Shown one piece after another: positions 1 through 64,000 of a DNA stretch of 64,000 bases. Under the pieces are notes generated by a model. That model saw only the letters and a program-made list of their open reading frames with translations, searched no databases and had not been told where the DNA came from. Location of the stretch: contig NZ_JABAFY010000002.1 in assembly GCF_012843875.1 (NCBI RefSeq), positions 80,448 through 144,447 on the forward strand. The letters are read 5' to 3'. Made by a program: the position numbers and the translations under genes. Every line of letters starts with the position of its first letter. Within the stretch, counting starts at the first letter, position 1. Source of the stretch: Desulfovibrio piger. Lineage in GTDB: Bacteria > Desulfobacterota > Desulfovibrionia > Desulfovibrionales > Desulfovibrionaceae.

Positions 1-1237
<1,237 letters not shown>

Positions 1238-1241
<4 letters not shown>

Positions 1242-1735
1242 GCCAGCAAAAAGCCACCGGCTGGAAGGTGCCCCTGCTCTTCTGCGCCGTCATGGGCGTA
1301 GCCGTGCTGGGCACCTGGTTGTGGCGCAACCTGGGCAAGCCCGAGGTGCCGCCGCTGGAGCCCGGTCTCGTGGCCGTGGCCCAGACCTACCACATCGACC
1401 TGGAAGCCGACCCCGAAGGCAAGTTGCTGCGTGAATCCATCACCAACGCTTCCACGGGTTTTGCCACCCATGACAGCAAGGACGCCCGTCTGGCGGCCCT
1501 GATCGACAAATCGCTGGACATGGGCCGCTTCGATGCCGCCTGTGTGGCCGCCGTGCTCCTGTTCGACCAGCACAAGCGCGAGGGCAAGCTCATGCATATC
1601 GCCCGCAGCGCCGCCAAAGACTGCGCCACCCTGCCCTGGGGTGCCTTTGCCGCCAAGGCCATGAAGGATCCCGGCGTCCAGACCGACGCTCACTTCCTGC
1701 TCAATGCCCGCTGGCGCGAATGCCCCCGGCCCTGA
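1238..1735 (+). CDS. Small single-pass membrane protein, function unknown
   Basis: 165 residues. A hydrophobic segment at residues 9-31 ([19 protein letters not shown]) is followed by a polar domain, so this looks like an N-anchored protein with a periplasmic domain. The start overlaps the argH stop by four bases, which suggests translational coupling. The remainder is helical with two cysteines (in AACVAA and KDCATL). I recognise no family. It is probably a lineage-specific member of the arginine operon; no function can be inferred from sequence alone. Confidence 0.7.
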
Positions 1736-1755
1736 GCAGAAAAGGCTGTTTTATT

Positions 1756-1801
1756 GAGGGAGGGGGACCTTCTGCCAGCGCGAGAAGGTCCCCCCTCCCT
1801 C
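1756..1801 (+). terminator. Strong hairpin downstream of the argH operon
   Basis: Inverted repeat with an 18-base left arm (gagggagggggaccttct) and a nearly perfect right arm ending at 1801, with a loop of about nine bases. There is no U-run after it, so it may be a repeat-derived hairpin that works as a Rho-assisted terminator or mRNA stabiliser. Sequence resembles the hairpins at 2573-2622 and 57829-57872. Confidence 0.55.
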
Positions 1802-2536
1802 AAACTCCCTCTCCCTCCCAGCGCGCTTTATCAGGACAAATTTTTCTGCAAACGACGGCACGGTCCTGAATTGTTGCAAGCATGCAGTGATCCGTCGGCC
1901 AGGGATATGCCGAGACGCTGTGAAGCGTTGGTGCTGTACACGGCCGGGGCTCCCTCTTCCGGTATGGTCCTTCCGGGCAGGTCAGGCAAGACAGAAGCCT
2001 TTTGCGCCACGGCCCGGTGCGGCATCCCTGCCTGTCTACGGATCCATACCGCCCAACCGTTACAGCCCGGCCTCTTCCCTCTCCACGACTTTTTTTCTCC
2101 CGCTCTCCGAACCAGCCCATCGGGTTCTTGCCGCTGTGCGGAAATGCGCCCGTACCGCCCTTCGCCCATGAAGGATGCCGGCGCCGCCCACAGGCCCCTG
2201 CCCAGAAAAAAAGAAATTTCCTTGATTTGTGGCAGACCATAGCGCAGGATTTGTCCAGACTGTTCGCTGTGCCGGGCGGCTGCCCGTCATGCCCCGGAAG
2301 CCGGAAAGGCTGGCCCGAGCCCTTGTCCCGCTTCCGCCGCCCCGTGCCCGCTCCGAGTCTGTTGCCCGCAGCCTTCCGGAAAGAGCTTTGCGCTGTTTGG
2401 CCGGAACACGATGCATAGCCGACACGGACATGACGACACGGCAGGGCCGCACGCCCTTCCACCGTGCACCTACCACAGCACCGGGGGACCGGAGCGGGAT
2501 GGCTGCCCGGGGCGCTGCGATACAGTCGCATGGACC

Positions 2537-2642
2537 TGAATAAAAAGTTTTGGCAAGGGTGATGGGGGAGCTCGAGGGGGAAGAGGGAAACCTTTTCCAA
2601 AAGGTTTCCCTCTTCCCCCTCGTCCCACCCTTTCGCCGCCTT
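2537..2642. repeat. Dispersed hairpin repeat copy
   Basis: Begins cctgaataaaaagttttgg, continues through a 'gatggggga' block and then a long hairpin in which gggggaagagggaaacctttt is mirrored around 2597 by its complement. The order A-rich start, aaagtttt, gatggggg, ggggaag hairpin recurs at 58100-58215, 58525-58627 and 63895-64000. Confidence 0.6.
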
Positions 2643-2665
2643 CAAGTACAGCACAAGGAGTTATC

Positions 2666-3532
2666 ATGGCCCGGCAGATCTTGCGTATCCGTGACCTGGG
2701 ACAGTCCACCTTCTGGCAACTGATGCAGATGGAGGGCCAGCCCGCCCCCCTGACCGGCAAGACGGCCCTGCTGCTGGCCGCTGACGGCGCCGACACGCAG
2801 GACGTGCTGGCCGCCACGGCCGCGGCCCGTCAGCTGGGCATGGACGTGGACATGCTGCCGCCCGCGCTCTGGGCCCAGGACATGGCCTCCTGTGACCTTC
2901 AGGCCCCGCTTTACGCCCATGCCGGGCTCTGCCTGACCGCCGGCCTCAAGGGCGGCGCTCTGGACTGTCTGGCCGCCGGTCTGCCGGGAGCGGTGGTCAA
3001 TGCGGGCAACGACAAGGGCGCGCCGGGCCAGGCCCTGGCCGACCTTGCCCTGCTGGCCGCCCGGCACGGGGACTGGGAGAGCCTGCGCATCTCCTGGCTG
3101 GGCGGTGCCCAGTACGGCCTGGCCTGCGATCTGATCACGGCCGCCATCTACGCGCCCTTCGAACTGTTCATGGCCCTGCCCGAATGGGGCGAACCCGATC
3201 ACTCCCTGCTGGATATGGCCCTGCGCGCAGGCGCCAAGATCTTTTTGAGCCGCGACCCCGAACTGGTGCTGGAGAACGCCCACGCCGTATACATGGGCCA
3301 CGGTCCGGAACAATGCGCTGCCGCGCCCCTGACCAGCGGCTGGCCCCTGACGGACGAGCTGCTGGCCCTGGCCGCCGAGGACGCCGCCGTGCTCTCCTGG
3401 CACGGCCTTGCGCCTGCCGACCGGGCTTCGGATACCGCCCTGCGTCGTGCCGCGGCCTTCTGGCCGGAACGGCTGGCGGCCCGCCGCCTCATGGAGGCCC
3501 GCCTGTACGCCCTGGCCTGTGACAGCCTGTAG
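2666..3532 (+). CDS. Divergent ornithine/aspartate carbamoyltransferase-family protein, probably not a canonical enzyme
   Basis: 288 residues, with the RBS aaggag just upstream. The opening MARQILRIRDLGQSTFW matches the N-terminus of ornithine carbamoyltransferases, and the central part (VVNAGNDKGAPGQALADLA, then RISWLGGAQYG) aligns with the HPxQ region and second domain of that fold. It is clearly homologous to the argF-like gene at 51868-52764. However the carbamoyl-phosphate loop (SxRT) is replaced by AADGADTQD and the HPxQ motif by GAPGQ, so catalysis by the usual mechanism is doubtful. Position downstream of argH suggests an arginine-related, perhaps regulatory or structural role (inference). 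Confidence 0.6.
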   Translation: MARQILRIRDLGQSTFWQLMQMEGQPAPLTGKTALLLAADGADTQDVLAATAAARQLGMDVDMLPPALWAQDMASCDLQAPLYAHAGLCLTAGLKGGALDCLAAGLPGAVVNAGNDKGAPGQALADLALLAARHGDWESLRISWLGGAQYGLACDLITAAIYAPFELFMALPEWGEPDHSLLDMALRAGAKIFLSRDPELVLENAHAVYMGHGPEQCAAAPLTSGWPLTDELLALAAEDAAVLSWHGLAPADRASDTALRRAAAFWPERLAARRLMEARLYALACDSL

Positions 3533-3540
3533 GAGCCCTC

Positions 3541-4413
3541 ATGGACAGCATCTGCATGCCCACCGGTTGTGAGGATATCTTCGCGGAAGAGGACAGCGGC
3601 CCGGCCTGGCCCCAGTGGCTGGAAGCCTTCCGGGTACCTGACGAACCGCGCGCCGCAGCTTACGAGGACACGCCCGCACATCTGCGTGCCGCCATCAAGG
3701 CCGCGCTGGCCCTGCATCAGGCCCACGCCGGAGAGATGGACAGCCGGACCTGCCGGGACGAGCGCTTCCCCCGCCGGGGATTCCGCCGGACGGCTACGGA
3801 CGGCCCGGCGCCCTTTGCCCTGGTGGCCTTCCCGGCCTCGCTGCGTTCGCCCGCCCGTCTGGCGGCGGCCCTCATGCCCGCCATCCTGGCCGGTGTCCCG
3901 CTGACAGGGGCTTTCTGTCTTGGCGGTGAGCCCACGCCCGAAGTGCTGGTGACCCTGGAGCTGGCCGGTGTGGAAGATGCCTTTGCCCTTCCGGCTGCCG
4001 ATTTTACGCGCTTGACGGGCGAACTGCCCCAGTGCCGCGTGGTCCTGCTGCACGGTCTGGACGGGGACGCCCTGCCGGGACGCATCTGGCGCGAAGATGC
4101 CCTGCCCCTGTTCCTGCTGCCGCAGGACACTGCCGTGGACGCAGAGCTGCTGGCCTTTGCCCACGGCCCGGACTGTACGGCACAGGCCCTGCATGGCGAG
4201 GCCGCCCAAACCGTACTGGACGGCGGACCTTTGCCCGGTCCCTGCCTGCCCGCCGCCGTGCTGGAGGAGGACGAGGCCGCCCGCCTGGCCATGGAGGGCG
4301 AAGGGGCTCCGGTGGAGCTGCTGCTCACGCCCGGCTGCGAAGCCTTCTGGCTGCACCCGGGCCTGACGCCGGACTTTTTCCGCTGCCGTCGCCGGGCCTT
4401 CAGCCTGCTGTAA
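3541..4413 (+). CDS. Protein of unknown function, possible remote histidinol-dehydrogenase-like fold
   Basis: 290 residues beginning eight bases after the carbamoyltransferase-like gene, with aggag before the ATG, so both are probably one operon. Residues about 85-150 (FALVAFPASLRSPARL, LMPAILAGV, PTPEVLVTLELAGVEDAFAL) faintly recall the central region of histidinol dehydrogenase (YVPGG..PSSVLM..PAKVAGV), but the zinc and catalytic residues cannot be matched. This is a weak resemblance, not an assignment. Cytoplasmic by composition: no signal peptide or membrane segment. Confidence 0.5.
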   Translation: MDSICMPTGCEDIFAEEDSGPAWPQWLEAFRVPDEPRAAAYEDTPAHLRAAIKAALALHQAHAGEMDSRTCRDERFPRRGFRRTATDGPAPFALVAFPASLRSPARLAAALMPAILAGVPLTGAFCLGGEPTPEVLVTLELAGVEDAFALPAADFTRLTGELPQCRVVLLHGLDGDALPGRIWREDALPLFLLPQDTAVDAELLAFAHGPDCTAQALHGEAAQTVLDGGPLPGPCLPAAVLEEDEAARLAMEGEGAPVELLLTPGCEAFWLHPGLTPDFFRCRRRAFSLL

Positions 4414-4548
4414 ACCACCCGGGCAGGACAGACGATGACCGCGGCGCCACCGCCGCCACCAGCCCCGCCGCTTGCGCGCAACGGCGGGAAAGCGCATACT
4501 TTCGCCATCCTGCCGGGACTTCCCGGCCCATACGTTGACGAGACTGCC

Positions 4549-6582
4549 ATGAAAAACATCCGCAATATCGGCATCATCGCCCACATCGACGCGGGCAAGA
4601 CCACGCTCTCGGAGCGCATGCTCTACTACAGCCGCAAGATCCACCGCCTGGGGGAAGTCCATGACGGCACCGCCACCATGGACTACATGCCCGAGGAGCA
4701 GGAGCGCGGCATCACCATCATGTCGGCCTGCACCACCTGCCAGTGGAACGAGCACACCATCAACCTCATCGACACGCCCGGCCATGTGGACTTCACCATC
4801 GAGGTGGAGCGCTCCCTGCGCGTGCTGGACGGTGCGGTGGGCGTGTTCTGCGGCGTGGCCGGTGTGGAACCGCAGTCCGAGACGGTCTGGCGGCAGTCGG
4901 AGAGCTTTGGCGTGCCCAAGATCGCCTTCATCAACAAGATGGACCGGATGGGCGCTGATTTCGCCAATGTGCTGGAAGGCATGAAAAAACGTCTGGGCGC
5001 CAATCCCCTGCCCCTGACCATCCCCAACGGAGAGGGCGAGGCTTTCGACGGCGTGCTGGACCTGCTGGCCCGCGAGCATCTGGACTTCGACCAGGCCGAC
5101 CAGGGCCGCACCGTGACCCGCCGCCCCTGGAGCGATGCGGAAGCCGCCGTGGCCGAGCCCTGGCGGGAAAGCCTGCTGGAGCATCTGGCCGAGGCCGACG
5201 AGCCCTTCCTCGACCTGTATCTGGGCGGGGAATACAGCCTGGACGACGTGCGCGCCGCCCTGCGCCGGGCCACCCTGAGCCGGGCCGTGACCCCGGTGTT
5301 CTGCGGCTCCGCCCTGCGCAACAGCGGCGTACAGCCCGTGCTGGATGCCGTCTGCGACCTGCTGCCTTCGCCGCTGGACGTGCCCGCGCCCGTGGGCCGC
5401 GACAGCGAGGGCAACGAGGTGCCCGTGCCTCCCGATGCCGCCGCGCCCGCCGTGGTGCTGATCTTCAAGGTGCTCATGGAGAACGGCCGCAAGCTGGCTT
5501 TTGCCCGCGTCTACGCAGGCAGCCTGCACGAGGGCGACGCCCTGACCAATACCGCCGGCAAGACCGAGGACCGCATCAGCCGCATCTACCGCATGCATGC
5601 CGACCGCCGCGAGCAGCTGGAAAGCGCCTCCACCGGCGAGATCGTGACCCTCGTGGGCCTGCGCGGCGCGCACACCGGCGAGACCTATTGCCACAAGAGC
5701 CGCCTGCTGGCCCTGGAAGCCATCGACTCCTACGCGCCGGTCATCACCCTGGCCCTGGAGCCGCGCAATGCCGACGAAGGCAAGGTGCTGGACGAGGCCC
5801 TGGAACGCTACGCCGCCGAAGACCCCACGCTGGAAGTGCGCATGGACGAGGAAACGGCCTGCCGCATGGTCTCCGGCATGGGCGAACTGCATCTGGACGT
5901 GCTGCTGGAACGCATGTCCCGCGAATACGGCATCTCGCCCCGGGCCGGACATCCGCAGGTCATCCTGCGCGAGACCGTACGCAAGGAGGCCGACGGCCAG
6001 GGCGAATTCGACCGCGAGCTGGGCAAGGAGCACCACTTCGGCCATGTGGAACTGCATGTGCGTCCCCTGCCGCGCGGCACGGGCAACCGCGTATTGGTGG
6101 GCGACTTTTTGCCCGCCGACGAGGCCGAAGCACGCAAGCTGCTGCCCAAGCCCCTGCTGGACGCCGCCCTGGAAGGCGTGCGCGATGCCTTGCAGAGCGG
6201 TGCCCTGACCGGCTATCCCGTGGAGGACGTGGAAGTGACCCTGACCGCCGTGGAACGGCGCGAGGGCCAGACCACCGTGCCCGGCTGCCACATGGCCGCG
6301 GGCATGGCCCTGCGCGAGGCCCTGGCCGCGGCATCGCCCGTGGCGCTGGAACCGCTCATGAAGGTGGAGATCAGCGTGCCCGACGAATTCCTGGGCGCGG
6401 CCATCAGCCTGTTCGGCACGGCCGGCGGACGTGTGGAAGACCTGGAGGACCGCTCCGGGCTCAAGCATGTGCGCGGGCTGGCGCCCCTGCGCAAACTTTT
6501 CGGTTTTTCGACCTCCCTGCGCTCGGCCACCCAGGGCCGGGCCGGGCTCGTACTCACCTTTGACCGCTTCGACCTGCCCTGA
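4549..6582 (+). CDS. fusA2: Elongation factor G paralogue (EF-G2 type)
   Basis: Ribosomal translocation-type GTPase of 677 residues. I start it at the ATG of MKNIRNIGIIAHIDAGKTT because EF-G proteins begin just before this P-loop; an upstream in-frame ATG at 4435 would add a proline-rich stretch with no EF-G equivalent. G motifs present: AHIDAGKT, RGITI, DTPGHVDF, NKMDR. Domains II-V follow, including the C-terminal V domain (GAAISLFGTAGGRVEDLED). It does not sit next to rpsL/rpsG/tufA, so it is likely a second, specialised EF-G rather than the main factor. The stop overlaps the rsmA start by one base. Confidence 0.88.
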   Translation: MKNIRNIGIIAHIDAGKTTLSERMLYYSRKIHRLGEVHDGTATMDYMPEEQERGITIMSACTTCQWNEHTINLIDTPGHVDFTIEVERSLRVLDGAVGVFCGVAGVEPQSETVWRQSESFGVPKIAFINKMDRMGADFANVLEGMKKRLGANPLPLTIPNGEGEAFDGVLDLLAREHLDFDQADQGRTVTRRPWSDAEAAVAEPWRESLLEHLAEADEPFLDLYLGGEYSLDDVRAALRRATLSRAVTPVFCGSALRNSGVQPVLDAVCDLLPSPLDVPAPVGRDSEGNEVPVPPDAAAPAVVLIFKVLMENGRKLAFARVYAGSLHEGDALTNTAGKTEDRISRIYRMHADRREQLESASTGEIVTLVGLRGAHTGETYCHKSRLLALEAIDSYAPVITLALEPRNADEGKVLDEALERYAAEDPTLEVRMDEETACRMVSGMGELHLDVLLERMSREYGISPRAGHPQVILRETVRKEADGQGEFDRELGKEHHFGHVELHVRPLPRGTGNRVLVGDFLPADEAEARKLLPKPLLDAALEGVRDALQSGALTGYPVEDVEVTLTAVERREGQTTVPGCHMAAGMALREALAAASPVALEPLMKVEISVPDEFLGAAISLFGTAGGRVEDLEDRSGLKHVRGLAPLRKLFGFSTSLRSATQGRAGLVLTFDRFDLP

Positions 6583-7400
6583 TGAACGAAAGCACCCAAC
6601 CCAAGGCCCAAAAAAGTCTGGGCCAGCACTTCTTGCGGCATGAGAGCATCTGCAACCGCATCGCCTCCCTGCTGCTGCCCAAGGACACGGACAACGTCAT
6701 CGAGATCGGCCCCGGCCCCGGCGCCCTGACCCGCGCCATCGAGGCCCAGCCCCATGCCCGGCTGGTGCTGCTGGAAAAGGACAGCCACTGGGCCGCCGAG
6801 CGCCAGCGCCTGGGCGCGGCGCGTACCCAGGCCGTGCTGACGGACGCCCTGCGCTTCGACTGGAGCCGCATCACGCCCGACAATCCGTGGAAGATCATCG
6901 GCAACCTGCCCTACAACGTGGCCTCGCCCATGATGTGGGACCTGTTCTCCCGCGCCACGGGCCTGGTGCGGGCGGCCTTCATGGTCCAGAAGGAAGTGGG
7001 CCAGCGCCTGGCCGCCGGGCCGGGCAACGGCCATTACGGGGCCCTGTCGGTCTGGGTGCAGAGTTTTGCCCGGCCGCGCATGGAGTTCATCGTGGGCCCC
7101 GGCGCCTTCAGCCCGCCGCCCAAGGTGGATTCCGCCGTGCTCTCCTTCGAGCCCCTGCCCCTGGACCAGCGCCCGGAGCGCCCGGATCTGCTGGCCCTGG
7201 TCATCAAGGTCTGTTTCCAGCAGCGCCGCAAGCAGCTGGGCAGCATCGCCCGCCGCTGCCCGCTGGCCCCGTGGCTGTCCGCGGCCATCGAGCAGGCCGG
7301 CATCACGCCCACCCTGCGGCCGGAACAGCTCACTGTGGCGGACTTTCAGCATATCAGCCGTTTCGGGGCTTCCTTGCTTGACAACCCCTTGAAAAACTGA
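6582..7400 (+). CDS. rsmA: 16S rRNA (adenine1518-N6/adenine1519-N6)-dimethyltransferase
   Basis: Dimethylates two adjacent adenines in helix 45 of 16S rRNA during 30S maturation. 272 residues, the usual KsgA/RsmA length. Starts KAQKSLGQHFLRHES, with the SAM-binding motif IEIGPGPGALTRA near residue 47 and the adenine-binding NLPYNVASPMM near residue 107. The C-terminal small helical domain is present. Coupled to the EF-G paralogue by TGATG overlap, so both translation-related genes form one unit. Confidence 0.95.
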   Translation: MNESTQPKAQKSLGQHFLRHESICNRIASLLLPKDTDNVIEIGPGPGALTRAIEAQPHARLVLLEKDSHWAAERQRLGAARTQAVLTDALRFDWSRITPDNPWKIIGNLPYNVASPMMWDLFSRATGLVRAAFMVQKEVGQRLAAGPGNGHYGALSVWVQSFARPRMEFIVGPGAFSPPPKVDSAVLSFEPLPLDQRPERPDLLALVIKVCFQQRRKQLGSIARRCPLAPWLSAAIEQAGITPTLRPEQLTVADFQHISRFGASLLDNPLKN

Positions 7401-7496
7401 TTGCCTGACAGGTAGTTTTACAAAAACAACACGCCAGAGGGGATCCGCCCCGCGGCGGACATGGCGTATCACTGACGAGATGAGGAGGATATCCCA

Positions 7497-7769
7497 ATGA
7501 CCAAGGCTGACCTGGTTGAAAAGATTGCCGCCAAGGCCAATCTGACCAAAGCCGCTGCTGAACGCGCGCTCAATGCCTTCCTGGCTTCTGTGGAAGAATC
7601 CCTGGCCAAGGACGACAAGCTGACCCTGACCGGTTTCGGCACCTTCGTGGTGGAGACCCGCAAGGAACGCCAGGGCCGCAACCCCCGTACCGGCGAGACC
7701 CTGACCATCCCCGCCTGCAAGATGGTGAAATTCCGTCCCGGCAAGATGCTCAAGGACGCCCTCGACTAG
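7497..7769 (+). CDS. hup: HU-family DNA-binding protein
   Basis: 90-residue nucleoid protein that bends DNA as a dimer. The sequence [20 protein letters not shown], the [18 protein letters not shown] arm and the RPGK near the C-terminus are diagnostic of HU/IHF. A strong RBS (gaggagg) precedes the ATG. It has its own terminator directly downstream and about 100 bases of upstream spacer, so it is likely monocistronic. HU rather than IHF is inferred from the overall match; subunit type cannot be told. Confidence 0.95.
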
Positions 7770-7786
7770 CCGACCCCCATTTTCCG

Positions 7787-7823
7787 GAAAAGATAAAACA
7801 GGCCCCGCCTGTTTTATCTTTTC
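7787..7823 (+). terminator. Rho-independent terminator after hup
   Basis: Perfect 17-base stem (7787-7803 and 7807-7823) around a three-base CCC loop. The lower arm is T-rich on the 3' side (gttttatcttttc) and A-rich on the 5' side, so the hairpin could terminate in both directions. Confidence 0.9.
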
Positions 7824-7896
7824 TCCGCCGCCTCCTCATGGTCCCCAGGACCGCCAAGCCCCGACCCCGGCCACGCCGGGAAAAGGATCACCCCCA

Positions 7897-8301
7897 ATGG
7901 ACAAGAAATTCTGTTTCGATGCCCTGGCTGAAGAAGGCTTCCAGCCTGAGATCGACGAAGACGGCGACATCTCCTTCCTCGCGGGCGAGATCTCCCTTTC
8001 CCTCATCCTCGACGAGGAAGACAAGGACTTCTTCTCTCTGGTCTGCGCCTTCGAAGTGGACGACATGGATCAGCTGGAGCTCTTCTACAGCGCCGCTTCC
8101 GAAGCCTCCCGCGAATACCGGATCGCCAAGGCCTACATCGGCGAGATCGAAGACGAATGCTTCGAGATCCGCTTCTGTGTGGAAGGCCTGGCCACGCCGG
8201 AACTCTTCCGCAGCAACCTGCGCCGCTATGTGGAGCTGCTGCTGGACATGCAGGAAAGCGTCTTTGGCGCCTGCGAAGAAGACGACTCCGACGCCGAGTA
8301 G
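7897..8301 (+). CDS. Small acidic cytoplasmic protein, YbjN/secretion-chaperone-like
   Basis: 134 residues, strongly acidic (ends CEEDDSDAE), starting MDKKFCFDALAEEGFQPEID. The alternation of short acidic strands and helices (ISLSLILDEEDKDFFSLVCAF) resembles the YbjN / type III chaperone-like fold, but this is a resemblance of pattern only. A weak aaaagga RBS lies about ten bases upstream. Between hup and rpsU and possibly expressed alone. Function unknown. Confidence 0.65.
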   Translation: MDKKFCFDALAEEGFQPEIDEDGDISFLAGEISLSLILDEEDKDFFSLVCAFEVDDMDQLELFYSAASEASREYRIAKAYIGEIEDECFEIRFCVEGLATPELFRSNLRRYVELLLDMQESVFGACEEDDSDAE

Positions 8302-8379
8302 CCTTTCCGTCCTTTCGGCACCTTCCGGCAGGGGCCCGCGCCCGCTGCCCTCTCCTTTATGTGTCCTGTAAAAAAATGC

Positions 8380-8408
8380 TTGCCTTTTTTGGGCATCAGG
8401 ACTACAAG
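8380..8408 (+). promoter_or_regulatory. Candidate sigma-70 promoter for rpsU
   Basis: TTGCCT (8380-8385), 17-base spacer, TACAAG (8403-8408), about 90 bases upstream of the rpsU start. Only a moderate match to the consensus. Confidence 0.35.
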
Positions 8409-8495
8409 ACTGTCCTTGACCTTGCAAACAAGGTCGAATGACGCCCGCGTCATTGCCCGGCCTGGCCGGAGCTCTCGCAGGAGGGGGTGATATTC

Positions 8496-8699
8496 GTGCC
8501 CGGAGTGTTTCTGAACGAAGACGATTACAACTTCGATATCGCGCTGCGCCGCTTCAAGAAGCAGGTGGAAAAGGCCGGTGTGCTGTCCGAAATGAAAAAG
8601 CGCCAGCACTACGAAAAGCCCAGCGTGATGCGCAAGAAGAAGAAGGCTGCTGCCCGTAAGCGCCTGATGAAGAAAATCAGAAAGATGAACATGGCCTAG
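8496..8699 (+). CDS. rpsU: 30S ribosomal protein S21
   Basis: Small basic subunit protein (67 residues) needed for translation initiation. The GTG at 8496 (reads [20 protein letters not shown]) is preferred over an in-frame GTG at 8487, because the latter overlaps the aggaggg ribosome-binding site and S21 proteins of this group start at the PGV motif. The body [19 protein letters not shown] and the lysine-rich tail [19 protein letters not shown] are typical. Followed by a terminator; upstream of yqeY and, further down, dnaG-rpoD, reminiscent of the rpsU-dnaG-rpoD macromolecular synthesis operon. Confidence 0.93.
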
Positions 8700-8724
8700 T
8701 TCTCAGGCCTTGCACGTCACCTTT

Positions 8725-8766
8725 GAACTGCGGAAGGCCCTCGTGGTCTTCCGCAGTTCCTCTTTT
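8725..8766 (+). terminator. Terminator after rpsU
   Basis: Twelve-base stem gaactgcggaag (8725-8736) and cttccgcagttc (8748-8759) with an 11-base loop, followed by ctctttt. Confidence 0.8.
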
Positions 8767-8789
8767 CACCCCCTACCCATCCCAACGCC

Positions 8790-9245
8790 ATGAGCCTGTT
8801 TGAAACTATCGAAAAAGATTACGTCCAGGCCTACAAGGCCAAGGACGCCGTGCGTCTGACCGTCCTGCGCCTGCTCAAGACCGCCGTCAAGAACCGTCTG
8901 GTGGACCTGTGCCGTCCCGGCGGCACCCTGGACGATGCCGAGATGCTCGACCTCATCATCAAGGAAGGCAAGCAGCGTCAGGACTCCATCGAGCAGTACA
9001 CCTCCGCCGGCCGTCAGGATCTGGCCGACAAGGAAGCCGCCGAACTGGCCGTCATCCAGAGCTATCTGCCCAAGCCCCTGACCGAAGAAGAACTGACCGC
9101 CCTCATCGATGCCACCATCGCCGAAGTGGGCGCCACCTCGCCCCGCGAGATGGGCAAGGTCATCTCCGCCATCATGGCCACCCACAAGGGCCGTGTGGAC
9201 GGCAAGGCCCTTTCCGCCGCCGTCAAGGCCCGCCTGACCGCCTAA
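8790..9245 (+). CDS. yqeY: GatB/YqeY domain protein
   Basis: 151 residues matching the whole YqeY family: helical N-terminal part (KAKDAVRLTVLRLLKTAVKN), KEGKQRQDSIEQYTSAGRQD, and the C-terminal SYLPKPLTEEEL with MGKVISAIMATHKGRVDGK. The family shares its fold with the tail of the GatB amidotransferase subunit that recognises tRNA; the role of stand-alone YqeY is unclear. Frequently found between rpsU and dnaG, as here (mutS2 intervenes). Confidence 0.92.
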   Translation: MSLFETIEKDYVQAYKAKDAVRLTVLRLLKTAVKNRLVDLCRPGGTLDDAEMLDLIIKEGKQRQDSIEQYTSAGRQDLADKEAAELAVIQSYLPKPLTEEELTALIDATIAEVGATSPREMGKVISAIMATHKGRVDGKALSAAVKARLTA

Positions 9246-9253
9246 GAGCATCC

Positions 9254-11635
9254 ATGATCCACAGCCGCACTCTCCACGCGCTCGAATTCCCGCAGATCAC
9301 GGAGCACCTCGCCAGCCTGTGCCTTTCCCCGGCCGGCCGCGAGCGTGCTCTTGAGCTGCGTCCGCTGGAAGACGCCGCCGCCGTCACCCACGCGGCGCGC
9401 CTGTATGACGAATCCGCCGTCTGGGCCGCCCGTCCCATGGGCGAGGGCGGCTTTGCCCTGGGGTCCTTCCCCGATGTGGGCGCCTTCCTGCGGGTGGCCG
9501 AAAAGCCCGGCCTGCAGCCCGATACCGATGCCTTCTGGGCCCTGCGCGAGATGCTGCGGCTGGCCAAGGCCGCCCATGCCTCCATCGCCCTGCCCGAAGC
9601 CGAGGACCAGTGGCCGCACCTGCTGGCCCTGGCCCAGGAAACGCCGCTGCCCGTGCAGCTCACGGCGGCCCTGCTGCGCTGCATCTCCGATGACGGCCTG
9701 ATCCGCGACGAGAGCTCGCCCGAACTCTTCCAGGTGCGCAGCGAACTGCGCCGCCTGCACCAGAACTGCATGCGCCGGGTCAAGGACTACGCCATGCAGT
9801 ACAATATGCTGGCCTGGCTGCAGGACGAGTTCATGACCCTGTCCTCGGACCGCTATGTGCTGCCCCTCAAGGCCAACTTCAAGGGCCGCATGCAGGGCAT
9901 CATCCATGACTGGTCCCAGACCGGCGAGACTTGCTATTTCGAGCCCATGTTCCTGGTGGAGATCAACAACCGCCTCCAGGAGCTGAAGCGCGAGGAGCGC
10001 GAGGAAGAGCACAAGGTGCTGGCCTATCTGCGCAGCCTGCTGCTGGCCGAACTGCCCGGGGCGCGTGCCGCCCTGGAACTGCTGGCCCAGCTGGACGTTT
10101 TGCAGGCCAAGCGCCGCCTGGCCGCCGAATACGACGGCCGCTGCGTGCCGCTCTCGCCCGTGGAGGAAGGCGTCTGCCTGCTGGAGACCCGCCATCCCCT
10201 GCTGGCCCTGGTCAGCCTGCGCCAGCGCAAGGACGAACGCGGCAAGAGCGGCGGCCTGCAGCAGGTGCGCCCGCTGGACATCGTGCTGCGTCCCGGCGAA
10301 CGGGCCCTCATCATCACCGGCGGCAACGCCGGCGGCAAGACCGTCTGCCTCAAGACCCTGGGCCTGTGCGTGGCCATGACCCTGAGCGGCCTGCCCGTGC
10401 CCGCGGCCGCCGGTTCGCATCTGCCCTGGTTCGGCCGTGTGGATGCCTTCATCGGTGACGAGCAGAGCCTGGAAGACAACGTTTCCACCTTCACGGCCCA
10501 GATCCAGCATCTGGCCAAGGCCTGGAAGCATCTGGACAGCACCGGCCTCGTGCTGCTGGACGAATTCGGCGCCGGTACCGACCCCGCCCAGGGCGCGGCC
10601 CTGGCCCAGGGCGTGCTGGACGGCCTGCTGGACAAGCAGACCTTCGTGCTGGCCGCCACCCACTTCCCGGCCCTCAAGACCTACGCCCTGTCGCGCGAAG
10701 GCGCGCGGGCCGCTTCGGTGCTCTTCGACCCGCAGAGCAAGAAGCCCCTTTTCAAGCTGGCCTACGACCAGGTGGGCGCCAGCCAGGCCCTGGACGTGGC
10801 CCGCGAGCATGGCCTGCCGGAAAGCATCCTGCGCCGTGCGGAGCATTATCTCCTGCAGGACGGGCAGGACACCAGCGCCCTGCTGGGCCGCCTCAATGCC
10901 CTGGCCGCCGAGCGCGAACAGGAGATCACCCGCCTGCGTCAGGAGCAGGAAAAGGCCCGCCGCGACACCCAGATCATGCGTGAGAAGACCGAGAAGGAAC
11001 GCCTGCGCCTGCATGACGAAGTGCGCGCCAAGGCCGGCGAGCTCATGCGCGCCTGGAAGGAAGGCCGCGCCACCCACAAGCAGGCCCTGAAAGAGATGTC
11101 GCGCCTGCGTGCCGATCTGGCCGCGCCCGTGGTGCAGGAAGAGACCTCGGTGCTGCCGCAGATCGAACATTTCGCGCCCGGCCAGCAGGTCTTCCATACC
11201 GTGTTCAACAAGCGCGGCGTGGTGACCGACGTGGACGAACGCCGCAAGCGCGTGCGCGTGGACCTCAACGGCGTGAGCCTGTGGGCCGCCATGAAGGACG
11301 TGCGCCAGAGCGGCCAGTCCGCCCAGGCTGCGGCCCCCCGTGCGCCGCAGCGCGTCTCCCCGGTCAAGGCCGCCATCGCCAACGACGATGCGCCCGCCCT
11401 GCGCCTCGACCTGCGCGGCATGCGTGCCGACCAGGCCCAGGCCGAAGTGGAACGCTTCCTGGACAAGGCCCTGCTTTCCGGCTTCAGTGAAGTGGAGATC
11501 GTGCACGGTCGCGGCACCGGCGCCCTGCGTCGCCAGATCCATGATTTTCTGCGCTCCTTCCCGGCCGTGGCCCGTTTTGCCACCGCTCCGGAGGATCGCG
11601 GCGGCGATGGCATGACCATCGTCAACCTGCGCTAG
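9254..11635 (+). CDS. mutS2: MutS2 family ATPase/endonuclease
   Basis: 793 residues. The start is the ATG of MIHSRTLHALEFPQI, eight bases after yqeY; the frame stays open upstream inside yqeY but without homology. Walker A GGNAGGKT lies near residue 356 and Walker B LLDEFGAGTDP near 433, a coiled coil near 560-630, and a C-terminal Smr domain (LDLRGMRADQAQAEVE, then EIVHGRGTGALR) from about residue 717. Lacks the mismatch-recognition N-domain of MutS. Family members suppress recombination or rescue collided ribosomes; which applies here is unknown. Confidence 0.93.
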   Translation: MIHSRTLHALEFPQITEHLASLCLSPAGRERALELRPLEDAAAVTHAARLYDESAVWAARPMGEGGFALGSFPDVGAFLRVAEKPGLQPDTDAFWALREMLRLAKAAHASIALPEAEDQWPHLLALAQETPLPVQLTAALLRCISDDGLIRDESSPELFQVRSELRRLHQNCMRRVKDYAMQYNMLAWLQDEFMTLSSDRYVLPLKANFKGRMQGIIHDWSQTGETCYFEPMFLVEINNRLQELKREEREEEHKVLAYLRSLLLAELPGARAALELLAQLDVLQAKRRLAAEYDGRCVPLSPVEEGVCLLETRHPLLALVSLRQRKDERGKSGGLQQVRPLDIVLRPGERALIITGGNAGGKTVCLKTLGLCVAMTLSGLPVPAAAGSHLPWFGRVDAFIGDEQSLEDNVSTFTAQIQHLAKAWKHLDSTGLVLLDEFGAGTDPAQGAALAQGVLDGLLDKQTFVLAATHFPALKTYALSREGARAASVLFDPQSKKPLFKLAYDQVGASQALDVAREHGLPESILRRAEHYLLQDGQDTSALLGRLNALAAEREQEITRLRQEQEKARRDTQIMREKTEKERLRLHDEVRAKAGELMRAWKEGRATHKQALKEMSRLRADLAAPVVQEETSVLPQIEHFAPGQQVFHTVFNKRGVVTDVDERRKRVRVDLNGVSLWAAMKDVRQSGQSAQAAAPRAPQRVSPVKAAIANDDAPALRLDLRGMRADQAQAEVERFLDKALLSGFSEVEIVHGRGTGALRRQIHDFLRSFPAVARFATAPEDRGGDGMTIVNLR

Positions 11636-11663
11636 CACAGCCGGGCAGTCCGGCGAGGGCCTC

Positions 11664-13391
11664 ATGCAGTCCAGAGATGCCATCCGCGCCATCAAGGAGC
11701 GGCTCAACATCACGGATATCGTGCGCCGTTACGTGGATCTCAAGCGTAACGGGCCGCGCTGGGTGGCGCCCTGCCCCTTCCATCAGGAGACCAAGCCCAG
11801 TTTCTCGGTCAACGAGGAACAGGGCCTGTTCTACTGTTTCGGCTGCCAGGCGTCCGGGGACATCTTCGATTTCTACGGCCGCATCAACGGCCTGGATTTC
11901 CGCGAGACCCTGGAGCAGCTGGCCGCCGAGGCCGGCATCACGCTGGATCGCGGGCCCGTTGACAAAAAACGGCAGGAAGAAGACCGGCAGCGGCGTTCTT
12001 CCCGCCAGACCATGCTGCGCATGTACGAGCTGGCGGCGGCCCATTTTGCCGCGGCCCTCAAAAGCCCGGAAGCCGAGGAGTGCCGGGCCTACATACAGCG
12101 GCGCGGCCTGAGCCCGGATGTCGTGGAGCGTTTCGGTCTGGGCTGGGCGCGGCGTGACTGGCATTCGCTGGACCTGGCCCTGCAGCGCGCGGGCTACGAC
12201 ATGCGCCTGGCCGCCGAGGCCGGACTGGTGGGACGCTCGGACCGGGGCTCGGTCTATGACCGCTTTCGGGGCCGTCTCATCTTTCCCATCAAAAACCTTT
12301 CCAACCAAGTCATCGCCTTTGGCGGGCGCATCATCGCGGACGAGGACGAAGCCAAGTACATCAACAGTTCCGATACGCCCATCTATAAGAAAGGAGAACA
12401 TCTTTACGGTCTTGCCCAGGCCAGAAAAGGCATTACTGTAAAGGGACGGGCCCTTTTGACCGAGGGCTACATGGACGTGCTGACCCTGCACCAGTTCGGC
12501 TACGACAATGCCGTGGGCGTGCTGGGCACCGCCCTGACCCCGGACCAGATCAAACGTCTTTCGGGCTTCACCTCGCAGCTCACCCTGTTGTTCGACGGGG
12601 ACCGCGCCGGCCGCAAGGCCGCCCTGCGTTCCTGCGAGATGCTGCTCACCCGCGGTCTGGCCTGCACCGTTGTCCTGATGCCCGAAGGCGAGGACATCGA
12701 CAGCCTGCTGCGCACGCAGGGCGTGGAGGCCTTCGAGGCCCTGCAGGCCCAGGCGCCGGACGGGCTGCGTTTTTGTCTGGACGTGCTGCGCGCCCTGGCC
12801 CCGCGCGAGACCGTGGAATGGGCCAAGAATTTTTTGCGCCATGTGGAAGTGCCGGAGCTGGTCAGCCCCTATGTGTCACGGCTGGCCACCCACCTGCAGC
12901 TTTCCGAGGCGGAATTGCGTCAGGGACTGGCCGACAGCAGACGTCCCGGCCCTGACGGACAGACCACGCGCCCCAGCCGGGCGCGACAGAACATGCGGGA
13001 CCGCCAGATCATGATGTATGCGGTCCGCTACCCCGACCGACTGGACGATCTGCGGGATCTGGGCGCTGACCTGGCCCTGCAGTCGGACATCGCCCGTCAG
13101 TTGTGGGACAAGATCGAAGAATGGGGCTCTGACGAGGCCCCCTACCATCTGGACCAGCGCGAAAAGAATTTCTGGTCCTTCTGCCGGGGCGCCGAAGCGG
13201 CCCCCCGTGATGACGGCGACAGGGAGCTGGAAGCCCTGCGCCATGATCTTGATGCCTATTATGCGGCAACCCAGCGCCAGTCCGTGACGGCCGCCCTGCG
13301 GCAGAACACCGGCACCGGCGACTTTGCCGCTGATTTGGAATATCTTCGCGCACTGCAGGAAACCTTGGAGCAGGGACATGAGCAATCTTAA
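11664..13391 (+). CDS. dnaG: DNA primase
   Basis: Synthesises RNA primers at the replication fork and interacts with DnaB helicase. 575 residues. The N-terminal CHC2 zinc finger ([11 protein letters not shown] and YCFGC) lies near residues 37-63, the primase core has the RGRLIFPI region, and the TOPRIM domain contains [10 protein letters not shown] and LFDGDRAG. The C-terminal helicase-interaction domain is present. The 3' end overlaps rpoD by 14 bases. Confidence 0.96.
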
Positions 13392-15147
13392 AGATATCCA
13401 GCAAATTCAAAGCCTCATCGCCAAGGGCAAGGGCATGGGCTACCTGACCTTCGACGAGGTCAACAAAGCCCTTCCCGTGGAGATGAACACTCCCGAGCAG
13501 TTCGAGGAGATCATCGGCATCTTTGAGCAGCTGGAGATCGCCATCGTCGATTCCGAAAAGGACGGCAAAAAAATCTCCGCCACGCCCACCGAAACCGACG
13601 ACGACGCCATGGACGGCTCCCTGGAGCTGGCCGAAGACGAAGAATCCGCCGACTATTCCTCGCGCAGCACCGACCCGGTGCGCATGTACCTGCGCGAGAT
13701 GGGCGCCGTGCCCCTGCTGGATCGCGACGGTGAAGTGGTCATCGCCAAAAAGATCGAGATGGGCGAGCAGGACGTGCTCTACGCCCTGGTGGAAGTGCCC
13801 GTGGCCGTGGAAGAGCTCATCAACGTGGGCGAGGACCTGCGCCAGAACCGCATCAAGCTCAAGGACGTGGTCAAGACCATCGAAGAAGACGATCCCAGCG
13901 AAGACGAGCTCAACCAGCGCTCCCGCGTCATCCTGCTGCTGGACGAGATCAAGCAGATCTTCAAGAAAAAGCGCAAGATCTACAAGAAGCTGGACGACTG
14001 CAACACCCTTGACCGCAAGGTGACCGCCATCCAGAAGGAGATCATCAGCTACAAGGAAGAGATCGTCACCCGCCTGCGCGACATCAAGCTGGAAAAGACC
14101 CTCATCGACCGCATCATCGAAACGGTCGAGGACTACGTGCGCCAGATGCACAACTGCCAGCGCGACCTTTCGGCCTACATCCTGTCCACCGGGCGTACCC
14201 AGGCCGAGATCCAGGAGATGTTCACCGGCCTTGAGCAGCGCACCATCAATCCCAATGATGCCGCCCGCGACCTCAAGCTCAGCGTGGACGAGCTCTTCTC
14301 CTTCAAGGAAATGATCATCGGCAAGATCGAGATCCTGAGCCGTCTGCAGGAAAAGTGCTGCCACAACGTCAACGACCTGGAAGAAGTGCTGTGGCGCATC
14401 AAGCGCGGCAACACCGCCGCCATGCGCGCCAAGCAGGAGCTCATCCGCTCCAACCTGCGTCTGGTGGTCTCCATCGCCAAAAAGTACACCAACCGCGGTC
14501 TCCAGTTCCTGGACCTCATCCAGGAAGGCAACATCGGCCTCATGAAGGCCGTGGACAAGTTCGAGTACCAGCGCGGTTACAAGTTCTCCACCTACGCCAC
14601 CTGGTGGATCCGTCAGGCCATCACCCGCGCCATCGCGGACCAGGCCCGCACCATCCGTATCCCGGTGCACATGATCGAGACCATCAACAAGCTCATCCGC
14701 ACCTCGCGTTACCTGGTGCAGGAGCTGGGCCGTGATCCCACGCCCGAAGAGATCGCCGAGCGCATGGAATACCCGGTGGAAAAGGTCAAGAAAGTGCTCA
14801 AGATCGCCAAGGAACCCATCTCGCTGGAAACGCCCATCGGCGACGAGGAAGATTCCAGCCTGGGCGATTTCATCGAGGACAAGAAGGCCGTGGCCCCCGC
14901 CGAGGAAGTCATCAATACCAAGCTGTCCGAACAGCTGGCGGCCGTGCTGGCCGATCTGACGCCCCGCGAGGAACAGGTGCTGCGCAAGCGTTTCGGTATC
15001 GCCGAAAAGAGCGACCATACCCTGGAAGAAGTGGGCAAGCTCTTCAACGTCACCCGTGAACGCATCCGCCAGATCGAGGCCAAGGCCCTGCGCAAGCTGC
15101 GTCATCCCGTGCGCAGCCAGCCCCTGCGTTCCTACTACGAAAACTAG
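13378..15147 (+). CDS. rpoD: Primary sigma factor RpoD (sigma-70)
   Basis: Directs RNA polymerase to housekeeping promoters. 589 residues starting [19 protein letters not shown]; this ATG has a ggagcaggg RBS and matches region 1.1, whereas the frame open upstream has no homology. Region 2 ([15 protein letters not shown], near residue 401) contacts the -10 element, and the 4.2 helix-turn-helix is [20 protein letters not shown] near residues 548-567. Overlap with dnaG fits the classic operon. Confidence 0.97.
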
Positions 15148-15149
15148 TC

Positions 15150-15851
15150 ATGCTGCGTAGCCTCTGCCTGATCCTTTTCCTGTGCTGCGTGCTCGTGGCC
15201 GGGGCCCTCCCCGGCACGGGCCGCGCACAGACGGACGCTCTGCCCCATCTGGAACAGATCGCCGTCCGGGGCAAGACCTCGGTGGCCTCCTGTCTGGACG
15301 GCGACACCATGCAGCTGACCAACCGCAGCCGCGTGCGCATGGCCGGCATCGACACGCCGGAGCTCAAGCCCCGCAAGGGCAAGCCCCAGTTCTACGCCCG
15401 CGAAGCGCGGGAACTGCTCACCCGTCTGGCCCGCGGCCAGGAGGTCCGGTTCTTTGCCGTGGACAAGGAAGGCAAGGACAAGTACGGCCGCATCGTCGCG
15501 GACGTGCGCCTCAAGGACGGTCGCTCGCTCAACGGCATCATGGTGCGTGAAGGCGCGGCCTTCTTCTATCCCCACAAGGGGCTGGACAAGGAGTACCAGG
15601 ACTGGCTGCTGGGCCTGCAGGCCGAAGCCATCAAGGAACGGCGCGGCATGTGGGCCGAGGTGCTCTCCCGCCCCGAAGCCCTGAAGAATTACACCGGCAA
15701 CCGCAATTCCCTGCGCTTCTTCCCTGCCGACTGCCCTGACGCCCAGAAGATGAAGCCCCGCAACCGCATCCATTTCGGCACCCTCATGGATGCCTTCATG
15801 GCCGGTTATGCCCCGGCCCGAGTCTGCCCCTTCTGGCCGGAGGAAAAATAA
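15150..15851 (+). CDS. Secreted thermonuclease-family (SNase-like) nuclease
   Basis: 233 residues. A signal peptide (residues 1-26, [18 protein letters not shown]) predicts export to the periplasm. The SNase core follows: [26 protein letters not shown] with the first catalytic Arg/Asp set, then [10 protein letters not shown] and [11 protein letters not shown], ending in the ERRGMW helix. Ca2+-dependent hydrolysis of DNA or RNA is expected. Starts two bases after rpoD. The C-terminal 60 residues contain two extra cysteines and a LMDAFMAGY segment of unknown role. Confidence 0.85.
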
Positions 15852-15855
15852 GATC

Positions 15856-16584
15856 ATGTCCCATCAGCCTCCTCTTTCCGACCAGCAGGCCCTGGTCATC
15901 TTTTCCGGCGGCCAGGATTCGGCCACCTGCCTTGCCTGGGCCCTTTCCCGCTTTGCCCGCGTCCATACGCTGGGCTTCGATTACGGCCAGCGCCACTCCG
16001 TGGAACTGGAATGCCGCGGCAAGGTCCGCAGCGCCATCGCGGCCCTCAAGCCGGAATGGCAGGACCGTCTGGGGCCCGACACCCTGCTGGACATCAGCCT
16101 GTTCCGCCAGCTGGCCGACACGGCCCTGACCTCGGACATGCCCATCGAGCAGGAAGGCGAAGGCATCCCCAACACTTTCGTGCCGGGCCGCAACCTGCTG
16201 TTCATCATGCACGCCGCAGCCTGGGCCTACGGCAAAAACATCCGCCATCTGGTGCTGGGCGTGTGCGAGAGCGACTCCTCCGGTTACCCGGACTGCCGCG
16301 ACGACAGCATCAAGGCCATGCAGGTGGCCCTCAATACCGGCATGGACAGCCATTTCGTGCTGCATACGCCGCTCATGTGGCTGGACAAGGCCAATACCTG
16401 GCGCCTGGCCGAAGATCTGGGCGGCATGCCGCTGGTGGACTGCATCCTTGAGCAGAGCCATACCTGCTACGAGGGCACGCGCGGCGAGCGCTATCCCTGG
16501 GGCTACGGCTGCGGCCAGTGCCCGGCCTGCAAGCTGCGCGCCCACGGCTATGAGGTCTATCTTTCCCGCTATCACCAGAAGTGA
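15856..16584 (+). CDS. queC: 7-cyano-7-deazaguanine synthase
   Basis: Converts 7-carboxy-7-deazaguanine to preQ0, an ATP-dependent step of queuosine synthesis. 242 residues. The ATG of [19 protein letters not shown] is chosen because the PP-loop [13 protein letters not shown] must lie near the N-terminus. Further motifs: [20 protein letters not shown], and the C-terminal zinc site formed by [11 protein letters not shown]. Begins four bases after the nuclease gene. Confidence 0.92.
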
Positions 16585-16591
16585 GGCCGTC

Positions 16592-17149
16592 ATGGCAGCC
16601 AAGAAACAACTGACCGCCGCCCAGGGCATGGATGCCGCCTGCATCCTCTTTGAGCTCAACAGCAAGCGCGAGCATATCGTCAATCTGGCTTTCGGTGCGG
16701 AGATCCCCGAAGCCTGCCTGACGGAGCCCGGCGCCCTGCCCGACTTCTGCGCCGAGTGGCGGGCCTTCGTCCACGCCACGGTCACGGCCGGGCTCATGCA
16801 GCACGCGCCCAATAGCGTGCTGGTGGGCTATCTGCGCCGCACCGGCGAACTGCTGGCCGCCACGGCCAAAGCCGAAGGCGCCAGCCTGCATACCCAGGCC
16901 GTGCCTGTCTCCGAGGACAGCCTCAATGCCTTCGTGGACGGCCCCTTTGCCGCCTACATGCCCTTGCTGGCGCAGGAAAAGCAACACCAGTGCCCCGTGC
17001 TCTTCTGCCGCCGCCTGGGCTATGACGAGGACAGCCGCATCACGCCCGAGATCCTGAAGAAGATCCAGGCCCGTCTGGCCGCGGTCATGGCCCTGGTCAT
17101 CACCGCCATCTGGGACAAACTGGACCAGTACGAGATCGCGGCGGATTAG
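16592..17149 (+). CDS. Conserved hypothetical protein
   Basis: 185 residues starting MAAKKQLTAAQGMDAACILF, seven bases after queC. Mostly helical, cytoplasmic by composition, with three cysteines and no known motif. A Rho-independent terminator follows immediately, so this ends the queC transcription unit. I do not recognise the family. Confidence 0.6.
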   Translation: MAAKKQLTAAQGMDAACILFELNSKREHIVNLAFGAEIPEACLTEPGALPDFCAEWRAFVHATVTAGLMQHAPNSVLVGYLRRTGELLAATAKAEGASLHTQAVPVSEDSLNAFVDGPFAAYMPLLAQEKQHQCPVLFCRRLGYDEDSRITPEILKKIQARLAAVMALVITAIWDKLDQYEIAAD

Positions 17150-17171
17150 CTGCGACACACACATTGCACGT

Positions 17172-17204
17172 AAAAAAGCCTGTCCTTGGGGACAGGCTTT
17201 TTTT
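17172..17204 (+). terminator. Rho-independent terminator closing the queC unit
   Basis: Stem aaaaaagcctgtcc (17172-17185), loop ttgg, and complementary arm running into a T8 stretch. Separates the housekeeping block from the biosynthetic operon. Confidence 0.92.
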
Positions 17205-17740
17205 GTCCCTGTCTGCTCCCGGCGAATCCCGCCGTACCACCAGCAAGCCCCCCGATGATTTTCAGCATGTCGTGCCTTCGTTTACACGAGGAGGAACGAC
17301 TTTTTTACGAAAATATAATTTTTTTTGAAGAATTACGTTTTCTTTATTGACTTTGAAATTCTTTTTCAATATGTTTTATCAAGAAACCTCCCACACCCTC
17401 AGCCAGACCCCATTGCCATGCACTACCCTGCCTCCCGCTCGCTCTCCGCCGCATCCAGCCTGCCCCGCGGCAAACGCCTCCCCGTGTCCCTCACCGGCCT
17501 GGCCTCCATGATTCTCCCCGGCATCATATCCAGAAGATCCTCCTTTGCTCCTTTCTGCGGAACTCCCTGCTGTCCTGTATGCCCGGTGCCAGCTTCCAGC
17601 TGAACGCTCCAGGGCACTTTGCCAGAACAAACACCCCCCGGCATAACGGCCCCGCTCCTTCGTGCGCTTATCCGCTACCGGTCTGTCCGCCGTGCCCACG
17701 GGATGCCCTTTGCTCTGGCCCACCCAGAAAAGGAGGGAAC
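17205..17740. other. AT-rich promoter region and long leader of the PKS/NRPS operon
   Basis: About 535 bases. Bases 17280-17390 are markedly AT-rich compared with the rest of the window and contain the promoter. The 365 bases between the -10 box and the first gene hold only an unconvincing short frame (17325-17603, no RBS). No known riboswitch was recognised in this leader. Confidence 0.6.
17347..17375 (+). promoter_or_regulatory. Promoter of the PKS/NRPS operon with an overlapping Fur-box-like palindrome
   Basis: TTGACT (17347-17352), 17-base spacer, TATGTT (17370-17375). The whole spacer, TTGAAATTCTTTTTCAA (17353-17369), is an inverted repeat resembling the TGAAAAT-n-ATTTTCA type of Fur site described for sulfate reducers. 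Binding there would block polymerase. Promoter confidence is good; the Fur assignment is inference. Confidence 0.6.
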
Positions 17741-20700
17741 ATGGCGACGCAGTGTCCCGGTACGACATGCAAGACCGGAGATGATGCCTTCGTCTCCATC
17801 ATCGACGGCATCCGTAAAAAAGCCCTGAGCCACCCCGACTCTCCGGCGCTCAGTTTTCTTCCCGACGGAAAAGCGGAAAATGCCGAGCTCTGCTCGTACA
17901 GCCGCCTCGACATGCGGGCGCGTGCCATTGCCGCGGCCATCCAGGCCACAGGTCAGGGCGACGGCCGTCCCGTCCTGCTGATGCTGCCGCCGGGCCTGGA
18001 ATTCATCGCGGCCTTTTTCGGCTGCCTGTACGCGCGGGCCATCGCCGTTCCCATGACACCTCCAGGTCTGGCCCGCATGGCCCGCACATTCAATCGTCTG
18101 GCCCGCATTGTGGAAGACTCCGGCTCACGCGTCTTCATCACTTCCGCACGTCTGTGCAAGGCGGTGGAAGAACTGGCCGAACGCGTCCATTTTGCCGACA
18201 GCATACGGATCATCTGCCTTGATGAGACCGACGATACCCTGTCCCGGTTCTGGCAGGAACTTCCTTTGACTGCGCATACGCCCGGATGGCTGCAATATAC
18301 CTCCGGCTCCACCAGCAGCCCCAAAGGAGTCATCATCACTCACGGCAACATCATGGCCAATCTGGACAGCATCGCCGGGCACATGCGGCTCCGGGAAAAT
18401 ATTCCCACCGTCAGCTGGCTGCCCCCCTTCCACGACATGGGCCTCGTGGGCGGCATCCTGACGCCGCTCCATCTGGGCTGCCTGTGCGTCACCATGCCTC
18501 CCATGGCCTTCCTGCGCCAACCTCTCTGCTGGCTGCGCGCCGTCACCCACTATCGCGCCCAGCTGACGGGCGGCCCCAACTTTGCCTACGACCTTTGCTG
18601 CGACCGCATCCCGGAGGATCGGCTCCGGGAGCTGGATCTCAGTTCGCTTTCCGTCTGCTACTGCGGCTCCGAGCCCATCCGCCTGAAGACCATCCGCCGT
18701 TTCCTGGAGCGTTTCAGTTCCGCCGGTCTCGATCCTGCCAGTTTCTATCCTTGCTACGGCCTTGCGGAGAACACGCTGTTCACCACAGGCTGCTGGAAAA
18801 ATGACGGCGATTTTGCCGTTTTTCTCGACAAGCAGGAATATGCCGCAGGCCGCATACGCTTCCTGCAGGAGCAGCACGCCGATGCCATGCCGCTGCTTTC
18901 CTGCGGCACGGCCGGGCGTAACAACGACGTGCGCATCGTCGATCCCCAGACATGCCGGGAGGTCGAAGAAAAGGAGCTGGGCGAGATCTGGATCAGGGGG
19001 ACGTGCGTTTCTCCGGGATACTGGGAACAGCCCGAAGCCACGAAGACCGTCCTGCATGCCGTGCTGGCCGGATCCGGCGAAGGGCCCTTCCTGCGGACAG
19101 GTGACATGGGCTTCATGTCCGGGGGGCATCTTTTCGTCTCCGGGAGATGCAAAGAAATGATCATCCTCAACGGCCGCAATTTTTTCCCGCAGGACCTTGA
19201 GGAATGCGTCCTGCAGAACGTGCCGGGGCTGGAGCAGAATGGCGCTGCCGCCTTCGGCATCGACAGCGATGCCGGCGAACGGCTGGTCATGGTCTTCGAG
19301 ACCCGCCTGCCCGCGACAGCCCACGAGGCGACGCTGGCGGCCATCCGGCGCAGCCTTTCCGAAGAATTCGACATCTCCCCCTGCGCCGTCGTCCTCTGCA
19401 AACGGCATGGCGTGCCCAAGACCACCAGCGGCAAGATCCAGCAGTCCCTGTGCCGCCATCTTTACCTTCACGGCGAACTGCCCGTACTGGCGGAATGGCG
19501 GGAAGAGCCCCGCGCCGGGGCCCCCGCCTGGACTCGTCCCCCGCAGGAGCAGGATGGCCTCGCCTCCCGCGAGGCCTGGCAAAACTGGTTGCGTGACGGC
19601 CTTTCCGCGCGCCTGGGGCTTTCCCCGGACAGCGTGGGCCTGCACACGCCGTTCAGCTCCCTGGGCATGGGATCGGCCACGGCCGTGGCCCTGACCGGGG
19701 AATTGCAGCAGGCCTGCGGCCGTCCTCTGCCCACGACCCTGTTCTATGACCATGCCGACATCGCCTCGCTGGCGTCGTTCATGGCCGGGGACCTTTCCGA
19801 TGAAGCCCCGTTGCCCGCGCACTGCGCCGGACAACAGGCGGTGGCCATCATCGGCATGGCCTGCCGTCTGCCGGGCGCCGACAGCCCCGAGGCTCTGGAG
19901 GCACTGCTCTTCGGCGGCAAGGATGCCATCACCCGGCGCGACCCCGCCCACCGGGATGGTACGGCCGCTCCTGAAGACGGGGACAGGGCTGTCTGGGGCG
20001 GTTTTCTGGACAACATCAGCGCTTTCGATGCCGCTCTGTTCGGTATCTCTCCCCGCGAAGCCGTGGAGATCGATCCCCAGCAGCGCCTGCTGCTGGAAGT
20101 CTCCTGGCAGGCCCTGGAGCGGGCCGGGATCGCGCCGGACAGCTTGCGCCGCAGCCGCACAGGCGTCTTCACGGGCATCAGCTCTTCCGATTACGAGAAC
20201 CGCCGTCTCCAGTGCGGCCAGAGCCTCAACGCCTATGTGGGGACGGGAAACGCCCACAGCATCGCGGCCAACCGCCTTTCCTATTTCTACGGGCTCGAAG
20301 GCCCGAGCATGGCCGTAGACAGCGCCTGCTCGTCCTCGCTGCTGGCCCTGCACCTGGCCTGCCGCAGCCTGCGGGACGGCGAATGCGAGACCGCTCTTGC
20401 CTGCGGCGTCAATATCCTGGCCGGAAGCGAAGGACAGGATATCTTCACCGACGCCCATCTCATGGCCCCGGACGGCCGCTGCAAGACCTTTTCCGCCGAC
20501 GCCGACGGCTATGTCCGCGCCGAAGGCTGCGTAGTGCTCGTTCTTAAAACGCTGGAAAGGGCCCTGAACGACCAGGACCCCATCCTGGGCATCGTCCGCG
20601 GTTCGGCAGTCAACCAGGACGGCCGGAGCAACGGCCTTACGGCCCCCAGCCGCCGGGCCCAGGCCCGCCTGCTGCGCGAAGCTCTCCATAACGCCGGGCT

Positions 20701-23113
20701 TACGGCCGCGGACATCGACGGCATCGAAGCCCACGGCACCGGCACGCCCCTGGGCGACCCCATCGAATTCGGCGCCATCAGCGATGTCTACAGCGGCAGC
20801 AGGGAGGCCGATCGCCCCCTGCTGGTCTCCTCCATCAAGACGAACGTCGGCCACCTTGAGGCTGCCGCCGGTCTTGCCGGGGTCTGCCGCGTCCTCATTG
20901 CCCTGCAGGCCGCGGCCATCCCGCCGCACCTGCACCTGAAACGCCTCAATCCCGAAATCAGGACAGACGGCATCCCGGCCGCCATCCCCGTCGCCACCAC
21001 CCCGTGGCCCCGGACCCCGGGACGTCCCCGCCGGGCCGGTGTCAGCTCGTTCGGCTTTGGCGGGACCAATGTCCATGTCATCCTCGAAGAAGCTCCCCTG
21101 ACAGACGCGCCTTCCGGCACGCTCCCCGGACCTCTCCCCGTCTTGCCGCTGGCGGCCGCATCGGAAGGCCAGCTGCGGGAGCTGGCGGCAGACTACAGGG
21201 AACACCTTGCCCGGGCGCCGGAACGGGAGATGGCCGATGCCTGCCTGACCTGCGGCACCGGCCGGGCCTCCCTGCCCTGCCGTGCGGCCCTCGCGGGCCC
21301 GGATATCGTCCGGGGGCTGGAACAGCTCGCCTCGGGGATGCCCGTTCCCTTCATGGGCCATGTGCCGGACAGCGCGCCGCACCGTCCGGTGGTCTTCTTC
21401 CTCGACAGCATGGCGGGCTGCCCCGACGCTTCCCTCCCGGATGTCCCGCCGCTGGCCTCCGTCCGCACCGCACTGCTGGAGCAGCTGCCCTCCGGGACGG
21501 AGACGGATGGACAGGCAAGGGCGTTCCTGGCTCTTATGGCCACGGCCGAAGCCTGGCGCCGTATGCTCGGTGAACCTGCGGCCATCCTCTGCACACCGGC
21601 GACGGTATCTGTGGCGGCCTGCCTTGCAGGCCATCTCGACCCGGAAGACGGCCTTGCCCTGTACCGGGCCCTTGAAGGTGATGGAGCCCCCATCCCGCAG
21701 TTCAAGGTCCGCGCCTCGGAAGCCGGGACCGTCTCCATCCCCCTGTTCGATCTGGGCCGCAGCAGGCTCATCTCCGCCGCAGAAGCCCGCGATCCCGCCT
21801 TCTGGCAGGCATATGCCCCCACGACCGGAGCCCCGGAAGAAGCCCATGCCATCGCCCAGGCCCGGCGCCTTGCCCCATCCGCCGACATCCTGGCCATGCG
21901 TCCCGGCGACCTTCCCGACGGCAATACCGCAGACACGCCGCTGCTGCTCCCCGCCTTCGCTCCCGATGCCGCTGCGACGCCGCAGCATGTGGCCGCGGTG
22001 CTGGCCTGCTGCTGGACACGCGGTACAAACGTGCGCTGGGCTGCCGTCCATGCGGGCAGTGCTGCCCGGCGCATACCGTTGCCGACCTATCCTTTTGCAC
22101 GCGAGCGCTTCTGGTTCGGCGGCACGGACATGACCGGCGCCCCTGCCGCCCTGCCCGCACGCCGCTCTCCCGCCCCGCTGGAGATCCCCGACGTATCGTG
22201 CGTCATGCAGGAGACTGCGCGTGCGGACCGTCTTGACGATGCGGAGCTCCTGGCGCTGCTTTCCCATGAGGCCCGCGCCGTCCTGCGCCTGCCCGAAAAC
22301 GTCTCCCTCTCCCCTGAGACGCCCCTGGTCAGGGCCGGTTTCGATTCCCTGCTGTTCATGGAGCTGGCGCAACGCCTGAGCAGACGCCTCGGCATGACGC
22401 TGCCTCCGGCCCTGCTCATGGAAACTGCCACCCTGGCCGCCTTGCGGGAACGTCTGTGCCTGCAGGGACAGACCGCTCCCGCCCCTCAGGAGATGACGGA
22501 CATCGTTGCCCGTCCCGAAGACAGGCACCTGCCCTTCCCCCTGACGGACGTGCAGCACGCCTACTGGATCGGACGGGACGGCAGCATGACGCTGGGTGGC
22601 GTCAGTTGCAGCAATTATGTGGAAGCGGACTTCACGGGACTGGACGTCCCCCGGCTGGAAAAAGCCCTGGATGCCCTCGTCAGGCGGCATGACATGCTGC
22701 GCTGCGTCATCACGCCTGGCAGGCGGACAGGGAGTACTGGCTGCAGCGCCTGCCCTTCCTGCCCGCAGGTCCCGAGCTGCCTCTGGCACAGACGCCGCAA
22801 AGCCTCGGCACCCCCCGCTTCCATCGTCGCACGGCGATGCTGGATGCCGCACGCTGGGCCCGCCTCAAGGAAATGGGGCGCGCACAGGGGCTCACGCCCT
22901 CCGGCCTGCTGCTGGCGGCCTTCAGCCTCGTCCTTTCCCGCTGGACGGCGCAACCGCACTTCTGCCTCATGCTCACGACCTTCGACCGCCGGTACCGGCA
23001 TGAGGAAATGGGGGCCGTGGTGGGGGACTTCACCCGCCTGCTGCTGCTCGAAGTCCAAAGGGAAAAAGGCGCCACCTTCCTGGAGCACGCAACGGCTCTC
23101 GGCAGGCAGCTGA
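17741..23113 (+). CDS. Hybrid PKS/NRPS part 1: FAAL-ACP-KS-degenerate AT-ACP-Cy (frameshifted 3' end)
   Basis: Loads a fatty acid and begins the assembly line. Start at the ATG after aaaggaggg. Domains: fatty-acyl-AMP ligase 17741-19520 (YTSGSTSSPKG, PFHDMGL); ACP 19570-19800 (LGMGSATAV); KS 19843-21095 with Cys in DSACSSS, EAHGTGT and NVGHLEAA; a shortened AT region 21110-22110 without the GQG or GHSxG motifs; second ACP 22235-22455 (AGFDSLLF); start of a heterocyclisation (Cy) domain from 22520 (FPLTDVQHAYWIGRDG). At about 22718 homology leaves this frame and resumes at 22720 in another frame with roughly 360 bases of Cy domain absent. The last 130 residues to 23113 are therefore meaningless, and this gene and the next were probably one. 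Confidence 0.8.
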   Translation: MATQCPGTTCKTGDDAFVSIIDGIRKKALSHPDSPALSFLPDGKAENAELCSYSRLDMRARAIAAAIQATGQGDGRPVLLMLPPGLEFIAAFFGCLYARAIAVPMTPPGLARMARTFNRLARIVEDSGSRVFITSARLCKAVEELAERVHFADSIRIICLDETDDTLSRFWQELPLTAHTPGWLQYTSGSTSSPKGVIITHGNIMANLDSIAGHMRLRENIPTVSWLPPFHDMGLVGGILTPLHLGCLCVTMPPMAFLRQPLCWLRAVTHYRAQLTGGPNFAYDLCCDRIPEDRLRELDLSSLSVCYCGSEPIRLKTIRRFLERFSSAGLDPASFYPCYGLAENTLFTTGCWKNDGDFAVFLDKQEYAAGRIRFLQEQHADAMPLLSCGTAGRNNDVRIVDPQTCREVEEKELGEIWIRGTCVSPGYWEQPEATKTVLHAVLAGSGEGPFLRTGDMGFMSGGHLFVSGRCKEMIILNGRNFFPQDLEECVLQNVPGLEQNGAAAFGIDSDAGERLVMVFETRLPATAHEATLAAIRRSLSEEFDISPCAVVLCKRHGVPKTTSGKIQQSLCRHLYLHGELPVLAEWREEPRAGAPAWTRPPQEQDGLASREAWQNWLRDGLSARLGLSPDSVGLHTPFSSLGMGSATAVALTGELQQACGRPLPTTLFYDHADIASLASFMAGDLSDEAPLPAHCAGQQAVAIIGMACRLPGADSPEALEALLFGGKDAITRRDPAHRDGTAAPEDGDRAVWGGFLDNISAFDAALFGISPREAVEIDPQQRLLLEVSWQALERAGIAPDSLRRSRTGVFTGISSSDYENRRLQCGQSLNAYVGTGNAHSIAANRLSYFYGLEGPSMAVDSACSSSLLALHLACRSLRDGECETALACGVNILAGSEGQDIFTDAHLMAPDGRCKTFSADADGYVRAEGCVVLVLKTLERALNDQDPILGIVRGSAVNQDGRSNGLTAPSRRAQARLLREALHNAGLTAADIDGIEAHGTGTPLGDPIEFGAISDVYSGSREADRPLLVSSIKTNVGHLEAAAGLAGVCRVLIALQAAAIPPHLHLKRLNPEIRTDGIPAAIPVATTPWPRTPGRPRRAGVSSFGFGGTNVHVILEEAPLTDAPSGTLPGPLPVLPLAAASEGQLRELAADYREHLARAPEREMADACLTCGTGRASLPCRAALAGPDIVRGLEQLASGMPVPFMGHVPDSAPHRPVVFFLDSMAGCPDASLPDVPPLASVRTALLEQLPSGTETDGQARAFLALMATAEAWRRMLGEPAAILCTPATVSVAACLAGHLDPEDGLALYRALEGDGAPIPQFKVRASEAGTVSIPLFDLGRSRLISAAEARDPAFWQAYAPTTGAPEEAHAIAQARRLAPSADILAMRPGDLPDGNTADTPLLLPAFAPDAAATPQHVAAVLACCWTRGTNVRWAAVHAGSAARRIPLPTYPFARERFWFGGTDMTGAPAALPARRSPAPLEIPDVSCVMQETARADRLDDAELLALLSHEARAVLRLPENVSLSPETPLVRAGFDSLLFMELAQRLSRRLGMTLPPALLMETATLAALRERLCLQGQTAPAPQEMTDIVARPEDRHLPFPLTDVQHAYWIGRDGSMTLGGVSCSNYVEADFTGLDVPRLEKALDALVRRHDMLRCVITPGRRTGSTGCSACPSCPQVPSCLWHRRRKASAPPASIVARRCWMPHAGPASRKWGAHRGSRPPACCWRPSASSFPAGRRNRTSASCSRPSTAGTGMRKWGPWWGTSPACCCSKSKGKKAPPSWSTQRLSAGS

Positions 23114-26100
23114 TCCGGGACATGGGACACAGCCGTTTCTCCGCCGTGGACGTTCTGCGGGAACTGGCAAAGGATCACGGCGAGGACATGACGTCCTCCC
23201 GCTCCGCTGTCGTCTTCACCAGCGCCCTGCCCCTCAGCGGTGACGATCCGTTCGCCGCGGCCGACGGCCTGGGAGCGAAGCTGGCCTATGCCGTCTCCCA
23301 GACGCCGCAGGTATGGCTGGACCATCAGGTCTGCGAATACCGGGGCCAGCTCGTCTATACCTGGGATGCGGTGGAAGACCTGTTCCCCTCGGGGATGCTC
23401 GATGCCATGTTCACCGTCTACGGCGACTTCCTCACGGCCCTGTGCGAGGATGCCGCTCTCTGGCAGCAGCCTGTGCCCCTGCACCGTCTGCCCGCATCAC
23501 AGGCAGACGTCCGCCATGCGGCCAATGCCACAGAAGCGGCCATCCCGCCGCGTACGCTGTTCGCCCCCTTCCTGGACCACGCCTCCCGGGATGGAGCCCC
23601 TGCCGCCGTCATCGGCGAAGGCGTCAGCCTGTCCCGGGCCGAGGCCGAACCCATCTCCCGCCTGCTGGGGAACGGGCTGCGTTCGCGGGGCCTGCGTCCC
23701 GGCGAGATCGTGGCCGTCATGATGGAAAAGGGCTGGGAACAGGTCGTGGCCGTCATGGGCATCCTGCGGGCCGGGGGCGCCTATCTGCCCGTGTCCCCCT
23801 CCCTGCCGGACAAGCGCATCGCCTACATGTTCAAGGATGCCGGTGTCCGCTTCTGCTTCGTGCAGCCCGGCCTGGAAGCCAGGGCCGAAGCCTGCGGCAG
23901 CGAGGCCGTCCCCGTCCTCCGCGCCTTCCCGGAACAAGCGGCCCCGGCCGCGGCGCCCCTTCCGGATACGGACGTATCGCCGGAGGGCTTGGCCTATGTC
24001 ATCTATACCTCCGGCTCCACAGGCCTGCCCAAGGGGGTGATGGTCAGCCATGCCGCAGCCCACAATACCCTGGCGGACCTGGGGCAGCGTCTGGGCCTCG
24101 GGCCCCGTGACCGCGTCATCGCCCTTGCCAGCCTGTCCTTCGACCTTTCCGTGTTCGACCTTTTCGGCGTCACGGCAGCGGGCGGCGCCGTCGTCATCCC
24201 CGCTCCCGGACAGGAGAGGGATCCCGCGGCCTGGTGCCGCCTGATGCGGGAACAGGGCGTGACCGTCTGGAACAGCACCCCTTCGCTCATGCAGCTGCTG
24301 CTCGACTATCTGGACGACCACCCCGAAGACAGGCCGGAACGACTGCGCCTGGCCCTGCTCAGTGGCGACTGGATCCCCCTTGCCATGCCGGACCGCGTGC
24401 ACGCACTGTGGCCGGACATGACCGTTGCCGCCCTCGGAGGGGCCACCGAAGCCGCCATCTGGTCCAACATCCAGATCGTGGACCGTATCCCGGCAGAATG
24501 GCACAGCATCCCCTACGGCCGTCCGCTGGCCAACCAGGGATATCTTGTCCTCGACCAGGACCTGTACCCCTGCCCGGATCTTGTGGCCGGTGACCTGTAC
24601 ATCACCGGGGCGGGCCTGGCCCGCGGCTACCTCAACGATCCCTCCAAAACGGCCGCGGCCTTTTTCCGCCATCCCCGCAGCGGGCAGGCCCTGTACCGCA
24701 CGGGAGACCTGGGTCGCTACTGGCCTGACGGCACTTTGGAATTCCTCGGCCGCAAAGACAGCCAGGTCAAGATCAACGGTTTCCGCATCGAGCTGGGCGA
24801 GGTGGAACGGGCCCTGAACGCCCTCCCCGGCGTGGGCAATGCCGCCGTCATCGCCCTCAGGAGCGACAAGGGCGACAGGCTCGCCGGCTTCGTGTCTCCC
24901 GCACCGCAGGCAGTCATGCCGGCACCGTCCGATGAAAGCCCGGAAGCCCGCGAAGCCCGGTACCGGAGCATGAGGGACGCCGGCATCACCCTTGTGGATG
25001 ACGTGGAACGCCTGGCCTACAAACAGGCGGGGCACAACCTCCGCAAGGACCTCGACAGCCTGCCCCGCATCGGTCTCGCCACGGAGGACGAGGCCACCAG
25101 CCTGTCCCTGTTCTCCCGCCGCATCTCGTCGCGCCGCTTCACCGAAGCCCCCATGGAACGGGAAGCGTTCGAAAGATTGCTGGGCTGCCTGCGCGGCCTG
25201 GACATCCCCCAGTGGCCGGTGGTCAGGCACCGTTACGGCTCCGCGGGCTGGACCTATGCCGTACAGGTCTATGTCCTGGTCAGGCCCGGCAGGATCCGGG
25301 AGCTGGATGGCGGCTGCTATTATTATCATCCGCTGGAAAACGCCCTCGTCCGCATGGCCGATGCCCCTGAAGCCAATCCGGCCCTGGACCTCGACGCCAG
25401 CCCTTTCTACATCAACACGGCCCTTGCGGACTGGAAGGATGCGGAAAGACCACGCGCCGCCGGGATCAGCTCCTTCGGCATCGGCGGGTCCAACGCCCAT
25501 GCCGTCATCATGCAGGCTCCTGAAGAGCCGGTGAATTCCCGCCACCTGCCTGACGGCACGCCGGATCTTTTCGTCCTTTCGTCGCGCACCGGGACCATGC
25601 TGCGTGCCCTTGCCGGACGCATGGCCCAAGCGCTGGAGGCCCCGTCCGCCTCCCTTGCCGACATCTGCTTCACGGCCAGGGCCTCACGCAGCCGGGACAA
25701 GGTCCGGCTGGCCGTCCGCGCCACCTCGACCGGCGCGCTCCGGGAGGCTTTGCACGCCTTTGCCCGGGGCGGGATGCCCGAGGGGATGCTGCTTTCCGGA
25801 CATACGGAGGCACAGGACGTGCCCGGCGACCTCATGGATGACGGACTCCAGCGGGTGGCCCTGGCCTGCATGGCCGGTGACGACAAGGCATTGGACGCCC
25901 TCCAGGAAAAAGCCCTGCGCCTGGGCGCCCGTCGCGTCCGGCTTCCCCTGACTCCCTTCCAGCGCCGCCGCTTCTGGCCTGAAGAAGACAGCACCGGCAC
26001 GGATGGCACCGGCCGTGAAGCCGTCTCCCATCCCGTATGGCGCGAACGCTTCACAACTGCGGAAGGAAAGATCCTTTACGGGGGCCGCCTTGGCGGCAAG

Positions 26101-27579
26101 GAACTGGAACGCATGCGGGAACACCGGGTAGCGGGCAGGAGCATCGCCCCGGGCAGCCTGCTCCTCGAGCTCCTGCGCGCGGCCGCCGCCCGGGAATACG
26201 GCGCGGACTGCGGTCTCGGTCATGTGGCCCTGCTTCACCCCCTGCCGCTGGACGGGGACCGGGACGTCTTTTTCCAGCTCATCCTGGAAGGCGACAGGGA
26301 ACGGGGCGTCATGGAGCTCTTCACCTCTACCGCCCCCGAAGCGCCCGGGGCCTGGCACAGGACCGCGCGAGCCGGCATCGAAGGCCCGGTATGCTCCATG
26401 CCTGCGGCGGCACCGGCAAGCGACGAGGACATGACCGAGGACATAGCGGCCTATTATGCCGCCATGCAGGGTCTTGGCGTCTCGTACGGGCCTTCTTTCC
26501 GCCTGTTGCGGGAGATCCGCAGCGGCCGGGGCAGGGCCAGGACCCGTGTCTCCTCCGGCAACTCCAACGACGGTTGGGGCTGGGATCCCGCCCTGCTGGA
26601 CGCCTGCCTGCAGGGTGTGCTCTCCTGCATCCCCCAGCAGGACAGGGATACGGACAGGATCTTCGTCCCGGCGGGTTGCCGGCATCTGGACCTGCCGGAA
26701 CAGTGCCCCGCTGATGTGCAGGTCATGCTGGAGCTGCGGGAAAGCCCGGCCGGGGATCCCGGCGATACGGGCACGTTCCTGCTGGACGTCAGCCTTTTCG
26801 ACGGCAACGGCGAAGCCGTCGGTCGCATGGAAGGCCTGCGCATGAGTGCCCTGCCGCCTGAAAGCGTCGAGGAAGAGGCCGGTTCCCCGGAGGCCGCCCG
26901 TTACGCTGTCCGCTGGATCGAGGGGGAACAGCTCCCCGGCCGGGCCCGGCTGGACGGGCGCTGGCTCGTACTGGCAGATCCCGGCCCCCTGGCCGAGGCA
27001 CTTGCGGCGCGCCTGGAATCTGACGGCTGCCACTGCCGCGTCCTTTCCCATGCGGAACGGGACGGCCTTCCTGCGGCTCTGGATGCCCTTGCTGACGGAC
27101 AGGGCCGCCTGCATGTGGTGGATGCCTGGCCCCTGGGCGTCCCGGGCATGACTGATCCTGACGGGACCTATGACCGCAGCGTGCTGCCCCTGCTGGAGAT
27201 CGTCCGGCAGGCGCGGGCACGGGACATGGAGGCCCGCCTCGATCTCGTGATCCTCACAAGCGGGACTTTCGGCCCCGATATTGCGGCCGGCGCCCATGAA
27301 CGGCCGTTGCCCGGCCAGTCCCTCGTCTGGGGCCTCGGCCCGGTAGTGTGCATGGAGCATCCCGCCCTGCGCGTGCGCCTCATGGATCTTCAGCACCCGG
27401 AGGCCGACGATACCCTGTTCCGGGCCCTTGCCTGCGAAGACGGGGAAGACCGTCAGGCCTTGCGTGACGGCCGCCGCCTCCTGCCCCGCCTTGTAAGGGC
27501 GGACGACGGCCGGGACGACGGAGCGACAGGCCCCCGGGCCCTCGTCATGGAAGGTCCCGGTCTCGACAACCTGCGCTAG
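22837..27579 (+). CDS. Hybrid PKS/NRPS part 2: Cy C-half, A(Cys)-Ox, KS remnant, DH, KR structural part, ER start (ends at in-frame TAG)
   Basis: Homology starts at about 22720, before the first ATG. Content: C-terminal half of the Cy domain (SQTPQVWLDHQ) to 23500; adenylation domain 23560-24840 (YTSGSTGLPKG) whose binding-pocket residues read close to the cysteine code DLYNLSLIWK (FDLSVF, WNS, LLSGD, AAIWSN); first half of an FMN-dependent thiazoline oxidase 24960-25360 (RYGSAGWTYAVQVYV); then an abrupt switch at about 25370 to the last 45 residues of a KS (SPFYINTALADW, FGIGGSNAHAVI). A linker follows with no AT, then an intact-looking DH 26035-26890 (HRVAGRSIAPG, YGPSF, DPALLDACLQ) and a KR structural half. 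Ends at TAG 27577 exactly where the enoylreductase begins. PCP and most of a KS are missing. Confidence 0.75.
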   Translation: MLDAARWARLKEMGRAQGLTPSGLLLAAFSLVLSRWTAQPHFCLMLTTFDRRYRHEEMGAVVGDFTRLLLLEVQREKGATFLEHATALGRQLIRDMGHSRFSAVDVLRELAKDHGEDMTSSRSAVVFTSALPLSGDDPFAAADGLGAKLAYAVSQTPQVWLDHQVCEYRGQLVYTWDAVEDLFPSGMLDAMFTVYGDFLTALCEDAALWQQPVPLHRLPASQADVRHAANATEAAIPPRTLFAPFLDHASRDGAPAAVIGEGVSLSRAEAEPISRLLGNGLRSRGLRPGEIVAVMMEKGWEQVVAVMGILRAGGAYLPVSPSLPDKRIAYMFKDAGVRFCFVQPGLEARAEACGSEAVPVLRAFPEQAAPAAAPLPDTDVSPEGLAYVIYTSGSTGLPKGVMVSHAAAHNTLADLGQRLGLGPRDRVIALASLSFDLSVFDLFGVTAAGGAVVIPAPGQERDPAAWCRLMREQGVTVWNSTPSLMQLLLDYLDDHPEDRPERLRLALLSGDWIPLAMPDRVHALWPDMTVAALGGATEAAIWSNIQIVDRIPAEWHSIPYGRPLANQGYLVLDQDLYPCPDLVAGDLYITGAGLARGYLNDPSKTAAAFFRHPRSGQALYRTGDLGRYWPDGTLEFLGRKDSQVKINGFRIELGEVERALNALPGVGNAAVIALRSDKGDRLAGFVSPAPQAVMPAPSDESPEAREARYRSMRDAGITLVDDVERLAYKQAGHNLRKDLDSLPRIGLATEDEATSLSLFSRRISSRRFTEAPMEREAFERLLGCLRGLDIPQWPVVRHRYGSAGWTYAVQVYVLVRPGRIRELDGGCYYYHPLENALVRMADAPEANPALDLDASPFYINTALADWKDAERPRAAGISSFGIGGSNAHAVIMQAPEEPVNSRHLPDGTPDLFVLSSRTGTMLRALAGRMAQALEAPSASLADICFTARASRSRDKVRLAVRATSTGALREALHAFARGGMPEGMLLSGHTEAQDVPGDLMDDGLQRVALACMAGDDKALDALQEKALRLGARRVRLPLTPFQRRRFWPEEDSTGTDGTGREAVSHPVWRERFTTAEGKILYGGRLGGKELERMREHRVAGRSIAPGSLLLELLRAAAAREYGADCGLGHVALLHPLPLDGDRDVFFQLILEGDRERGVMELFTSTAPEAPGAWHRTARAGIEGPVCSMPAAAPASDEDMTEDIAAYYAAMQGLGVSYGPSFRLLREIRSGRGRARTRVSSGNSNDGWGWDPALLDACLQGVLSCIPQQDRDTDRIFVPAGCRHLDLPEQCPADVQVMLELRESPAGDPGDTGTFLLDVSLFDGNGEAVGRMEGLRMSALPPESVEEEAGSPEAARYAVRWIEGEQLPGRARLDGRWLVLADPGPLAEALAARLESDGCHCRVLSHAERDGLPAALDALADGQGRLHVVDAWPLGVPGMTDPDGTYDRSVLPLLEIVRQARARDMEARLDLVILTSGTFGPDIAAGAHERPLPGQSLVWGLGPVVCMEHPALRVRLMDLQHPEADDTLFRALACEDGEDRQALRDGRRLLPRLVRADDGRDDGATGPRALVMEGPGLDNLR

Positions 27580-27615
27580 CAGCCGCTGGAACGCCGCTCC
27601 CCGGAAGCGGGCGAG

Positions 27616-28332
27616 GTGGAAGTGGCCCTTGCGGCCTCAAGCCTCAACTTCCGTGACGTCATGATGGTCATGGGCATCTACCCCGGCGAAGAGACCGCCG
27701 TGGGCAGTGACGGGGCCGGTATCGTCACCGCTGTGGGTGACGGCGTCTCCGGCATCCAGGTAGGGGATCGCGTGGCGGTCAGCGCCTATGGTTGCCTGCG
27801 GACCCACATCACCCTGCCTGCCGCCATGACCTGCCCCCTGCCCGCGGACATCTCGTTCGAACAGGCCGCCGCGCTGCCCGTCGCCTACATCACGGCCTGC
27901 TACGGACTTGAGGAGCTTGCCGGCATCCGCGCCGGACAGACCGTCCTCATCCACGCGGCCTCCGGCGGCGTGGGACTCGCCACCATGGCAGTGTGCCGCA
28001 GGGCCGGTGCCCGCATCTTCGCCACGGCAGGCACCCCGGCCAAGCGGGAGCTGGTCCGATCGCTCGGGGCGGAACTGGTCATGGATTCCCGTTCCACCGC
28101 CTTCGCCCAGGAAGTCCTGGACGCCACCGGCGGCAGGGGGTGGACATCATCCTCAACTCCCTGGCCGGCGAGACGCAGGAAGCCTCCTTCACGCTGGTGG
28201 CGGACAATGGCTGCTTCGTGGAGCTGGGCAAGAGCGGTCTGCGCCAGGCGGGCGACTACCGGACCGAACGCGGCCTCATGCGCTACCGTCCTTTGGATCT
28301 GGTGGAGCTGGGACGCGACCGGCCCGACCTGA
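27616..28332 (+). pseudogene. Enoylreductase fragment of the PKS, in frame with part 2 beyond the TAG
   Basis: The frame after the TAG at 27577 continues without a gap into ER sequence (ERRSPEAGEVEVALAASSLN, then LNFRDVMMVMGIYPG, SGGVGLATMAVC), so this is the same gene as part 2, interrupted by a nonsense codon. NADPH-binding residues are present. Homology ends at ATGGRG near 28138, where one G appears to be missing from a G run; the ER continues in the next frame and the last 65 residues of this ORF are out of frame. Confidence 0.75.
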
Positions 28333-31300
28333 TGGCCGGGATCTTCCGGCGTGCCATGCAGGGGTGCGCCCGGGGAGAGCTGGCCCTGCTGCCGGTCACG
28401 GTCTTTGCCGCCGACCGCCATGACGCTGCTTTCCGGCACATGATGCAGGCGCGCCACACGGGCAAGATCATCCTGCGCTGGCCCGCCGCCGTCCAAACCG
28501 GGCATCCCGCATGCTCCGGCACGGAACTGGTGAGCGGCGGCCTGGGCGGGATAGCCCTGCGCCTGTGCGCCGACCGCGTACGCCGGGGCTGCCGTCACCT
28601 GCTGTTGCTGGCCCGCCGCCAGCCTGCGGCGGAGGAAGCGGCCCTGCTGGAAGACCTGCGGCAACAGGGCTGCACTGTCCGTCTGGCCCTGGCCGACGTG
28701 TCCGACAGCAGCGCCCTGCGACATGCCGTGGACTCCGCCCTGAAAGGCATGCCGCCTCTGAAGCGCATCTGGCACCTGGCCAGGACGCTGGATGACGACA
28801 GGCTCCTCCGCCTCGATGCGTCGCGCTTCAAACGGGTCCTCGCCCCCAAGGCGGAGGGTGCCTGGAACCTGCACCGGATCTCGCTGGACCACCAGCTGGA
28901 AGCCTTCGTCCTGTTCTCCTCCACGGCCTCCTTCCTCGGCCCCATGGGCATGGGCAACTACGCGGCGGCCAATGCCTTCCTTGACGAGCTCGCGCTGTAC
29001 CGCCGCCATCTGGGCCTGCCCGCCCTCAGCATCAACTGGGGCGCCTTCCGTGATGCCGGCATGGCCGCACGTCAGGCCGACCTCCGCACCCTTTCCCGTT
29101 TAGGCATCCATACCGTTGCGCCCGAGGAAGGCTTTGCCGTCATGGAACGCCTCCTCTCCCGCGACGAGTGCAGGGCCGCCGTGCTGCATATGGACTGGCC
29201 CCGCTATGCCGCAGGCTACGACAGCGACCGTTTGCCGCCCCTGCTGCGATCGCTCTGCCCCGCCACAGCGGACGACCGCGAAGCCTCCGTATCGCCCAAA
29301 GCGGACAGCGCGGGCCGGGACAGCCGGGATGCCGTTATGCGGGCCGTCCGTGCCAAGGTGGCGACCATCCTGCGGACCGACGCCGCGAGCCTGCCCGGCG
29401 ATGCCAACCTTATCGAGCTGGGCGTGGACAGCCTGCTGGCCCTGGACCTGTTCCAGTCGCTGGAAAAGCAGTTCCGCATCCGGGTGGATCGCAGCCTGCT
29501 GTTCAAGGAGCCTACCATCGATGCCCTGGCCTCCCGGATCGCCTCCCTGCTCGACGCCGGGAAAAGGGCTCAGGACGGGGACCTGCCCGTCATCCTTCCC
29601 GACAGCGCCGCCCGTCATGAGCCCTTCCCGCTCATGGACATGCAACAGGCCTACTGGGTGGGCCGGACAGGCGCCCTCGTGCTGGGCAATGTCTCCTGCC
29701 ACGTCTATCTCGAGCTGGAAACGGATGATCTGGACCTTCCCCGCTGGGAGGCCTGCTGGAACAGGCTGATCCGGCATCACGACATGCTGCGCTGCGTCAT
29801 CATGGAGGACGGACGGCAACGCATCCTGCCCGAGGTGCCGCCCTTCACCGTCACGGTACAGGACGCGACGGGCCTGGATGCCGGGGCTGCCGAACAAATG
29901 GTGCTGGAATGCCGGGAACGCATGGGTCATGAAGTGCTCTCCGCGAAGGAATGGCCCCTGTTCCGTGTGGCCGCCACCCGGATGCCGGGCGGTTCCATCC
30001 GCCTGCACATCAGCCTGGACCTGCTGGTAGCCGACCTGCACAGCATGAACCTGATGATGAACGGGCTCGAAAGCCTCTACCGGTATCCTGAACGGGAACC
30101 GGCCCCCCTGGACCTTTCGTTCCGGGACTATGTGCTGGCACTGGAAGCCTTCAGGAAGAGCCCGCGCTACCGGAAGGACAAAGAATACTGGCTGGAGCGT
30201 GTCGCCGCCCTGCCGCCCGCGCCGGACCTGCCCCTGGCCGTCCCGCCCGCGCAGGTGGAGCGCCCGCGCTTCGTCCGCCATGCGGCGCAGCTCGACCGGA
30301 AGACCTGGGCGGACCTGCGCCAAAAGGCCGCCGCGCACGAGCTGACGGTCTCCGGCCTGCTGCTGGCCTGCTATGCCGAGGTGCTGGCCCGCTGGAGCAG
30401 CCGGGACGAGTTCACTCTCAATGTCACGCTTTTCAACCGGCTGCCCCTGCATCCTGAAGTCGGGGAGATCGTGGGCGACTTCACGTCCGTGAGCCTGCTT
30501 GCCTGCTCTTTCGACGGCACGGCATCCTTCCTCCGGCGCGCACGGGCCCTGCAGGCCCAGCTGTGGGCCGACATGGATCACAGCACCTTTTCCGGCGTGG
30601 AGGTCATCCGCGAATGGAGCAGATGCACGGGCCGTTCCAGCGCCGACATCATCCCCATCGTCTTCACCAGTACCATCGGCTTCGGCGACGAGCACGGCAC
30701 CCATCCGGCCCTGCGCACGTTCGGGCGCATGGTCTACAACATCACGCAGACGCCGCAGGTCTGGATCGACCATCAGGTCCGCGAGGTGGACGACTGCCTT
30801 GAGTTCAACTGGGATGCCGTGGACGAACTCTTCCCCGAAGGGCTCGTGGACAGCATGTTTTCCGCCTATTGTCGCCTGCTCCGGATGCTGGCCCGGGACG
30901 ACAGGATCTGGCACCAGACCCAGTTGCCCCTGCTGCCGCAGGAACAGCTGGGACGCCGCCGCACGGCCAACGCCACGACCCGGGAGTTCCCCCATGCGGG
31001 CCGCGGGACGCTGGACAGCCTTTTTGCCCGTTCCCTGCGAGATGCCCCCGGGGCCCTGGCCCTGGCGGACGGCGATCTTTGCCTGAGCTACCGGGATCTG
31101 GGCAGGGCTGCCGAGGCCCTTTGCGGCAGGCTCATGGCCCGGGGCTGCGGCCAGGGCAGCCTTGTGGCCGTCGTCAGCAACGGCGGCTGGGAAGAAGCGG
31201 TCGCGGCCCTGGCCGTGAGCAGTGCCGGAGACGCCTACATGCCCGTGGATGCCGCTGTCCCCCCTGCCCGCCTCAAGCATCTGCTCGAATATTCCGGGGC

Positions 31301-32057
31301 CGGGGCCGTCCTGGTGCAGCGCCGCCATGCGTCCCTGCCCTGGCCCGCGGGCCTGCCCGTCATGGTCATGGATGAGGATTTATTGAAATTGAATTCCGAA
31401 TTTGATTTCGAAAGATGCGTCAGCCGTCCTGACGCGCTGGCCTACGTCATCCACACTTCGGGCTCCACGGGCGCTCCCAAGGGGGTCATGATCCGCCACG
31501 AACGCGCCGTCAACACCATCAGGGCCGTCAACGAACTGACCGGGCTGCGGTCTTCGGACAGGGTCCTTGCCCTTTCGCGCTTCACCTTCGACCTGTCCGT
31601 CTGGGACATGTTCGGCCTGTTCGGCGCGGGCGGGGCCCTGGTCCTGCCGGATCCCGCCAGACGTCTGGAAGCGGCCCACTGGCTGGAGCTGATGCACCGG
31701 CATCAGGTGAGCATCTGGAACAGCGTCCCCCCCCTTCCTCCAGATCCTTGCCGCCCATCTGGAGCATCATCCCGCTGCCCTGCCGCCCTTGCGCTGCGCC
31801 CTGCTCAGCGGGGACTGGATCCCCCTGGGCCTGCCCGGACGCATCAGGGCCTTCTGGCCGGAGCTGCGGCTCTTCAGCCTCGGCGGCGCCACGGAAGCTT
31901 CCATCTGGTCCAATTTCTTCCCCGTGGAAGACGTCCTGCCGCAATGGAAGAGCATCCCTTACGGCAAACCGCTGGCCAACCAGAGGTTCTTCATCCTCGA
32001 CCGCCACGGCAGCGACTGCCCGGACTGGGTCCCCGGCGAATTGCACATCGCCGGTGA
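28140..32057 (+). CDS. Hybrid PKS/NRPS part 3: ER end, KR, ACP, Cy, N-terminal A (frameshifted at both ends)
   Basis: True homology begins at the GTG of VDIILNSLAGETQEA; upstream codons of this frame are out of register. Domains: end of ER to 28500; ketoreductase 28506-29250 with Lys (LAPKAEGAW), Ser (LFSSTASF) and Tyr/Asn (GNYAAANAF); ACP 29330-29560 (LGVDSLLALDL); complete Cy domain 29620-30950 with the heterocyclisation motif DxxxxDxxS (DLLVADLHS); adenylation domain from 31010 (HTSGSTGAPKG, FDLSVWDMF, WNSVPP). At C8 (31727-31734) an extra C shifts the frame; the A domain continues in the next ORF. No independent RBS at the 5' end, as expected if originally one polypeptide. Confidence 0.75.
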   Translation: MDIILNSLAGETQEASFTLVADNGCFVELGKSGLRQAGDYRTERGLMRYRPLDLVELGRDRPDLMAGIFRRAMQGCARGELALLPVTVFAADRHDAAFRHMMQARHTGKIILRWPAAVQTGHPACSGTELVSGGLGGIALRLCADRVRRGCRHLLLLARRQPAAEEAALLEDLRQQGCTVRLALADVSDSSALRHAVDSALKGMPPLKRIWHLARTLDDDRLLRLDASRFKRVLAPKAEGAWNLHRISLDHQLEAFVLFSSTASFLGPMGMGNYAAANAFLDELALYRRHLGLPALSINWGAFRDAGMAARQADLRTLSRLGIHTVAPEEGFAVMERLLSRDECRAAVLHMDWPRYAAGYDSDRLPPLLRSLCPATADDREASVSPKADSAGRDSRDAVMRAVRAKVATILRTDAASLPGDANLIELGVDSLLALDLFQSLEKQFRIRVDRSLLFKEPTIDALASRIASLLDAGKRAQDGDLPVILPDSAARHEPFPLMDMQQAYWVGRTGALVLGNVSCHVYLELETDDLDLPRWEACWNRLIRHHDMLRCVIMEDGRQRILPEVPPFTVTVQDATGLDAGAAEQMVLECRERMGHEVLSAKEWPLFRVAATRMPGGSIRLHISLDLLVADLHSMNLMMNGLESLYRYPEREPAPLDLSFRDYVLALEAFRKSPRYRKDKEYWLERVAALPPAPDLPLAVPPAQVERPRFVRHAAQLDRKTWADLRQKAAAHELTVSGLLLACYAEVLARWSSRDEFTLNVTLFNRLPLHPEVGEIVGDFTSVSLLACSFDGTASFLRRARALQAQLWADMDHSTFSGVEVIREWSRCTGRSSADIIPIVFTSTIGFGDEHGTHPALRTFGRMVYNITQTPQVWIDHQVREVDDCLEFNWDAVDELFPEGLVDSMFSAYCRLLRMLARDDRIWHQTQLPLLPQEQLGRRRTANATTREFPHAGRGTLDSLFARSLRDAPGALALADGDLCLSYRDLGRAAEALCGRLMARGCGQGSLVAVVSNGGWEEAVAALAVSSAGDAYMPVDAAVPPARLKHLLEYSGAGAVLVQRRHASLPWPAGLPVMVMDEDLLKLNSEFDFERCVSRPDALAYVIHTSGSTGAPKGVMIRHERAVNTIRAVNELTGLRSSDRVLALSRFTFDLSVWDMFGLFGAGGALVLPDPARRLEAAHWLELMHRHQVSIWNSVPPLPPDPCRPSGASSRCPAALALRPAQRGLDPPGPARTHQGLLAGAAALQPRRRHGSFHLVQFLPRGRRPAAMEEHPLRQTAGQPEVLHPRPPRQRLPGLGPRRIAHRR

Positions 32058-32886
32058 CGGTCTTGCCGACGGGTACCTCAAGGATCCCGAACGCACGGCC
32101 GAACGCTTCATACGCCACCCCGGCACAGGGGAAGACCTCTACGCCACCGGTGACCTGGGCTGCTACATGCCCGACGGCAATATCGAATTCCTCGGCCGTC
32201 AGGACAATCAGGTCAAGATCAACGGTTACCGGGTCGAGCTGGGCGAGGTGGAGAACACCCTCATGGAGCATCCTTTCGTGGAACAGGCCGCCGCCCTGAC
32301 GGTCAGGGGCAGGCAGGCGGGCCAGGTGCTGGCCGCTTTCGTGGCCTGCCGGCCCGGCACGTCTCCGGCGCCGGAAGAGCTCCAGCAATGGCTGGCGGAG
32401 CGTCTGCCCTCCTTCCTGGTCCCCGGCATGATCCTGATGCGGGAAAGCCTTCCCCTGACCAGCTCCGGCAAAGTCGACAGGAAGAGCCTCGTACTCGACC
32501 CCGACCAGGAACTCCCCCGGATGAAGGGGGCACAGCCCGGATCTGAGACGGAACGGCTGGTGGCCGGAGCCATCGCGCATGTCCTGGGCTGCGACGACAT
32601 GAGCATCGACAGCCGCTTCTTTGAAATGGGCCTGAGTTCCCTTGATCTTGTCGCCGTACAGGCCGCCCTCGGAGAACGCCTGGGCACGGATATCCCGCTC
32701 ATGACCCTGCTCGAGCACACCAGCATCCGTGCACTGGCAGCCTGGCTGGACAACAGGACGCCGCGCACGACCGCGCAAGAGATATCCGCGCCGGAAGGCG
32801 GCGGGAGCGCCTCCGCCTTCGACCGCGGCATGGACCGGGCCGAACGGCGCATGCGCACCCGCTCCAGGCAACGGACCGGACGCTGA
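31789..32886 (+). CDS. Hybrid PKS/NRPS part 3, continued: C-terminal A(Cys-like) and PCP
   Basis: Continuation of the split adenylation domain from about 31735: ALLSGDWIPLGLPGR, then LGGATEASIWSNFF, YATGDLG, GYRVELGEVE and the A10 lysine in TSSGKVDRKS. Pocket residues gathered from both pieces read roughly D-L-W-N-L-S-L-I-W-K, one substitution from the cysteine code. The peptidyl carrier protein at 32540-32750 has the attachment serine in MGLSSLDL. The protein ends with an arginine-rich tail, presumably a docking segment for the next subunit. Confidence 0.75.
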   Translation: MRCALLSGDWIPLGLPGRIRAFWPELRLFSLGGATEASIWSNFFPVEDVLPQWKSIPYGKPLANQRFFILDRHGSDCPDWVPGELHIAGDGLADGYLKDPERTAERFIRHPGTGEDLYATGDLGCYMPDGNIEFLGRQDNQVKINGYRVELGEVENTLMEHPFVEQAAALTVRGRQAGQVLAAFVACRPGTSPAPEELQQWLAERLPSFLVPGMILMRESLPLTSSGKVDRKSLVLDPDQELPRMKGAQPGSETERLVAGAIAHVLGCDDMSIDSRFFEMGLSSLDLVAVQAALGERLGTDIPLMTLLEHTSIRALAAWLDNRTPRTTAQEISAPEGGGSASAFDRGMDRAERRMRTRSRQRTGR

Positions 32887-32931
32887 TCCTTTCACCAACC
32901 CTTCAAAAGCGCCATGCGCACGAGGCATGCC

Positions 32932-33321
32932 ATGCATCCACAAACGAACAAGGTCCCGGAGAACGCCATCGCCGTCATCGGCATGGACTGCCGGTTCCCC
33001 GGTGCCAATGATACCCGGCAATTCTGGAAAAACCTCGTCAGCGGGACCGAGTCCATCACCTTTTTCACGGACGACGAATTGCGCGGGGCAGGCATCCATC
33101 CGGAGACCATAGCCGACCCCACCTATGTCAGGGCCGCGGGCATCATGGAAGATGCGGAACTGTTCGATGCCGCCTTCTTCGGCTACACCCCGACAGAAGC
33201 CATCTGCATCGACCCCCAGCAATGCCAGTTCCTGCAGACCTCTGGCACGCCCTGGAGGATGCCGGTTACAATCCCTATACCTATCCCGGCGCCGTCGCCG
33301 TCTTCGGCGGCACGCGCCTGA
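32932..33321 (+). pseudogene. N-terminal KS fragment of PKS subunit 4 (frameshifted)
   Basis: Start at the ATG at 32932 with cgagg seven bases upstream is preferred to 32914. The opening NAIAVIGMDCRFPGANDTRQ and the EAICIDPQQCQFLQ segment are the first 100 residues of a ketosynthase. At 33238-33241 one C is missing (acc-tct instead of acc-ctc-tgg), and homology moves to the frame of the next ORF. Both together form one normal KS. Confidence 0.75.
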
Positions 33322-36050
33322 GCACCTACTACGTCAACTATATGTGCGCCGACCTAGCGGACTACGGCACAGCGCGCTTCATGCAGGGCCATATCGGTAC
33401 GGACCGCGACCATCTGTGCACCCGCGTCTCCTACAAGCTCAACCTGCGGGGCCCGGCCTTCAACCTGCAATGCGCCTGCTCCACTTCCCTCGTCAGCGTG
33501 CATCTGGCCTGCCAGAGCCTGCTCAACGGCGAGTGCGACATGGCCCTTGCCGGCGCCAGCGGCATCGACATCCCGCAGGAGCACGGCCATTTTTACCAGG
33601 AAGGCATGATCTTTTCGCCTGACGGGCATTGCCGCCCCTATGACGCCCAGGCGGAAGGCATCGTCTCGGGCAACGGCGTGGGCGTCGTGCTGCTCAAACG
33701 CCTGGAAGACGCCCTGCGCGACCGCGACGACATCCACGCGGTCATCCTGGGGACGGCCATCAACAACGACGGCAATTCCAAGGTCGCCTATTCCGCGCCC
33801 AGCCTCGAAGGCCAGAGCGAAGTCATCGCCGAGGCCCTGGGCGTCAGCGGCGTCGATCCCGCCACCATCGCCTATGTGGAAGGGCACGGTACCGGCACCT
33901 ATCTCGGTGACCCGCTGGAGGTCGAGGCCCTGAACCGCATCTACTCCCGCAACAACCCCGCACGCGGTTATTGCGCTCTGGGATCGGTCAAGAGCAACGT
34001 CGGCCATCTGGAAGTGGCGGCGGGGGTGGCCAGCCTCATCAAGGCCATCCTTTCCATCAAACACGCCCGGATTGCCCCTACCTGCCACTTCAACAGCCCC
34101 AACCCCCGTATCGATTTCGCGTCCACCCCCTTCTTCGTCAACAAGACGGCCATCGACTGGCCGCAGGGCTTCTCCCCCCGGCGCGCCGCCGTCAGCTCTT
34201 TCGGTGTGGGCGGGACCAATGCCCACCTGATCCTCGAGGAAGCGCCGCAGCGGGAAAGCTCCCGCAGTGCGGGGGCTGTCGCCAACCCTCTGATGGTGGT
34301 CTCCGCCAGGAGCGAAAAGGCCCTGAAGGAACTGGCAGGACGCTATGGGGAATTCCTGGCCGGGCAGGATGCCGACGGTCTCGATCTGGCCGACTTCTGC
34401 CATACCACACAGGAAGGCCGGGAACATCACGCCGTCCGTCTCGCCGTGGTAGGCGAGAGCCTGGAAGAACTGCGCTCCGGCCTTGACGCGGCGATGACGC
34501 ACGGGGAGTGGACCGCCACGAACACGGGCGACGAACACAGGCCCGTTTTCCTCTTCACCGGTCAGGGGGCGCAACGTTCGGGCATGGGGAAGGAACTCTA
34601 CCAGGCGCAGCCGTGCTTCCGTGCGGAGCTCGACCGCTGCGCCCGCCTTTTCGACCCTCTGCTGCCCGAGCCCCTGCTGCGCGTCATGTGGGACGCCGAC
34701 AAGGCCGCGCTGCTCGACAACACCGCCTTCACCCAGCCGGCCCTGTTCAGTCTGGAATATGCCCTTGCCCGGATGTGGCAGTCCTTCGGTATCCAGCCTC
34801 TGGCCGCTGCCGGGCACAGCATCGGTGAATATGTGGCCGCGACCCTGGCAGGCGTGTTCAGCCTGGAGGATGCCGCACGTCTTGTGGCCGCACGGGGGCG
34901 CCTCATCGCCTCCCTGCCCGCCGGGGGCGGCATGAGCGCCGTGCTGGCTTCCGAAAAGGACGTCCTCGCCCTGCTCGCCGCCTGCGGCACGCCGGAACGG
35001 ACAGGCATCGCCGCCGTCAACGGCTCCACGCAGACCGTCCTGTCGGGCCCGCTGGAAGACCTTGCCCGCATCGCCGACAAGGCCGGGAGCCTGGGCATCA
35101 GCATCCGCCACCTGCCGGTCTCCCATGCCTTCCATTCTTCCCTGATGGATTCCATCCTCGACGACTTCGCCCGTGTGGCCGAAAGCATCGCCTATGACGC
35201 CCCCGGCCTGCCCGTAGTCAGCAATGTCACCGGCCGGCTGGTCGGGCCTGCCGAGATCTCCGGGGCCGACTACTGGGTGCGGCATATCCGCTCCACCGTG
35301 CGCTTTTTCGACGGCTTCCGCACGCTGCGGGACATGGCTCCCGCGGCCTGGCTGGAGCTGGGCCCGTCCGGCGTGCTGACGGCCCTCTGCCGCCGTGAAC
35401 AGGCCCTGGAGAACAGCGGGGAAGACGGCGTCTGGGTCGCCGCCATGCATGCCGGGACCCCGGAATGGCGCCAGACATGCGAGGCCCTGGCCGCCCTCTA
35501 CCGCAGTGGAGCGGATGTGGACTGGGCAGCATTTGCCCAGGACCAGCACTGGGGCCGCCTCCACCTGCCCCTCTACCCCTTCCAGGGGGAACGCCACTGG
35601 GTGGACGACTCGTTCCGCGGCATAGCCAGCGGAAGCACCGCCGCCCCGGCCGCCTCGCAGGACGACATCTGGCAGCGCCTGACCCGGGCTGCCGAATCCG
35701 CCTCCGGCGCTGAAGACGACCGCCCCGACGGCACCGAATACCGGGAGCATGCCCGGATGATCGAGACCTTCTGCTCCGGCTATGCCCTCGAGGCCCTGAC
35801 GGATCTGGGGGCCTTCCCGGATGAGGGCTTCCATACCGCCCGGGACATCGCCGCACGCATAGGCCTGCCGGAACGGTTCGACCAGCTTCTTCCGCGCCTG
35901 CTGGAGAACCTGGCCGAACAAGGCCTCCTGGCCCGTGACGCCGCCGGCTCTTACGGCCGCCCGGCCGCTCCGGACAGGGATCTCAGGGATCGTGTGACCA
36001 GCCTGCTCGACCGGCAGGAGGCCTCCGGCCTCTCTGACCGTCAATCATAG
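33222..36050 (+). CDS. PKS subunit 4: KS, malonyl-CoA AT, N-terminal part of a C-methyltransferase
   Basis: In register from about 33241. KS with Cys in LQCACSTSL, VEGHGTGTYLGDP and SNVGHLEVAAG; ends 34255. AT 34545-35390 is complete: FTGQGAQRSGMGK, catalytic AGHSIGEYVA and HAFH, the motif of malonyl-specific domains. It is the only intact AT in the operon. The post-AT linker (YPFQGERHW) is followed at 35740-36045 by the helical N-terminal region of a PKS methyltransferase (HARMIETFCSGYALEALTDL). The catalytic half of that methyltransferase opens the next gene, which is in a different frame. Confidence 0.82.
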   Translation: MPVPADLWHALEDAGYNPYTYPGAVAVFGGTRLSTYYVNYMCADLADYGTARFMQGHIGTDRDHLCTRVSYKLNLRGPAFNLQCACSTSLVSVHLACQSLLNGECDMALAGASGIDIPQEHGHFYQEGMIFSPDGHCRPYDAQAEGIVSGNGVGVVLLKRLEDALRDRDDIHAVILGTAINNDGNSKVAYSAPSLEGQSEVIAEALGVSGVDPATIAYVEGHGTGTYLGDPLEVEALNRIYSRNNPARGYCALGSVKSNVGHLEVAAGVASLIKAILSIKHARIAPTCHFNSPNPRIDFASTPFFVNKTAIDWPQGFSPRRAAVSSFGVGGTNAHLILEEAPQRESSRSAGAVANPLMVVSARSEKALKELAGRYGEFLAGQDADGLDLADFCHTTQEGREHHAVRLAVVGESLEELRSGLDAAMTHGEWTATNTGDEHRPVFLFTGQGAQRSGMGKELYQAQPCFRAELDRCARLFDPLLPEPLLRVMWDADKAALLDNTAFTQPALFSLEYALARMWQSFGIQPLAAAGHSIGEYVAATLAGVFSLEDAARLVAARGRLIASLPAGGGMSAVLASEKDVLALLAACGTPERTGIAAVNGSTQTVLSGPLEDLARIADKAGSLGISIRHLPVSHAFHSSLMDSILDDFARVAESIAYDAPGLPVVSNVTGRLVGPAEISGADYWVRHIRSTVRFFDGFRTLRDMAPAAWLELGPSGVLTALCRREQALENSGEDGVWVAAMHAGTPEWRQTCEALAALYRSGADVDWAAFAQDQHWGRLHLPLYPFQGERHWVDDSFRGIASGSTAAPAASQDDIWQRLTRAAESASGAEDDRPDGTEYREHARMIETFCSGYALEALTDLGAFPDEGFHTARDIAARIGLPERFDQLLPRLLENLAEQGLLARDAAGSYGRPAAPDRDLRDRVTSLLDRQEASGLSDRQS

Positions 36051-36069
36051 GAAACATGGAGAAATGACC

Positions 36070-39000
36070 ATGCCACAAGGATGCCATGAAAAACGTCAGG
36101 ACCTTGTCCTGGACAACATCCCGCTGCTCTCGTTCATGAAACGCTGCGGCGAGAATTTCCGCGAGATACTGGGAGGCCGCAAGGATCCCAGACAGGTCAT
36201 GTTCCCCGGCGGCAATCCTGACGCCGTGGAGAGCATCTACCAGGATACCCCGCAAAGCCGTTATTATAACGGGATCATGGCCAGGAGCCTGAAGGCCCTT
36301 GCCGATGCCCTGCCCATGGACCGCGCCCTCTCCATCCTGGAGATCGGCGCCGGCACGGGCGGGACGACCTCGGCCCTGCTGCCCGTCCTGCCCGCAGGAC
36401 GCACCCGTTATGTCTATACGGACGTCTCCCCCCTGTTCACGGCCCGGGCCCGGGACCGCTTCGCCGCCTTCCCCTTCGTGGAATATGCCACGCTGGACAT
36501 CAGCCGCGACCCGTTCCTTCAGGGCTTCCATGCCGACGAGTTCGATATCGTCGTCTGCGCCAATGTCCTGCACGCCACTGCCGACCTGACCGCCGCCCTG
36601 CGCCACATCAGCGCCGTGCTGGCCGCGGACGGCCTGCTCCTCCTGCGGGAGATCACCCTGCCCCGGCCGGCCATGGGCTTCGAGATATCCTTCGGCTGCC
36701 TGCTCGACAAACTGCGTGACGGGGAGCTGCGCGGCGACAATCCCTTCCTGACCGCCGAGGGCTGGACCCACCTGCTGGACACGGAAGGATTCGACAGGAC
36801 GGCCTGCTACCCTGCCCCCGCCGACGGCGACCTTGACGAACATGTCATCATCGCCCGCAACGGCAACGGCAGCCGCCAGGCCTTCAGTACCGGGATCGCG
36901 CCCGCCCGGACGGACGCACCGGACGGAGACGACACGGGCCATATCCTGCTGGGACGGCGCCTCTCCTCCCCCCTGGCCGTGAGCCAGTATACGGCGGCGG
37001 TGAGCGGCACCCTGCAACCCTTCCTGGCCCAGCACCGCGTTTTCGACATCGTGGTCGTTCCGGGCACGGCGCATTTCGACCTGGCCGCCGCCGCGGGCAT
37101 GGATCATTTCGGTACGGACCGTATCCGGCTCGAGAATGTGGTGCTGCGCGAGGCCCTCATGCTCGACGAAGGCGAACGCACCGTACAGGTCCTTGTCTCT
37201 CCCACGGAAAACGGGGCCGATTTCGAGATCTTCAGCCGGGGCGCCGGACAAGGACAGGGGGAATGGCACCAGCATGTCTCCGGCCAGCTCGCCCCCGCCC
37301 ACGAGCGCTCTGCCGAAAACGTCGACCTGGACCGCCTGCGTGAAGGTTGCGACGAGGTGGACGTACAGGCCTTTTACGAAAAATTCGATGCCTACGGGGC
37401 CGTGCAGTACGGTCCGGCCTTCCGCAGCCTGCGGCGCCTGTGGCGCACCCGGGGCGGAGCTGTGGCCGAAGTGGCCCTGGACAGCGCCGAACGCGGCAAA
37501 AAAGGCGGTTTCATCATCCACCCGGCCCTGCTCGACAGTTGCCTGCAAAGCATGGTCGCCGCTCTTGCCGCCACCGAGGATGACCTCACGGGCAACGGTT
37601 TCATGCCGTTCAGCGTGGAAAAAGTCATCTTCCACGGGCGTGCGCCCGAAACGGTCTGGTGCCGGGCCGTCATGAAGGAAGGCGACAGCTTCCGGCAGGA
37701 GATGTTCTCTGCCAGTTTCACCATCTTCACCCCCGAAGGCGAGCCCGTTTGCGAGATCGTCAACCTTACCATGCGCCGTACCAACAAGGAGACGCTGGAA
37801 CTGCTCAAGGCCGGGCAGCGGCAGCATACCGACCTGTGCTATGACGTGGTCTGGCGCCAGGCCCTGATGCCGGAATCCGGGGACGCTGCCGGGCACTGGC
37901 TCATCCTGGCCGGTCGCGATACGGATTTTGCCCGTGCCCTCGCCCGTTCGCTGGAACAGCAGGGCGCTACGGCCATGCTCGCGGCCTGCGCCGGTACGGG
38001 ACATCCTGACGACATGGCTGCCGTCGATCCCGGCGATGCCGACGCCTTCGCCCGTCTGATCCGCGACTGGCGGCAGGGCGGCACGCCCCGGGGCGTCGTG
38101 TTCCTCTGGGGCCTGGACTGCTACGAGACCGACTTCCTGGGCAGCGGCGGCGAAGCTCCCTTCAAGAACCATACGGCCCAGGCCTTCCTGCATCTGGCCC
38201 AGGCTCTGGCGGCACAGGAGGACGGCCCGTCCGTGCGCCTGGCCGTGCTGACCTGCCAGGCACAGGCCGCCCGCGCTTCGGATCAGCCCGTCCCCGCTCA
38301 AAGCCTGCTCTGGGGCCTGGAAAAATCCGTGGCCAACGAACTGGGCAACATCGCGCCGGTCATCATCGACATGGACCCCGTGGCCGCTCCCGAGGCCCAG
38401 CTTCCCACTCTGTGCGGCCTGCTGACCGCCCGCGGATACAAGGAAGACAAGCTGGCCCTGCGCGGCAGCAGCCTGCTGGCCCCCCGTCTGGTACGCGGCC
38501 TGCCTGCCGCCCGGCAGGTGCGCAACGCCCCGCTGGCCCGTCCCGAAACGCAGGCCTACCATCTGGATCTCGGCGGCGCGGGCATCGAGAACATCCGGGT
38601 CGCCCCGCTGCAGCGGCGTCTTCCCGGGCCCGGCGAGATCGAGATCGCGTCCGAAGCCTACGGCATGAACTTCCAGAACGTCATGGTAGCCATGGGCGTG
38701 GCCGACAAGATCAGGACCCTGGTGCTCGACTGCGCGGGCACGGTCTCCGCCGTTGGTGAAGGCGTGACCCGCTTCAGCCCCGGCGACCGGGTCTTCACCA
38801 CCGTGTACGGCCCCTTCGCTTCCCACGTCTATGCCCGGGAAGCCTTTGCGGCCTCCATACCGGAAGGCATGCCGTTCACCGACGCTGCGGTGATCCCCAC
38901 CGTCTTCATGACCGCCTGGCAGGCGCTCGTCCATGCGGCACGCCTCCAGCCCGGCGAACGGGTGTTGCTGCACTCGGCCACAGGGGGCGTGGGCCTTGCC

Positions 39001-42000
39001 GCCATCCAGATCGCCAGGGCACGCGGCGCGGTCATCCTTGCCACGGCGGGCACGGAGCGCAAACGCGCCCTGCTGCGCTCCATGGGTATAGAGCACGTCT
39101 TCTCCTCGCGCTCCACGGCCTTCGAATCCCGGGTCCTCAAGGCCACAGGCGGACAGGGCGTGCACGTGGTCCTCAACTTCCTTACCGGCGAGCTGGCCGA
39201 CAGCAGCATGCGCTGCCTGACGGAAGGTGGCCGTTTCATCGAGATCGGCAAGACCGATCTGCGCACGCCCGCACAGGTGGCGGCCATCCGTGACGATATC
39301 GAATACCACATCGTCGACCTTGAAAAACTGGGCAAGGAGGACGAGGCGCAGATGCGCGGCATCTTCGCCGCCGTCATGGAAGGTTTTGCCGCCGGGCACT
39401 ACACCCCCATAGCCCGGCGCGTCTTCACCATGGATGCCGCCAGGGACGCCTTCCGCTACATGCTCGAAGGACGCCATATCGGCAAGGTCGTCGTACGCAA
39501 CGACTTTGCCCCCAGGCACGAAGGCATCCGCCGGGAGGCGGCCTACCTCGTCACTGGTGGCCTGAGCGACCTGGGCCTGGCGCTGGCCGCCCACCTAGCT
39601 GCCCGTGGTGCCGGACAGGTGTGGCTGCTGGGACGCCGCCTGCCTGAGGCCGGTTCCGCCGGCGCGGCCGCGGTGGAAAAGATCGCCGCCACAGGATGCG
39701 ATGTCCGCCTCCTGCAAGTGGACGTGACGGACAGGACCGCCCTGGCCGAGGCGTTCGGCACGCATCTGCTGCCCTCTCCCAGGCCGCTGGCGGGCGTCTT
39801 CCATCTGGCCGGCCTGCTGGACGACGCGCCCCTGTCCCGTCTCGACTGGGCCCGCTTCAATACCGTCCTCTCCCCCAAGGTGGACGGCAGCTGGTTCCTG
39901 CATGAACTGACACGCGATCTGGCGCTCGACCACTTCGTGGTCTTCTCCTCCATCGCCTCGGTCTTCGGTACGCACGGCCAGGCCAACCACGTGGCCGCCA
40001 ACACGTTCATGGACGCCCTCGTGGCTGCCCGCCGCGCTGACTTCCTCCCCGGCCTCAGCATCAACTGGGGAGCCTGGGGCGAGCTGGGGACCGTGGTGCG
40101 TCTGGGCATCCTCGACCGCATCCGCCAGCAGGGCGTCGAGGGCTTCGATACGGCCACAGGACTTGCCGTCCTCGACAGGCTCATGGCGTCCGGCGAGGGG
40201 AGCAATGTCGTCACCCGCATGGACTGGAACCGGATGCTGCCCATCCTGCAGGCCACTGCCGGCGCCGCCATGTACGAAGAGCTCCGGCACAGCCCCGCCG
40301 CCGCCCGCCCGGCCGAGACCGCGGGCAACAGCAGGCTTGCCGCGGAACTGCGCGCCCTTCCCATGAGCGGAAGGGAAGAACGGTTGCGCGCCTATCTCAA
40401 GAAAGAGATCGCCGGTTTCCTGCGCCTCGAAGAGGATGCCATCCCCGAGGATGTCAACCTGACCAGCCTGGGCATGGATTCGCTCATCAGCCTCGACCTG
40501 TTCCAGCGTATCAGCCGGGATCTGAAGATCCGCATCGCGCCGCACGAAGTCTCCGCCACGCCCACGGTGCAGGCCATGGCGGCCAGGTTCGCCCGTGACC
40601 TCGGCCCGGCCTCCGGCGAAGAGGAAACGGCACCGGCCGTGCAGTCCGGCACCCCCGCCACGAAGGAGGAAGGCGCCGGCCTTTCGGCCCTGCTCGTCCC
40701 CGCGCCGGACGAGGCTTTCGAGCCCTTCCCGCTCTCGGACATGCAGCAGGCCTACTGGATAGGCCGCGACCAGTCCGGCCTGGCCCTCGGCGGCGTCAGC
40801 TGCCACTTCTACTTCGAAGCCCAGGCCCGGGGCCTGGACGCCGACCGCTATGAAGAGGCCTGGAACCGTCTCATCCTCCGCCAGCCTATGCTGCGTACGA
40901 TCATCCTCGACGGCGAACGCCAGCAGGTGCTGGAGAAAGTCCCGCATTACACCATCCGGCGGCATGACCTGCGCCAGAGCTCTCCGGAGGAAGCCGCGGC
41001 CCACTTCGAGCGCATCCGCATGGAGATGTCCCACGAAGTCCTGGACGTGGGCCGCTGGCCCAACTTCCGGGTGGAGGTTTCCCTGCTGCCCGATGATGCC
41101 TTGCGCATCCACCTCAGCTTCGACCTCATCCTGAGCGATTTCCACGGCATCAGCCAGATGCTCGCCGAGCTCTCGCTCATCTACAATGGCCAGGAGGACA
41201 AGCTCCCTGTGCTGGACATCACCTTCCGGGACTACCGTCTGGCCGAGGAACGCTACCGGGCCACCGGGATCTATGCCAGGGACCGCGACTACTGGCTCGC
41301 CCGTCTGGATGACCTGCCCGCCGCGCCGCGGCTGCCGCTGGCCACCAGCCCTGCCGCCATCGACCGCCCCGTCTTCAGCCGCAGGATGACGACCCTCGAC
41401 AAGGAGACCTGGCAGCGCATCAAACAGCGCGGCGACGCCCGCGGCCTGGCTCCCACGGCCGTGGCCCTGGCGACCTTCGCCGAAGTCCTGGGGTGCTGGA
41501 GCGAAGAAAAGCGCTTCTGCATCAATCTGACCCTGTTCAACCGCCTGCCCCTGCATCGTCAGGTCAATGCCCTAGTCGGCGAATTCACCTCCAACAGCCT
41601 CCTGGCGGTGGACCTGACGCAGGGAGGGAGCTTCGAGACCCGGGCTGGACGGCTGTGGAGCCGCCTGTGGGACGACATGGAACACCGTTCCTTCAGCGGC
41701 ATCCGCGTCCTGCGCGAACTGGGCCGCAGACGCGGCACGGCGGCGGGCATCATGCCCGTGATCTTCACCAGCGCCCTGTCCATGGAATCCTCTTCCGGCA
41801 CCTTTGCCCTCGGGCAGATGGGGCACGAGGTCTACAGCATCTCCCAGACCCCGCAGGTCTGGCTCGACCATCAGCTGTTCGAAGTGGACGGCGAGCTGCG
41901 CATCGTCTTCGATTATGTACGCGATCTCTTCCCTGACGGGATGATCGATGCCATGTTCGAAGCCTACGCCGAGGCCCTGCGCCGCCTCTCCCGCGACGAC

Positions 42001-44880
42001 GCGGCCTGGGGCGATGCCGTGCCGGGCATCCGGGTCATGGCCATGGGCGGCGCCACCGAGGCCTCCATCTGGTCCAACTTCCACGAGACGGGCCCGGACG
42101 ATGCCCGCTGGGCCTCCGTGCCTTACGGAAGACCGCTGGCCAACCAGGCCTTCGCCGTCCTGGATGACCGTCTCCAGCCGCGTCCCGACTGGGTCGCCGG
42201 AGACCTTTACATCAGCGGAGACGGCCTGGCCCTCGGTTACTGGAACGATCCCGAAAAGACGGCCGGGGCATTCCTGCCGGCCGGGGACGGGCATCCCCGT
42301 CTCTACCGCACGGGAGACACGGCACGCTACCACGACGACGGCACCCTCGAATTCCTCGGCCGCAAGGACGAGCAGGTGAAGATCCACGGCTACCGCGTGG
42401 AACCGGGCGAGATCGAATCCGTGCTCAAGGCCCATCCTGCGGTGAACAATGCGGCCGTCCTGCTCCACAAGGGCGCGGAAGGCGAGCTGTCGCTGACAGC
42501 CTATGTGGAAGCCGATCCCGGACACCGGGGCGAGATCGTGCGGGAAGAACGCGCCGCAAGCCGTCTGGAGGACGGGCTCCCGCTCCGGGCGGACGGCCGG
42601 GAAGGCCTTGACGAGGAACGCTTCCTGCCTGTCTGGGACAAGATGAAGGAACTCTATGCGGCTGCCGTCACCGCGGCCCTGGAAGAGCTCGGCTTTTTCG
42701 GGCACGGCTACCGTGACACGGAGACCTTCCTGCACGACAGCGGCATCAGTCCCCGCTACGGGCGCTGGCTGGCGCGGGCCGTGAAGGCCCTGCACGATCT
42801 GGGCCTCGCGGACAGGGACGGGGACGGCGTATGGCAGCGTCGCGGCACGGCTCCCGACAGGGAAGCCTGCCTGGCCTTCTGCGCCGACAGGGCCGGAGAA
42901 CTGGGCTACAGCCCGCAGGAGATGGCCCTGCTGGCCCGCACCGTGCGCGAGCTCCCCGCCATCCTCAGGGAAGACGTGCACTCGGCGGAATTCTACACGT
43001 CCGCGGAAGTGCCCGGCTTCTACCAGAAAATCTTCGGCGCCAGCAACCGGCTGACGGCGGATCTGGTGACCGGGCTGGCGGCGGCTTCCGGAAACGGTTT
43101 CCGCATCCTCGAAGTCGGCGGCGGCTACGGCACCGTGACGCGCTTCGTCCTGCCCGGCCTGCCGGACGGCGGCGTGACCTATGACTTCACGGATATCTCC
43201 CCCTTCTTCCTGAACAAGGCCCGCGAGGAGTTCGCCGGTTATCCCTTCGTCAACTACCGTCTGCTGGACCTTGATGAGGATCCCCGCCTCATGGGCTTCG
43301 AGCCGCATGGCTATGACCTCATCCTTGCGGGCAATGTCCTGCATGATGCGGCAGACATCAGGCGGAGCCTGAAGTACCTGACGGGCCTGCTCAAGCCGTC
43401 CGGGATCCTGCTCATGCAGGAGGAGACCGTCTTCCAGCTGCCCTTCGACCTGAGCATGGGGCTCCAGCAGGGCTTCGACAGCGCCCGGGACGAGGAATTC
43501 CGTCCCGAGCAGCCGCTGCTGACCCGTGAACTGTGGACGAAGGCGCTGACGGAGGCGGGCCTTTCCCGGCCGTCCTTCCTGATGCCCCCCGCTTCCCTGG
43601 AAAGCCGTCTGGGGCTGGAGGTCATCCTCAGCGAAGGCCCGTCGTCCGTGGCACGCTTCACGCCCCGTCCTCTGGAAGACCATCTGCGCGGGCACCTGCC
43701 TGCCTGGATGATACCCGTCTCGTGGACGCTGCTGGACAGGATGCCCCTGACCCGCAACGGCAAGGTGGACAGGAAACGCCTGTCAGGCGGTGCCGTACGG
43801 CAGCGCCCCCGTACGGGCGTCACCGCCCGGACCAGGACGGAACAGGCCGTGGCCGCCATCTGGAAAAACGTCCTCAGGGTGGACGACGTGGGCGTGACGG
43901 ACAGCTTCTTCCTGAGCGGTGGGGACTCCCTCTCCGCTTTCCAGCTGCTCCGGCAGCTGGAGCGGGAGTTCGGTTGCCGTCTGACCCTGCGTGACCTGCT
44001 GCAGGCCCCCACCGTGGCCGCACAGGCCGCCCTCGTGGACCACAAGCCGGGTGCCTCTGCCGGCGAACTGGTCTGCCTGCATGACGCTGACGGCCCCGCG
44101 ACCGTGTGCATGATGCATCCCGTGGAAGGCCTCGTGAACGCCTATGCCCCGCTGGCCGCCAAGCTCGGAGAGGTCTCCTTCCATGCCCTCCAGAGCGCCG
44201 GTCTTGATGGTGGTCCCCTGCGTACCGCCTTCCCGGACATGGTCACCGCGGCCCTGGAGGCCGTGGAGGGGCTCCCGCGGCCCCTGCTGCTGGGCGGATG
44301 GTCCATGGGGGCCTTCCTGGCCTGGGAAACGGCCCGCCGTCTGCTGGCCGGCGGCCAGGGAGAACACCTGCTGCCGCTGGTCCTGCTCGATCCGCCTTCA
44401 AAGCCCGCCTGGGACAGCCTCTATGACAGCCGCGCCCATGATCCTGCCGCCCTGCTCGGGCTTGTGGCCCCCGCGCCCCAAAAGGCCCTTGCGGCCCTGG
44501 GCATGAGCGAAGGGGACCTGGCCGCACTGGACGCCCCCGCACGGGCCCGCGTCCTGGCCGAGGCCCTGCGCAGCAGCGGACAGCTTGCCGTGGAAAAGGA
44601 CGACCTGGAAATGGCCGGACGGGTCATGGAGATCATCGACGCCAACCTCAGGGCCCTGCGCTCCTATGCGCCGCAGCCCCTGGAAGGCCTGCCCGTGCTC
44701 TACGTCCGCAGCAACAGCATGGAAGAGGACGACGACCGCACGGCCTACTGGCGCGGACTGGCGGGATCGGGCTTCGAGGAGCTGGCCGTGGATGCCGACC
44801 ACTGGAACCTGCTCCATGATCCCGGCAGCGTGGATGCCATCGCCGCCAGACTGGCCCGTCTACTGAAAAAACACGCCTAA
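36070..44880 (+). CDS. PKS/NRPS subunit 5: cMT-DH-ER-KR-ACP-Cy-A remnant-MT-PCP-TE
   Basis: About 2936 residues, intact frame. The ATG at 36070 has gga at a proper distance; 36064 is too close. Domains: C-methyltransferase to 36860 (ILEIGAGTGG); DH 36950-37780 (QHRVFDIVVVPG, YGPAF, HPALLDSCLQ); ER 38560-39510 (HSATGGVGLAAIQ); KR 39535-40300 whose catalytic Tyr is His (GQANHVAAN); ACP near 40380-40600 (LGMDSLIS); Cy 40720-42020 with DLILSDFHG; then only the C-terminal half of an adenylation domain from 42030 (MGGATEASIWSN) with an embedded methyltransferase 42620-43600 (ILEVGGGYGTVT), A10 region TRNGKVDRKR, PCP (SGGDSLSAF) and thioesterase (GGWSMG, His in DADHWN). It extends with methylation, adds the last Cys-derived ring if loaded in trans, and releases the product. 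Confidence 0.85.
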   Translation: MPQGCHEKRQDLVLDNIPLLSFMKRCGENFREILGGRKDPRQVMFPGGNPDAVESIYQDTPQSRYYNGIMARSLKALADALPMDRALSILEIGAGTGGTTSALLPVLPAGRTRYVYTDVSPLFTARARDRFAAFPFVEYATLDISRDPFLQGFHADEFDIVVCANVLHATADLTAALRHISAVLAADGLLLLREITLPRPAMGFEISFGCLLDKLRDGELRGDNPFLTAEGWTHLLDTEGFDRTACYPAPADGDLDEHVIIARNGNGSRQAFSTGIAPARTDAPDGDDTGHILLGRRLSSPLAVSQYTAAVSGTLQPFLAQHRVFDIVVVPGTAHFDLAAAAGMDHFGTDRIRLENVVLREALMLDEGERTVQVLVSPTENGADFEIFSRGAGQGQGEWHQHVSGQLAPAHERSAENVDLDRLREGCDEVDVQAFYEKFDAYGAVQYGPAFRSLRRLWRTRGGAVAEVALDSAERGKKGGFIIHPALLDSCLQSMVAALAATEDDLTGNGFMPFSVEKVIFHGRAPETVWCRAVMKEGDSFRQEMFSASFTIFTPEGEPVCEIVNLTMRRTNKETLELLKAGQRQHTDLCYDVVWRQALMPESGDAAGHWLILAGRDTDFARALARSLEQQGATAMLAACAGTGHPDDMAAVDPGDADAFARLIRDWRQGGTPRGVVFLWGLDCYETDFLGSGGEAPFKNHTAQAFLHLAQALAAQEDGPSVRLAVLTCQAQAARASDQPVPAQSLLWGLEKSVANELGNIAPVIIDMDPVAAPEAQLPTLCGLLTARGYKEDKLALRGSSLLAPRLVRGLPAARQVRNAPLARPETQAYHLDLGGAGIENIRVAPLQRRLPGPGEIEIASEAYGMNFQNVMVAMGVADKIRTLVLDCAGTVSAVGEGVTRFSPGDRVFTTVYGPFASHVYAREAFAASIPEGMPFTDAAVIPTVFMTAWQALVHAARLQPGERVLLHSATGGVGLAAIQIARARGAVILATAGTERKRALLRSMGIEHVFSSRSTAFESRVLKATGGQGVHVVLNFLTGELADSSMRCLTEGGRFIEIGKTDLRTPAQVAAIRDDIEYHIVDLEKLGKEDEAQMRGIFAAVMEGFAAGHYTPIARRVFTMDAARDAFRYMLEGRHIGKVVVRNDFAPRHEGIRREAAYLVTGGLSDLGLALAAHLAARGAGQVWLLGRRLPEAGSAGAAAVEKIAATGCDVRLLQVDVTDRTALAEAFGTHLLPSPRPLAGVFHLAGLLDDAPLSRLDWARFNTVLSPKVDGSWFLHELTRDLALDHFVVFSSIASVFGTHGQANHVAANTFMDALVAARRADFLPGLSINWGAWGELGTVVRLGILDRIRQQGVEGFDTATGLAVLDRLMASGEGSNVVTRMDWNRMLPILQATAGAAMYEELRHSPAAARPAETAGNSRLAAELRALPMSGREERLRAYLKKEIAGFLRLEEDAIPEDVNLTSLGMDSLISLDLFQRISRDLKIRIAPHEVSATPTVQAMAARFARDLGPASGEEETAPAVQSGTPATKEEGAGLSALLVPAPDEAFEPFPLSDMQQAYWIGRDQSGLALGGVSCHFYFEAQARGLDADRYEEAWNRLILRQPMLRTIILDGERQQVLEKVPHYTIRRHDLRQSSPEEAAAHFERIRMEMSHEVLDVGRWPNFRVEVSLLPDDALRIHLSFDLILSDFHGISQMLAELSLIYNGQEDKLPVLDITFRDYRLAEERYRATGIYARDRDYWLARLDDLPAAPRLPLATSPAAIDRPVFSRRMTTLDKETWQRIKQRGDARGLAPTAVALATFAEVLGCWSEEKRFCINLTLFNRLPLHRQVNALVGEFTSNSLLAVDLTQGGSFETRAGRLWSRLWDDMEHRSFSGIRVLRELGRRRGTAAGIMPVIFTSALSMESSSGTFALGQMGHEVYSISQTPQVWLDHQLFEVDGELRIVFDYVRDLFPDGMIDAMFEAYAEALRRLSRDDAAWGDAVPGIRVMAMGGATEASIWSNFHETGPDDARWASVPYGRPLANQAFAVLDDRLQPRPDWVAGDLYISGDGLALGYWNDPEKTAGAFLPAGDGHPRLYRTGDTARYHDDGTLEFLGRKDEQVKIHGYRVEPGEIESVLKAHPAVNNAAVLLHKGAEGELSLTAYVEADPGHRGEIVREERAASRLEDGLPLRADGREGLDEERFLPVWDKMKELYAAAVTAALEELGFFGHGYRDTETFLHDSGISPRYGRWLARAVKALHDLGLADRDGDGVWQRRGTAPDREACLAFCADRAGELGYSPQEMALLARTVRELPAILREDVHSAEFYTSAEVPGFYQKIFGASNRLTADLVTGLAAASGNGFRILEVGGGYGTVTRFVLPGLPDGGVTYDFTDISPFFLNKAREEFAGYPFVNYRLLDLDEDPRLMGFEPHGYDLILAGNVLHDAADIRRSLKYLTGLLKPSGILLMQEETVFQLPFDLSMGLQQGFDSARDEEFRPEQPLLTRELWTKALTEAGLSRPSFLMPPASLESRLGLEVILSEGPSSVARFTPRPLEDHLRGHLPAWMIPVSWTLLDRMPLTRNGKVDRKRLSGGAVRQRPRTGVTARTRTEQAVAAIWKNVLRVDDVGVTDSFFLSGGDSLSAFQLLRQLEREFGCRLTLRDLLQAPTVAAQAALVDHKPGASAGELVCLHDADGPATVCMMHPVEGLVNAYAPLAAKLGEVSFHALQSAGLDGGPLRTAFPDMVTAALEAVEGLPRPLLLGGWSMGAFLAWETARRLLAGGQGEHLLPLVLLDPPSKPAWDSLYDSRAHDPAALLGLVAPAPQKALAALGMSEGDLAALDAPARARVLAEALRSSGQLAVEKDDLEMAGRVMEIIDANLRALRSYAPQPLEGLPVLYVRSNSMEEDDDRTAYWRGLAGSGFEELAVDADHWNLLHDPGSVDAIAARLARLLKKHA

Positions 44881-44885
44881 CCGGT

Positions 44886-44918
44886 CTGCCCGTGCCGGGG
44901 ACGACCCGGCACGGGCAG
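44886..44918 (+). other. Perfect 14-base inverted repeat between subunit 5 and the thioesterase gene
   Basis: ctgcccgtgccggg (44886-44899) and its exact complement (44905-44918) around a gacga loop. No T-run follows, so it is more likely an mRNA processing or stability hairpin, or a partial attenuator, than a terminator. The TEII RBS lies 12 bases further on. Confidence 0.6.
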
Positions 44919-44938
44919 CATGACGACAAGGAGGAACC

Positions 44939-45709
44939 ATGGATACTGGCAAATGGCTCGCGGGGCCGCAGGAGATTTCCGGGAACGCCGGCGCCTCTCC
45001 CGCCCGGCCGAAGATGTTCTGTTTTCCCCATGCGGGAGGCGGCGCCTCTTTTTACCGCAACTGGGAAAGGAACCTCCGGGGCCTGGCCGATGTCCGGGCC
45101 GTACAGCTGCCCGGTCGCGAGGAACGCTTCCGCGAACCGCGCTATTACAGCATCCACCGCCTGGCCGATGCGTTGTTCGAAGCCGAGGAAGGCCGCGGCT
45201 GGTTCGACGGCGCCTGCATCCTTTTCGGCCACAGCATGGGGGCCAAAATCGCCTTCGAGGTGGCGCGCCGCCTTGTCCTCCAGGGCCGTCCGCCCGCTCT
45301 GCTGCTGGTCTCGGGGAGCCGCCCCGTCCACATGCCGCCCCGCAAACTGCTCAGCGACCTTCCCGACGAGGCTTTCGACGCGGAATTGCGGCAGCTGGCA
45401 GGGACCCCGGAAGAGATCCTGCGCGAACCGGATCTCATGCGCATGTTCCGGCCGCTGCTGCGGGCGGATTTCGCCATGGACGAAAGCTATGTCTGCGATG
45501 CCTGCCTGGATGTGCCCCTGTGCGTCTTTTCCGGGGACGCCGATGACGAAGTCTGCCGGCAGGACCTCGAGGCCTGGCGGGAACAGACCCGCGGGGCGTT
45601 CGCCGCGCACATCCTGCCGGGCGACCACTTTTTCCTCAAAAAGGACGAGGACACCTTCCTGATGCTCCTGCGTGAGGAACTCGGCCGCATGCTGGAGCAG
45701 ACCCGATGA
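44939..45709 (+). CDS. Type II thioesterase
   Basis: 256 residues. Releases mis-acylated intermediates from carrier proteins of the assembly line. The alpha/beta-hydrolase motifs are complete: FCFPHAGGGASFYRNW at the start, nucleophile GHSMGAKIAFE, acidic residue in FSGDADD and catalytic His in PGDHFFLKK. Strong RBS aaggagg. Equivalent in role to YbtT or GrsT. Overlaps the exporter start by four bases. Confidence 0.92.
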   Translation: MDTGKWLAGPQEISGNAGASPARPKMFCFPHAGGGASFYRNWERNLRGLADVRAVQLPGREERFREPRYYSIHRLADALFEAEEGRGWFDGACILFGHSMGAKIAFEVARRLVLQGRPPALLLVSGSRPVHMPPRKLLSDLPDEAFDAELRQLAGTPEEILREPDLMRMFRPLLRADFAMDESYVCDACLDVPLCVFSGDADDEVCRQDLEAWREQTRGAFAAHILPGDHFFLKKDEDTFLMLLREELGRMLEQTR

Positions 45710-48048
45710 AGGAGTCCCGCGCCCTGACCCGCGCCCGCACGTTCGTCGGCTTTCTGGAGACCTGGCGCTACGGCGTCCTTCTGCTGGTGGCCGTGCTCAC
45801 GTTCGGGTCCCTTTTCCTGATGCGTGACCTCCGCTTCGACAACTCCGATGAATCCTTCTTCACGGACGACGATCCCGCCGTCGTGGCCATCGAACGCTTC
45901 CGGGAGCTCTTCGGCAATGAAGACTTCGTCTATGTGGCCGTCAGGAACGGCGGGGACATCTTCGACCGTGACACGCTGCGACTCCTGGATTCCCTGGCGC
46001 TGGCCCTGGAAAAGGACGTGCCCCACATCAGGGAGGTCAAGTGGCTGGGGTCGGCGGAATACATCCGCGCTCACGGGGACGAGGTCATGGTGGGTCCCGG
46101 CCTCGAAGAGATCCCTGATGATCCCGAGGCCATCAGGGCATTCAAAAAAGAAGCTCTGGCCCTGGACGACTTCGTGAACGTCCTGATCTCGCCCGACGCC
46201 ACCATCGCCACCATAGTGCTCGAATGCGAACGCTATCCCGACGGGGCCGACGACCCGCGCAAAGACATCGCCCCGGCAGTGTACCGCGTCTTGCAACGGC
46301 CGGAATTCGCCTCTCTGGAAACCCATCTGGCCGGGCCGCCCGTCCAGGACTACGAAAGCGACAAGATCACCCGCAAGGAGACCGTCAAGCTGACCCTGGT
46401 CTGCCTGATGCTCCAGGCCCTGCTGCTGTTCCGCATGGGCAACGGCATCCGGGCCGTCATCGCTCCCGTGGCCGTGATCTGCATCAGCATCATCCTGACC
46501 ATGGGCATCATCAGCCTGGCGGGCTGGACCGTTTCCATGATGGACATCATGCTGCCCACCATGCTCTTTTCCGTCTGCATCGGGGACACGGTGCACATCA
46601 TCGCCGGGTACCACCTGCACCGCAGTCGGGGGACCGTCCATCATGAAGCCATGGTCGAGACCATGCGGGAGGTCTTCATCCCCTGCCTGTTCACGTCGCT
46701 GACGACCATGATGGGCTTCCTCTCCTTCCTCACCACGGACATCATCCCCATACGCATGGCCGGCATCTACTCCGCCATCGGTGTGGCCATCGCCTTCGTC
46801 CTGGCCATCACGCTGACGCCCATCGCCTACATGATCCGCCCGGAACAGGAGGCCACCATCCGGCGGGGCGTCCATGACCGTCTGCTCTGCCGCCTCGATG
46901 CGGCCCTGCAAGGACTGGCCCGCTGGTCCATCGATCATGCGCGTCTCGTGATCGTCTTTTTCCTCGTGACGTCCCTGGCCGGTGCCTGCCTGTACCAGCG
47001 GGTCGTGGTGGAAACGAACACGGTCAAGGACATCAGCACCTCGGAAAAACTGCGCCGGGACTCCGACTTTTTCGATACCTTCATGGGCGGCTCCATGTCC
47101 CTGGAGATCATGGTGGACAGCGGCAAGGCCAACGGCGCCCGCGAGCTCCGTTTCCTGCAGGACATGGAGCGCCTGCAGCGCCACGCCGAAAGCCTGCCCG
47201 GCACCGTCAAGACCCACAGCATCGTGGACATCATCAAACGCATCAATGAAGTCCTGCACGGGGATGACGGGGCCTTCCACCGCCTGCCGGATTCCCAGGA
47301 ACTGGCCGGCCAGTACCTGTTCTTCTACGAAACGTCGGGCGGGAAGAACCTGGACAGGGAGCTGAGCCTGCTCAGCGATGTGGCGCGCATCCATATCCAG
47401 ACACGGAATATGGGCACCCAGGAAGTACGGGCCTTCATGCAGGAGATGGATGCCTTCGTCCGCGACCGGCTGGGCGGACGGCTGCGCGTGGAATACACGG
47501 GCCAGATGGCCTGGCTGACCGCCGTGGCCGATTATGTGGGTTCCGGCCAGGCCGCCAGCCTTGCCAGCGCCGTCATCACCATCGGCCTCATGATGATCCT
47601 GTGCCTGCGCTCCGTGGTGCTGGGCTGCATCAGCATGCTGCCCAACATCGTGCCCATCCTCATGCCCATGGGCCTCATGGGGCTTGCCGGTATCGACCTG
47701 AGCCTTGTCCTGATGATCTTCTCCTCGGTCATCATCGGCGTATGCGTGGACGACACCACCCACTTCTACGTCACCTTCCAGCGCATGTTCGCCCGCAAGG
47801 GGACCTATCGTGAAAGCCTGCTGGCGACCGTGCGCACGGTAGGACAGCCCGTCACCTTCACGACCATATCCCTCATGCTGGGATTCCTGGTCTTCACGCT
47901 TTCTGCCGTCAGGACCACGGGGCAATTCGGCATCCTTGGGGCGGCGGCCTTTTTCTGGGGCTGCCTCGCCGACCTCACCCTTTCCCCGGCCCTGCTCTCC
48001 TTCCTCAAGCCCCTGGGCAAGGAACACGAGCCGCAGGTCCGTGCCTGA
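45706..48048 (+). CDS. RND/MMPL-family exporter
   Basis: 780 residues with the two-fold RND architecture: one TM segment (near 20-40), a large periplasmic loop, five TM segments (about 225-380), then the same again (TM near 410-430 and 610-760). Conserved charged positions in the membrane core occur in CIGDTVHII and IGVCVDDTTHF. Proton-driven export of a hydrophobic or lipid-like product is likely. Coupled to the thioesterase gene by ATGA, and followed by LolA-like and barrel genes, so the three probably form an envelope transport route for the operon's product. Confidence 0.85.
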   Translation: MKESRALTRARTFVGFLETWRYGVLLLVAVLTFGSLFLMRDLRFDNSDESFFTDDDPAVVAIERFRELFGNEDFVYVAVRNGGDIFDRDTLRLLDSLALALEKDVPHIREVKWLGSAEYIRAHGDEVMVGPGLEEIPDDPEAIRAFKKEALALDDFVNVLISPDATIATIVLECERYPDGADDPRKDIAPAVYRVLQRPEFASLETHLAGPPVQDYESDKITRKETVKLTLVCLMLQALLLFRMGNGIRAVIAPVAVICISIILTMGIISLAGWTVSMMDIMLPTMLFSVCIGDTVHIIAGYHLHRSRGTVHHEAMVETMREVFIPCLFTSLTTMMGFLSFLTTDIIPIRMAGIYSAIGVAIAFVLAITLTPIAYMIRPEQEATIRRGVHDRLLCRLDAALQGLARWSIDHARLVIVFFLVTSLAGACLYQRVVVETNTVKDISTSEKLRRDSDFFDTFMGGSMSLEIMVDSGKANGARELRFLQDMERLQRHAESLPGTVKTHSIVDIIKRINEVLHGDDGAFHRLPDSQELAGQYLFFYETSGGKNLDRELSLLSDVARIHIQTRNMGTQEVRAFMQEMDAFVRDRLGGRLRVEYTGQMAWLTAVADYVGSGQAASLASAVITIGLMMILCLRSVVLGCISMLPNIVPILMPMGLMGLAGIDLSLVLMIFSSVIIGVCVDDTTHFYVTFQRMFARKGTYRESLLATVRTVGQPVTFTTISLMLGFLVFTLSAVRTTGQFGILGAAAFFWGCLADLTLSPALLSFLKPLGKEHEPQVRA

Positions 48049-48078
48049 GCATCACCATCATCCCGAAAGGAGAACTCC

Positions 48079-48888
48079 ATGACCATCGCATCGCACAGAC
48101 TCTTTGCCCTTTTCTTCTGCACGCTGCTCCTTGCCGGCAGCGCCCAGGCCGCTCCCGCGATCACAGACCCCGTCAAGGCGGGCTACGATCTGGCCGTCCG
48201 GATGGACCAGGTCGACACGAGCCAGGACTCCTACAGCGAAGCCGTCATGAGCATCAACCGCAGCGGCAAGGTGCTGACGCGCTCTTTCAAGACCTATTCC
48301 AAGCATTTCGGCAAGGACGGCAAAGACGAATACAGCCTGATCGTGTTCGACAGGCCCGCCGACGTCAACGGCACCAAATATCTCGTCTGGAGTTATCGCG
48401 GCCTGGAGCAGGATGACGACATGTGGGTCTACCTGCCGGCCGAGAGCCTTGTCCGCCGCATCAGCGGTTCCAGCAAGTTCGCCTCATTCATGCGCAGTGA
48501 CCTCTCCAATGAAGACATCCAGAACCTCGATGACGTGGACGAGTACGACTACCTGCTGCAAGGCGAGGAGAACGTGGACGGCATCGACTGCTATGTCCTG
48601 GAACGCACCCCCAAAAAGGGGAAAGAGACCCAGTATTCCCGCCAGGTGCAGTGGGTGCGCAAGGATACCCTGCTGCGTTTGCGGGCGGACTACTATGACA
48701 AGAAAGACCGTCTGGTGAAAAAACTCTTCTTCTCCCGCCAGGAAAAGATCGACGGGATCTGGACCGTGACGCAGATGCGCGTCGAACGCCCCAGGGAAGG
48801 CTCCTTCACCGTCATCGACTGGTCCAACCTGCGCTATGACGTCGGCCTGAGCGACGCCTATTTCGAGCACAGCGCCCTGCAGCGCTAG
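48079..48888 (+). CDS. Periplasmic outer-membrane lipoprotein-sorting-like protein (LolA-like fold)
   Basis: 269 residues with a signal peptide ending at GSAQA-A near residue 24. The mature part matches the family of LolA-like proteins found beside RND exporters: LIVFDRPADVNGTKYLVW, DDMWVYLPAESLVRRISGS, and the C-terminal RQEKIDGIWTVTQMRV. A half-barrel of this kind can shield an acyl chain while it crosses the periplasm. RBS aaaggag. It lies between the RND exporter and a barrel protein. Confidence 0.82.
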   Translation: MTIASHRLFALFFCTLLLAGSAQAAPAITDPVKAGYDLAVRMDQVDTSQDSYSEAVMSINRSGKVLTRSFKTYSKHFGKDGKDEYSLIVFDRPADVNGTKYLVWSYRGLEQDDDMWVYLPAESLVRRISGSSKFASFMRSDLSNEDIQNLDDVDEYDYLLQGEENVDGIDCYVLERTPKKGKETQYSRQVQWVRKDTLLRLRADYYDKKDRLVKKLFFSRQEKIDGIWTVTQMRVERPREGSFTVIDWSNLRYDVGLSDAYFEHSALQR

Positions 48889-48913
48889 CTCTGTCCGCTT
48901 CCGTACCGCGGCC

Positions 48914-50170
48914 ATGCTGCTGGCTGCCGCCCTGCTGCTCTTCCCCTCCCTTTCCCGAGCGGACGGGGACAGGCCCCTCATGCCGGACTGGCTGAAACTG
49001 TCCGGCAGTCTGCAAACGACCTACCGTCAGTCGCCCTACAAGGCGACCCCCCTGTCCGCGGCCCAGCGCTTCCGGCTCGAAGCCAATATCAACCAGGATT
49101 CCTGGATACGGGGCTACGTCAGCGGCCATGTGGATGCCGACCTTTCCGTGCCCGGGCGCCGGGACTCCGAGGAACACATCGTGACGCCCGAACTGGGCGA
49201 GGCCTATGTGACCCTGGACTCCCGGTATCTGGACCTCATCATCGGCATGCAGCAGATACGCTGGGGAGAAGCCGACAGCCTGAGCACCTTCGACATCATC
49301 AATCCCGTGGACTTCCGCAACCCCATCGCCACAGCCCGCAGCAGCCAGAGGCTTTCGGTGGGGGCCGTCGACCTGCGGGCCAACCTCGACGGCGCGGGCC
49401 TGCTCGACCTTGTGCTCATCCCCTTCCCCCGTTTCAGCCGCTTGCCCGAATACGGCTCGCCCTGGGAAGACAGCTCGCTGCGGACCCTGCGCCAGTACGC
49501 CCGTGCGGGTTTCGTCCGCCGCCAGCGTGAGGACGGCCCTTTCGAGCCGGAAGCGGCAGCGCGGCTCAAATTTTTCCGCCCGGGCTATGACGTGGCTTTC
49601 CTTTTTTACCGGGGCTACGAGCACAAGCCTCTCTACACGGCCAGGCTGGACAGGCAGCGCATGCAGGCCCTGGTGAAGGAGATCTACGAGCCCTATACGG
49701 CGTTCGGCATCAATACCGCCGTATCCCTGTGGGACTCCACCTTCCGGGGCGAATTCACCATCAAGGCGGGCTATCCCTTCCAGTCCGACGAGATCACGGT
49801 GGAGCGCCGCACGGACTACGAGGCCATCCTCGGATGGGACAGGAATTTTCTGACAAACCTGAACGTCAACCTCCAGGCCTTCTTTTTCAGCCACGACGGC
49901 GATGCCGTGCCCGGCAAGGACAGGGACCGCTACGGCATCAGCTGGTCCGTCTCCGACAAATTCCTGGACGAGAGCCTGACGGCCGGCATACGCGGGGAGC
50001 TTTTCGCCAGCAACGGGGATTACTGCGTGGAGATCTTTTCCGAATACGAATACAGCGACGATCTGCACTTCCTGGCCGGCTACATGCTTTTTGGCGGCGA
50101 CCGCCGCAACGACCTTGGCCAGTATGACAGGAACGACCATCTCTATCTCGGCGTCCGGTACTCGTTCTGA
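48914..50170 (+). CDS. Outer-membrane beta-barrel protein (DUF1302-like)
   Basis: 418 residues with a signal peptide (MLLAAALLLFPSLSRA). The mature chain has the alternating strand pattern of a barrel (RLEANINQDSWIRGYVSGHV, YDVAFLFYRGYEH, YGISWSVSDKF) and ends LYLGVRYSF, with the C-terminal phenylalanine used by the BAM machinery. No TonB box or plug domain is visible, so it is not a typical siderophore receptor. Completes an inner membrane - periplasm - outer membrane set with the two preceding genes. Confidence 0.75.
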   Translation: MLLAAALLLFPSLSRADGDRPLMPDWLKLSGSLQTTYRQSPYKATPLSAAQRFRLEANINQDSWIRGYVSGHVDADLSVPGRRDSEEHIVTPELGEAYVTLDSRYLDLIIGMQQIRWGEADSLSTFDIINPVDFRNPIATARSSQRLSVGAVDLRANLDGAGLLDLVLIPFPRFSRLPEYGSPWEDSSLRTLRQYARAGFVRRQREDGPFEPEAAARLKFFRPGYDVAFLFYRGYEHKPLYTARLDRQRMQALVKEIYEPYTAFGINTAVSLWDSTFRGEFTIKAGYPFQSDEITVERRTDYEAILGWDRNFLTNLNVNLQAFFFSHDGDAVPGKDRDRYGISWSVSDKFLDESLTAGIRGELFASNGDYCVEIFSEYEYSDDLHFLAGYMLFGGDRRNDLGQYDRNDHLYLGVRYSF

Positions 50171-50202
50171 GCCCCAAACGGATGCCGATCCACGGAGCTG
50201 CC

Positions 50203-51021
50203 ATGAAAATAGAAGCGTGCCTCACGGACGATATCGCCAGAACGCTCCTCATCCCCTTGTGGTGCTGCGCCACCCCCTGCCGGGCCAACCCGCGGGCCGC
50301 CTACGACCCCGTCGCCGTGGACGTTCTGAAACAACTGGACTTCGATTTCTCGGAGATCAGGAGATCCTTCAAGGAATACGGCCAGGTCTGCTGCCTGGCC
50401 CGCGAGATGAACATCGATCGCACCGTCCGGGACTTCCTTGCCCGCCACCCCGAAGGAACCATCATCAACCTGGGCTGCGGCCTCAGTACCGCCGTCTACC
50501 GCAAGCCCCCGGCCGAGGCTGTCTGGTATGATGTGGACCTGCCGGAAGTCATCCGGGCCCGGCAGGCGCTCCTGCCGCCTGCCAAAGGGCACAGGCTCCT
50601 GGCACGGGACATTTTCGATCCCCTCTGGCCGGATGCCGTGGAGGCCCCGGGGCAACGGGGCGTCCTCCTTCTGGCAGCCGGAGTGTTCCACTATCAGCCC
50701 ACGGACCTGATGGGGGCGCTGTTGCCCTTCCTCAGCGGGCGTTTTCCCGGGGGGACGCTTTTTTTCGATGCGGTGTCCTCCCTCGGCATGCGCATCAGCA
50801 ACCGCTATGTGGCCCGCTCCGGCAACAGGAATGCGCCCATGACGTTCTGCATCGACAAGGTCCCGGCCCTGTCCCCCCGTTTCGCCGCCGTGAGCGAAAC
50901 TCCTTTCTTCCACGGCCTGCCGTTGAGCGGCCTGACGCTGTCTACGCGTGTGAACATCGCCATCGTGCAGCTCTTCGGCATGCTCAAATATGTCACCATC
51001 CGCTTCCGGGAGTTCCTTTGA
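50203..51021 (+). CDS. SAM-dependent methyltransferase of the leucine carboxyl/Tcm_P type
   Basis: About 272 residues from the ATG of MKIEACLTDDIARTLLIP, which has cggag upstream; an earlier in-frame ATG at 50182 has no RBS. Motifs: IINLGCGLSTAVYR (SAM binding), VWYDVDLPEVIRARQALLP, and GVLLLAAGVFHY. The family includes O-methyltransferases acting on polyketides. Inside the operon it probably modifies the product or a free carboxylate. Stop overlaps the PPTase start (TGATG). Confidence 0.8.
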   Translation: MKIEACLTDDIARTLLIPLWCCATPCRANPRAAYDPVAVDVLKQLDFDFSEIRRSFKEYGQVCCLAREMNIDRTVRDFLARHPEGTIINLGCGLSTAVYRKPPAEAVWYDVDLPEVIRARQALLPPAKGHRLLARDIFDPLWPDAVEAPGQRGVLLLAAGVFHYQPTDLMGALLPFLSGRFPGGTLFFDAVSSLGMRISNRYVARSGNRNAPMTFCIDKVPALSPRFAAVSETPFFHGLPLSGLTLSTRVNIAIVQLFGMLKYVTIRFREFL

Positions 51022-51755
51022 TGACCACAGGTGTCCTCTGTTCCGGCCGCAAACGTGTGTACCGCTCGGCCGCCATCCATCTCTGGCGGTTCAGCCTGGC
51101 CCATGCGGAGAACGGCATTTCCTGGGCGCGCCCCCTTCTTTCCCCCGAGGAGCTGGAACGCGGGGCCCGTTTCTGCAGGCCCCGCGACGGCAGCCGCTTT
51201 CTTCTCTGCCGGGCCTGCGCAAAGACCATACTTGCCGCCCACAGGCCGGATGTCCGGGCTTGCGACATCGTTTTCTCCTACGGTCCGTGGGGAAAACCCT
51301 GCTGGCGTGACCTTCCCTTCAGCATCTCCCACAGCGGTACGGAAGCCCTGCTGGCCGTCTGTGAGGGCTGCCCCATCGGCTGTGACATCCAGTGGACGGG
51401 GAGCGCTGTGGATGCACACGGTATCGCGGACTTTTTCCATCCCCGGGAACGCCTGGCCCTCGATGCGCTGCCCCCGGACGATTATGCCCGCGGCTTCTAT
51501 CGCATGTGGGTCAGAAAGGAAGCGGTGATGAAAGCATGCGGCAAGGGGCTGGGCACCGGTCTGGACAGGGTGCTCGTCTCCGCTGAGAGCGGAGGGCACC
51601 ATGCCAGCATCCAGGAAGCCCTTCCGGACGAAGGCGAACACTGGTGGGCCCCCTGCGCCATCGGCCGGGATGGTTATGCCGTGGCTCTGGCCATCCCGGA
51701 GAACGAAGCCCCCCGCCCCATCATCCGGCATCGTCTGGAGATCCCCTTTCGCTGA
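51021..51755 (+). CDS. Sfp-type 4'-phosphopantetheinyl transferase
   Basis: 244 residues. Converts the operon's apo-ACP and apo-PCP domains to holo form by attaching phosphopantetheine from CoA. Motifs: PFSISHSGTEALLAV, IGCDIQ (Mg2+ binding Asp) and FYRMWVRKEAVMKACGKGL (WxxKEA). ATG 51021 overlaps the preceding stop; a TTG three bases upstream is not needed. Its presence at the end of the operon suggests the whole unit is self-contained. Confidence 0.92.
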   Translation: MTTGVLCSGRKRVYRSAAIHLWRFSLAHAENGISWARPLLSPEELERGARFCRPRDGSRFLLCRACAKTILAAHRPDVRACDIVFSYGPWGKPCWRDLPFSISHSGTEALLAVCEGCPIGCDIQWTGSAVDAHGIADFFHPRERLALDALPPDDYARGFYRMWVRKEAVMKACGKGLGTGLDRVLVSAESGGHHASIQEALPDEGEHWWAPCAIGRDGYAVALAIPENEAPRPIIRHRLEIPFR

Positions 51756-51792
51756 AAGCCCCAGGAAACGAGCTCCCGCCCAGGAAGGGGAA

Positions 51793-51841
51793 AGAGCCCC
51801 AAAAATGAAAGATGGCTGCCCGGCAAGACCGGACAGCCATC
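51793..51841 (-). terminator. Terminator of the argF-like gene
   Basis: Inverted repeat gatggctgcccgg (51811-51823) and ccggacagccatc (51829-51841) with one mismatch. On the minus strand it is followed by a T-rich tail (tttcattttt). Lies between convergent genes and may serve both. Confidence 0.75.
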
Positions 51842-51867
51842 GTGAACATCTGAAGGATAATCGGGGG

Positions 51868-52764
51868 CTAGATGACCCGTTCGTTTTCCAAAAAGACCCA
51901 GTGCAGCAGGCGCTTGTGCACGCGCAGGCGGTTTTCCGACTGCAACAGCAGCAGCGATGCCGGGCTGGCAAGGATGTCGCTGGCGACCTCGATGGCCTGC
52001 ATGGGGCTGGTGCCCAGCAGGACGCGGGCCTTCTGGTCGGCATGGGACAGCAGGGCATCATCCACCTTCCACTGCTGCGCCAGCTCGTCATCCAGTCCCG
52101 AACGGCAACCGGCATAGACGAAGTTGCAGCCTTCCACGGCCTGCTGGGGCGTATCCACAAAGTCCACCTTCACGCCGCAATGACGGGCATAGGTCTCCAG
52201 CGTGGGACGGTCCTCCAGCGGCGGCAGGGCCACCTGCAGGCTGAAGGGGAAATAGCGCAGGGCCTCGATGAGGGAGAACAGGGTGCCGTTGGTGCAACCG
52301 AGCCAGCCTACGCGGGCCTTCTTGAGATCGTCCCGGGTATAGCGCAGCATGCAGGCCACGTCGGCCAGCACATGAGCCGGATGGGCATCAGGGCTGCCGG
52401 CATTGATGATGGGGAACTGCACCAGGTCCCTGTCCACCGAGGTGGCCAGACCGGGGATGCCGTAGACGTACATGCAGTCCACAAAATAGTCGATGACGGC
52501 CAGCATCTGGCGCTGGTAACGCTCCACCTCGGACTTCCAGCCGCCCGTGGCGCCCTGGAAGACGAGGGACCCGCCCATCTGCCGCACAGCCGCCGAAACG
52601 CACAGCCGCTCGGCGAACGAATCCTGCGCGAACAGCAGCACAGCCGTGCGTTCCGTCATGAAGTCGGTACGGCTCTTCGCATCAGGGATCCCGCGTGCCT
52701 GTTGGACCAGCAGCCAGGAGCCTTCTTCACCAAGATCGTTGAGAGTCAAAACGTGTCGGGGCAT
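51868..52764 (-). CDS. Ornithine carbamoyltransferase-family protein with altered active-site motifs
   Basis: 298 residues; MPRHVLTLNDLGEEGSWLL at the N-terminus and KARVGWLGCTNG for the second domain place it in the OTC/ATC superfamily. Overall spacing fits ornithine carbamoyltransferase (citrulline synthesis). But the carbamoyl-phosphate STRTR motif reads AQDSFAER and HPxQ reads HPAH (in PDAHPAHVLADV). It may be a shifted-specificity enzyme or a pseudoenzyme. Good gggagg RBS. Single gene on the minus strand between the biosynthetic operon and gph. Paralogue of 2666-3532. Confidence 0.75.
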   Translation of the reverse strand: MPRHVLTLNDLGEEGSWLLVQQARGIPDAKSRTDFMTERTAVLLFAQDSFAERLCVSAAVRQMGGSLVFQGATGGWKSEVERYQRQMLAVIDYFVDCMYVYGIPGLATSVDRDLVQFPIINAGSPDAHPAHVLADVACMLRYTRDDLKKARVGWLGCTNGTLFSLIEALRYFPFSLQVALPPLEDRPTLETYARHCGVKVDFVDTPQQAVEGCNFVYAGCRSGLDDELAQQWKVDDALLSHADQKARVLLGTSPMQAIEVASDILASPASLLLLQSENRLRVHKRLLHWVFLENERVI

Positions 52765-52883
52765 ACATAACCTCCCAAATCAGACGGCAGCGAGATCCGC
52801 CACCGGACTCCAGAATAGCAAACAGCCCGTATCCATGTCCAGAATTTGCAGGCTATCCACGACTTGTGAAAACGGCATGACAT

Positions 52884-52912
52884 TTGCCGCCGGATGATTT
52901 TGCGGCTATACT
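52884..52912 (+). promoter_or_regulatory. Promoter for the gph unit
   Basis: TTGCCG (52884-52889), 17-base spacer, TATACT (52907-52912), about 50 bases upstream of the gph ATG. Confidence 0.55.
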
Positions 52913-52961
52913 GCGTCCTGCCTTGACGGCCACCCTGCCCGGCCCATCTTTCGGAGGTCAC

Positions 52962-53624
52962 ATGAAAGCCTGTTTTTTTGATCTGGACGGAACCCTGCTG
53001 GACACTCTTGCCGACATCGGCGGCGCCTGCAATGCCGTCCTTGCCGCCCACGGCTACCCTGTCCATCCTGTCAGCGCCTACCGGCGGATGGTCGGCAACG
53101 GCTTCCCCATCCTCATGCGCCGGGCCCTGCCCGAATCCGTGGTGGCCCAGGGACCGCAGGAACGTCTGGATGCCCTGACCGAAGAAGGGCGCCGCTACTA
53201 TGCCGCCCACCTCAGCATCCGCACCACGCCCTATCCCGGCCTTGTCGCGGCCCTTGGCCGCCTGCAGGATGCCGGGCTCCGGCTGGCCGTGCTCTCCAAC
53301 AAGCCGGAAGACCTTACCTGTGCCCTGGTCCCGCTGCATTTTCCCGGCATCCGTTTCGACGCGGTGCGCGGCGGCCGTCATGACGCGCCCCTCAAGCCCG
53401 ACCCCACGGTCCTTCTGCAGATGGCTGCCTCCATGGGCGTGGCCCCGCAGGACTGCGCCTATGTGGGCGACAGCGACGTGGACATGATGACGGCACGCAA
53501 TGCGGGCATGACGGCCGTAGGCGTGGCCTGGGGCTTCCGCGGCGCGGCCGAGGTACAGGCCGCCGGAGCGGACATGGTGGCCGCCGATGCCGAAGAACTT
53601 GTAGATATCCTTTTGAAAGCCTGA
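52962..53624 (+). CDS. gph: HAD-family phosphatase, probably phosphoglycolate phosphatase
   Basis: 220 residues. Start at MKACFFDLDGTLLDTLADI with tcggaggtc upstream; the frame is open further up but without homology. HAD motifs: nucleophile DLDGTLLDT, Ser/Thr motif VLSNKPE, Lys in DAPLKPDP, and acidic motif YVGDSDVDMMTARNAG. The helical cap fits the Gph type, which removes 2-phosphoglycolate formed during DNA repair. Exact substrate cannot be fixed by sequence. Six bases separate it from the next gene. Confidence 0.85.
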   Translation: MKACFFDLDGTLLDTLADIGGACNAVLAAHGYPVHPVSAYRRMVGNGFPILMRRALPESVVAQGPQERLDALTEEGRRYYAAHLSIRTTPYPGLVAALGRLQDAGLRLAVLSNKPEDLTCALVPLHFPGIRFDAVRGGRHDAPLKPDPTVLLQMAASMGVAPQDCAYVGDSDVDMMTARNAGMTAVGVAWGFRGAAEVQAAGADMVAADAEELVDILLKA

Positions 53625-53630
53625 GGTGTT

Positions 53631-54353
53631 ATGGAACGTCCCATCATCGAGATCGACGAAGAAAAATGTGACGGCTGCGGCCAGTGCGTGCTGGACTGCG
53701 CCGAAGGTGCCCTTGCCGTCGTAAACGGCAAGGCCCGCCTGATCCGCGACAGTTACTGCGACGGCCTGGGCGCCTGCCTGAACTGTCCCCGTGGAGCCCT
53801 GCGCATCGTCATGCGCGAGGCCGAAGCCTTTGACGAAGCGGCCGCCCTGGCTGCCAAGGCCGCCCGCGATGGCCAGGCCCGTCCGCAAGGCTGCCCCGGC
53901 AGCCGGCCCCGCACGTTCGCCGCCCCCGGCAACATCGCTGCCGCTCCCGCCCTGACGTCTCTCTTTTCCGCTGCCGACAACGACATCCCCGACAGCCTGC
54001 GTGCCCGTACCCCCAGCTGGCCCATCCAGCTGCGTCTGCTGCCGCCCCAGGCTCCCTTCCTGAGCGGGGCCCACGTCCTGCTGGCCGCCCAGTGCTCCGG
54101 CTTCGTCCTGCCCGGCCTGCATACGGACTGGCTGCAGGGCCGCATCCCCGTCATCGCCTGCCCCAAGCTGGACAACAACGGTGACTATGCCGAACGTCTG
54201 GCCCGCCTGTTCGCCATGCGCCCTGCCAGCGTCACCCTGCTGCGCATGAGCGTCCCCTGCTGCGCCGCGCTGGAACATCTGGCCCGCCAGGCGCAGGAAG
54301 CCGCCGGCAGCCACGCCGCCCTGCATTGCCACACCGTCCGCCTGCCCAGGTAA
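53631..54353 (+). CDS. Ferredoxin-domain (4Fe-4S) protein with C-terminal cysteine-containing domain
   Basis: 240 residues. The N-terminal domain carries two cluster motifs: CDGCGQCVLDCAEGAL and a second set CDGLGACLNCPRGAL. A linker rich in Ala/Pro follows, then a domain with cysteines in AAQCSGF, IACPKLD and VPCCAALEH. This arrangement is known from sulfate reducers and clostridia, but the partner is not established. Cytoplasmic electron transfer or metal handling is plausible. Probably co-transcribed with gph. Confidence 0.8.
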   Translation: MERPIIEIDEEKCDGCGQCVLDCAEGALAVVNGKARLIRDSYCDGLGACLNCPRGALRIVMREAEAFDEAAALAAKAARDGQARPQGCPGSRPRTFAAPGNIAAAPALTSLFSAADNDIPDSLRARTPSWPIQLRLLPPQAPFLSGAHVLLAAQCSGFVLPGLHTDWLQGRIPVIACPKLDNNGDYAERLARLFAMRPASVTLLRMSVPCCAALEHLARQAQEAAGSHAALHCHTVRLPR

Positions 54354-54369
54354 ATCCTTACAAAAATCC

Positions 54370-54418
54370 CCGGAATAGCCTTGACAAAAACATAGCAGAT
54401 AACTATGTTTTATTCCGG
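54370..54418 (+). promoter_or_regulatory. metA promoter with nested palindromic operator
   Basis: TTGACA (54381-54386), 17-base spacer, TATGTT (54404-54409). The spacer region forms the inverted repeat AAAACATAG-n7-CTATGTTTT, itself flanked by ccggaata (54370) and tattccgg (ending 54418). The palindromes cover both promoter boxes, so a repressor site is likely. Regulator unknown. Confidence 0.7.
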
Positions 54419-54444
54419 AACACATCTTGACCAACGAGGAAGCC

Positions 54445-55371
54445 ATGCCCATCCAGATTCCCGCCGACCTGCCCGCACGCAGCGCTCTGGAAAGTGAAAA
54501 CATCTTTGTCATGACCGACGAACGCGCCGTCCGCCAGGACATCCGTCCGCTGGACATCGTGATCGTCAACCTCATGCCCACCAAGATCGCCACCGAGACA
54601 CAGCTGCTGCGCCTGCTGGGCAACTCGCCCCTGCAGGTCAACATCACCCTGCTGCGCACGGCGGAGCATCAGTCCAAGAATACGCCCCTGCAGCATCTGG
54701 AGCGTTTCTACAAGACCTTCAGCGAGATCCGCCACCGCAGCTTCGACGGCATGATCGTCACCGGGGCTCCCGTGGAGCATCTGCCCTTCGAGCAGGTGGA
54801 CTACTGGCAGGAACTGCTGGACATCATGACCTACGCCAACGGGCATGTCTTCTCCACGCTCTACATCTGCTGGGCCGCCCAGGCCGCCCTGTACCACTTT
54901 TACGGTGTGCCCAAGTACGAACTGCCTGAAAAGCGTTCGGGCATCTTCCGCCACCAGGTCCTGCACCCCGACTGCCGCCTGTTCCGCGGCTTCGACGACG
55001 ACTTCCCGGCGCCGCATTCGCGCCACACCGAAGTCCGCGCCGAAGACGTGCGCCGGACGCCCAACCTACGCATCCTGGCCGAATCCGACGAGGCGGGCCT
55101 GACCCTGGTGGAGAGCCTGGATCACTCCCAGGTCTTCATGACCGGTCATCTGGAATACGACCGCGGGACCCTGGACGCGGAATACCGCCGGGACCTGGCC
55201 CGCGGCATGAACCCCCATGTGCCCAGCCACTATTATCCCAATGACGATCCCAGCCAGCTGCCGCGCATGAACTGGCGGGCCCATGCCCACCTGTTCTACA
55301 ACAACTGGCTCAACTACTACGTTTATCAGGAAACCCCCTACGACTTCGTCATGCAGAGTCAAAACTCCTGA
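54445..55371 (+). CDS. metA: Homoserine O-acyltransferase (probably O-acetyltransferase)
   Basis: First committed step of methionine synthesis. 308 residues from the ATG of [20 protein letters not shown] with gagga upstream; the TTG at 54427 is a poorer start. Catalytic Cys in [10 protein letters not shown], His/Glu in SRHTEVRAE. The acyl-specificity position in [10 protein letters not shown] is Glu, which in this family goes with acetyl-CoA rather than succinyl-CoA use. Full family length; no oddity. Confidence 0.93.
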
Positions 55372-55382
55372 GCGAGGCTGCT

Positions 55383-55832
55383 ATGAAGTTTTCCACCAGA
55401 ACCCGCTACGGTCTCCGTTTCCTGCTGCGCCTGGCGGCCCAGCCCGACAACTCCCTGCTCCAGCTGGGGCAGGTAGCCCAGGAGGAATCCATCTCCCCCG
55501 GCTATCTGGAACAGATCGTGCGCGCCCTCAAGCCGCTGGGCATCCTGCGTGCCGTACGCGGTTCCGGCGGGGGCTATGCCCTGTCCAAACCACCGTCAGA
55601 AATCAATATGGAGGATGTCTTCCTGCATCTGGAAGGCGAGATATCCCCCGTTTCCTGCCTCGGACGCGGCAAAGTCTGCCAGCGCGAGGGGCTTTGCTCC
55701 ACCAGGGCCTTCTGGCATCAGCTGGACGAACACGTCCGCGACTTCCTGCGCCACCAGACCCTGCAAAACATCATCGAATCAGAAAGATCCTGTTGCCAGG
55801 ATCCGGGAGAACAGCATGTGGAACTACACTAA
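55383..55832 (+). CDS. iscR: Rrf2-family regulator with IscR-type cysteines
   Basis: 149 residues. The winged helix (MKFSTRTRYGLRFLLRLA, ISPGYLEQIVRALKPLGI, RGSGGGYAL) is that of Rrf2/IscR repressors. Three cysteines in SCLGRGKVCQREGLC match the [2Fe-2S]-binding set of IscR, so it probably senses Fe-S status and controls the nifU-nifS genes that follow. Its 3' end overlaps nifU by 17 bases. The C-terminus adds two more cysteines. Confidence 0.85.
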   Translation: MKFSTRTRYGLRFLLRLAAQPDNSLLQLGQVAQEESISPGYLEQIVRALKPLGILRAVRGSGGGYALSKPPSEINMEDVFLHLEGEISPVSCLGRGKVCQREGLCSTRAFWHQLDEHVRDFLRHQTLQNIIESERSCCQDPGEQHVELH

Positions 55833-56658
55833 CGCCGTCCATGAACATTTTCTCCGTCCGCATAACGCCGGCCCCATGGAAGATGCCAACGCCATCGGCG
55901 AAGTGGGCAGCCTGGCCTGTGGCGACGCCCTCAAGCTCTATCTGAAGATCAACGATGAAGGCATCATCGAAAAGGCCAGCTTCGAGACCTTCGGCTGTGC
56001 CAGCGCCATCGCTTCCAGCTCCGTGCTGACCGACATGGTCAAGGGCATGAAGGCCGAAGACGCCCTCAAGCTCACCAACAAGGAGATCGCCGAAGCCCTG
56101 GGCGGCCTGCCCAAGGAAAAGATGCACTGCTCCGTCATGGGCCAGGAAGCTCTGGAAGCCGCCATCCGCCAGTGGAAGGGCGAGACGCCCGTGCCCCACG
56201 CCCATGAGGAAGGCCGCCTTGTCTGCAAGTGCTTCGGCATCACCGACGCCCAGATCATCCGCGCCATCCGCGAGAACGGCCTCAAGACCGTGGAAGAGAT
56301 CACCAACTACACCAAGGCCGGCGGCGCCTGCGGTGACTGCCAGGACCAGATCGCCGAGATCCTGGCCGCCGAGCTCAAGCAGAAGCCCCTTACCGAACTG
56401 CGCCCGGTCAGCAAGCCCCGCATGACCAACGTGCAGCGCATGCAGCTGGTCATGAAGACCATCGAAGAAGAGATCCGTCCCCAGCTGGCCGCCGACGGCG
56501 GCGACATCGAGCTGGTGGACGTGGACGGCAAGCGCGTGGTCGTGTCCCTGCGCGGCCGCTGCGCCCAGTGCCGCTCCAGCGAAGTGACCATCCGCAACCT
56601 GGTGGAACGTGTCCTGCGTGAACATGTGGAAGCCGATATCGTCGTCGAGGAAGCCTAG
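55816..56658 (+). CDS. nifU: Fe-S scaffold protein NifU (three-domain)
   Basis: 280 residues. Start at MWNYTNAVHEHFLRPHNAGP with ggagaacagc upstream. Domains: IscU-like scaffold with Cys in SLACGDAL, FGCASAIAS and MHCSVMG; BFD-type [2Fe-2S] ferredoxin domain around LVCKCFGITDAQI and GACGDCQDQI; C-terminal Nfu domain with CAQCRSSEV. Builds transient clusters for transfer to apo-proteins. Partner of the adjacent NifS. Confidence 0.95.
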   Translation: MWNYTNAVHEHFLRPHNAGPMEDANAIGEVGSLACGDALKLYLKINDEGIIEKASFETFGCASAIASSSVLTDMVKGMKAEDALKLTNKEIAEALGGLPKEKMHCSVMGQEALEAAIRQWKGETPVPHAHEEGRLVCKCFGITDAQIIRAIRENGLKTVEEITNYTKAGGACGDCQDQIAEILAAELKQKPLTELRPVSKPRMTNVQRMQLVMKTIEEEIRPQLAADGGDIELVDVDGKRVVVSLRGRCAQCRSSEVTIRNLVERVLREHVEADIVVEEA

Positions 56659-56660
56659 CC

Positions 56661-57815
56661 ATGAAGACCATCTATCTCGATAACAACGCGACCACTGCCG
56701 TGGCTCCCGAAGTCCGGGAAGCCATGCTGCCCTACCTCACGGATCTGTACGGCAACCCGTCCAGCATGCACACCTTCGGCGGCCAGGTGGGCCGCGCCGT
56801 GGAAGAAGCCCGCGAACGCATGGCCGCCCTGCTGGGCGCCCATCCCGACGAGATCATCTTCACGTCCTGTGGTTCCGAAAGCGACAACGCCGCCATCTGG
56901 TCCGCCCTGCAGACCCAGCCCGAAAAGCGCCACCTCATCACCACCCGCGTGGAGCATCCCGCCATCCTCAACGTGGCCCAGTACTGGGAACGCCAGGGCT
57001 ACCGCGTGACCCTGCTCGGCGTGGACAACAAGGGCCGTCTGGATCTGGACGAATACGCCGCCGCCCTGTCCGACGACACGGCGCTGGTCTCCATCATGTA
57101 CGCCAACAACGAAGTGGGCAACGTCTTCCCCATCAGCCGCATGGCGGAGATGGCCGCCGAAAAGGGCGTGCTCTTCCATACCGACGCCGTGCAGGCCGTG
57201 GGCAAGGAAGCCATCGACCTTGGCAAGCAGCCCATCTCCATGCTCTCCCTGTCCGGCCACAAACTGCACGCGCCCAAGGGCATCGGCGTGCTCTATGTGC
57301 GCAAGGGCGTACGCTTCCGTCCCTTCCTGCGCGGCGGGCACCAGGAACGCGGCCGCCGTGCCGGTACCGAGAACGTGCCCTACATCGTCGGTCTGGGCAT
57401 GGCCGCCCAGCTGGCCGGGCAGCACATGCAGGAAGAACGCACCCAGGTGGCCCGCCTGCGCGACAAGCTGGAACAGGGCCTGCTGGCCGCCATCCCTGAC
57501 TGCATGGTCAACGGCGATCCCGAGAACCGCCTGCCCAACACCACCAACATCGCGTTCAAGAACGTGGAAGGCGAAGCCATCCTGCTGATGCTGGACCAGC
57601 TGGGCATCTGTGCCAGCTCCGGTTCCGCCTGTACCTCCGGCAGCCTGGAACCCTCCCATGTGCTCCGCGCCATGGGCGTGCCCTTCACCTACGCCCACGG
57701 CTCCGTCCGTCTCTCCCTCTCCCGTTACACCACGGAAGAAGAGATCGACTTCGTGGTCGAGAACATGCCCCAGGTCATCAAGACCCTGCGCGCCATCTCG
57801 CCCTTCAAGAACTAA
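56661..57815 (+). CDS. nifS: Cysteine desulfurase
   Basis: 384-residue PLP enzyme that takes sulfur from cysteine for Fe-S assembly. The N-terminal IYLDNNATTAVAPEV, His in HTDAVQAVGK, PLP lysine in SLSGHKLHAPKG, arginine in RRAGTENVPYIVG, and persulfide Cys in SSGSACTSGSLEPSHVL are all present. Two bases after nifU; end of the iscR-nifU-nifS unit. Confidence 0.96.
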   Translation: MKTIYLDNNATTAVAPEVREAMLPYLTDLYGNPSSMHTFGGQVGRAVEEARERMAALLGAHPDEIIFTSCGSESDNAAIWSALQTQPEKRHLITTRVEHPAILNVAQYWERQGYRVTLLGVDNKGRLDLDEYAAALSDDTALVSIMYANNEVGNVFPISRMAEMAAEKGVLFHTDAVQAVGKEAIDLGKQPISMLSLSGHKLHAPKGIGVLYVRKGVRFRPFLRGGHQERGRRAGTENVPYIVGLGMAAQLAGQHMQEERTQVARLRDKLEQGLLAAIPDCMVNGDPENRLPNTTNIAFKNVEGEAILLMLDQLGICASSGSACTSGSLEPSHVLRAMGVPFTYAHGSVRLSLSRYTTEEEIDFVVENMPQVIKTLRAISPFKN

Positions 57816-57828
57816 CGAGGATATGCGA

Positions 57829-57872
57829 GGAGGGAGGGAACTTTTCCTTGCGGAAAAAAGTTCCCTCCCTCC
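57829..57872 (+). terminator. Hairpin after nifS, related to the dispersed repeats
   Basis: ggagggagggaacttttcc paired with ggaaaaaagttccctccctcc around a short loop. G/C-rich arms like those at 1756 and 2573. Confidence 0.65.
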
Positions 57873-57908
57873 CCTGCACCCCTCCCTCCTTCAAAAACCG
57901 CTCATACT

Positions 57909-57958
57909 TCCACAAGAAAGCCCTCCTGGCCTGCAGGCCCGGAGGGCTTTCTTGTGGA
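57909..57958 (+). terminator. Long-stem hairpin downstream of nifS
   Basis: 18-base arms: tccacaagaaagccctcc and its exact complement, with a 14-base loop. No T-run follows; probable transcription end or mRNA-stabilising structure. Confidence 0.65.
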
Positions 57959-58029
57959 AGGCGCATGCTGCCCCACGCTGTCTGTGATGTCGCATCCGGG
58001 CTTTTTTCTTTCGGCAAGTCCCCTGCAAG

Positions 58030-58215
58030 ACCAGCCTGCGCCAAAAAAACACACGCCTGCTCAAGGCAGGCGTGTGACATACAGGCTGTGAAGTCGGTCA
58101 CCGTCGCACAACGAGGGGGACCGGTACACAGCTCCGAGAAAAATGTTTTCGGGATTGGACGGGGGACTGGGAGAAAGAAGGCCAGCTCTTACAAAAACGC
58201 CCTTTTCCCCAGTCG
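58030..58215. repeat. Repeat unit, copy A
   Basis: Order: gcaggc hairpin, tgacatac, cgcacaacga, gggggaccggtacaca, gaaaaatgttttcggg, ggacgggggactggg, hairpin. Matches 58450-58627 block by block, so the two are diverged tandem duplicates. Confidence 0.65.
58043..58077 (-). terminator. Minus-strand terminator-like hairpin
   Basis: acacgcctg (58051-58059) and caggcgtgt (58067-58075); the A7 stretch at 58043-58049 would be a U-tract in minus-strand RNA. Confidence 0.6.
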
Positions 58216-58449
58216 GCACTCCGACAAAATTCACATCCCCATTTTGACGGCAGATCGTCATCCGGCCTTCATGCATATGACGACGAACGACGCCATAACG
58301 TTTTCGGATGTCGGAGCTGTTCGCCCCAAGCCTCCGGAGAGCGCATCACAGGGATTCCTCCTCTTCTCCTGCGGATGCCTGATCCGGGCTTGCATCATGG
58401 CGCGAGCTGTCCTTGCGCTCCTGCATTCCGAGTATCCCCGGTGAGCGCC

Positions 58450-58627
58450 CAAAACAAAAAAGCCTGCGCAAGGCAGGCTTTTGACATACGGACTGCGACG
58501 CCAGCTACCACCACACAACGACGGGGACCGGCATGCAGACCTGAAAAAAGTTTTTTCGGGGTTGGATGGGGGCCTGGGGGAAGGAAGGGGCAGTTTTTAC
58601 AAAAAACGCCCCTTCCTTCCCCCAGCT
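58450..58627. repeat. Repeat unit, copy B
   Basis: Same block order as copy A: gcaggc hairpin, tgacatacgg, cacacaacga, cggggaccggcatgcag, gaaaaaagttttttcgggg, ggatgggggcctggggga, and a hairpin whose arms are gggggaaggaaggggc and its complement. Confidence 0.65.
58451..58483 (-). terminator. Terminator of the nrdD-nrdG unit
   Basis: aaaagcctgc (58458-58467) and gcaggctttt (58473-58482); forward A-run at 58451-58461 gives a U-tract on the minus strand. Lies downstream of nrdG. Confidence 0.65.
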
Positions 58628-58643
58628 GAAACCCCGGTAAAAA

Positions 58644-59141
58644 TCACGCCTCCACGGGGCGCAGGGCTTCGATGGCGGCCCTGTCCAGGACACGCTGGTT
58701 GGAGCTGCCGCGGAAATCCAGCTCCAGATCGCGCAGGGCTTCCACATAGGGACCGTCCACCAGCACGTCCACCTTGTCCAGCAACCGGCCCACGGCCGGG
58801 ATCTTTTGGGCAAGGCTGTAGAGTTCCTCGCAGGTGTAGCCGCTGTAGGCATAGACGTTCTTGCCCGCGGCGTGCACGGCATCGGCCAGGTGGCACAGGG
58901 GCTCGGCCTGGACGAAAGGCTCGCCGCCGGAGAACGTGATGCCCGACAACAGGGGGTTTTCCATGAACTGACGCAGGATGTCGTCCGTATCCCGGAACTC
59001 TCCGCCGTCGAAGTCATGGGTCTGCGGATTGTGGCAGCCCGGGCAATGATGGGGACAGCCCTGGGTGAAGACCACGTAGCGCAGTCCGGGACCGTCTACG
59101 ATGGACTCTTCCACAATACCGCTGATGCGGAGCCTAGGCAT
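58644..59141 (-). CDS. nrdG: Anaerobic ribonucleotide reductase activating protein (radical SAM)
   Basis: 165 residues from MPRLRISGIVEESIVDGPGL. The radical-SAM cluster motif CPHHCPGCHN (CxxxCxxC) is present, followed by GITFSGGEPF. NrdG uses SAM and a [4Fe-4S] cluster to create the glycyl radical on NrdD. The start overlaps the preceding small ORF by eight bases, which argues for coupled production with that ORF, the likely glycyl-radical partner. Confidence 0.93.
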   Translation of the reverse strand: MPRLRISGIVEESIVDGPGLRYVVFTQGCPHHCPGCHNPQTHDFDGGEFRDTDDILRQFMENPLLSGITFSGGEPFVQAEPLCHLADAVHAAGKNVYAYSGYTCEELYSLAQKIPAVGRLLDKVDVLVDGPYVEALRDLELDFRGSSNQRVLDRAAIEALRPVEA

Positions 59142-59301
59142 GCTTGACGCGGTCGCGTTCTTCGGCACGCTTGGCGTTGTTGAAACGGTCAAGCGTCCCC
59201 ACCAGATAGCCGGTGATGCGGCGCACGCGTTCAAAAGCCACGCCTTCGCCCACCATTTTCACTTCGGCTTTGGTCTCGGTCAGTTCAGATTTCATCAGCA
59301 T
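59134..59301 (-). CDS. Stand-alone glycyl-radical tail of class III ribonucleotide reductase (split NrdD)
   Basis: 55 residues, starting MLMKSELTETKAEVKMVGEG, with an excellent aggaggag RBS. Its second half, RVRRITGYLVGTLDRFNN then AKRAEERDRVKH, is what normally closes the NrdD chain; the glycine in TGYL is the radical site (E. coli form RVCGYLG). The large nrdD ORF upstream stops just after its zinc site and lacks this tail. So radical domain and catalytic body are separate polypeptides that must associate. There is a 39-base gap to nrdD and an overlap with nrdG. Confidence 0.82.
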   Translation of the reverse strand: MLMKSELTETKAEVKMVGEGVAFERVRRITGYLVGTLDRFNNAKRAEERDRVKHA

Positions 59302-59340
59302 GGTCCAGGCTCCTCCTCTTGGGGTAAAAAGTGACGGAAA

Positions 59341-61596
59341 CTAACGGCAGCAGTTGGGCATGTGCGGATACTTGCGGCGCAGCATCTTGAGCGTTTCCTG
59401 ACTCACGGCCTCGCCCTCCTTGCGCCCGCAGCGGGGGCACTGGCCGTTGATGACGCCCACATAGCCGCACACAGGGTCGCGGTCCAGCGGATGGTTGATG
59501 GATCCGTAGCCCACACCCTTGTCGTGCATGAAACGGATGATGGTCTCAAAGGCTTCCAGGTTCTTGCAGGTATCGCCGTCCAGCTCCACATAGGTGATAT
59601 GACCGGCATTGGTGAAGCTGTGGTAGGGCGCTTCCAGCTCGATCTTGCGGAAGGCCTTGATGGGGAAATACACGGGCACGTGGAAGGAGTTGGTGTAGTA
59701 CTCCCGGTCCGTGACGCCCTTGATGACGCCGTACTTCTTGCGGTCCAGGGCCACGAAGCGGCCGCTCAGACCTTCGGCAGGCGTGGCGATCAGGGTAAAG
59801 TTGAGATGCGTCTTGGCGGCTTCGTCATCGCAGCGCTTGCGCATGTGTTCCACGATGCGCAGACCCAGCTTCTGGGAGTCTTCGCTCTCGCCGTGATGCT
59901 TGCCGGTCAGGGCCACCAGGGTCTCGGCCAGACCGATGAAGCCCACGGTCAGGGTGCCGTGCTTGAGCACTTCGGCCACGCTCTCGTCCCAGTCCAGCTT
60001 TTCGGAATCCAGCCAGATGCCGTTACCCATCAGGAAGGGATAGTTGCGCACCTTCTTGGAGCACTGGATGTCGAAGCGGTGCAGCAGCTGACGGAAGACC
60101 AGGTCGATCTGATCGTCCAGCAGCTGGAAGAAGCGGTCCGGATCGCCCTTGGCCTCGATGCCCAGGCGGGGCAGGTTGATGGACGTGAAGCTCAGGTTGC
60201 CGCGGCCACAGGTCACCTGACGGTCGGGGTCGTACACGTTACCCAGCACGCGGGTGCGGCAACCCATGTAGGCCACTTCGCTGTTGTAGTCACCGGGCTT
60301 GTAGTACTGCAGGTTGAACGGCGCATCCAGGAAGCTGAAATTGGGGAACAGACGCATGGCCGAGGTCTTGATGGCCATCTTGAACAGGTCGTAGTTGGGG
60401 TCGCCTTCGTTGTAGTTGACGCCTTCCTTGACCTTGAAGATCTGCACCGGGAAGATGGAGGTCTCGCCGCTGCCCAGACCGGCCTGGGTGGCCAGCAGCA
60501 GGTTGCGCACCACCATGCGGCCCTCGGCGGAGGTGTCGGTGCCGTAGTTGACGGAGCTGAAGGGCACCTGCGCACCGGCGCGGGAATTCATGGTGTTCAG
60601 GTTGTGCACGAAGGCTTCCATGGCCTGGTAGGTGCGGCGGTCGGTGATGCGCAGGGCTTCCTCGGCGGCATAGGCATGGGCGGCACGCACCAGATCGCGC
60701 TCGTTCTCGGCCACCAGGCCTTCCATGCGCTTGCCCAGTTCGTCCACATCGGCCATGCGGATGGCGGGCATCACGGGCAGCAGGATCTGCTGGCTGAATT
60801 CCTCGGCCTGGGCGGCATCCATGCCGGTCCTGATGCGCACGAAGGCGGTGAAGGCGTGGCGGTATTCCTTGCGGAAGGTCTTGGCCACGCCGCCGGCCAT
60901 GGCGTAATCGAAGTGCGGCACGCTCTGGCCGCCGTGCATCTCGTTCTGGTTGGCCTGGATGGCGATACAGGCCAGGGCGGAATAGCTCTCGATGGAATTG
61001 GGCTCGCGCAGATGGCCGTGACCGGTGGAGAACCCGTTGCGGAACAGCGGGATCAGGTCGATCTGGCAACAGGTCTCGGTGAGCATGTAGAAATCCTTGT
61101 CATGGATATGGATGTCACCGTTGATGTGCGCGGCCGAGGCGTCCTTGGGCAGGACGTAGTTGTCGGTGAAATACTTGGCCCCTTCGGAACCGTACTTGAG
61201 CATGGTGCCCATGGCCGTATCGCCGTCGATGTTGGCGTTCTCGCGCTTGATGTCTTCTTCGATGGCGGGCGCGTAGGTCAGGGTCTTGTAGATCTCCATC
61301 AGGTACGATTCCGCGTTGCGCCGCTTGGTGTGCTCGGCGCGGTACAGGATGTAGGCCTTGGCGGTCTTGGCGTAATCGTACTGGATCAGGGTCTCTTCCA
61401 CCACGTCCTGGATCTCTTCCACATGGCGGAGGTTCTGGGCTTCGAGCTTGCGGCAGACCTTTTCGGTGACGAACAGGAGATCCGTGGGGGACATGTCCTC
61501 GCCGGACGCCTTGTTGGCCTTGGTAATGGCATTGAGAATCTTGACGGAATCAAAGGCGACCTCGGTCCCGTCCCGCTTGATGATGCTCGCAAGCAT
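59341..61596 (-). CDS. nrdD: Anaerobic (class III) ribonucleoside-triphosphate reductase, catalytic chain without glycyl-radical tail
   Basis: Reduces NTPs to dNTPs under anoxic conditions. 751 residues from the ATG of MLASIIKRDGTEVAFDSVKI (aggaaaac RBS); a TTG seven codons upstream is less likely. N-terminal ATP-cone (residues 1-95) for allosteric control, then the ten-stranded barrel (HIHDKDFY, MNSRAGAQVPFSSVNYGTD, GRGNLSFTSINLPRLGIEA). The C-terminal zinc site is DPVCGYVGVINGQCPRCGR. The chain ends KYPHMPNCCR without the expected RxxGYL radical loop, which is found in the next ORF. Confidence 0.93.
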   Translation of the reverse strand: MLASIIKRDGTEVAFDSVKILNAITKANKASGEDMSPTDLLFVTEKVCRKLEAQNLRHVEEIQDVVEETLIQYDYAKTAKAYILYRAEHTKRRNAESYLMEIYKTLTYAPAIEEDIKRENANIDGDTAMGTMLKYGSEGAKYFTDNYVLPKDASAAHINGDIHIHDKDFYMLTETCCQIDLIPLFRNGFSTGHGHLREPNSIESYSALACIAIQANQNEMHGGQSVPHFDYAMAGGVAKTFRKEYRHAFTAFVRIRTGMDAAQAEEFSQQILLPVMPAIRMADVDELGKRMEGLVAENERDLVRAAHAYAAEEALRITDRRTYQAMEAFVHNLNTMNSRAGAQVPFSSVNYGTDTSAEGRMVVRNLLLATQAGLGSGETSIFPVQIFKVKEGVNYNEGDPNYDLFKMAIKTSAMRLFPNFSFLDAPFNLQYYKPGDYNSEVAYMGCRTRVLGNVYDPDRQVTCGRGNLSFTSINLPRLGIEAKGDPDRFFQLLDDQIDLVFRQLLHRFDIQCSKKVRNYPFLMGNGIWLDSEKLDWDESVAEVLKHGTLTVGFIGLAETLVALTGKHHGESEDSQKLGLRIVEHMRKRCDDEAAKTHLNFTLIATPAEGLSGRFVALDRKKYGVIKGVTDREYYTNSFHVPVYFPIKAFRKIELEAPYHSFTNAGHITYVELDGDTCKNLEAFETIIRFMHDKGVGYGSINHPLDRDPVCGYVGVINGQCPRCGRKEGEAVSQETLKMLRRKYPHMPNCCR

Positions 61597-61632
61597 GTTT
61601 TCCTGCTCCAGATCCAAAGATATTTGTTTTCC

Positions 61633-61682
61633 TGACCCGTTTTAGGGTCAACACAAAAGACCCTCCCTGTAGGGGAGGTCTC
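61633..61682 (-). promoter_or_regulatory. Expression-platform hairpins between the riboswitch and nrdD
   Basis: On the minus strand a G/C-rich hairpin (arms at 61672-61681 and 61658-61667, tetraloop, one mismatch) is followed by ttttgtgtt, an intrinsic terminator-like structure. A second small stem (tgaccc/gggtca, 61633-61650) follows just before the nrdD RBS. Confidence 0.5.
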
Positions 61683-61802
61683 AGGCCCTGAAAAATCGCG
61701 AAAAAAAGGTGGAAAAAAGATACGGACGCCCGTCGACAGAGTGTCATGACGTCCCTTCCCAGCGGCAAAAACCCGTTGCCGTGAGGCTGTCCCCATGGAC
61801 AA

Positions 61803-61965
61803 GCGGCAGAAGCAGGTCTTCCGGCTCGTCACCCTGCTCCCGGCCTTCCCGGCGATTGCCAGTGGCACACGGGGGGAGCAGGTTCTGCGACTTACGGCGG
61901 CGGGTCCGCTCCCGGATCTCACGGGATTCCCGATGAAGCTCGTAGCAGCGCTTCTGCCCGCTCAA
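61803..61965 (-). ncRNA. Cobalamin (B12) riboswitch upstream of nrdD
   Basis: Read on the minus strand, conserved blocks occur in the right order: gggaatcccgtgagatccgg, then gagcggacccgccgccg with gtaag, then gccactgg, a cgggaagg block, and gccggaagacctgc near the 3' end, like the btuB leader. The ends pair (gcagaag near 61957 with cttctgc near 61806) as stem P1. It lies in a leader of about 400 bases. High B12 should repress the B12-independent reductase. Confidence 0.85.
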
Positions 61966-62010
61966 GATGGCAAAAGGTGCCCCAACTGTCAACACAGAGT
62001 TTTTGTAAGT

Positions 62011-62039
62011 ATTTTACAACATTTTGAAATAATTGTAAA
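62011..62039 (-). promoter_or_regulatory. Promoter of nrdD (minus strand)
   Basis: On the minus strand TTTACA (62034-62039), 17-base spacer, TAAAAT (62011-62016). It sits in an AT-rich stretch directly upstream of the riboswitch. Confidence 0.65.
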
Positions 62040-62326
62040 AAATTACAAGTCTGCGCCAAGACAGGGAATTTGCCAAAGTCCGCGCCAATTCTGGGCTGGC
62101 GGGATTTTTGAATCCGCAGACCACTCCGCCTGCGTCGTTTTTCACAACTTGCCGCCCTGCCGGAGCCCCCTTTTCCGCATAAAAAAAGGGCTCTCCTCCG
62201 GGAAGCGGATCCCCTGCCAGACGCCCCCTGCCGGATGACACAGCCCGCGTACGGACCGCGCATCCGGCGGGGACCCGTTTTCAACCGGCGCGGGTACCCG
62301 AAGGTGCCCGCGCCAGCCTGTGGTCG
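62040..62326. other. Intergenic region between nrdD promoter and larA end
   Basis: No gene seen. It contains two hairpins, gagccc...gggctc around 62164-62193 and ggcgcgggtacc/ggtgcccgcgcc at 62287-62314. The latter is immediately downstream of larA and may end its transcript, though it lacks a T-run. Confidence 0.55.
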
Positions 62327-63628
62327 CTAGACCGCCAGCTTGGGCAGGGTCGAGGCGCCGTGCGGCATGATGATGGTGCGCACGTCCAGCTCCTGTCCCA
62401 GGAAATGGCGGGCCTTGTCCAGGGCCTCGTCCAGGCTATGGCAGACATGCATCTTCGTCTTGCCGAACAGGGCGGCATCCATGTCCGTCACCAGGATGAG
62501 GTTGTGTTTCTCGGCCGCCTCGGCAAAGAGGAAGCCCACATAGCTGCCGATGGAAAAAGTATTGCGCAGGGCCTTTTCACGGGCCTGCATGTCGCTGTAG
62601 GCGCAGATCTGCGTCTCCACATCGGGGTTGCCGAAGCCTTCGGAGCAGCGGGAAAGCAGGATCATGGTCCCGCCCGGCTGCACGGCGCTCAGGGCGTTGC
62701 TCAGCAGCTTGATGGTCTGGTAAAGGTTGATGTCCTTGGGGTAGCCGCCCGCGCTGGCCACCACCAGGGGCGTACGCTCGGGGATGGTCACGCCTTCCAT
62801 GCTGTCCACCAGACGGCAGGCCGCCGCATGGGACTGGACCCAGTCACCGGCAAAGGCCTTGATGATGCGGTAATCGTCATTGACCACCACATTGAGACCG
62901 AAGCAGGGCCGGGCCATGGCCGCGGCCTCGAAGATGTCGGCATGGAAAATGTTGGTGTCCGCCATGTTGGCGCTGCGCACGTCGGCGTTGGTGCCGTTGC
63001 CGAAGCCGGGGTTCAGGGCCTGCTTGTGATGGCGCTGGATGGTCTCGTAACCGGCGATGCCGGGCAGCAGCATCTTGCCGCCGCCACCGAAGCCCGCCAG
63101 GAAGTGGTAGACCACGCCGCAGGTGATGATGATCTTGTCACAGGCTATGGCGTAGCTGTTGAACCACACCGGCGTGCCGCGGCTGGTATCGCCCACGTGC
63201 ACCAGATGGGCCGTATCGCGGCAGTCGTGGTCGATGACGCGGATACGGCGGCAGATGTCCTCGCCCAGCAGACGGGCCTGCTCGTCGCCCATATGGGCAC
63301 GGTGCGTGCCCGTGGCCGTGACGATGAGGATGTCGCTGTCGGGGATGCCGCAGGCGTTGAGCTCTTCCACCATCACGTGGACGTAGACCGCGGGCGACTG
63401 CCACAAGCGGGTCACATCGGGCACCAGCAGGCAGATCTTCTCGCCGGGGTTGACGATGTCCTTCAGGCAGGGCGAGCCGATGGGATGGCGCAGGGCCTCA
63501 CGCACGGCCTGAGCCGGTTCCATGACCGGCAAGGACACAGGATTGGATTCCAGCACGGCCGCCAGGTTCTTGTCGGCCACCGGCATGGTCCAGGAAATAT
63601 CACCATAGTGCAGCGTATGTTCTGACAT
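62327..63628 (-). CDS. larA: Nickel-dependent lactate racemase (LarA family)
   Basis: 433 residues from MSEHTLHYGDISWTMPVADK; the ATG four codons earlier overlaps the gagg RBS. LarA interconverts D- and L-lactate with a nickel-pincer cofactor. Matching residues: catalytic His in TATGTHRAHMG, second His plus the cofactor-linked Lys in YHFLAGFGGGGKMLLPG, and HH in TIQRHHKQ. Lactate is a main electron donor in Desulfovibrio, so racemisation would widen its use. The larB/C/E maturation genes are not in the window. Some relatives act on other 2-hydroxyacids. Confidence 0.85.
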   Translation of the reverse strand: MSEHTLHYGDISWTMPVADKNLAAVLESNPVSLPVMEPAQAVREALRHPIGSPCLKDIVNPGEKICLLVPDVTRLWQSPAVYVHVMVEELNACGIPDSDILIVTATGTHRAHMGDEQARLLGEDICRRIRVIDHDCRDTAHLVHVGDTSRGTPVWFNSYAIACDKIIITCGVVYHFLAGFGGGGKMLLPGIAGYETIQRHHKQALNPGFGNGTNADVRSANMADTNIFHADIFEAAAMARPCFGLNVVVNDDYRIIKAFAGDWVQSHAAACRLVDSMEGVTIPERTPLVVASAGGYPKDINLYQTIKLLSNALSAVQPGGTMILLSRCSEGFGNPDVETQICAYSDMQAREKALRNTFSIGSYVGFLFAEAAEKHNLILVTDMDAALFGKTKMHVCHSLDEALDKARHFLGQELDVRTIIMPHGASTLPKLAV

Positions 63629-63740
63629 GACGCACCTCATTCCCTCTAAGGCCAGAAAACAGCGGAACAGCTCCGCAGAGGTCCGCGACTATAGGCCCCT
63701 CGCCCGCGGGCCGCAAGCCCAAAATCCGGGGAATCATTCG

Positions 63741-63769
63741 ATTTTATTTTATAAAATATCACATACCAA
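63741..63769 (-). promoter_or_regulatory. Promoter of larA (minus strand)
   Basis: On the minus strand TTGGTA (63764-63769), 17-base spacer tgtgatattttataaaa, TAAAAT (63741-63746). The spacer begins with TGTGATA, half of a CRP/FNR-family site. About 115 bases upstream of the larA start. Confidence 0.55.
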
Positions 63770-63894
63770 GCACTTTGCTTTGATTCCGTGCCGCCTGCCG
63801 GACTGCGCCCCGGCCCATTGCTCCCCCTCCTCTCCCGCCCTTGGTAAACGGGATCGAACCAAACAGCCCGCAACATCCACGCCTGCCCCTCTCC

Positions 63895-64000
63895 AGACAG
63901 CGGCGGGGACCGGCAGACAGACCTGAGCAAAAGTTTTTTTCAGGGGTGGATGGGGGCCCGGGGGAAGGCGGGGACAGTTTTTACAAAAAACGTCCCCGCC
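63895..64000. repeat. Dispersed repeat copy at the window edge
   Basis: cggcggggaccggcagaca, cctgagcaaaagttttttt, ggatgggggcccggggga, then gcggggac...gtccccgcc hairpin. Same block order as 58525-58627. Confidence 0.65.

Follow-up and report, generated by a model that had tools for sequence, protein, structure and literature searches.

A damaged PKS/NRPS gene cluster is present in the window, the whole 64,000-nucleotide stretch of Desulfovibrio piger DNA that was analysed. We give a probability of about one half to the reading that intact relatives of this cluster start from a fatty acid, build on three rings derived from cysteine and release what is likely a lipid-tailed metal chelator when iron is short. 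The unit runs from a promoter box at 17354 to about 51755, beyond the 44880 at which the preliminary description stopped, and all features given below lie on the forward strand. Six genomes carry the cluster: that of the window (G000), a second one of the same species (G051), D. piger ATCC 29098 (G058, NZ_DS996351.1), a goat-rumen genome (G060, JAFTDR010000092.1), G039 and G048; the copies of the first five were compared. Cluster proteins of G051 are 47-64% identical to those of G060 and G039, which belong to two other species.

Organisation of the assembly line

In G051, G058 and G060 the line consists of four intact proteins with the order FAAL-ACP-KS-ACP-Cy-A(Ox)-PCP (protein A), KS-DH-ER-KR-ACP-Cy-A-PCP (B), KS-AT (C) and cMT-DH-ER-KR-ACP-Cy-A(MT)-PCP-TE (D), and most catalytic motifs are conserved across three species in a motif check of the intact copies. 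The domain types FAAL, KS, DH, ER, KR, cMT, Cy, Cys-type A, Ox and TE are all represented. The loading domain (17741-19489) matched the NCBIfam fatty-acid--AMP ligase models with an E-value of 1e-116 and 391 bits, under the model cut-off of 775, against only 140 bits for the amino-acid adenylation model. It is fused to ACP1 (19541-19792, approximate limits; two stretches of the ORF match the PP-binding Pfam family and a carrier motif is present) and to KS1 with a C-terminal extension (19835-21307; Pfam and active-site motifs), and this fusion at the start of the line is that of a FAAL-primed PKS/NRPS. The preliminary description had read a FAAL loading domain and ACPs here, and the 17741-21307 segment bears this out by Pfam matches of very low E-value and by NCBIfam FAAL matches below the curated cut-offs. 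Likewise, the KS/DH/ER/KR modules, the methyltransferases, the PCP and the terminal TE were recovered by Pfam at very low E-values.

Downstream of KS1, protein A continues with a stretch at the position of AT1 (21308-22123), ACP2 (22277-22450), a Cy1 remnant (22520-23437, approximate limits), A1 (23581-24906) and an Ox remnant (24934-25374) that corresponds to a Nitroreductase domain in the intact relative. Protein B comprises a C-terminal remnant of KS2 (25375-25770), DH2 with its motif (26029-26865), ER2 (27420-28480, approximate limits), KR2 (28518-29051), ACP3 (29343-29540), a whole Cy2 (29628-30896), A2 (31026-32472) and PCP2 (32560-32748). KS3 (32930-34091, start approximate) and the only recognisable AT (34545-35486) form protein C. 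The last protein contains the C-methyltransferase of module 3 (36112-36861), with CurJ among the solved relatives matching here, followed by DH3 (36940-37794), ER3 (38557-39495), KR3 (39538-40080), ACP4 with its motif (40375-40593), a whole Cy3 (40729-41994), an A3 remnant (42019-42513), a methyltransferase inserted in A3 (42541-43611), PCP3 (43843-44037) and a TE with the motif GWSMGA (44101-44844). All of these domains were identified by Pfam, apart from the remnants of Cy1 and Ox and the inserted methyltransferase; the latter is C-MT-like, its best solved-structure relatives being CurJ and then 7dmb, AprA MT2, LovB, PsoF and DisA. The megasynthase genes are followed by a type II thioesterase (44939-45709), an MMPL/HAE3 family transporter (45706-48048), a LolA-like/DUF1329 periplasmic carrier (48079-48888; PF17131, E 4e-61) and a DUF1302 protein, probably an outer-membrane barrel (48914-50170), the first three by Pfam as well as the DUF1302 gene, and by an LCM-type methyltransferase (50182-51021) and a phosphopantetheinyl transferase (51018-51755), both from profile matches.

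The nature of the Cy domains was checked, as they might have been ordinary condensation domains. With the window's Cy3 or an intact relative's Cy1 as query, the Cy domains of BmdB, PchE, Irp2/HMWP2 or EpoB were among the best solved-structure relatives. In the intact copies from three species, each of the three Cy domains retains its DxxxxD motif. As far as tested, they are true Cy domains, Cy2 by its motif only. Cys-like pockets were found in 9 of 9 A domains from the three species (DLFNLSLIW in A1 and DLYNISMIW in A3 of intact relatives), the DLxNxSxIW type being what we take to be the cysteine code. An acyl starter and three Cys-derived rings (two or three thiazoline/thiazole rings had been announced earlier) agree with the FAAL family matches and with the three Cy domains and Cys-like pockets of the intact relatives; neither a phenolate nor a catechol starter was found in the assembly line, and this counts against the chelator reading.

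One AT is present for three KS modules. Modules 1 and 2 gave no Pfam AT match in the window or in intact relatives, the GHSxG motif is absent from protein A of G051 and G060 and from the available part of that of G039, as from the AT1-position stretch of the window, and this stretch shows 25% identity between the window and G060. Such AT-less modules are the first mark of a trans-AT PKS, a class in which we do not file the line; the sole AT of the cluster sits in cis in protein C and none that is free-standing was seen in the cluster. The HAFH motif of the protein C AT is presumably malonyl-type. In KR3 the catalytic Tyr is replaced by His in all four KR3 domains of the family, while this Tyr is present in 10 other pattern-matched KRs and in 13 of 13 in a further matched set. 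With no catalytic Tyr in KR3 and the Gly of the HxxxG motif not conserved in DH3, the third spacer is uncertain.

Read along this order, the FAAL would activate a fatty acid and load it on ACP1, KS1 would add malonate without reduction, and Cy1, A1 and Ox would make a thiazole. Module 2 would then provide a reduced two-carbon spacer, Cy2 and A2 a thiazoline, module 3 a C-methylated unit, and Cy3, A3 and the inserted methyltransferase a further thiazoline, probably C-methylated, before the TE releases the acid. Modules 1 and 2 would need to be served in trans, by the AT of protein C or by another AT.

Lesions in the window copy

Alignment with two intact copies, those of the same-species genome and of D. 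piger ATCC 29098, identified four deletions in the window (361, 2109, 915 and 144 bp), three single-base frame breaks (near 28.1 kb in ER2, 31.7 kb in A2 and 33.2 kb in KS3) and a nonsense codon at 27577 in ER2. The 361-bp deletion, with loss of frame at 22712-22718, removed the core of Cy1 with its DxxxxD motif, so that of the three Cy domains described previously only Cy2 and Cy3 are whole in the window. The 2109-bp deletion (junction 25368-25372) shortened Ox, removed PCP1 and left only the C-terminal end of KS2; an Ox domain is present, as had been noted, in truncated form. The 915-bp deletion, in frame near 42.02 kb, took the first ~300 aa of A3; the earlier mention of Cys-type pockets holds for all three A domains in intact relatives. 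The 144-bp deletion lies at the 5' end of the DUF1302 gene. That the breaks might be gene boundaries was rejected by the same alignment. A stop at 36050 was discarded as a lesion, for a gene ends and another starts there in the intact copies too, and dense window-only changes at 22719-22748 were an alignment overlap at the deletion junction and not real.

The genome is a 133-contig draft and the deletions fall in modular genes, which would fit assembly errors in repetitive modules and a working cluster in the strain; this bears on the state of the copy and not on its function. The 4-6 bp microhomology at the four junctions would fit too, and is also expected of real deletions. Two comparisons argue against such errors. 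Firstly, all 4 megasynthase genes are disturbed in a gene-level check. Of 21 other genes in the window region it flagged 2, a 154-aa ORF (90% covered) and an ORF that overlaps homoserine succinyltransferase on the reverse strand, and of 29 genes further upstream on this contig it flagged 3, namely two truncated at the limits of the stretch compared and a rapidly evolving 4355-aa ORF (92% covered). Secondly, with the stretches around the four deletion junctions left out, megasynthase dN/dS is raised on the window branch (0.291, compared to 0.149 and 0.187; Fisher P 0.025) and the intact branches are under purifying selection; the flanks are not raised, and the nonsense codon points the same way. 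We regard assembly errors as somewhat unlikely. The word 'ancestral', used of the product in the preliminary description, suits a broken copy, and if the decay is real the trait varies among strains and the window strain is a natural knock-out. In the upstream control region there are further differences from G051: part of the 4355-aa ORF (about 2 kb versus 1.2 kb) could not be aligned, and the window genome has some 0.7 kb that G051 lacks.

Iron control and transport genes

Consensus and promoter scans found a Fur-box-like palindrome (17354-17368) in a sigma-70-like promoter (17347-17375). Using the delta-proteobacterial Fur box consensus of PMC545781, this site is the sole match to TGAAAATNATTTTCA in the 64 kb with up to 3 mismatches, and it has 2; an E. 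coli-type Fur box gave 0 matches. Its sequence is identical in G051 and G058, and the diverged promoter of G060 has a separate Fur box and a weaker second site (the box was examined in D. piger and G060, the G039 contig stopping short of the promoter). Dinucleotide shuffles of 16585-17741 gave P=0.002 at up to 2 mismatches and 0.016 at up to 3; for the G060 promoter the values were 0.007 and 0.008, respectively. Since 25 of 100 shuffled windows of like composition also contained one or more box-like sites, it is the position of the site, rather than its presence in the 64 kb, that carries the weight. A widened pattern, set after the D. piger site had been seen, occurs within about 510 bp upstream of all 6 strong FeoB genes of G058, G039 and G060; the 64-kb scan and the shuffle tests with the published core are independent of this widening. 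Combined, these results point to a predicted delta-proteobacterial Fur box in the cluster promoter, newly described here, and to expression that is likely induced when iron runs short, with Fur acting as a putative repressor of the operon in iron-rich conditions.

No TonB-dependent receptor, the classical mark of a Gram-negative siderophore system, was found in five of the six cluster genomes (G000, G051, G058, G039 and G060), none of which has a plug match. The barrel search gave nothing over cut-off and three sub-threshold matches in G000 and G051; G048 has one plug match, on a contig apart from those of its cluster. By comparison, a TonB receptor is present in 10 of the 11 remaining Desulfovibrio that carry Cy domains. 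Ordinary ferric-siderophore uptake would thus be left without a known door, and the earlier proposal of a plausibly metal-binding product gains from Fur boxes in two diverged species, while the failure to find a TonB receptor in the D. piger genomes speaks against a classical siderophore.

For the transporter gene, TIGR00921 HAE3 was the best NCBIfam match, below its cut-off. With the LolA-like and DUF1302 genes downstream of the megasynthases, it completes a trio of AmeABCD type, by which a greasy product may be moved to or through the outer membrane. The LolA-like gene is not specific to this cluster, as relatives at E <= 1e-30 occur in 41 of 348 genomes from the order. In G053, LolA-like and DUF1302 genes adjoin a Cy-like domain and a gene that resembles DHB ligases; in G046, LolA-like, MMPL and TonB-receptor genes adjoin a FAAL-like/condensation/A/TE protein.

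The same trio, the FAAL tail and the TonB receptor that was not found in D. piger would suit an outer-membrane lipid, localised like an aryl polyene, that alters the cell surface and is no chelator, with the Fur box incidental, since the portion of PMC8253772 consulted proposes that in E. coli an RND transporter and LolA-/LolB-like proteins bring aryl polyene lipids to their location. Set against this are the Fur boxes in two diverged promoters, because of which we rank a pure envelope lipid as a rival, and the absence of an anchoring acyl- or glycosyltransferase among the Pfam matches of those ORFs of the cluster and its surroundings that were tested. Three Cys heterocycles, moreover, are typical of chelators such as yersiniabactin and pyochelin. 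An envelope lipid is on balance unlikely. Still less likely is a lipopeptide-polyketide that is secreted as an antibacterial or a signal and plays no part in metal handling: some bilothiazoles of the Bilophila Cy cluster are antibiotic according to the extracts of PMC11934131, but the two Fur boxes again argue otherwise and no resistance or immunity gene was seen among the Pfam matches of the neighbouring ORFs tested. A more specific form of the chelator reading is put forward tentatively, as a rather unlikely one: a receptor-free metallophore, in which a Fur-controlled, fatty-acid-anchored tris-thiazol(in)e would be placed in the outer membrane by MMPL-LolA-DUF1302, would hand its metal to FeoB and would, in addition to sulfide, contribute to the metal starvation of C. 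difficile by D. piger.

Context and known systems

The sulfate reducer D. piger is common in the human gut. It triggers a metal-starvation response in C. difficile, discussed as sulfide-driven metal sequestration in the text available from PMC10174544, and a chelator could be tested as an additional cause. A hybrid polyketide-NRPS cluster of D. piger, probably the present one, is named in one clause of PMC6222126; order, product and function do not appear in the sections seen. Those of PMC6712304, PMC10267222 and PMC3608642 contain nothing on the cluster, and searches of the openly licensed PMC literature, as far as its texts were accessible, brought up neither a polyketide nor a siderophore characterised from D. 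piger. The authors of PMC11934131 describe natural-product knowledge from Desulfovibrionia as very limited, in the part read. For two other Desulfovibrio, PMC545781 (2004), in the excerpts used, predicted a regulon for siderophore transport without finding any known pathway of siderophore biosynthesis. The present lipid-primed Cy line, with a Fur box in its promoter and no TonB receptor found alongside it in the genome, makes a related siderophore question testable in ATCC 29098.

Yersiniabactin and pyochelin lines have Cy-A-PCP units acting on cysteine, a cMT-bearing PKS module before the last Cy, a methyltransferase in the last NRPS module, a TE and a separate type II TE. The present line resembles them in the relatedness of its Cy domains and in each of these elements (Cy-A-PCP on cysteine, cMT module, MT, TE and type II TE). 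It differs by a fatty-acyl starter, loaded by a FAAL, in the place of their salicylate (aryl) starter, with no salicylate-synthesis gene among the Pfam matches of the ORFs tested, and by three PKS extension steps and the TonB receptor that was not found. Micacocidin synthase joins a FAAL start to Cy domains and has an aromatic-forming start. The first two are shared, whereas fully reducing modules and Ox are present here and the aromatic-forming start was not seen, and the parallel drawn earlier is that of a partial analogue only.

The bil cluster, which comes from a Bilophila sp. and hence from a related genus of sulfidogenic gut bacteria, is a different Cy-based cluster that has been expressed and makes bilothiazoles; on the passages seen of PMC11934131 it shares the Cy/Cys logic, has one PKS step and a last ring that is potentially C-methylated, and differs by an aryl (DHB) starter from a free AMP ligase, by its 4 modules and by no mention of FAAL. 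AmeABCD of Castellaniella, in the text seen of PMC6394551, combines HAE3, LolA superfamily and DUF1302 proteins. As in ApeL/M/N of E. coli (PMC8253772, in part), an HAE3/RND pump goes with a LolA-family carrier, DUF1302 being shared with Ame. In contrast to both, the genes here are tied to a PKS/NRPS line, and no AmeC-like gene was recognised among the Pfam matches of the neighbouring ORFs tested.

Mycobactin is an iron-regulated chelator with a FAAL-attached lipid tail and MmpL-type export. The lipid tail and the export logic are shared, the chelating groups and the phylum differ, and the likeness is one of analogy only. On the best reading of these comparisons, the product would be a lipid-tailed thiazole/thiazoline metallophore with yersiniabactin-like ring chemistry and mycobactin-like export logic, and a member of neither family.

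Domain order and predicted chemistry

The window spans positions 80448-144447 of contig 46 in a draft genome of 2.86 Mb, which has 133 contigs and a completeness rating of 100%. Two close relatives, G051 (the same species as the window genome, in one contig) and D. piger ATCC 29098 (G058), show 96.9-99.5% identity to it over aligned blocks, which places the window genome in D. piger or a sister species. In the window, Pfam profiles gave the order AMP-binding (fatty-acyl-AMP ligase, FAAL), ACP, KS, ACP and a partial condensation domain; AMP-binding, KS C-terminal extension and DH; ER, KR, ACP, heterocyclisation (Cy) and adenylation (A); PCP; KS-AT; and, in a 2938-aa protein, MT, DH, ER, KR, ACP, Cy, partial A, MT, PCP and thioesterase (TE). 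The intact order in G051 is FAAL-ACP-KS-(no AT motif)-ACP-Cy-A-Ox-PCP for protein A, KS-DH-ER-KR-ACP-Cy-A-PCP for protein B and KS-AT for protein C. Protein D is cMT-DH-ER-KR-ACP-Cy-A-MT-PCP-TE, as read from the Pfam result of the window with the whole A domain taken from the 3245-aa relative. The four genes of G051/G058 encode up to 3000, then 2894/2890, 1045 and 3245/3246 aa.

The FAAL loading domain proposed in the preliminary description was supported, with 391 bits for the NCBIfam fatty-acid--AMP ligase models (under their cut-off of 775) versus 140 bits for the amino-acid adenylation model. By their structural matches, Cy3 and Cy1 are not ordinary condensation domains, since the solved structures matched by Cy3 of the window include BmdB, PchE, Irp2/HMWP2 and EpoB and those matched by Cy1-A1 of an intact relative include BmdB and PchE.

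Relatives of protein D with at least 58% identity were found in 6 of the 61 genus genomes searched (G000, the window genome, with G051, G058, G048, G039 and G060). At 47-64% identity, G060 has the same gene order, downstream genes included, and G039 has all four proteins (A incomplete). Among the 120 protein C matches listed, the best 14 had 56-69% identity, and the three among them that carried an organism name were Desulfovibrionaceae or Deltaproteobacteria; the lower ones were mostly at 40-50%, except for shorter pieces at 64-75%.

Wherever the stretch is present among the species compared (protein A of G039 being incomplete), the motifs of KS, AT (GHSxGE, HAFH), ER, Cy, carrier and TE nucleophile are kept apart from single changes, for example NVGH to AIGH in KS1 of G060. 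The Gly position of the DH3 HxxxG motif is Asp, Gly or Asn across the family. No recognisable AT was found for modules 1 and 2 in a domain and motif search of the relatives. All nine A-domain pockets read DL(F/W/Y)N(L/I)S(L/M)IW, a cysteine-type code. The catalytic Tyr of KR3 is replaced by His in the four family members, so that module 3 may retain a keto group; this Tyr is present in the other 10 KRs matched (two of them family KR2) and in 13/13 matched in a second set. The MT inserted in A3 is closest to C-methyltransferases (CurJ; also AprA MT2, DisA and LovB), which favours a last ring that is C-methylated rather than N-methylated.

Lesions of the window copy

Four deletions, of 361, 2109, 915 and 144 bp, distinguish the window from G051 and G058; their junctions show microhomology of 4-6 bp (measured against G058 alone for the 915- and 144-bp deletions). 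The Cy1 catalytic core, the Ox end, PCP1, KS2 (active site included) and the beginnings of A3 and of the DUF1302 gene are lost. The domain types given in the preliminary description are real, but of the three Cy domains Cy1 is not whole in the window. Relative to both references, ER2, A2 and KS3 each carry a single-base frame break, and ER2 also has a nonsense codon at 27577. Compared with both, there is also a 26-bp gap upstream of the start, and the frame is kept across two shorter gaps, of 6 bp at 40.3 kb and of 9 bp in the LCM gene (50.9 kb).

As a control, G051 genes were compared with the window genome over the window region and 60 kb upstream. Of 25 genes compared in the window region, 6 were flagged, namely all four megasynthase genes, an ORF of 154 aa with 90% coverage and a reverse-strand ORF that overlies homoserine succinyltransferase. 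Upstream, flags fell on 3 of 29 (two cut by the stretch ends and a 4355-aa ORF, 92% covered), and 11 further genes lacked a counterpart there. On the window branch, the four megasynthase genes show a nonsynonymous to synonymous ratio of 54:64 plus one stop (dN/dS 0.291), compared to 29:67 (0.149) and 44:81 (0.187) on the two other branches (window branch higher, Fisher P 0.025); nine flanking genes gave 8:32 (0.081) on the window branch. Combined, the concentration of lesions in the megasynthases and their raised dN/dS favour a real, recent decay over a local assembly error.

Other features of the region were recorded. The 4355-aa ORF (near 1.95 Mb in G051; about 28-37 kb of contig 46 in the window genome) carries many clustered inter-strain indels, often mutually compensating, and appears to be a fast-changing giant protein. 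A fifth deletion, of 724 bp relative to G051, lies outside the cluster near 58452. Relative to D. piger ATCC 29098, the cluster (18-52 kb) shows 5-36 changes per 2 kb and is less divergent than most flanking bins (21-73 at 4-18 kb, 33-58 at 52-60 kb), a contrast not seen relative to G051; this hints that lineages recently exchanged the cluster by recombination. A cobalamin riboswitch (RF00174, 88 bits) at 61794-61970 on the reverse strand is the sole Rfam match in the window at the gathering threshold, and a 4Fe-4S protein at 53631-54353 has a weak best match to HgcB ferredoxin (33 bits, cut-off 99).

Predicted iron control, receptors and export

A delta-proteobacterial Fur box, WTGAAAATNATTTTCAW, derived from feoAB promoters, is given in PMC545781. 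Its core was used as scan pattern with up to 3 mismatches. The single match in 64 kb, at 17354-17368 (2 mismatches), lies in the cluster promoter, overlaps a sigma-70-like promoter found by promoter scan and has the same sequence in G051 and G058. As at least one match occurred in 25/100 whole-window shuffles, the weight rests on the position of the site. The promoter of G060, which is quite different in sequence, carries a site of its own at 9339 and a second, weaker site at 9419, both upstream of the start at 9471. In dinucleotide shuffles of the window and G060 promoter stretches, the observed number of sites was reached in 0.2% and 0.7% (at most 2 mismatches) or 1.6% and 0.8% (at most 3). 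With a widened pattern, chosen after the D. piger site was known, a site lay at most ~510 bp upstream of 6/6 strong FeoB genes (E < 1e-50) in G058, G039 and G060, to which the count was restricted, G000 and G051 being excluded; across five genomes, this pattern outnumbers its reversed control 2.6- to 7-fold.

Profile searches detected no TonB-dependent receptor plug in G000, G051, G058, G039 and G060, and one match in G048. No receptor barrel exceeded the cut-off in these six cluster genomes (sub-threshold matches in G000, 1, and G051, 2), and TonB_C matches were weak (at most 33 bits), G048 excepted. The comparison set comprised 11 other genomes that matched the Cy region at E <= 1e-60, taken by E-value and not by Cy motif (G021, G052, G018, G059, G056, G055, G016, G030, G050, G011 and G053). 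The plug is present in 10 of these 11 (Fisher P 0.005 versus the cluster genomes), and in 8/11 versus 0/6 a receptor shares the contig of the Cy match and is at most ~17 kb away from it (P 0.009), both values uncorrected for kinship.

The downstream genes of the cluster code for a type II TE, a pump of the MMPL type with HAE3 as its best NCBIfam match, LolA-like and DUF1302 proteins, a methyltransferase of the LCM type and a PPTase. The trio of HAE3, LolA superfamily and DUF1302 proteins is that of AmeD, AmeB and AmeA of the Castellaniella AmeABCD system, in which, according to PMC6394551, deletion of AmeA, AmeB and AmeD with AmeC lowers monoterpene tolerance. According to a proposal in PMC8253772, aryl polyenes are placed in the outer membrane by an RND transporter acting with LolA-like and LolB-like proteins. 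Among 23 genomes searched, 10 had DUF1302 relatives, namely the six cluster genomes, G046, G053, G010 and G070. In G053, a genome in which no TonB receptor was found, DHB-AMP-ligase-like, DUF1302 and LolA-like genes adjoin a Cy-like domain on contig 204; contig 94 of G046 (7116-20000) holds a compact relative, a 2122-aa FAAL-like/condensation/A/TE protein adjoining TonB receptor, MMPL and LolA-like genes. Parts of the export set thus also accompany chelator-type clusters of this genus, a point in favour of a metallophore.

Comparison with known systems

A hybrid polyketide-NRPS cluster of D. piger was noted in one clause of PMC6222126; in the portion of that paper available, the domain order, Fur boxes, exporter, missing receptors and decay are absent from this mention.

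The cluster is best read as a predicted assembly line for a lipid-tailed thiazole/thiazoline metallophore under iron regulation, and the copy in the window strain has probably decayed. It belongs to neither the yersiniabactin nor the mycobactin family, the former because starter and receptor do not match. Its ring chemistry is like that of yersiniabactin and its lipid tail and MmpL export are like those of mycobactin.
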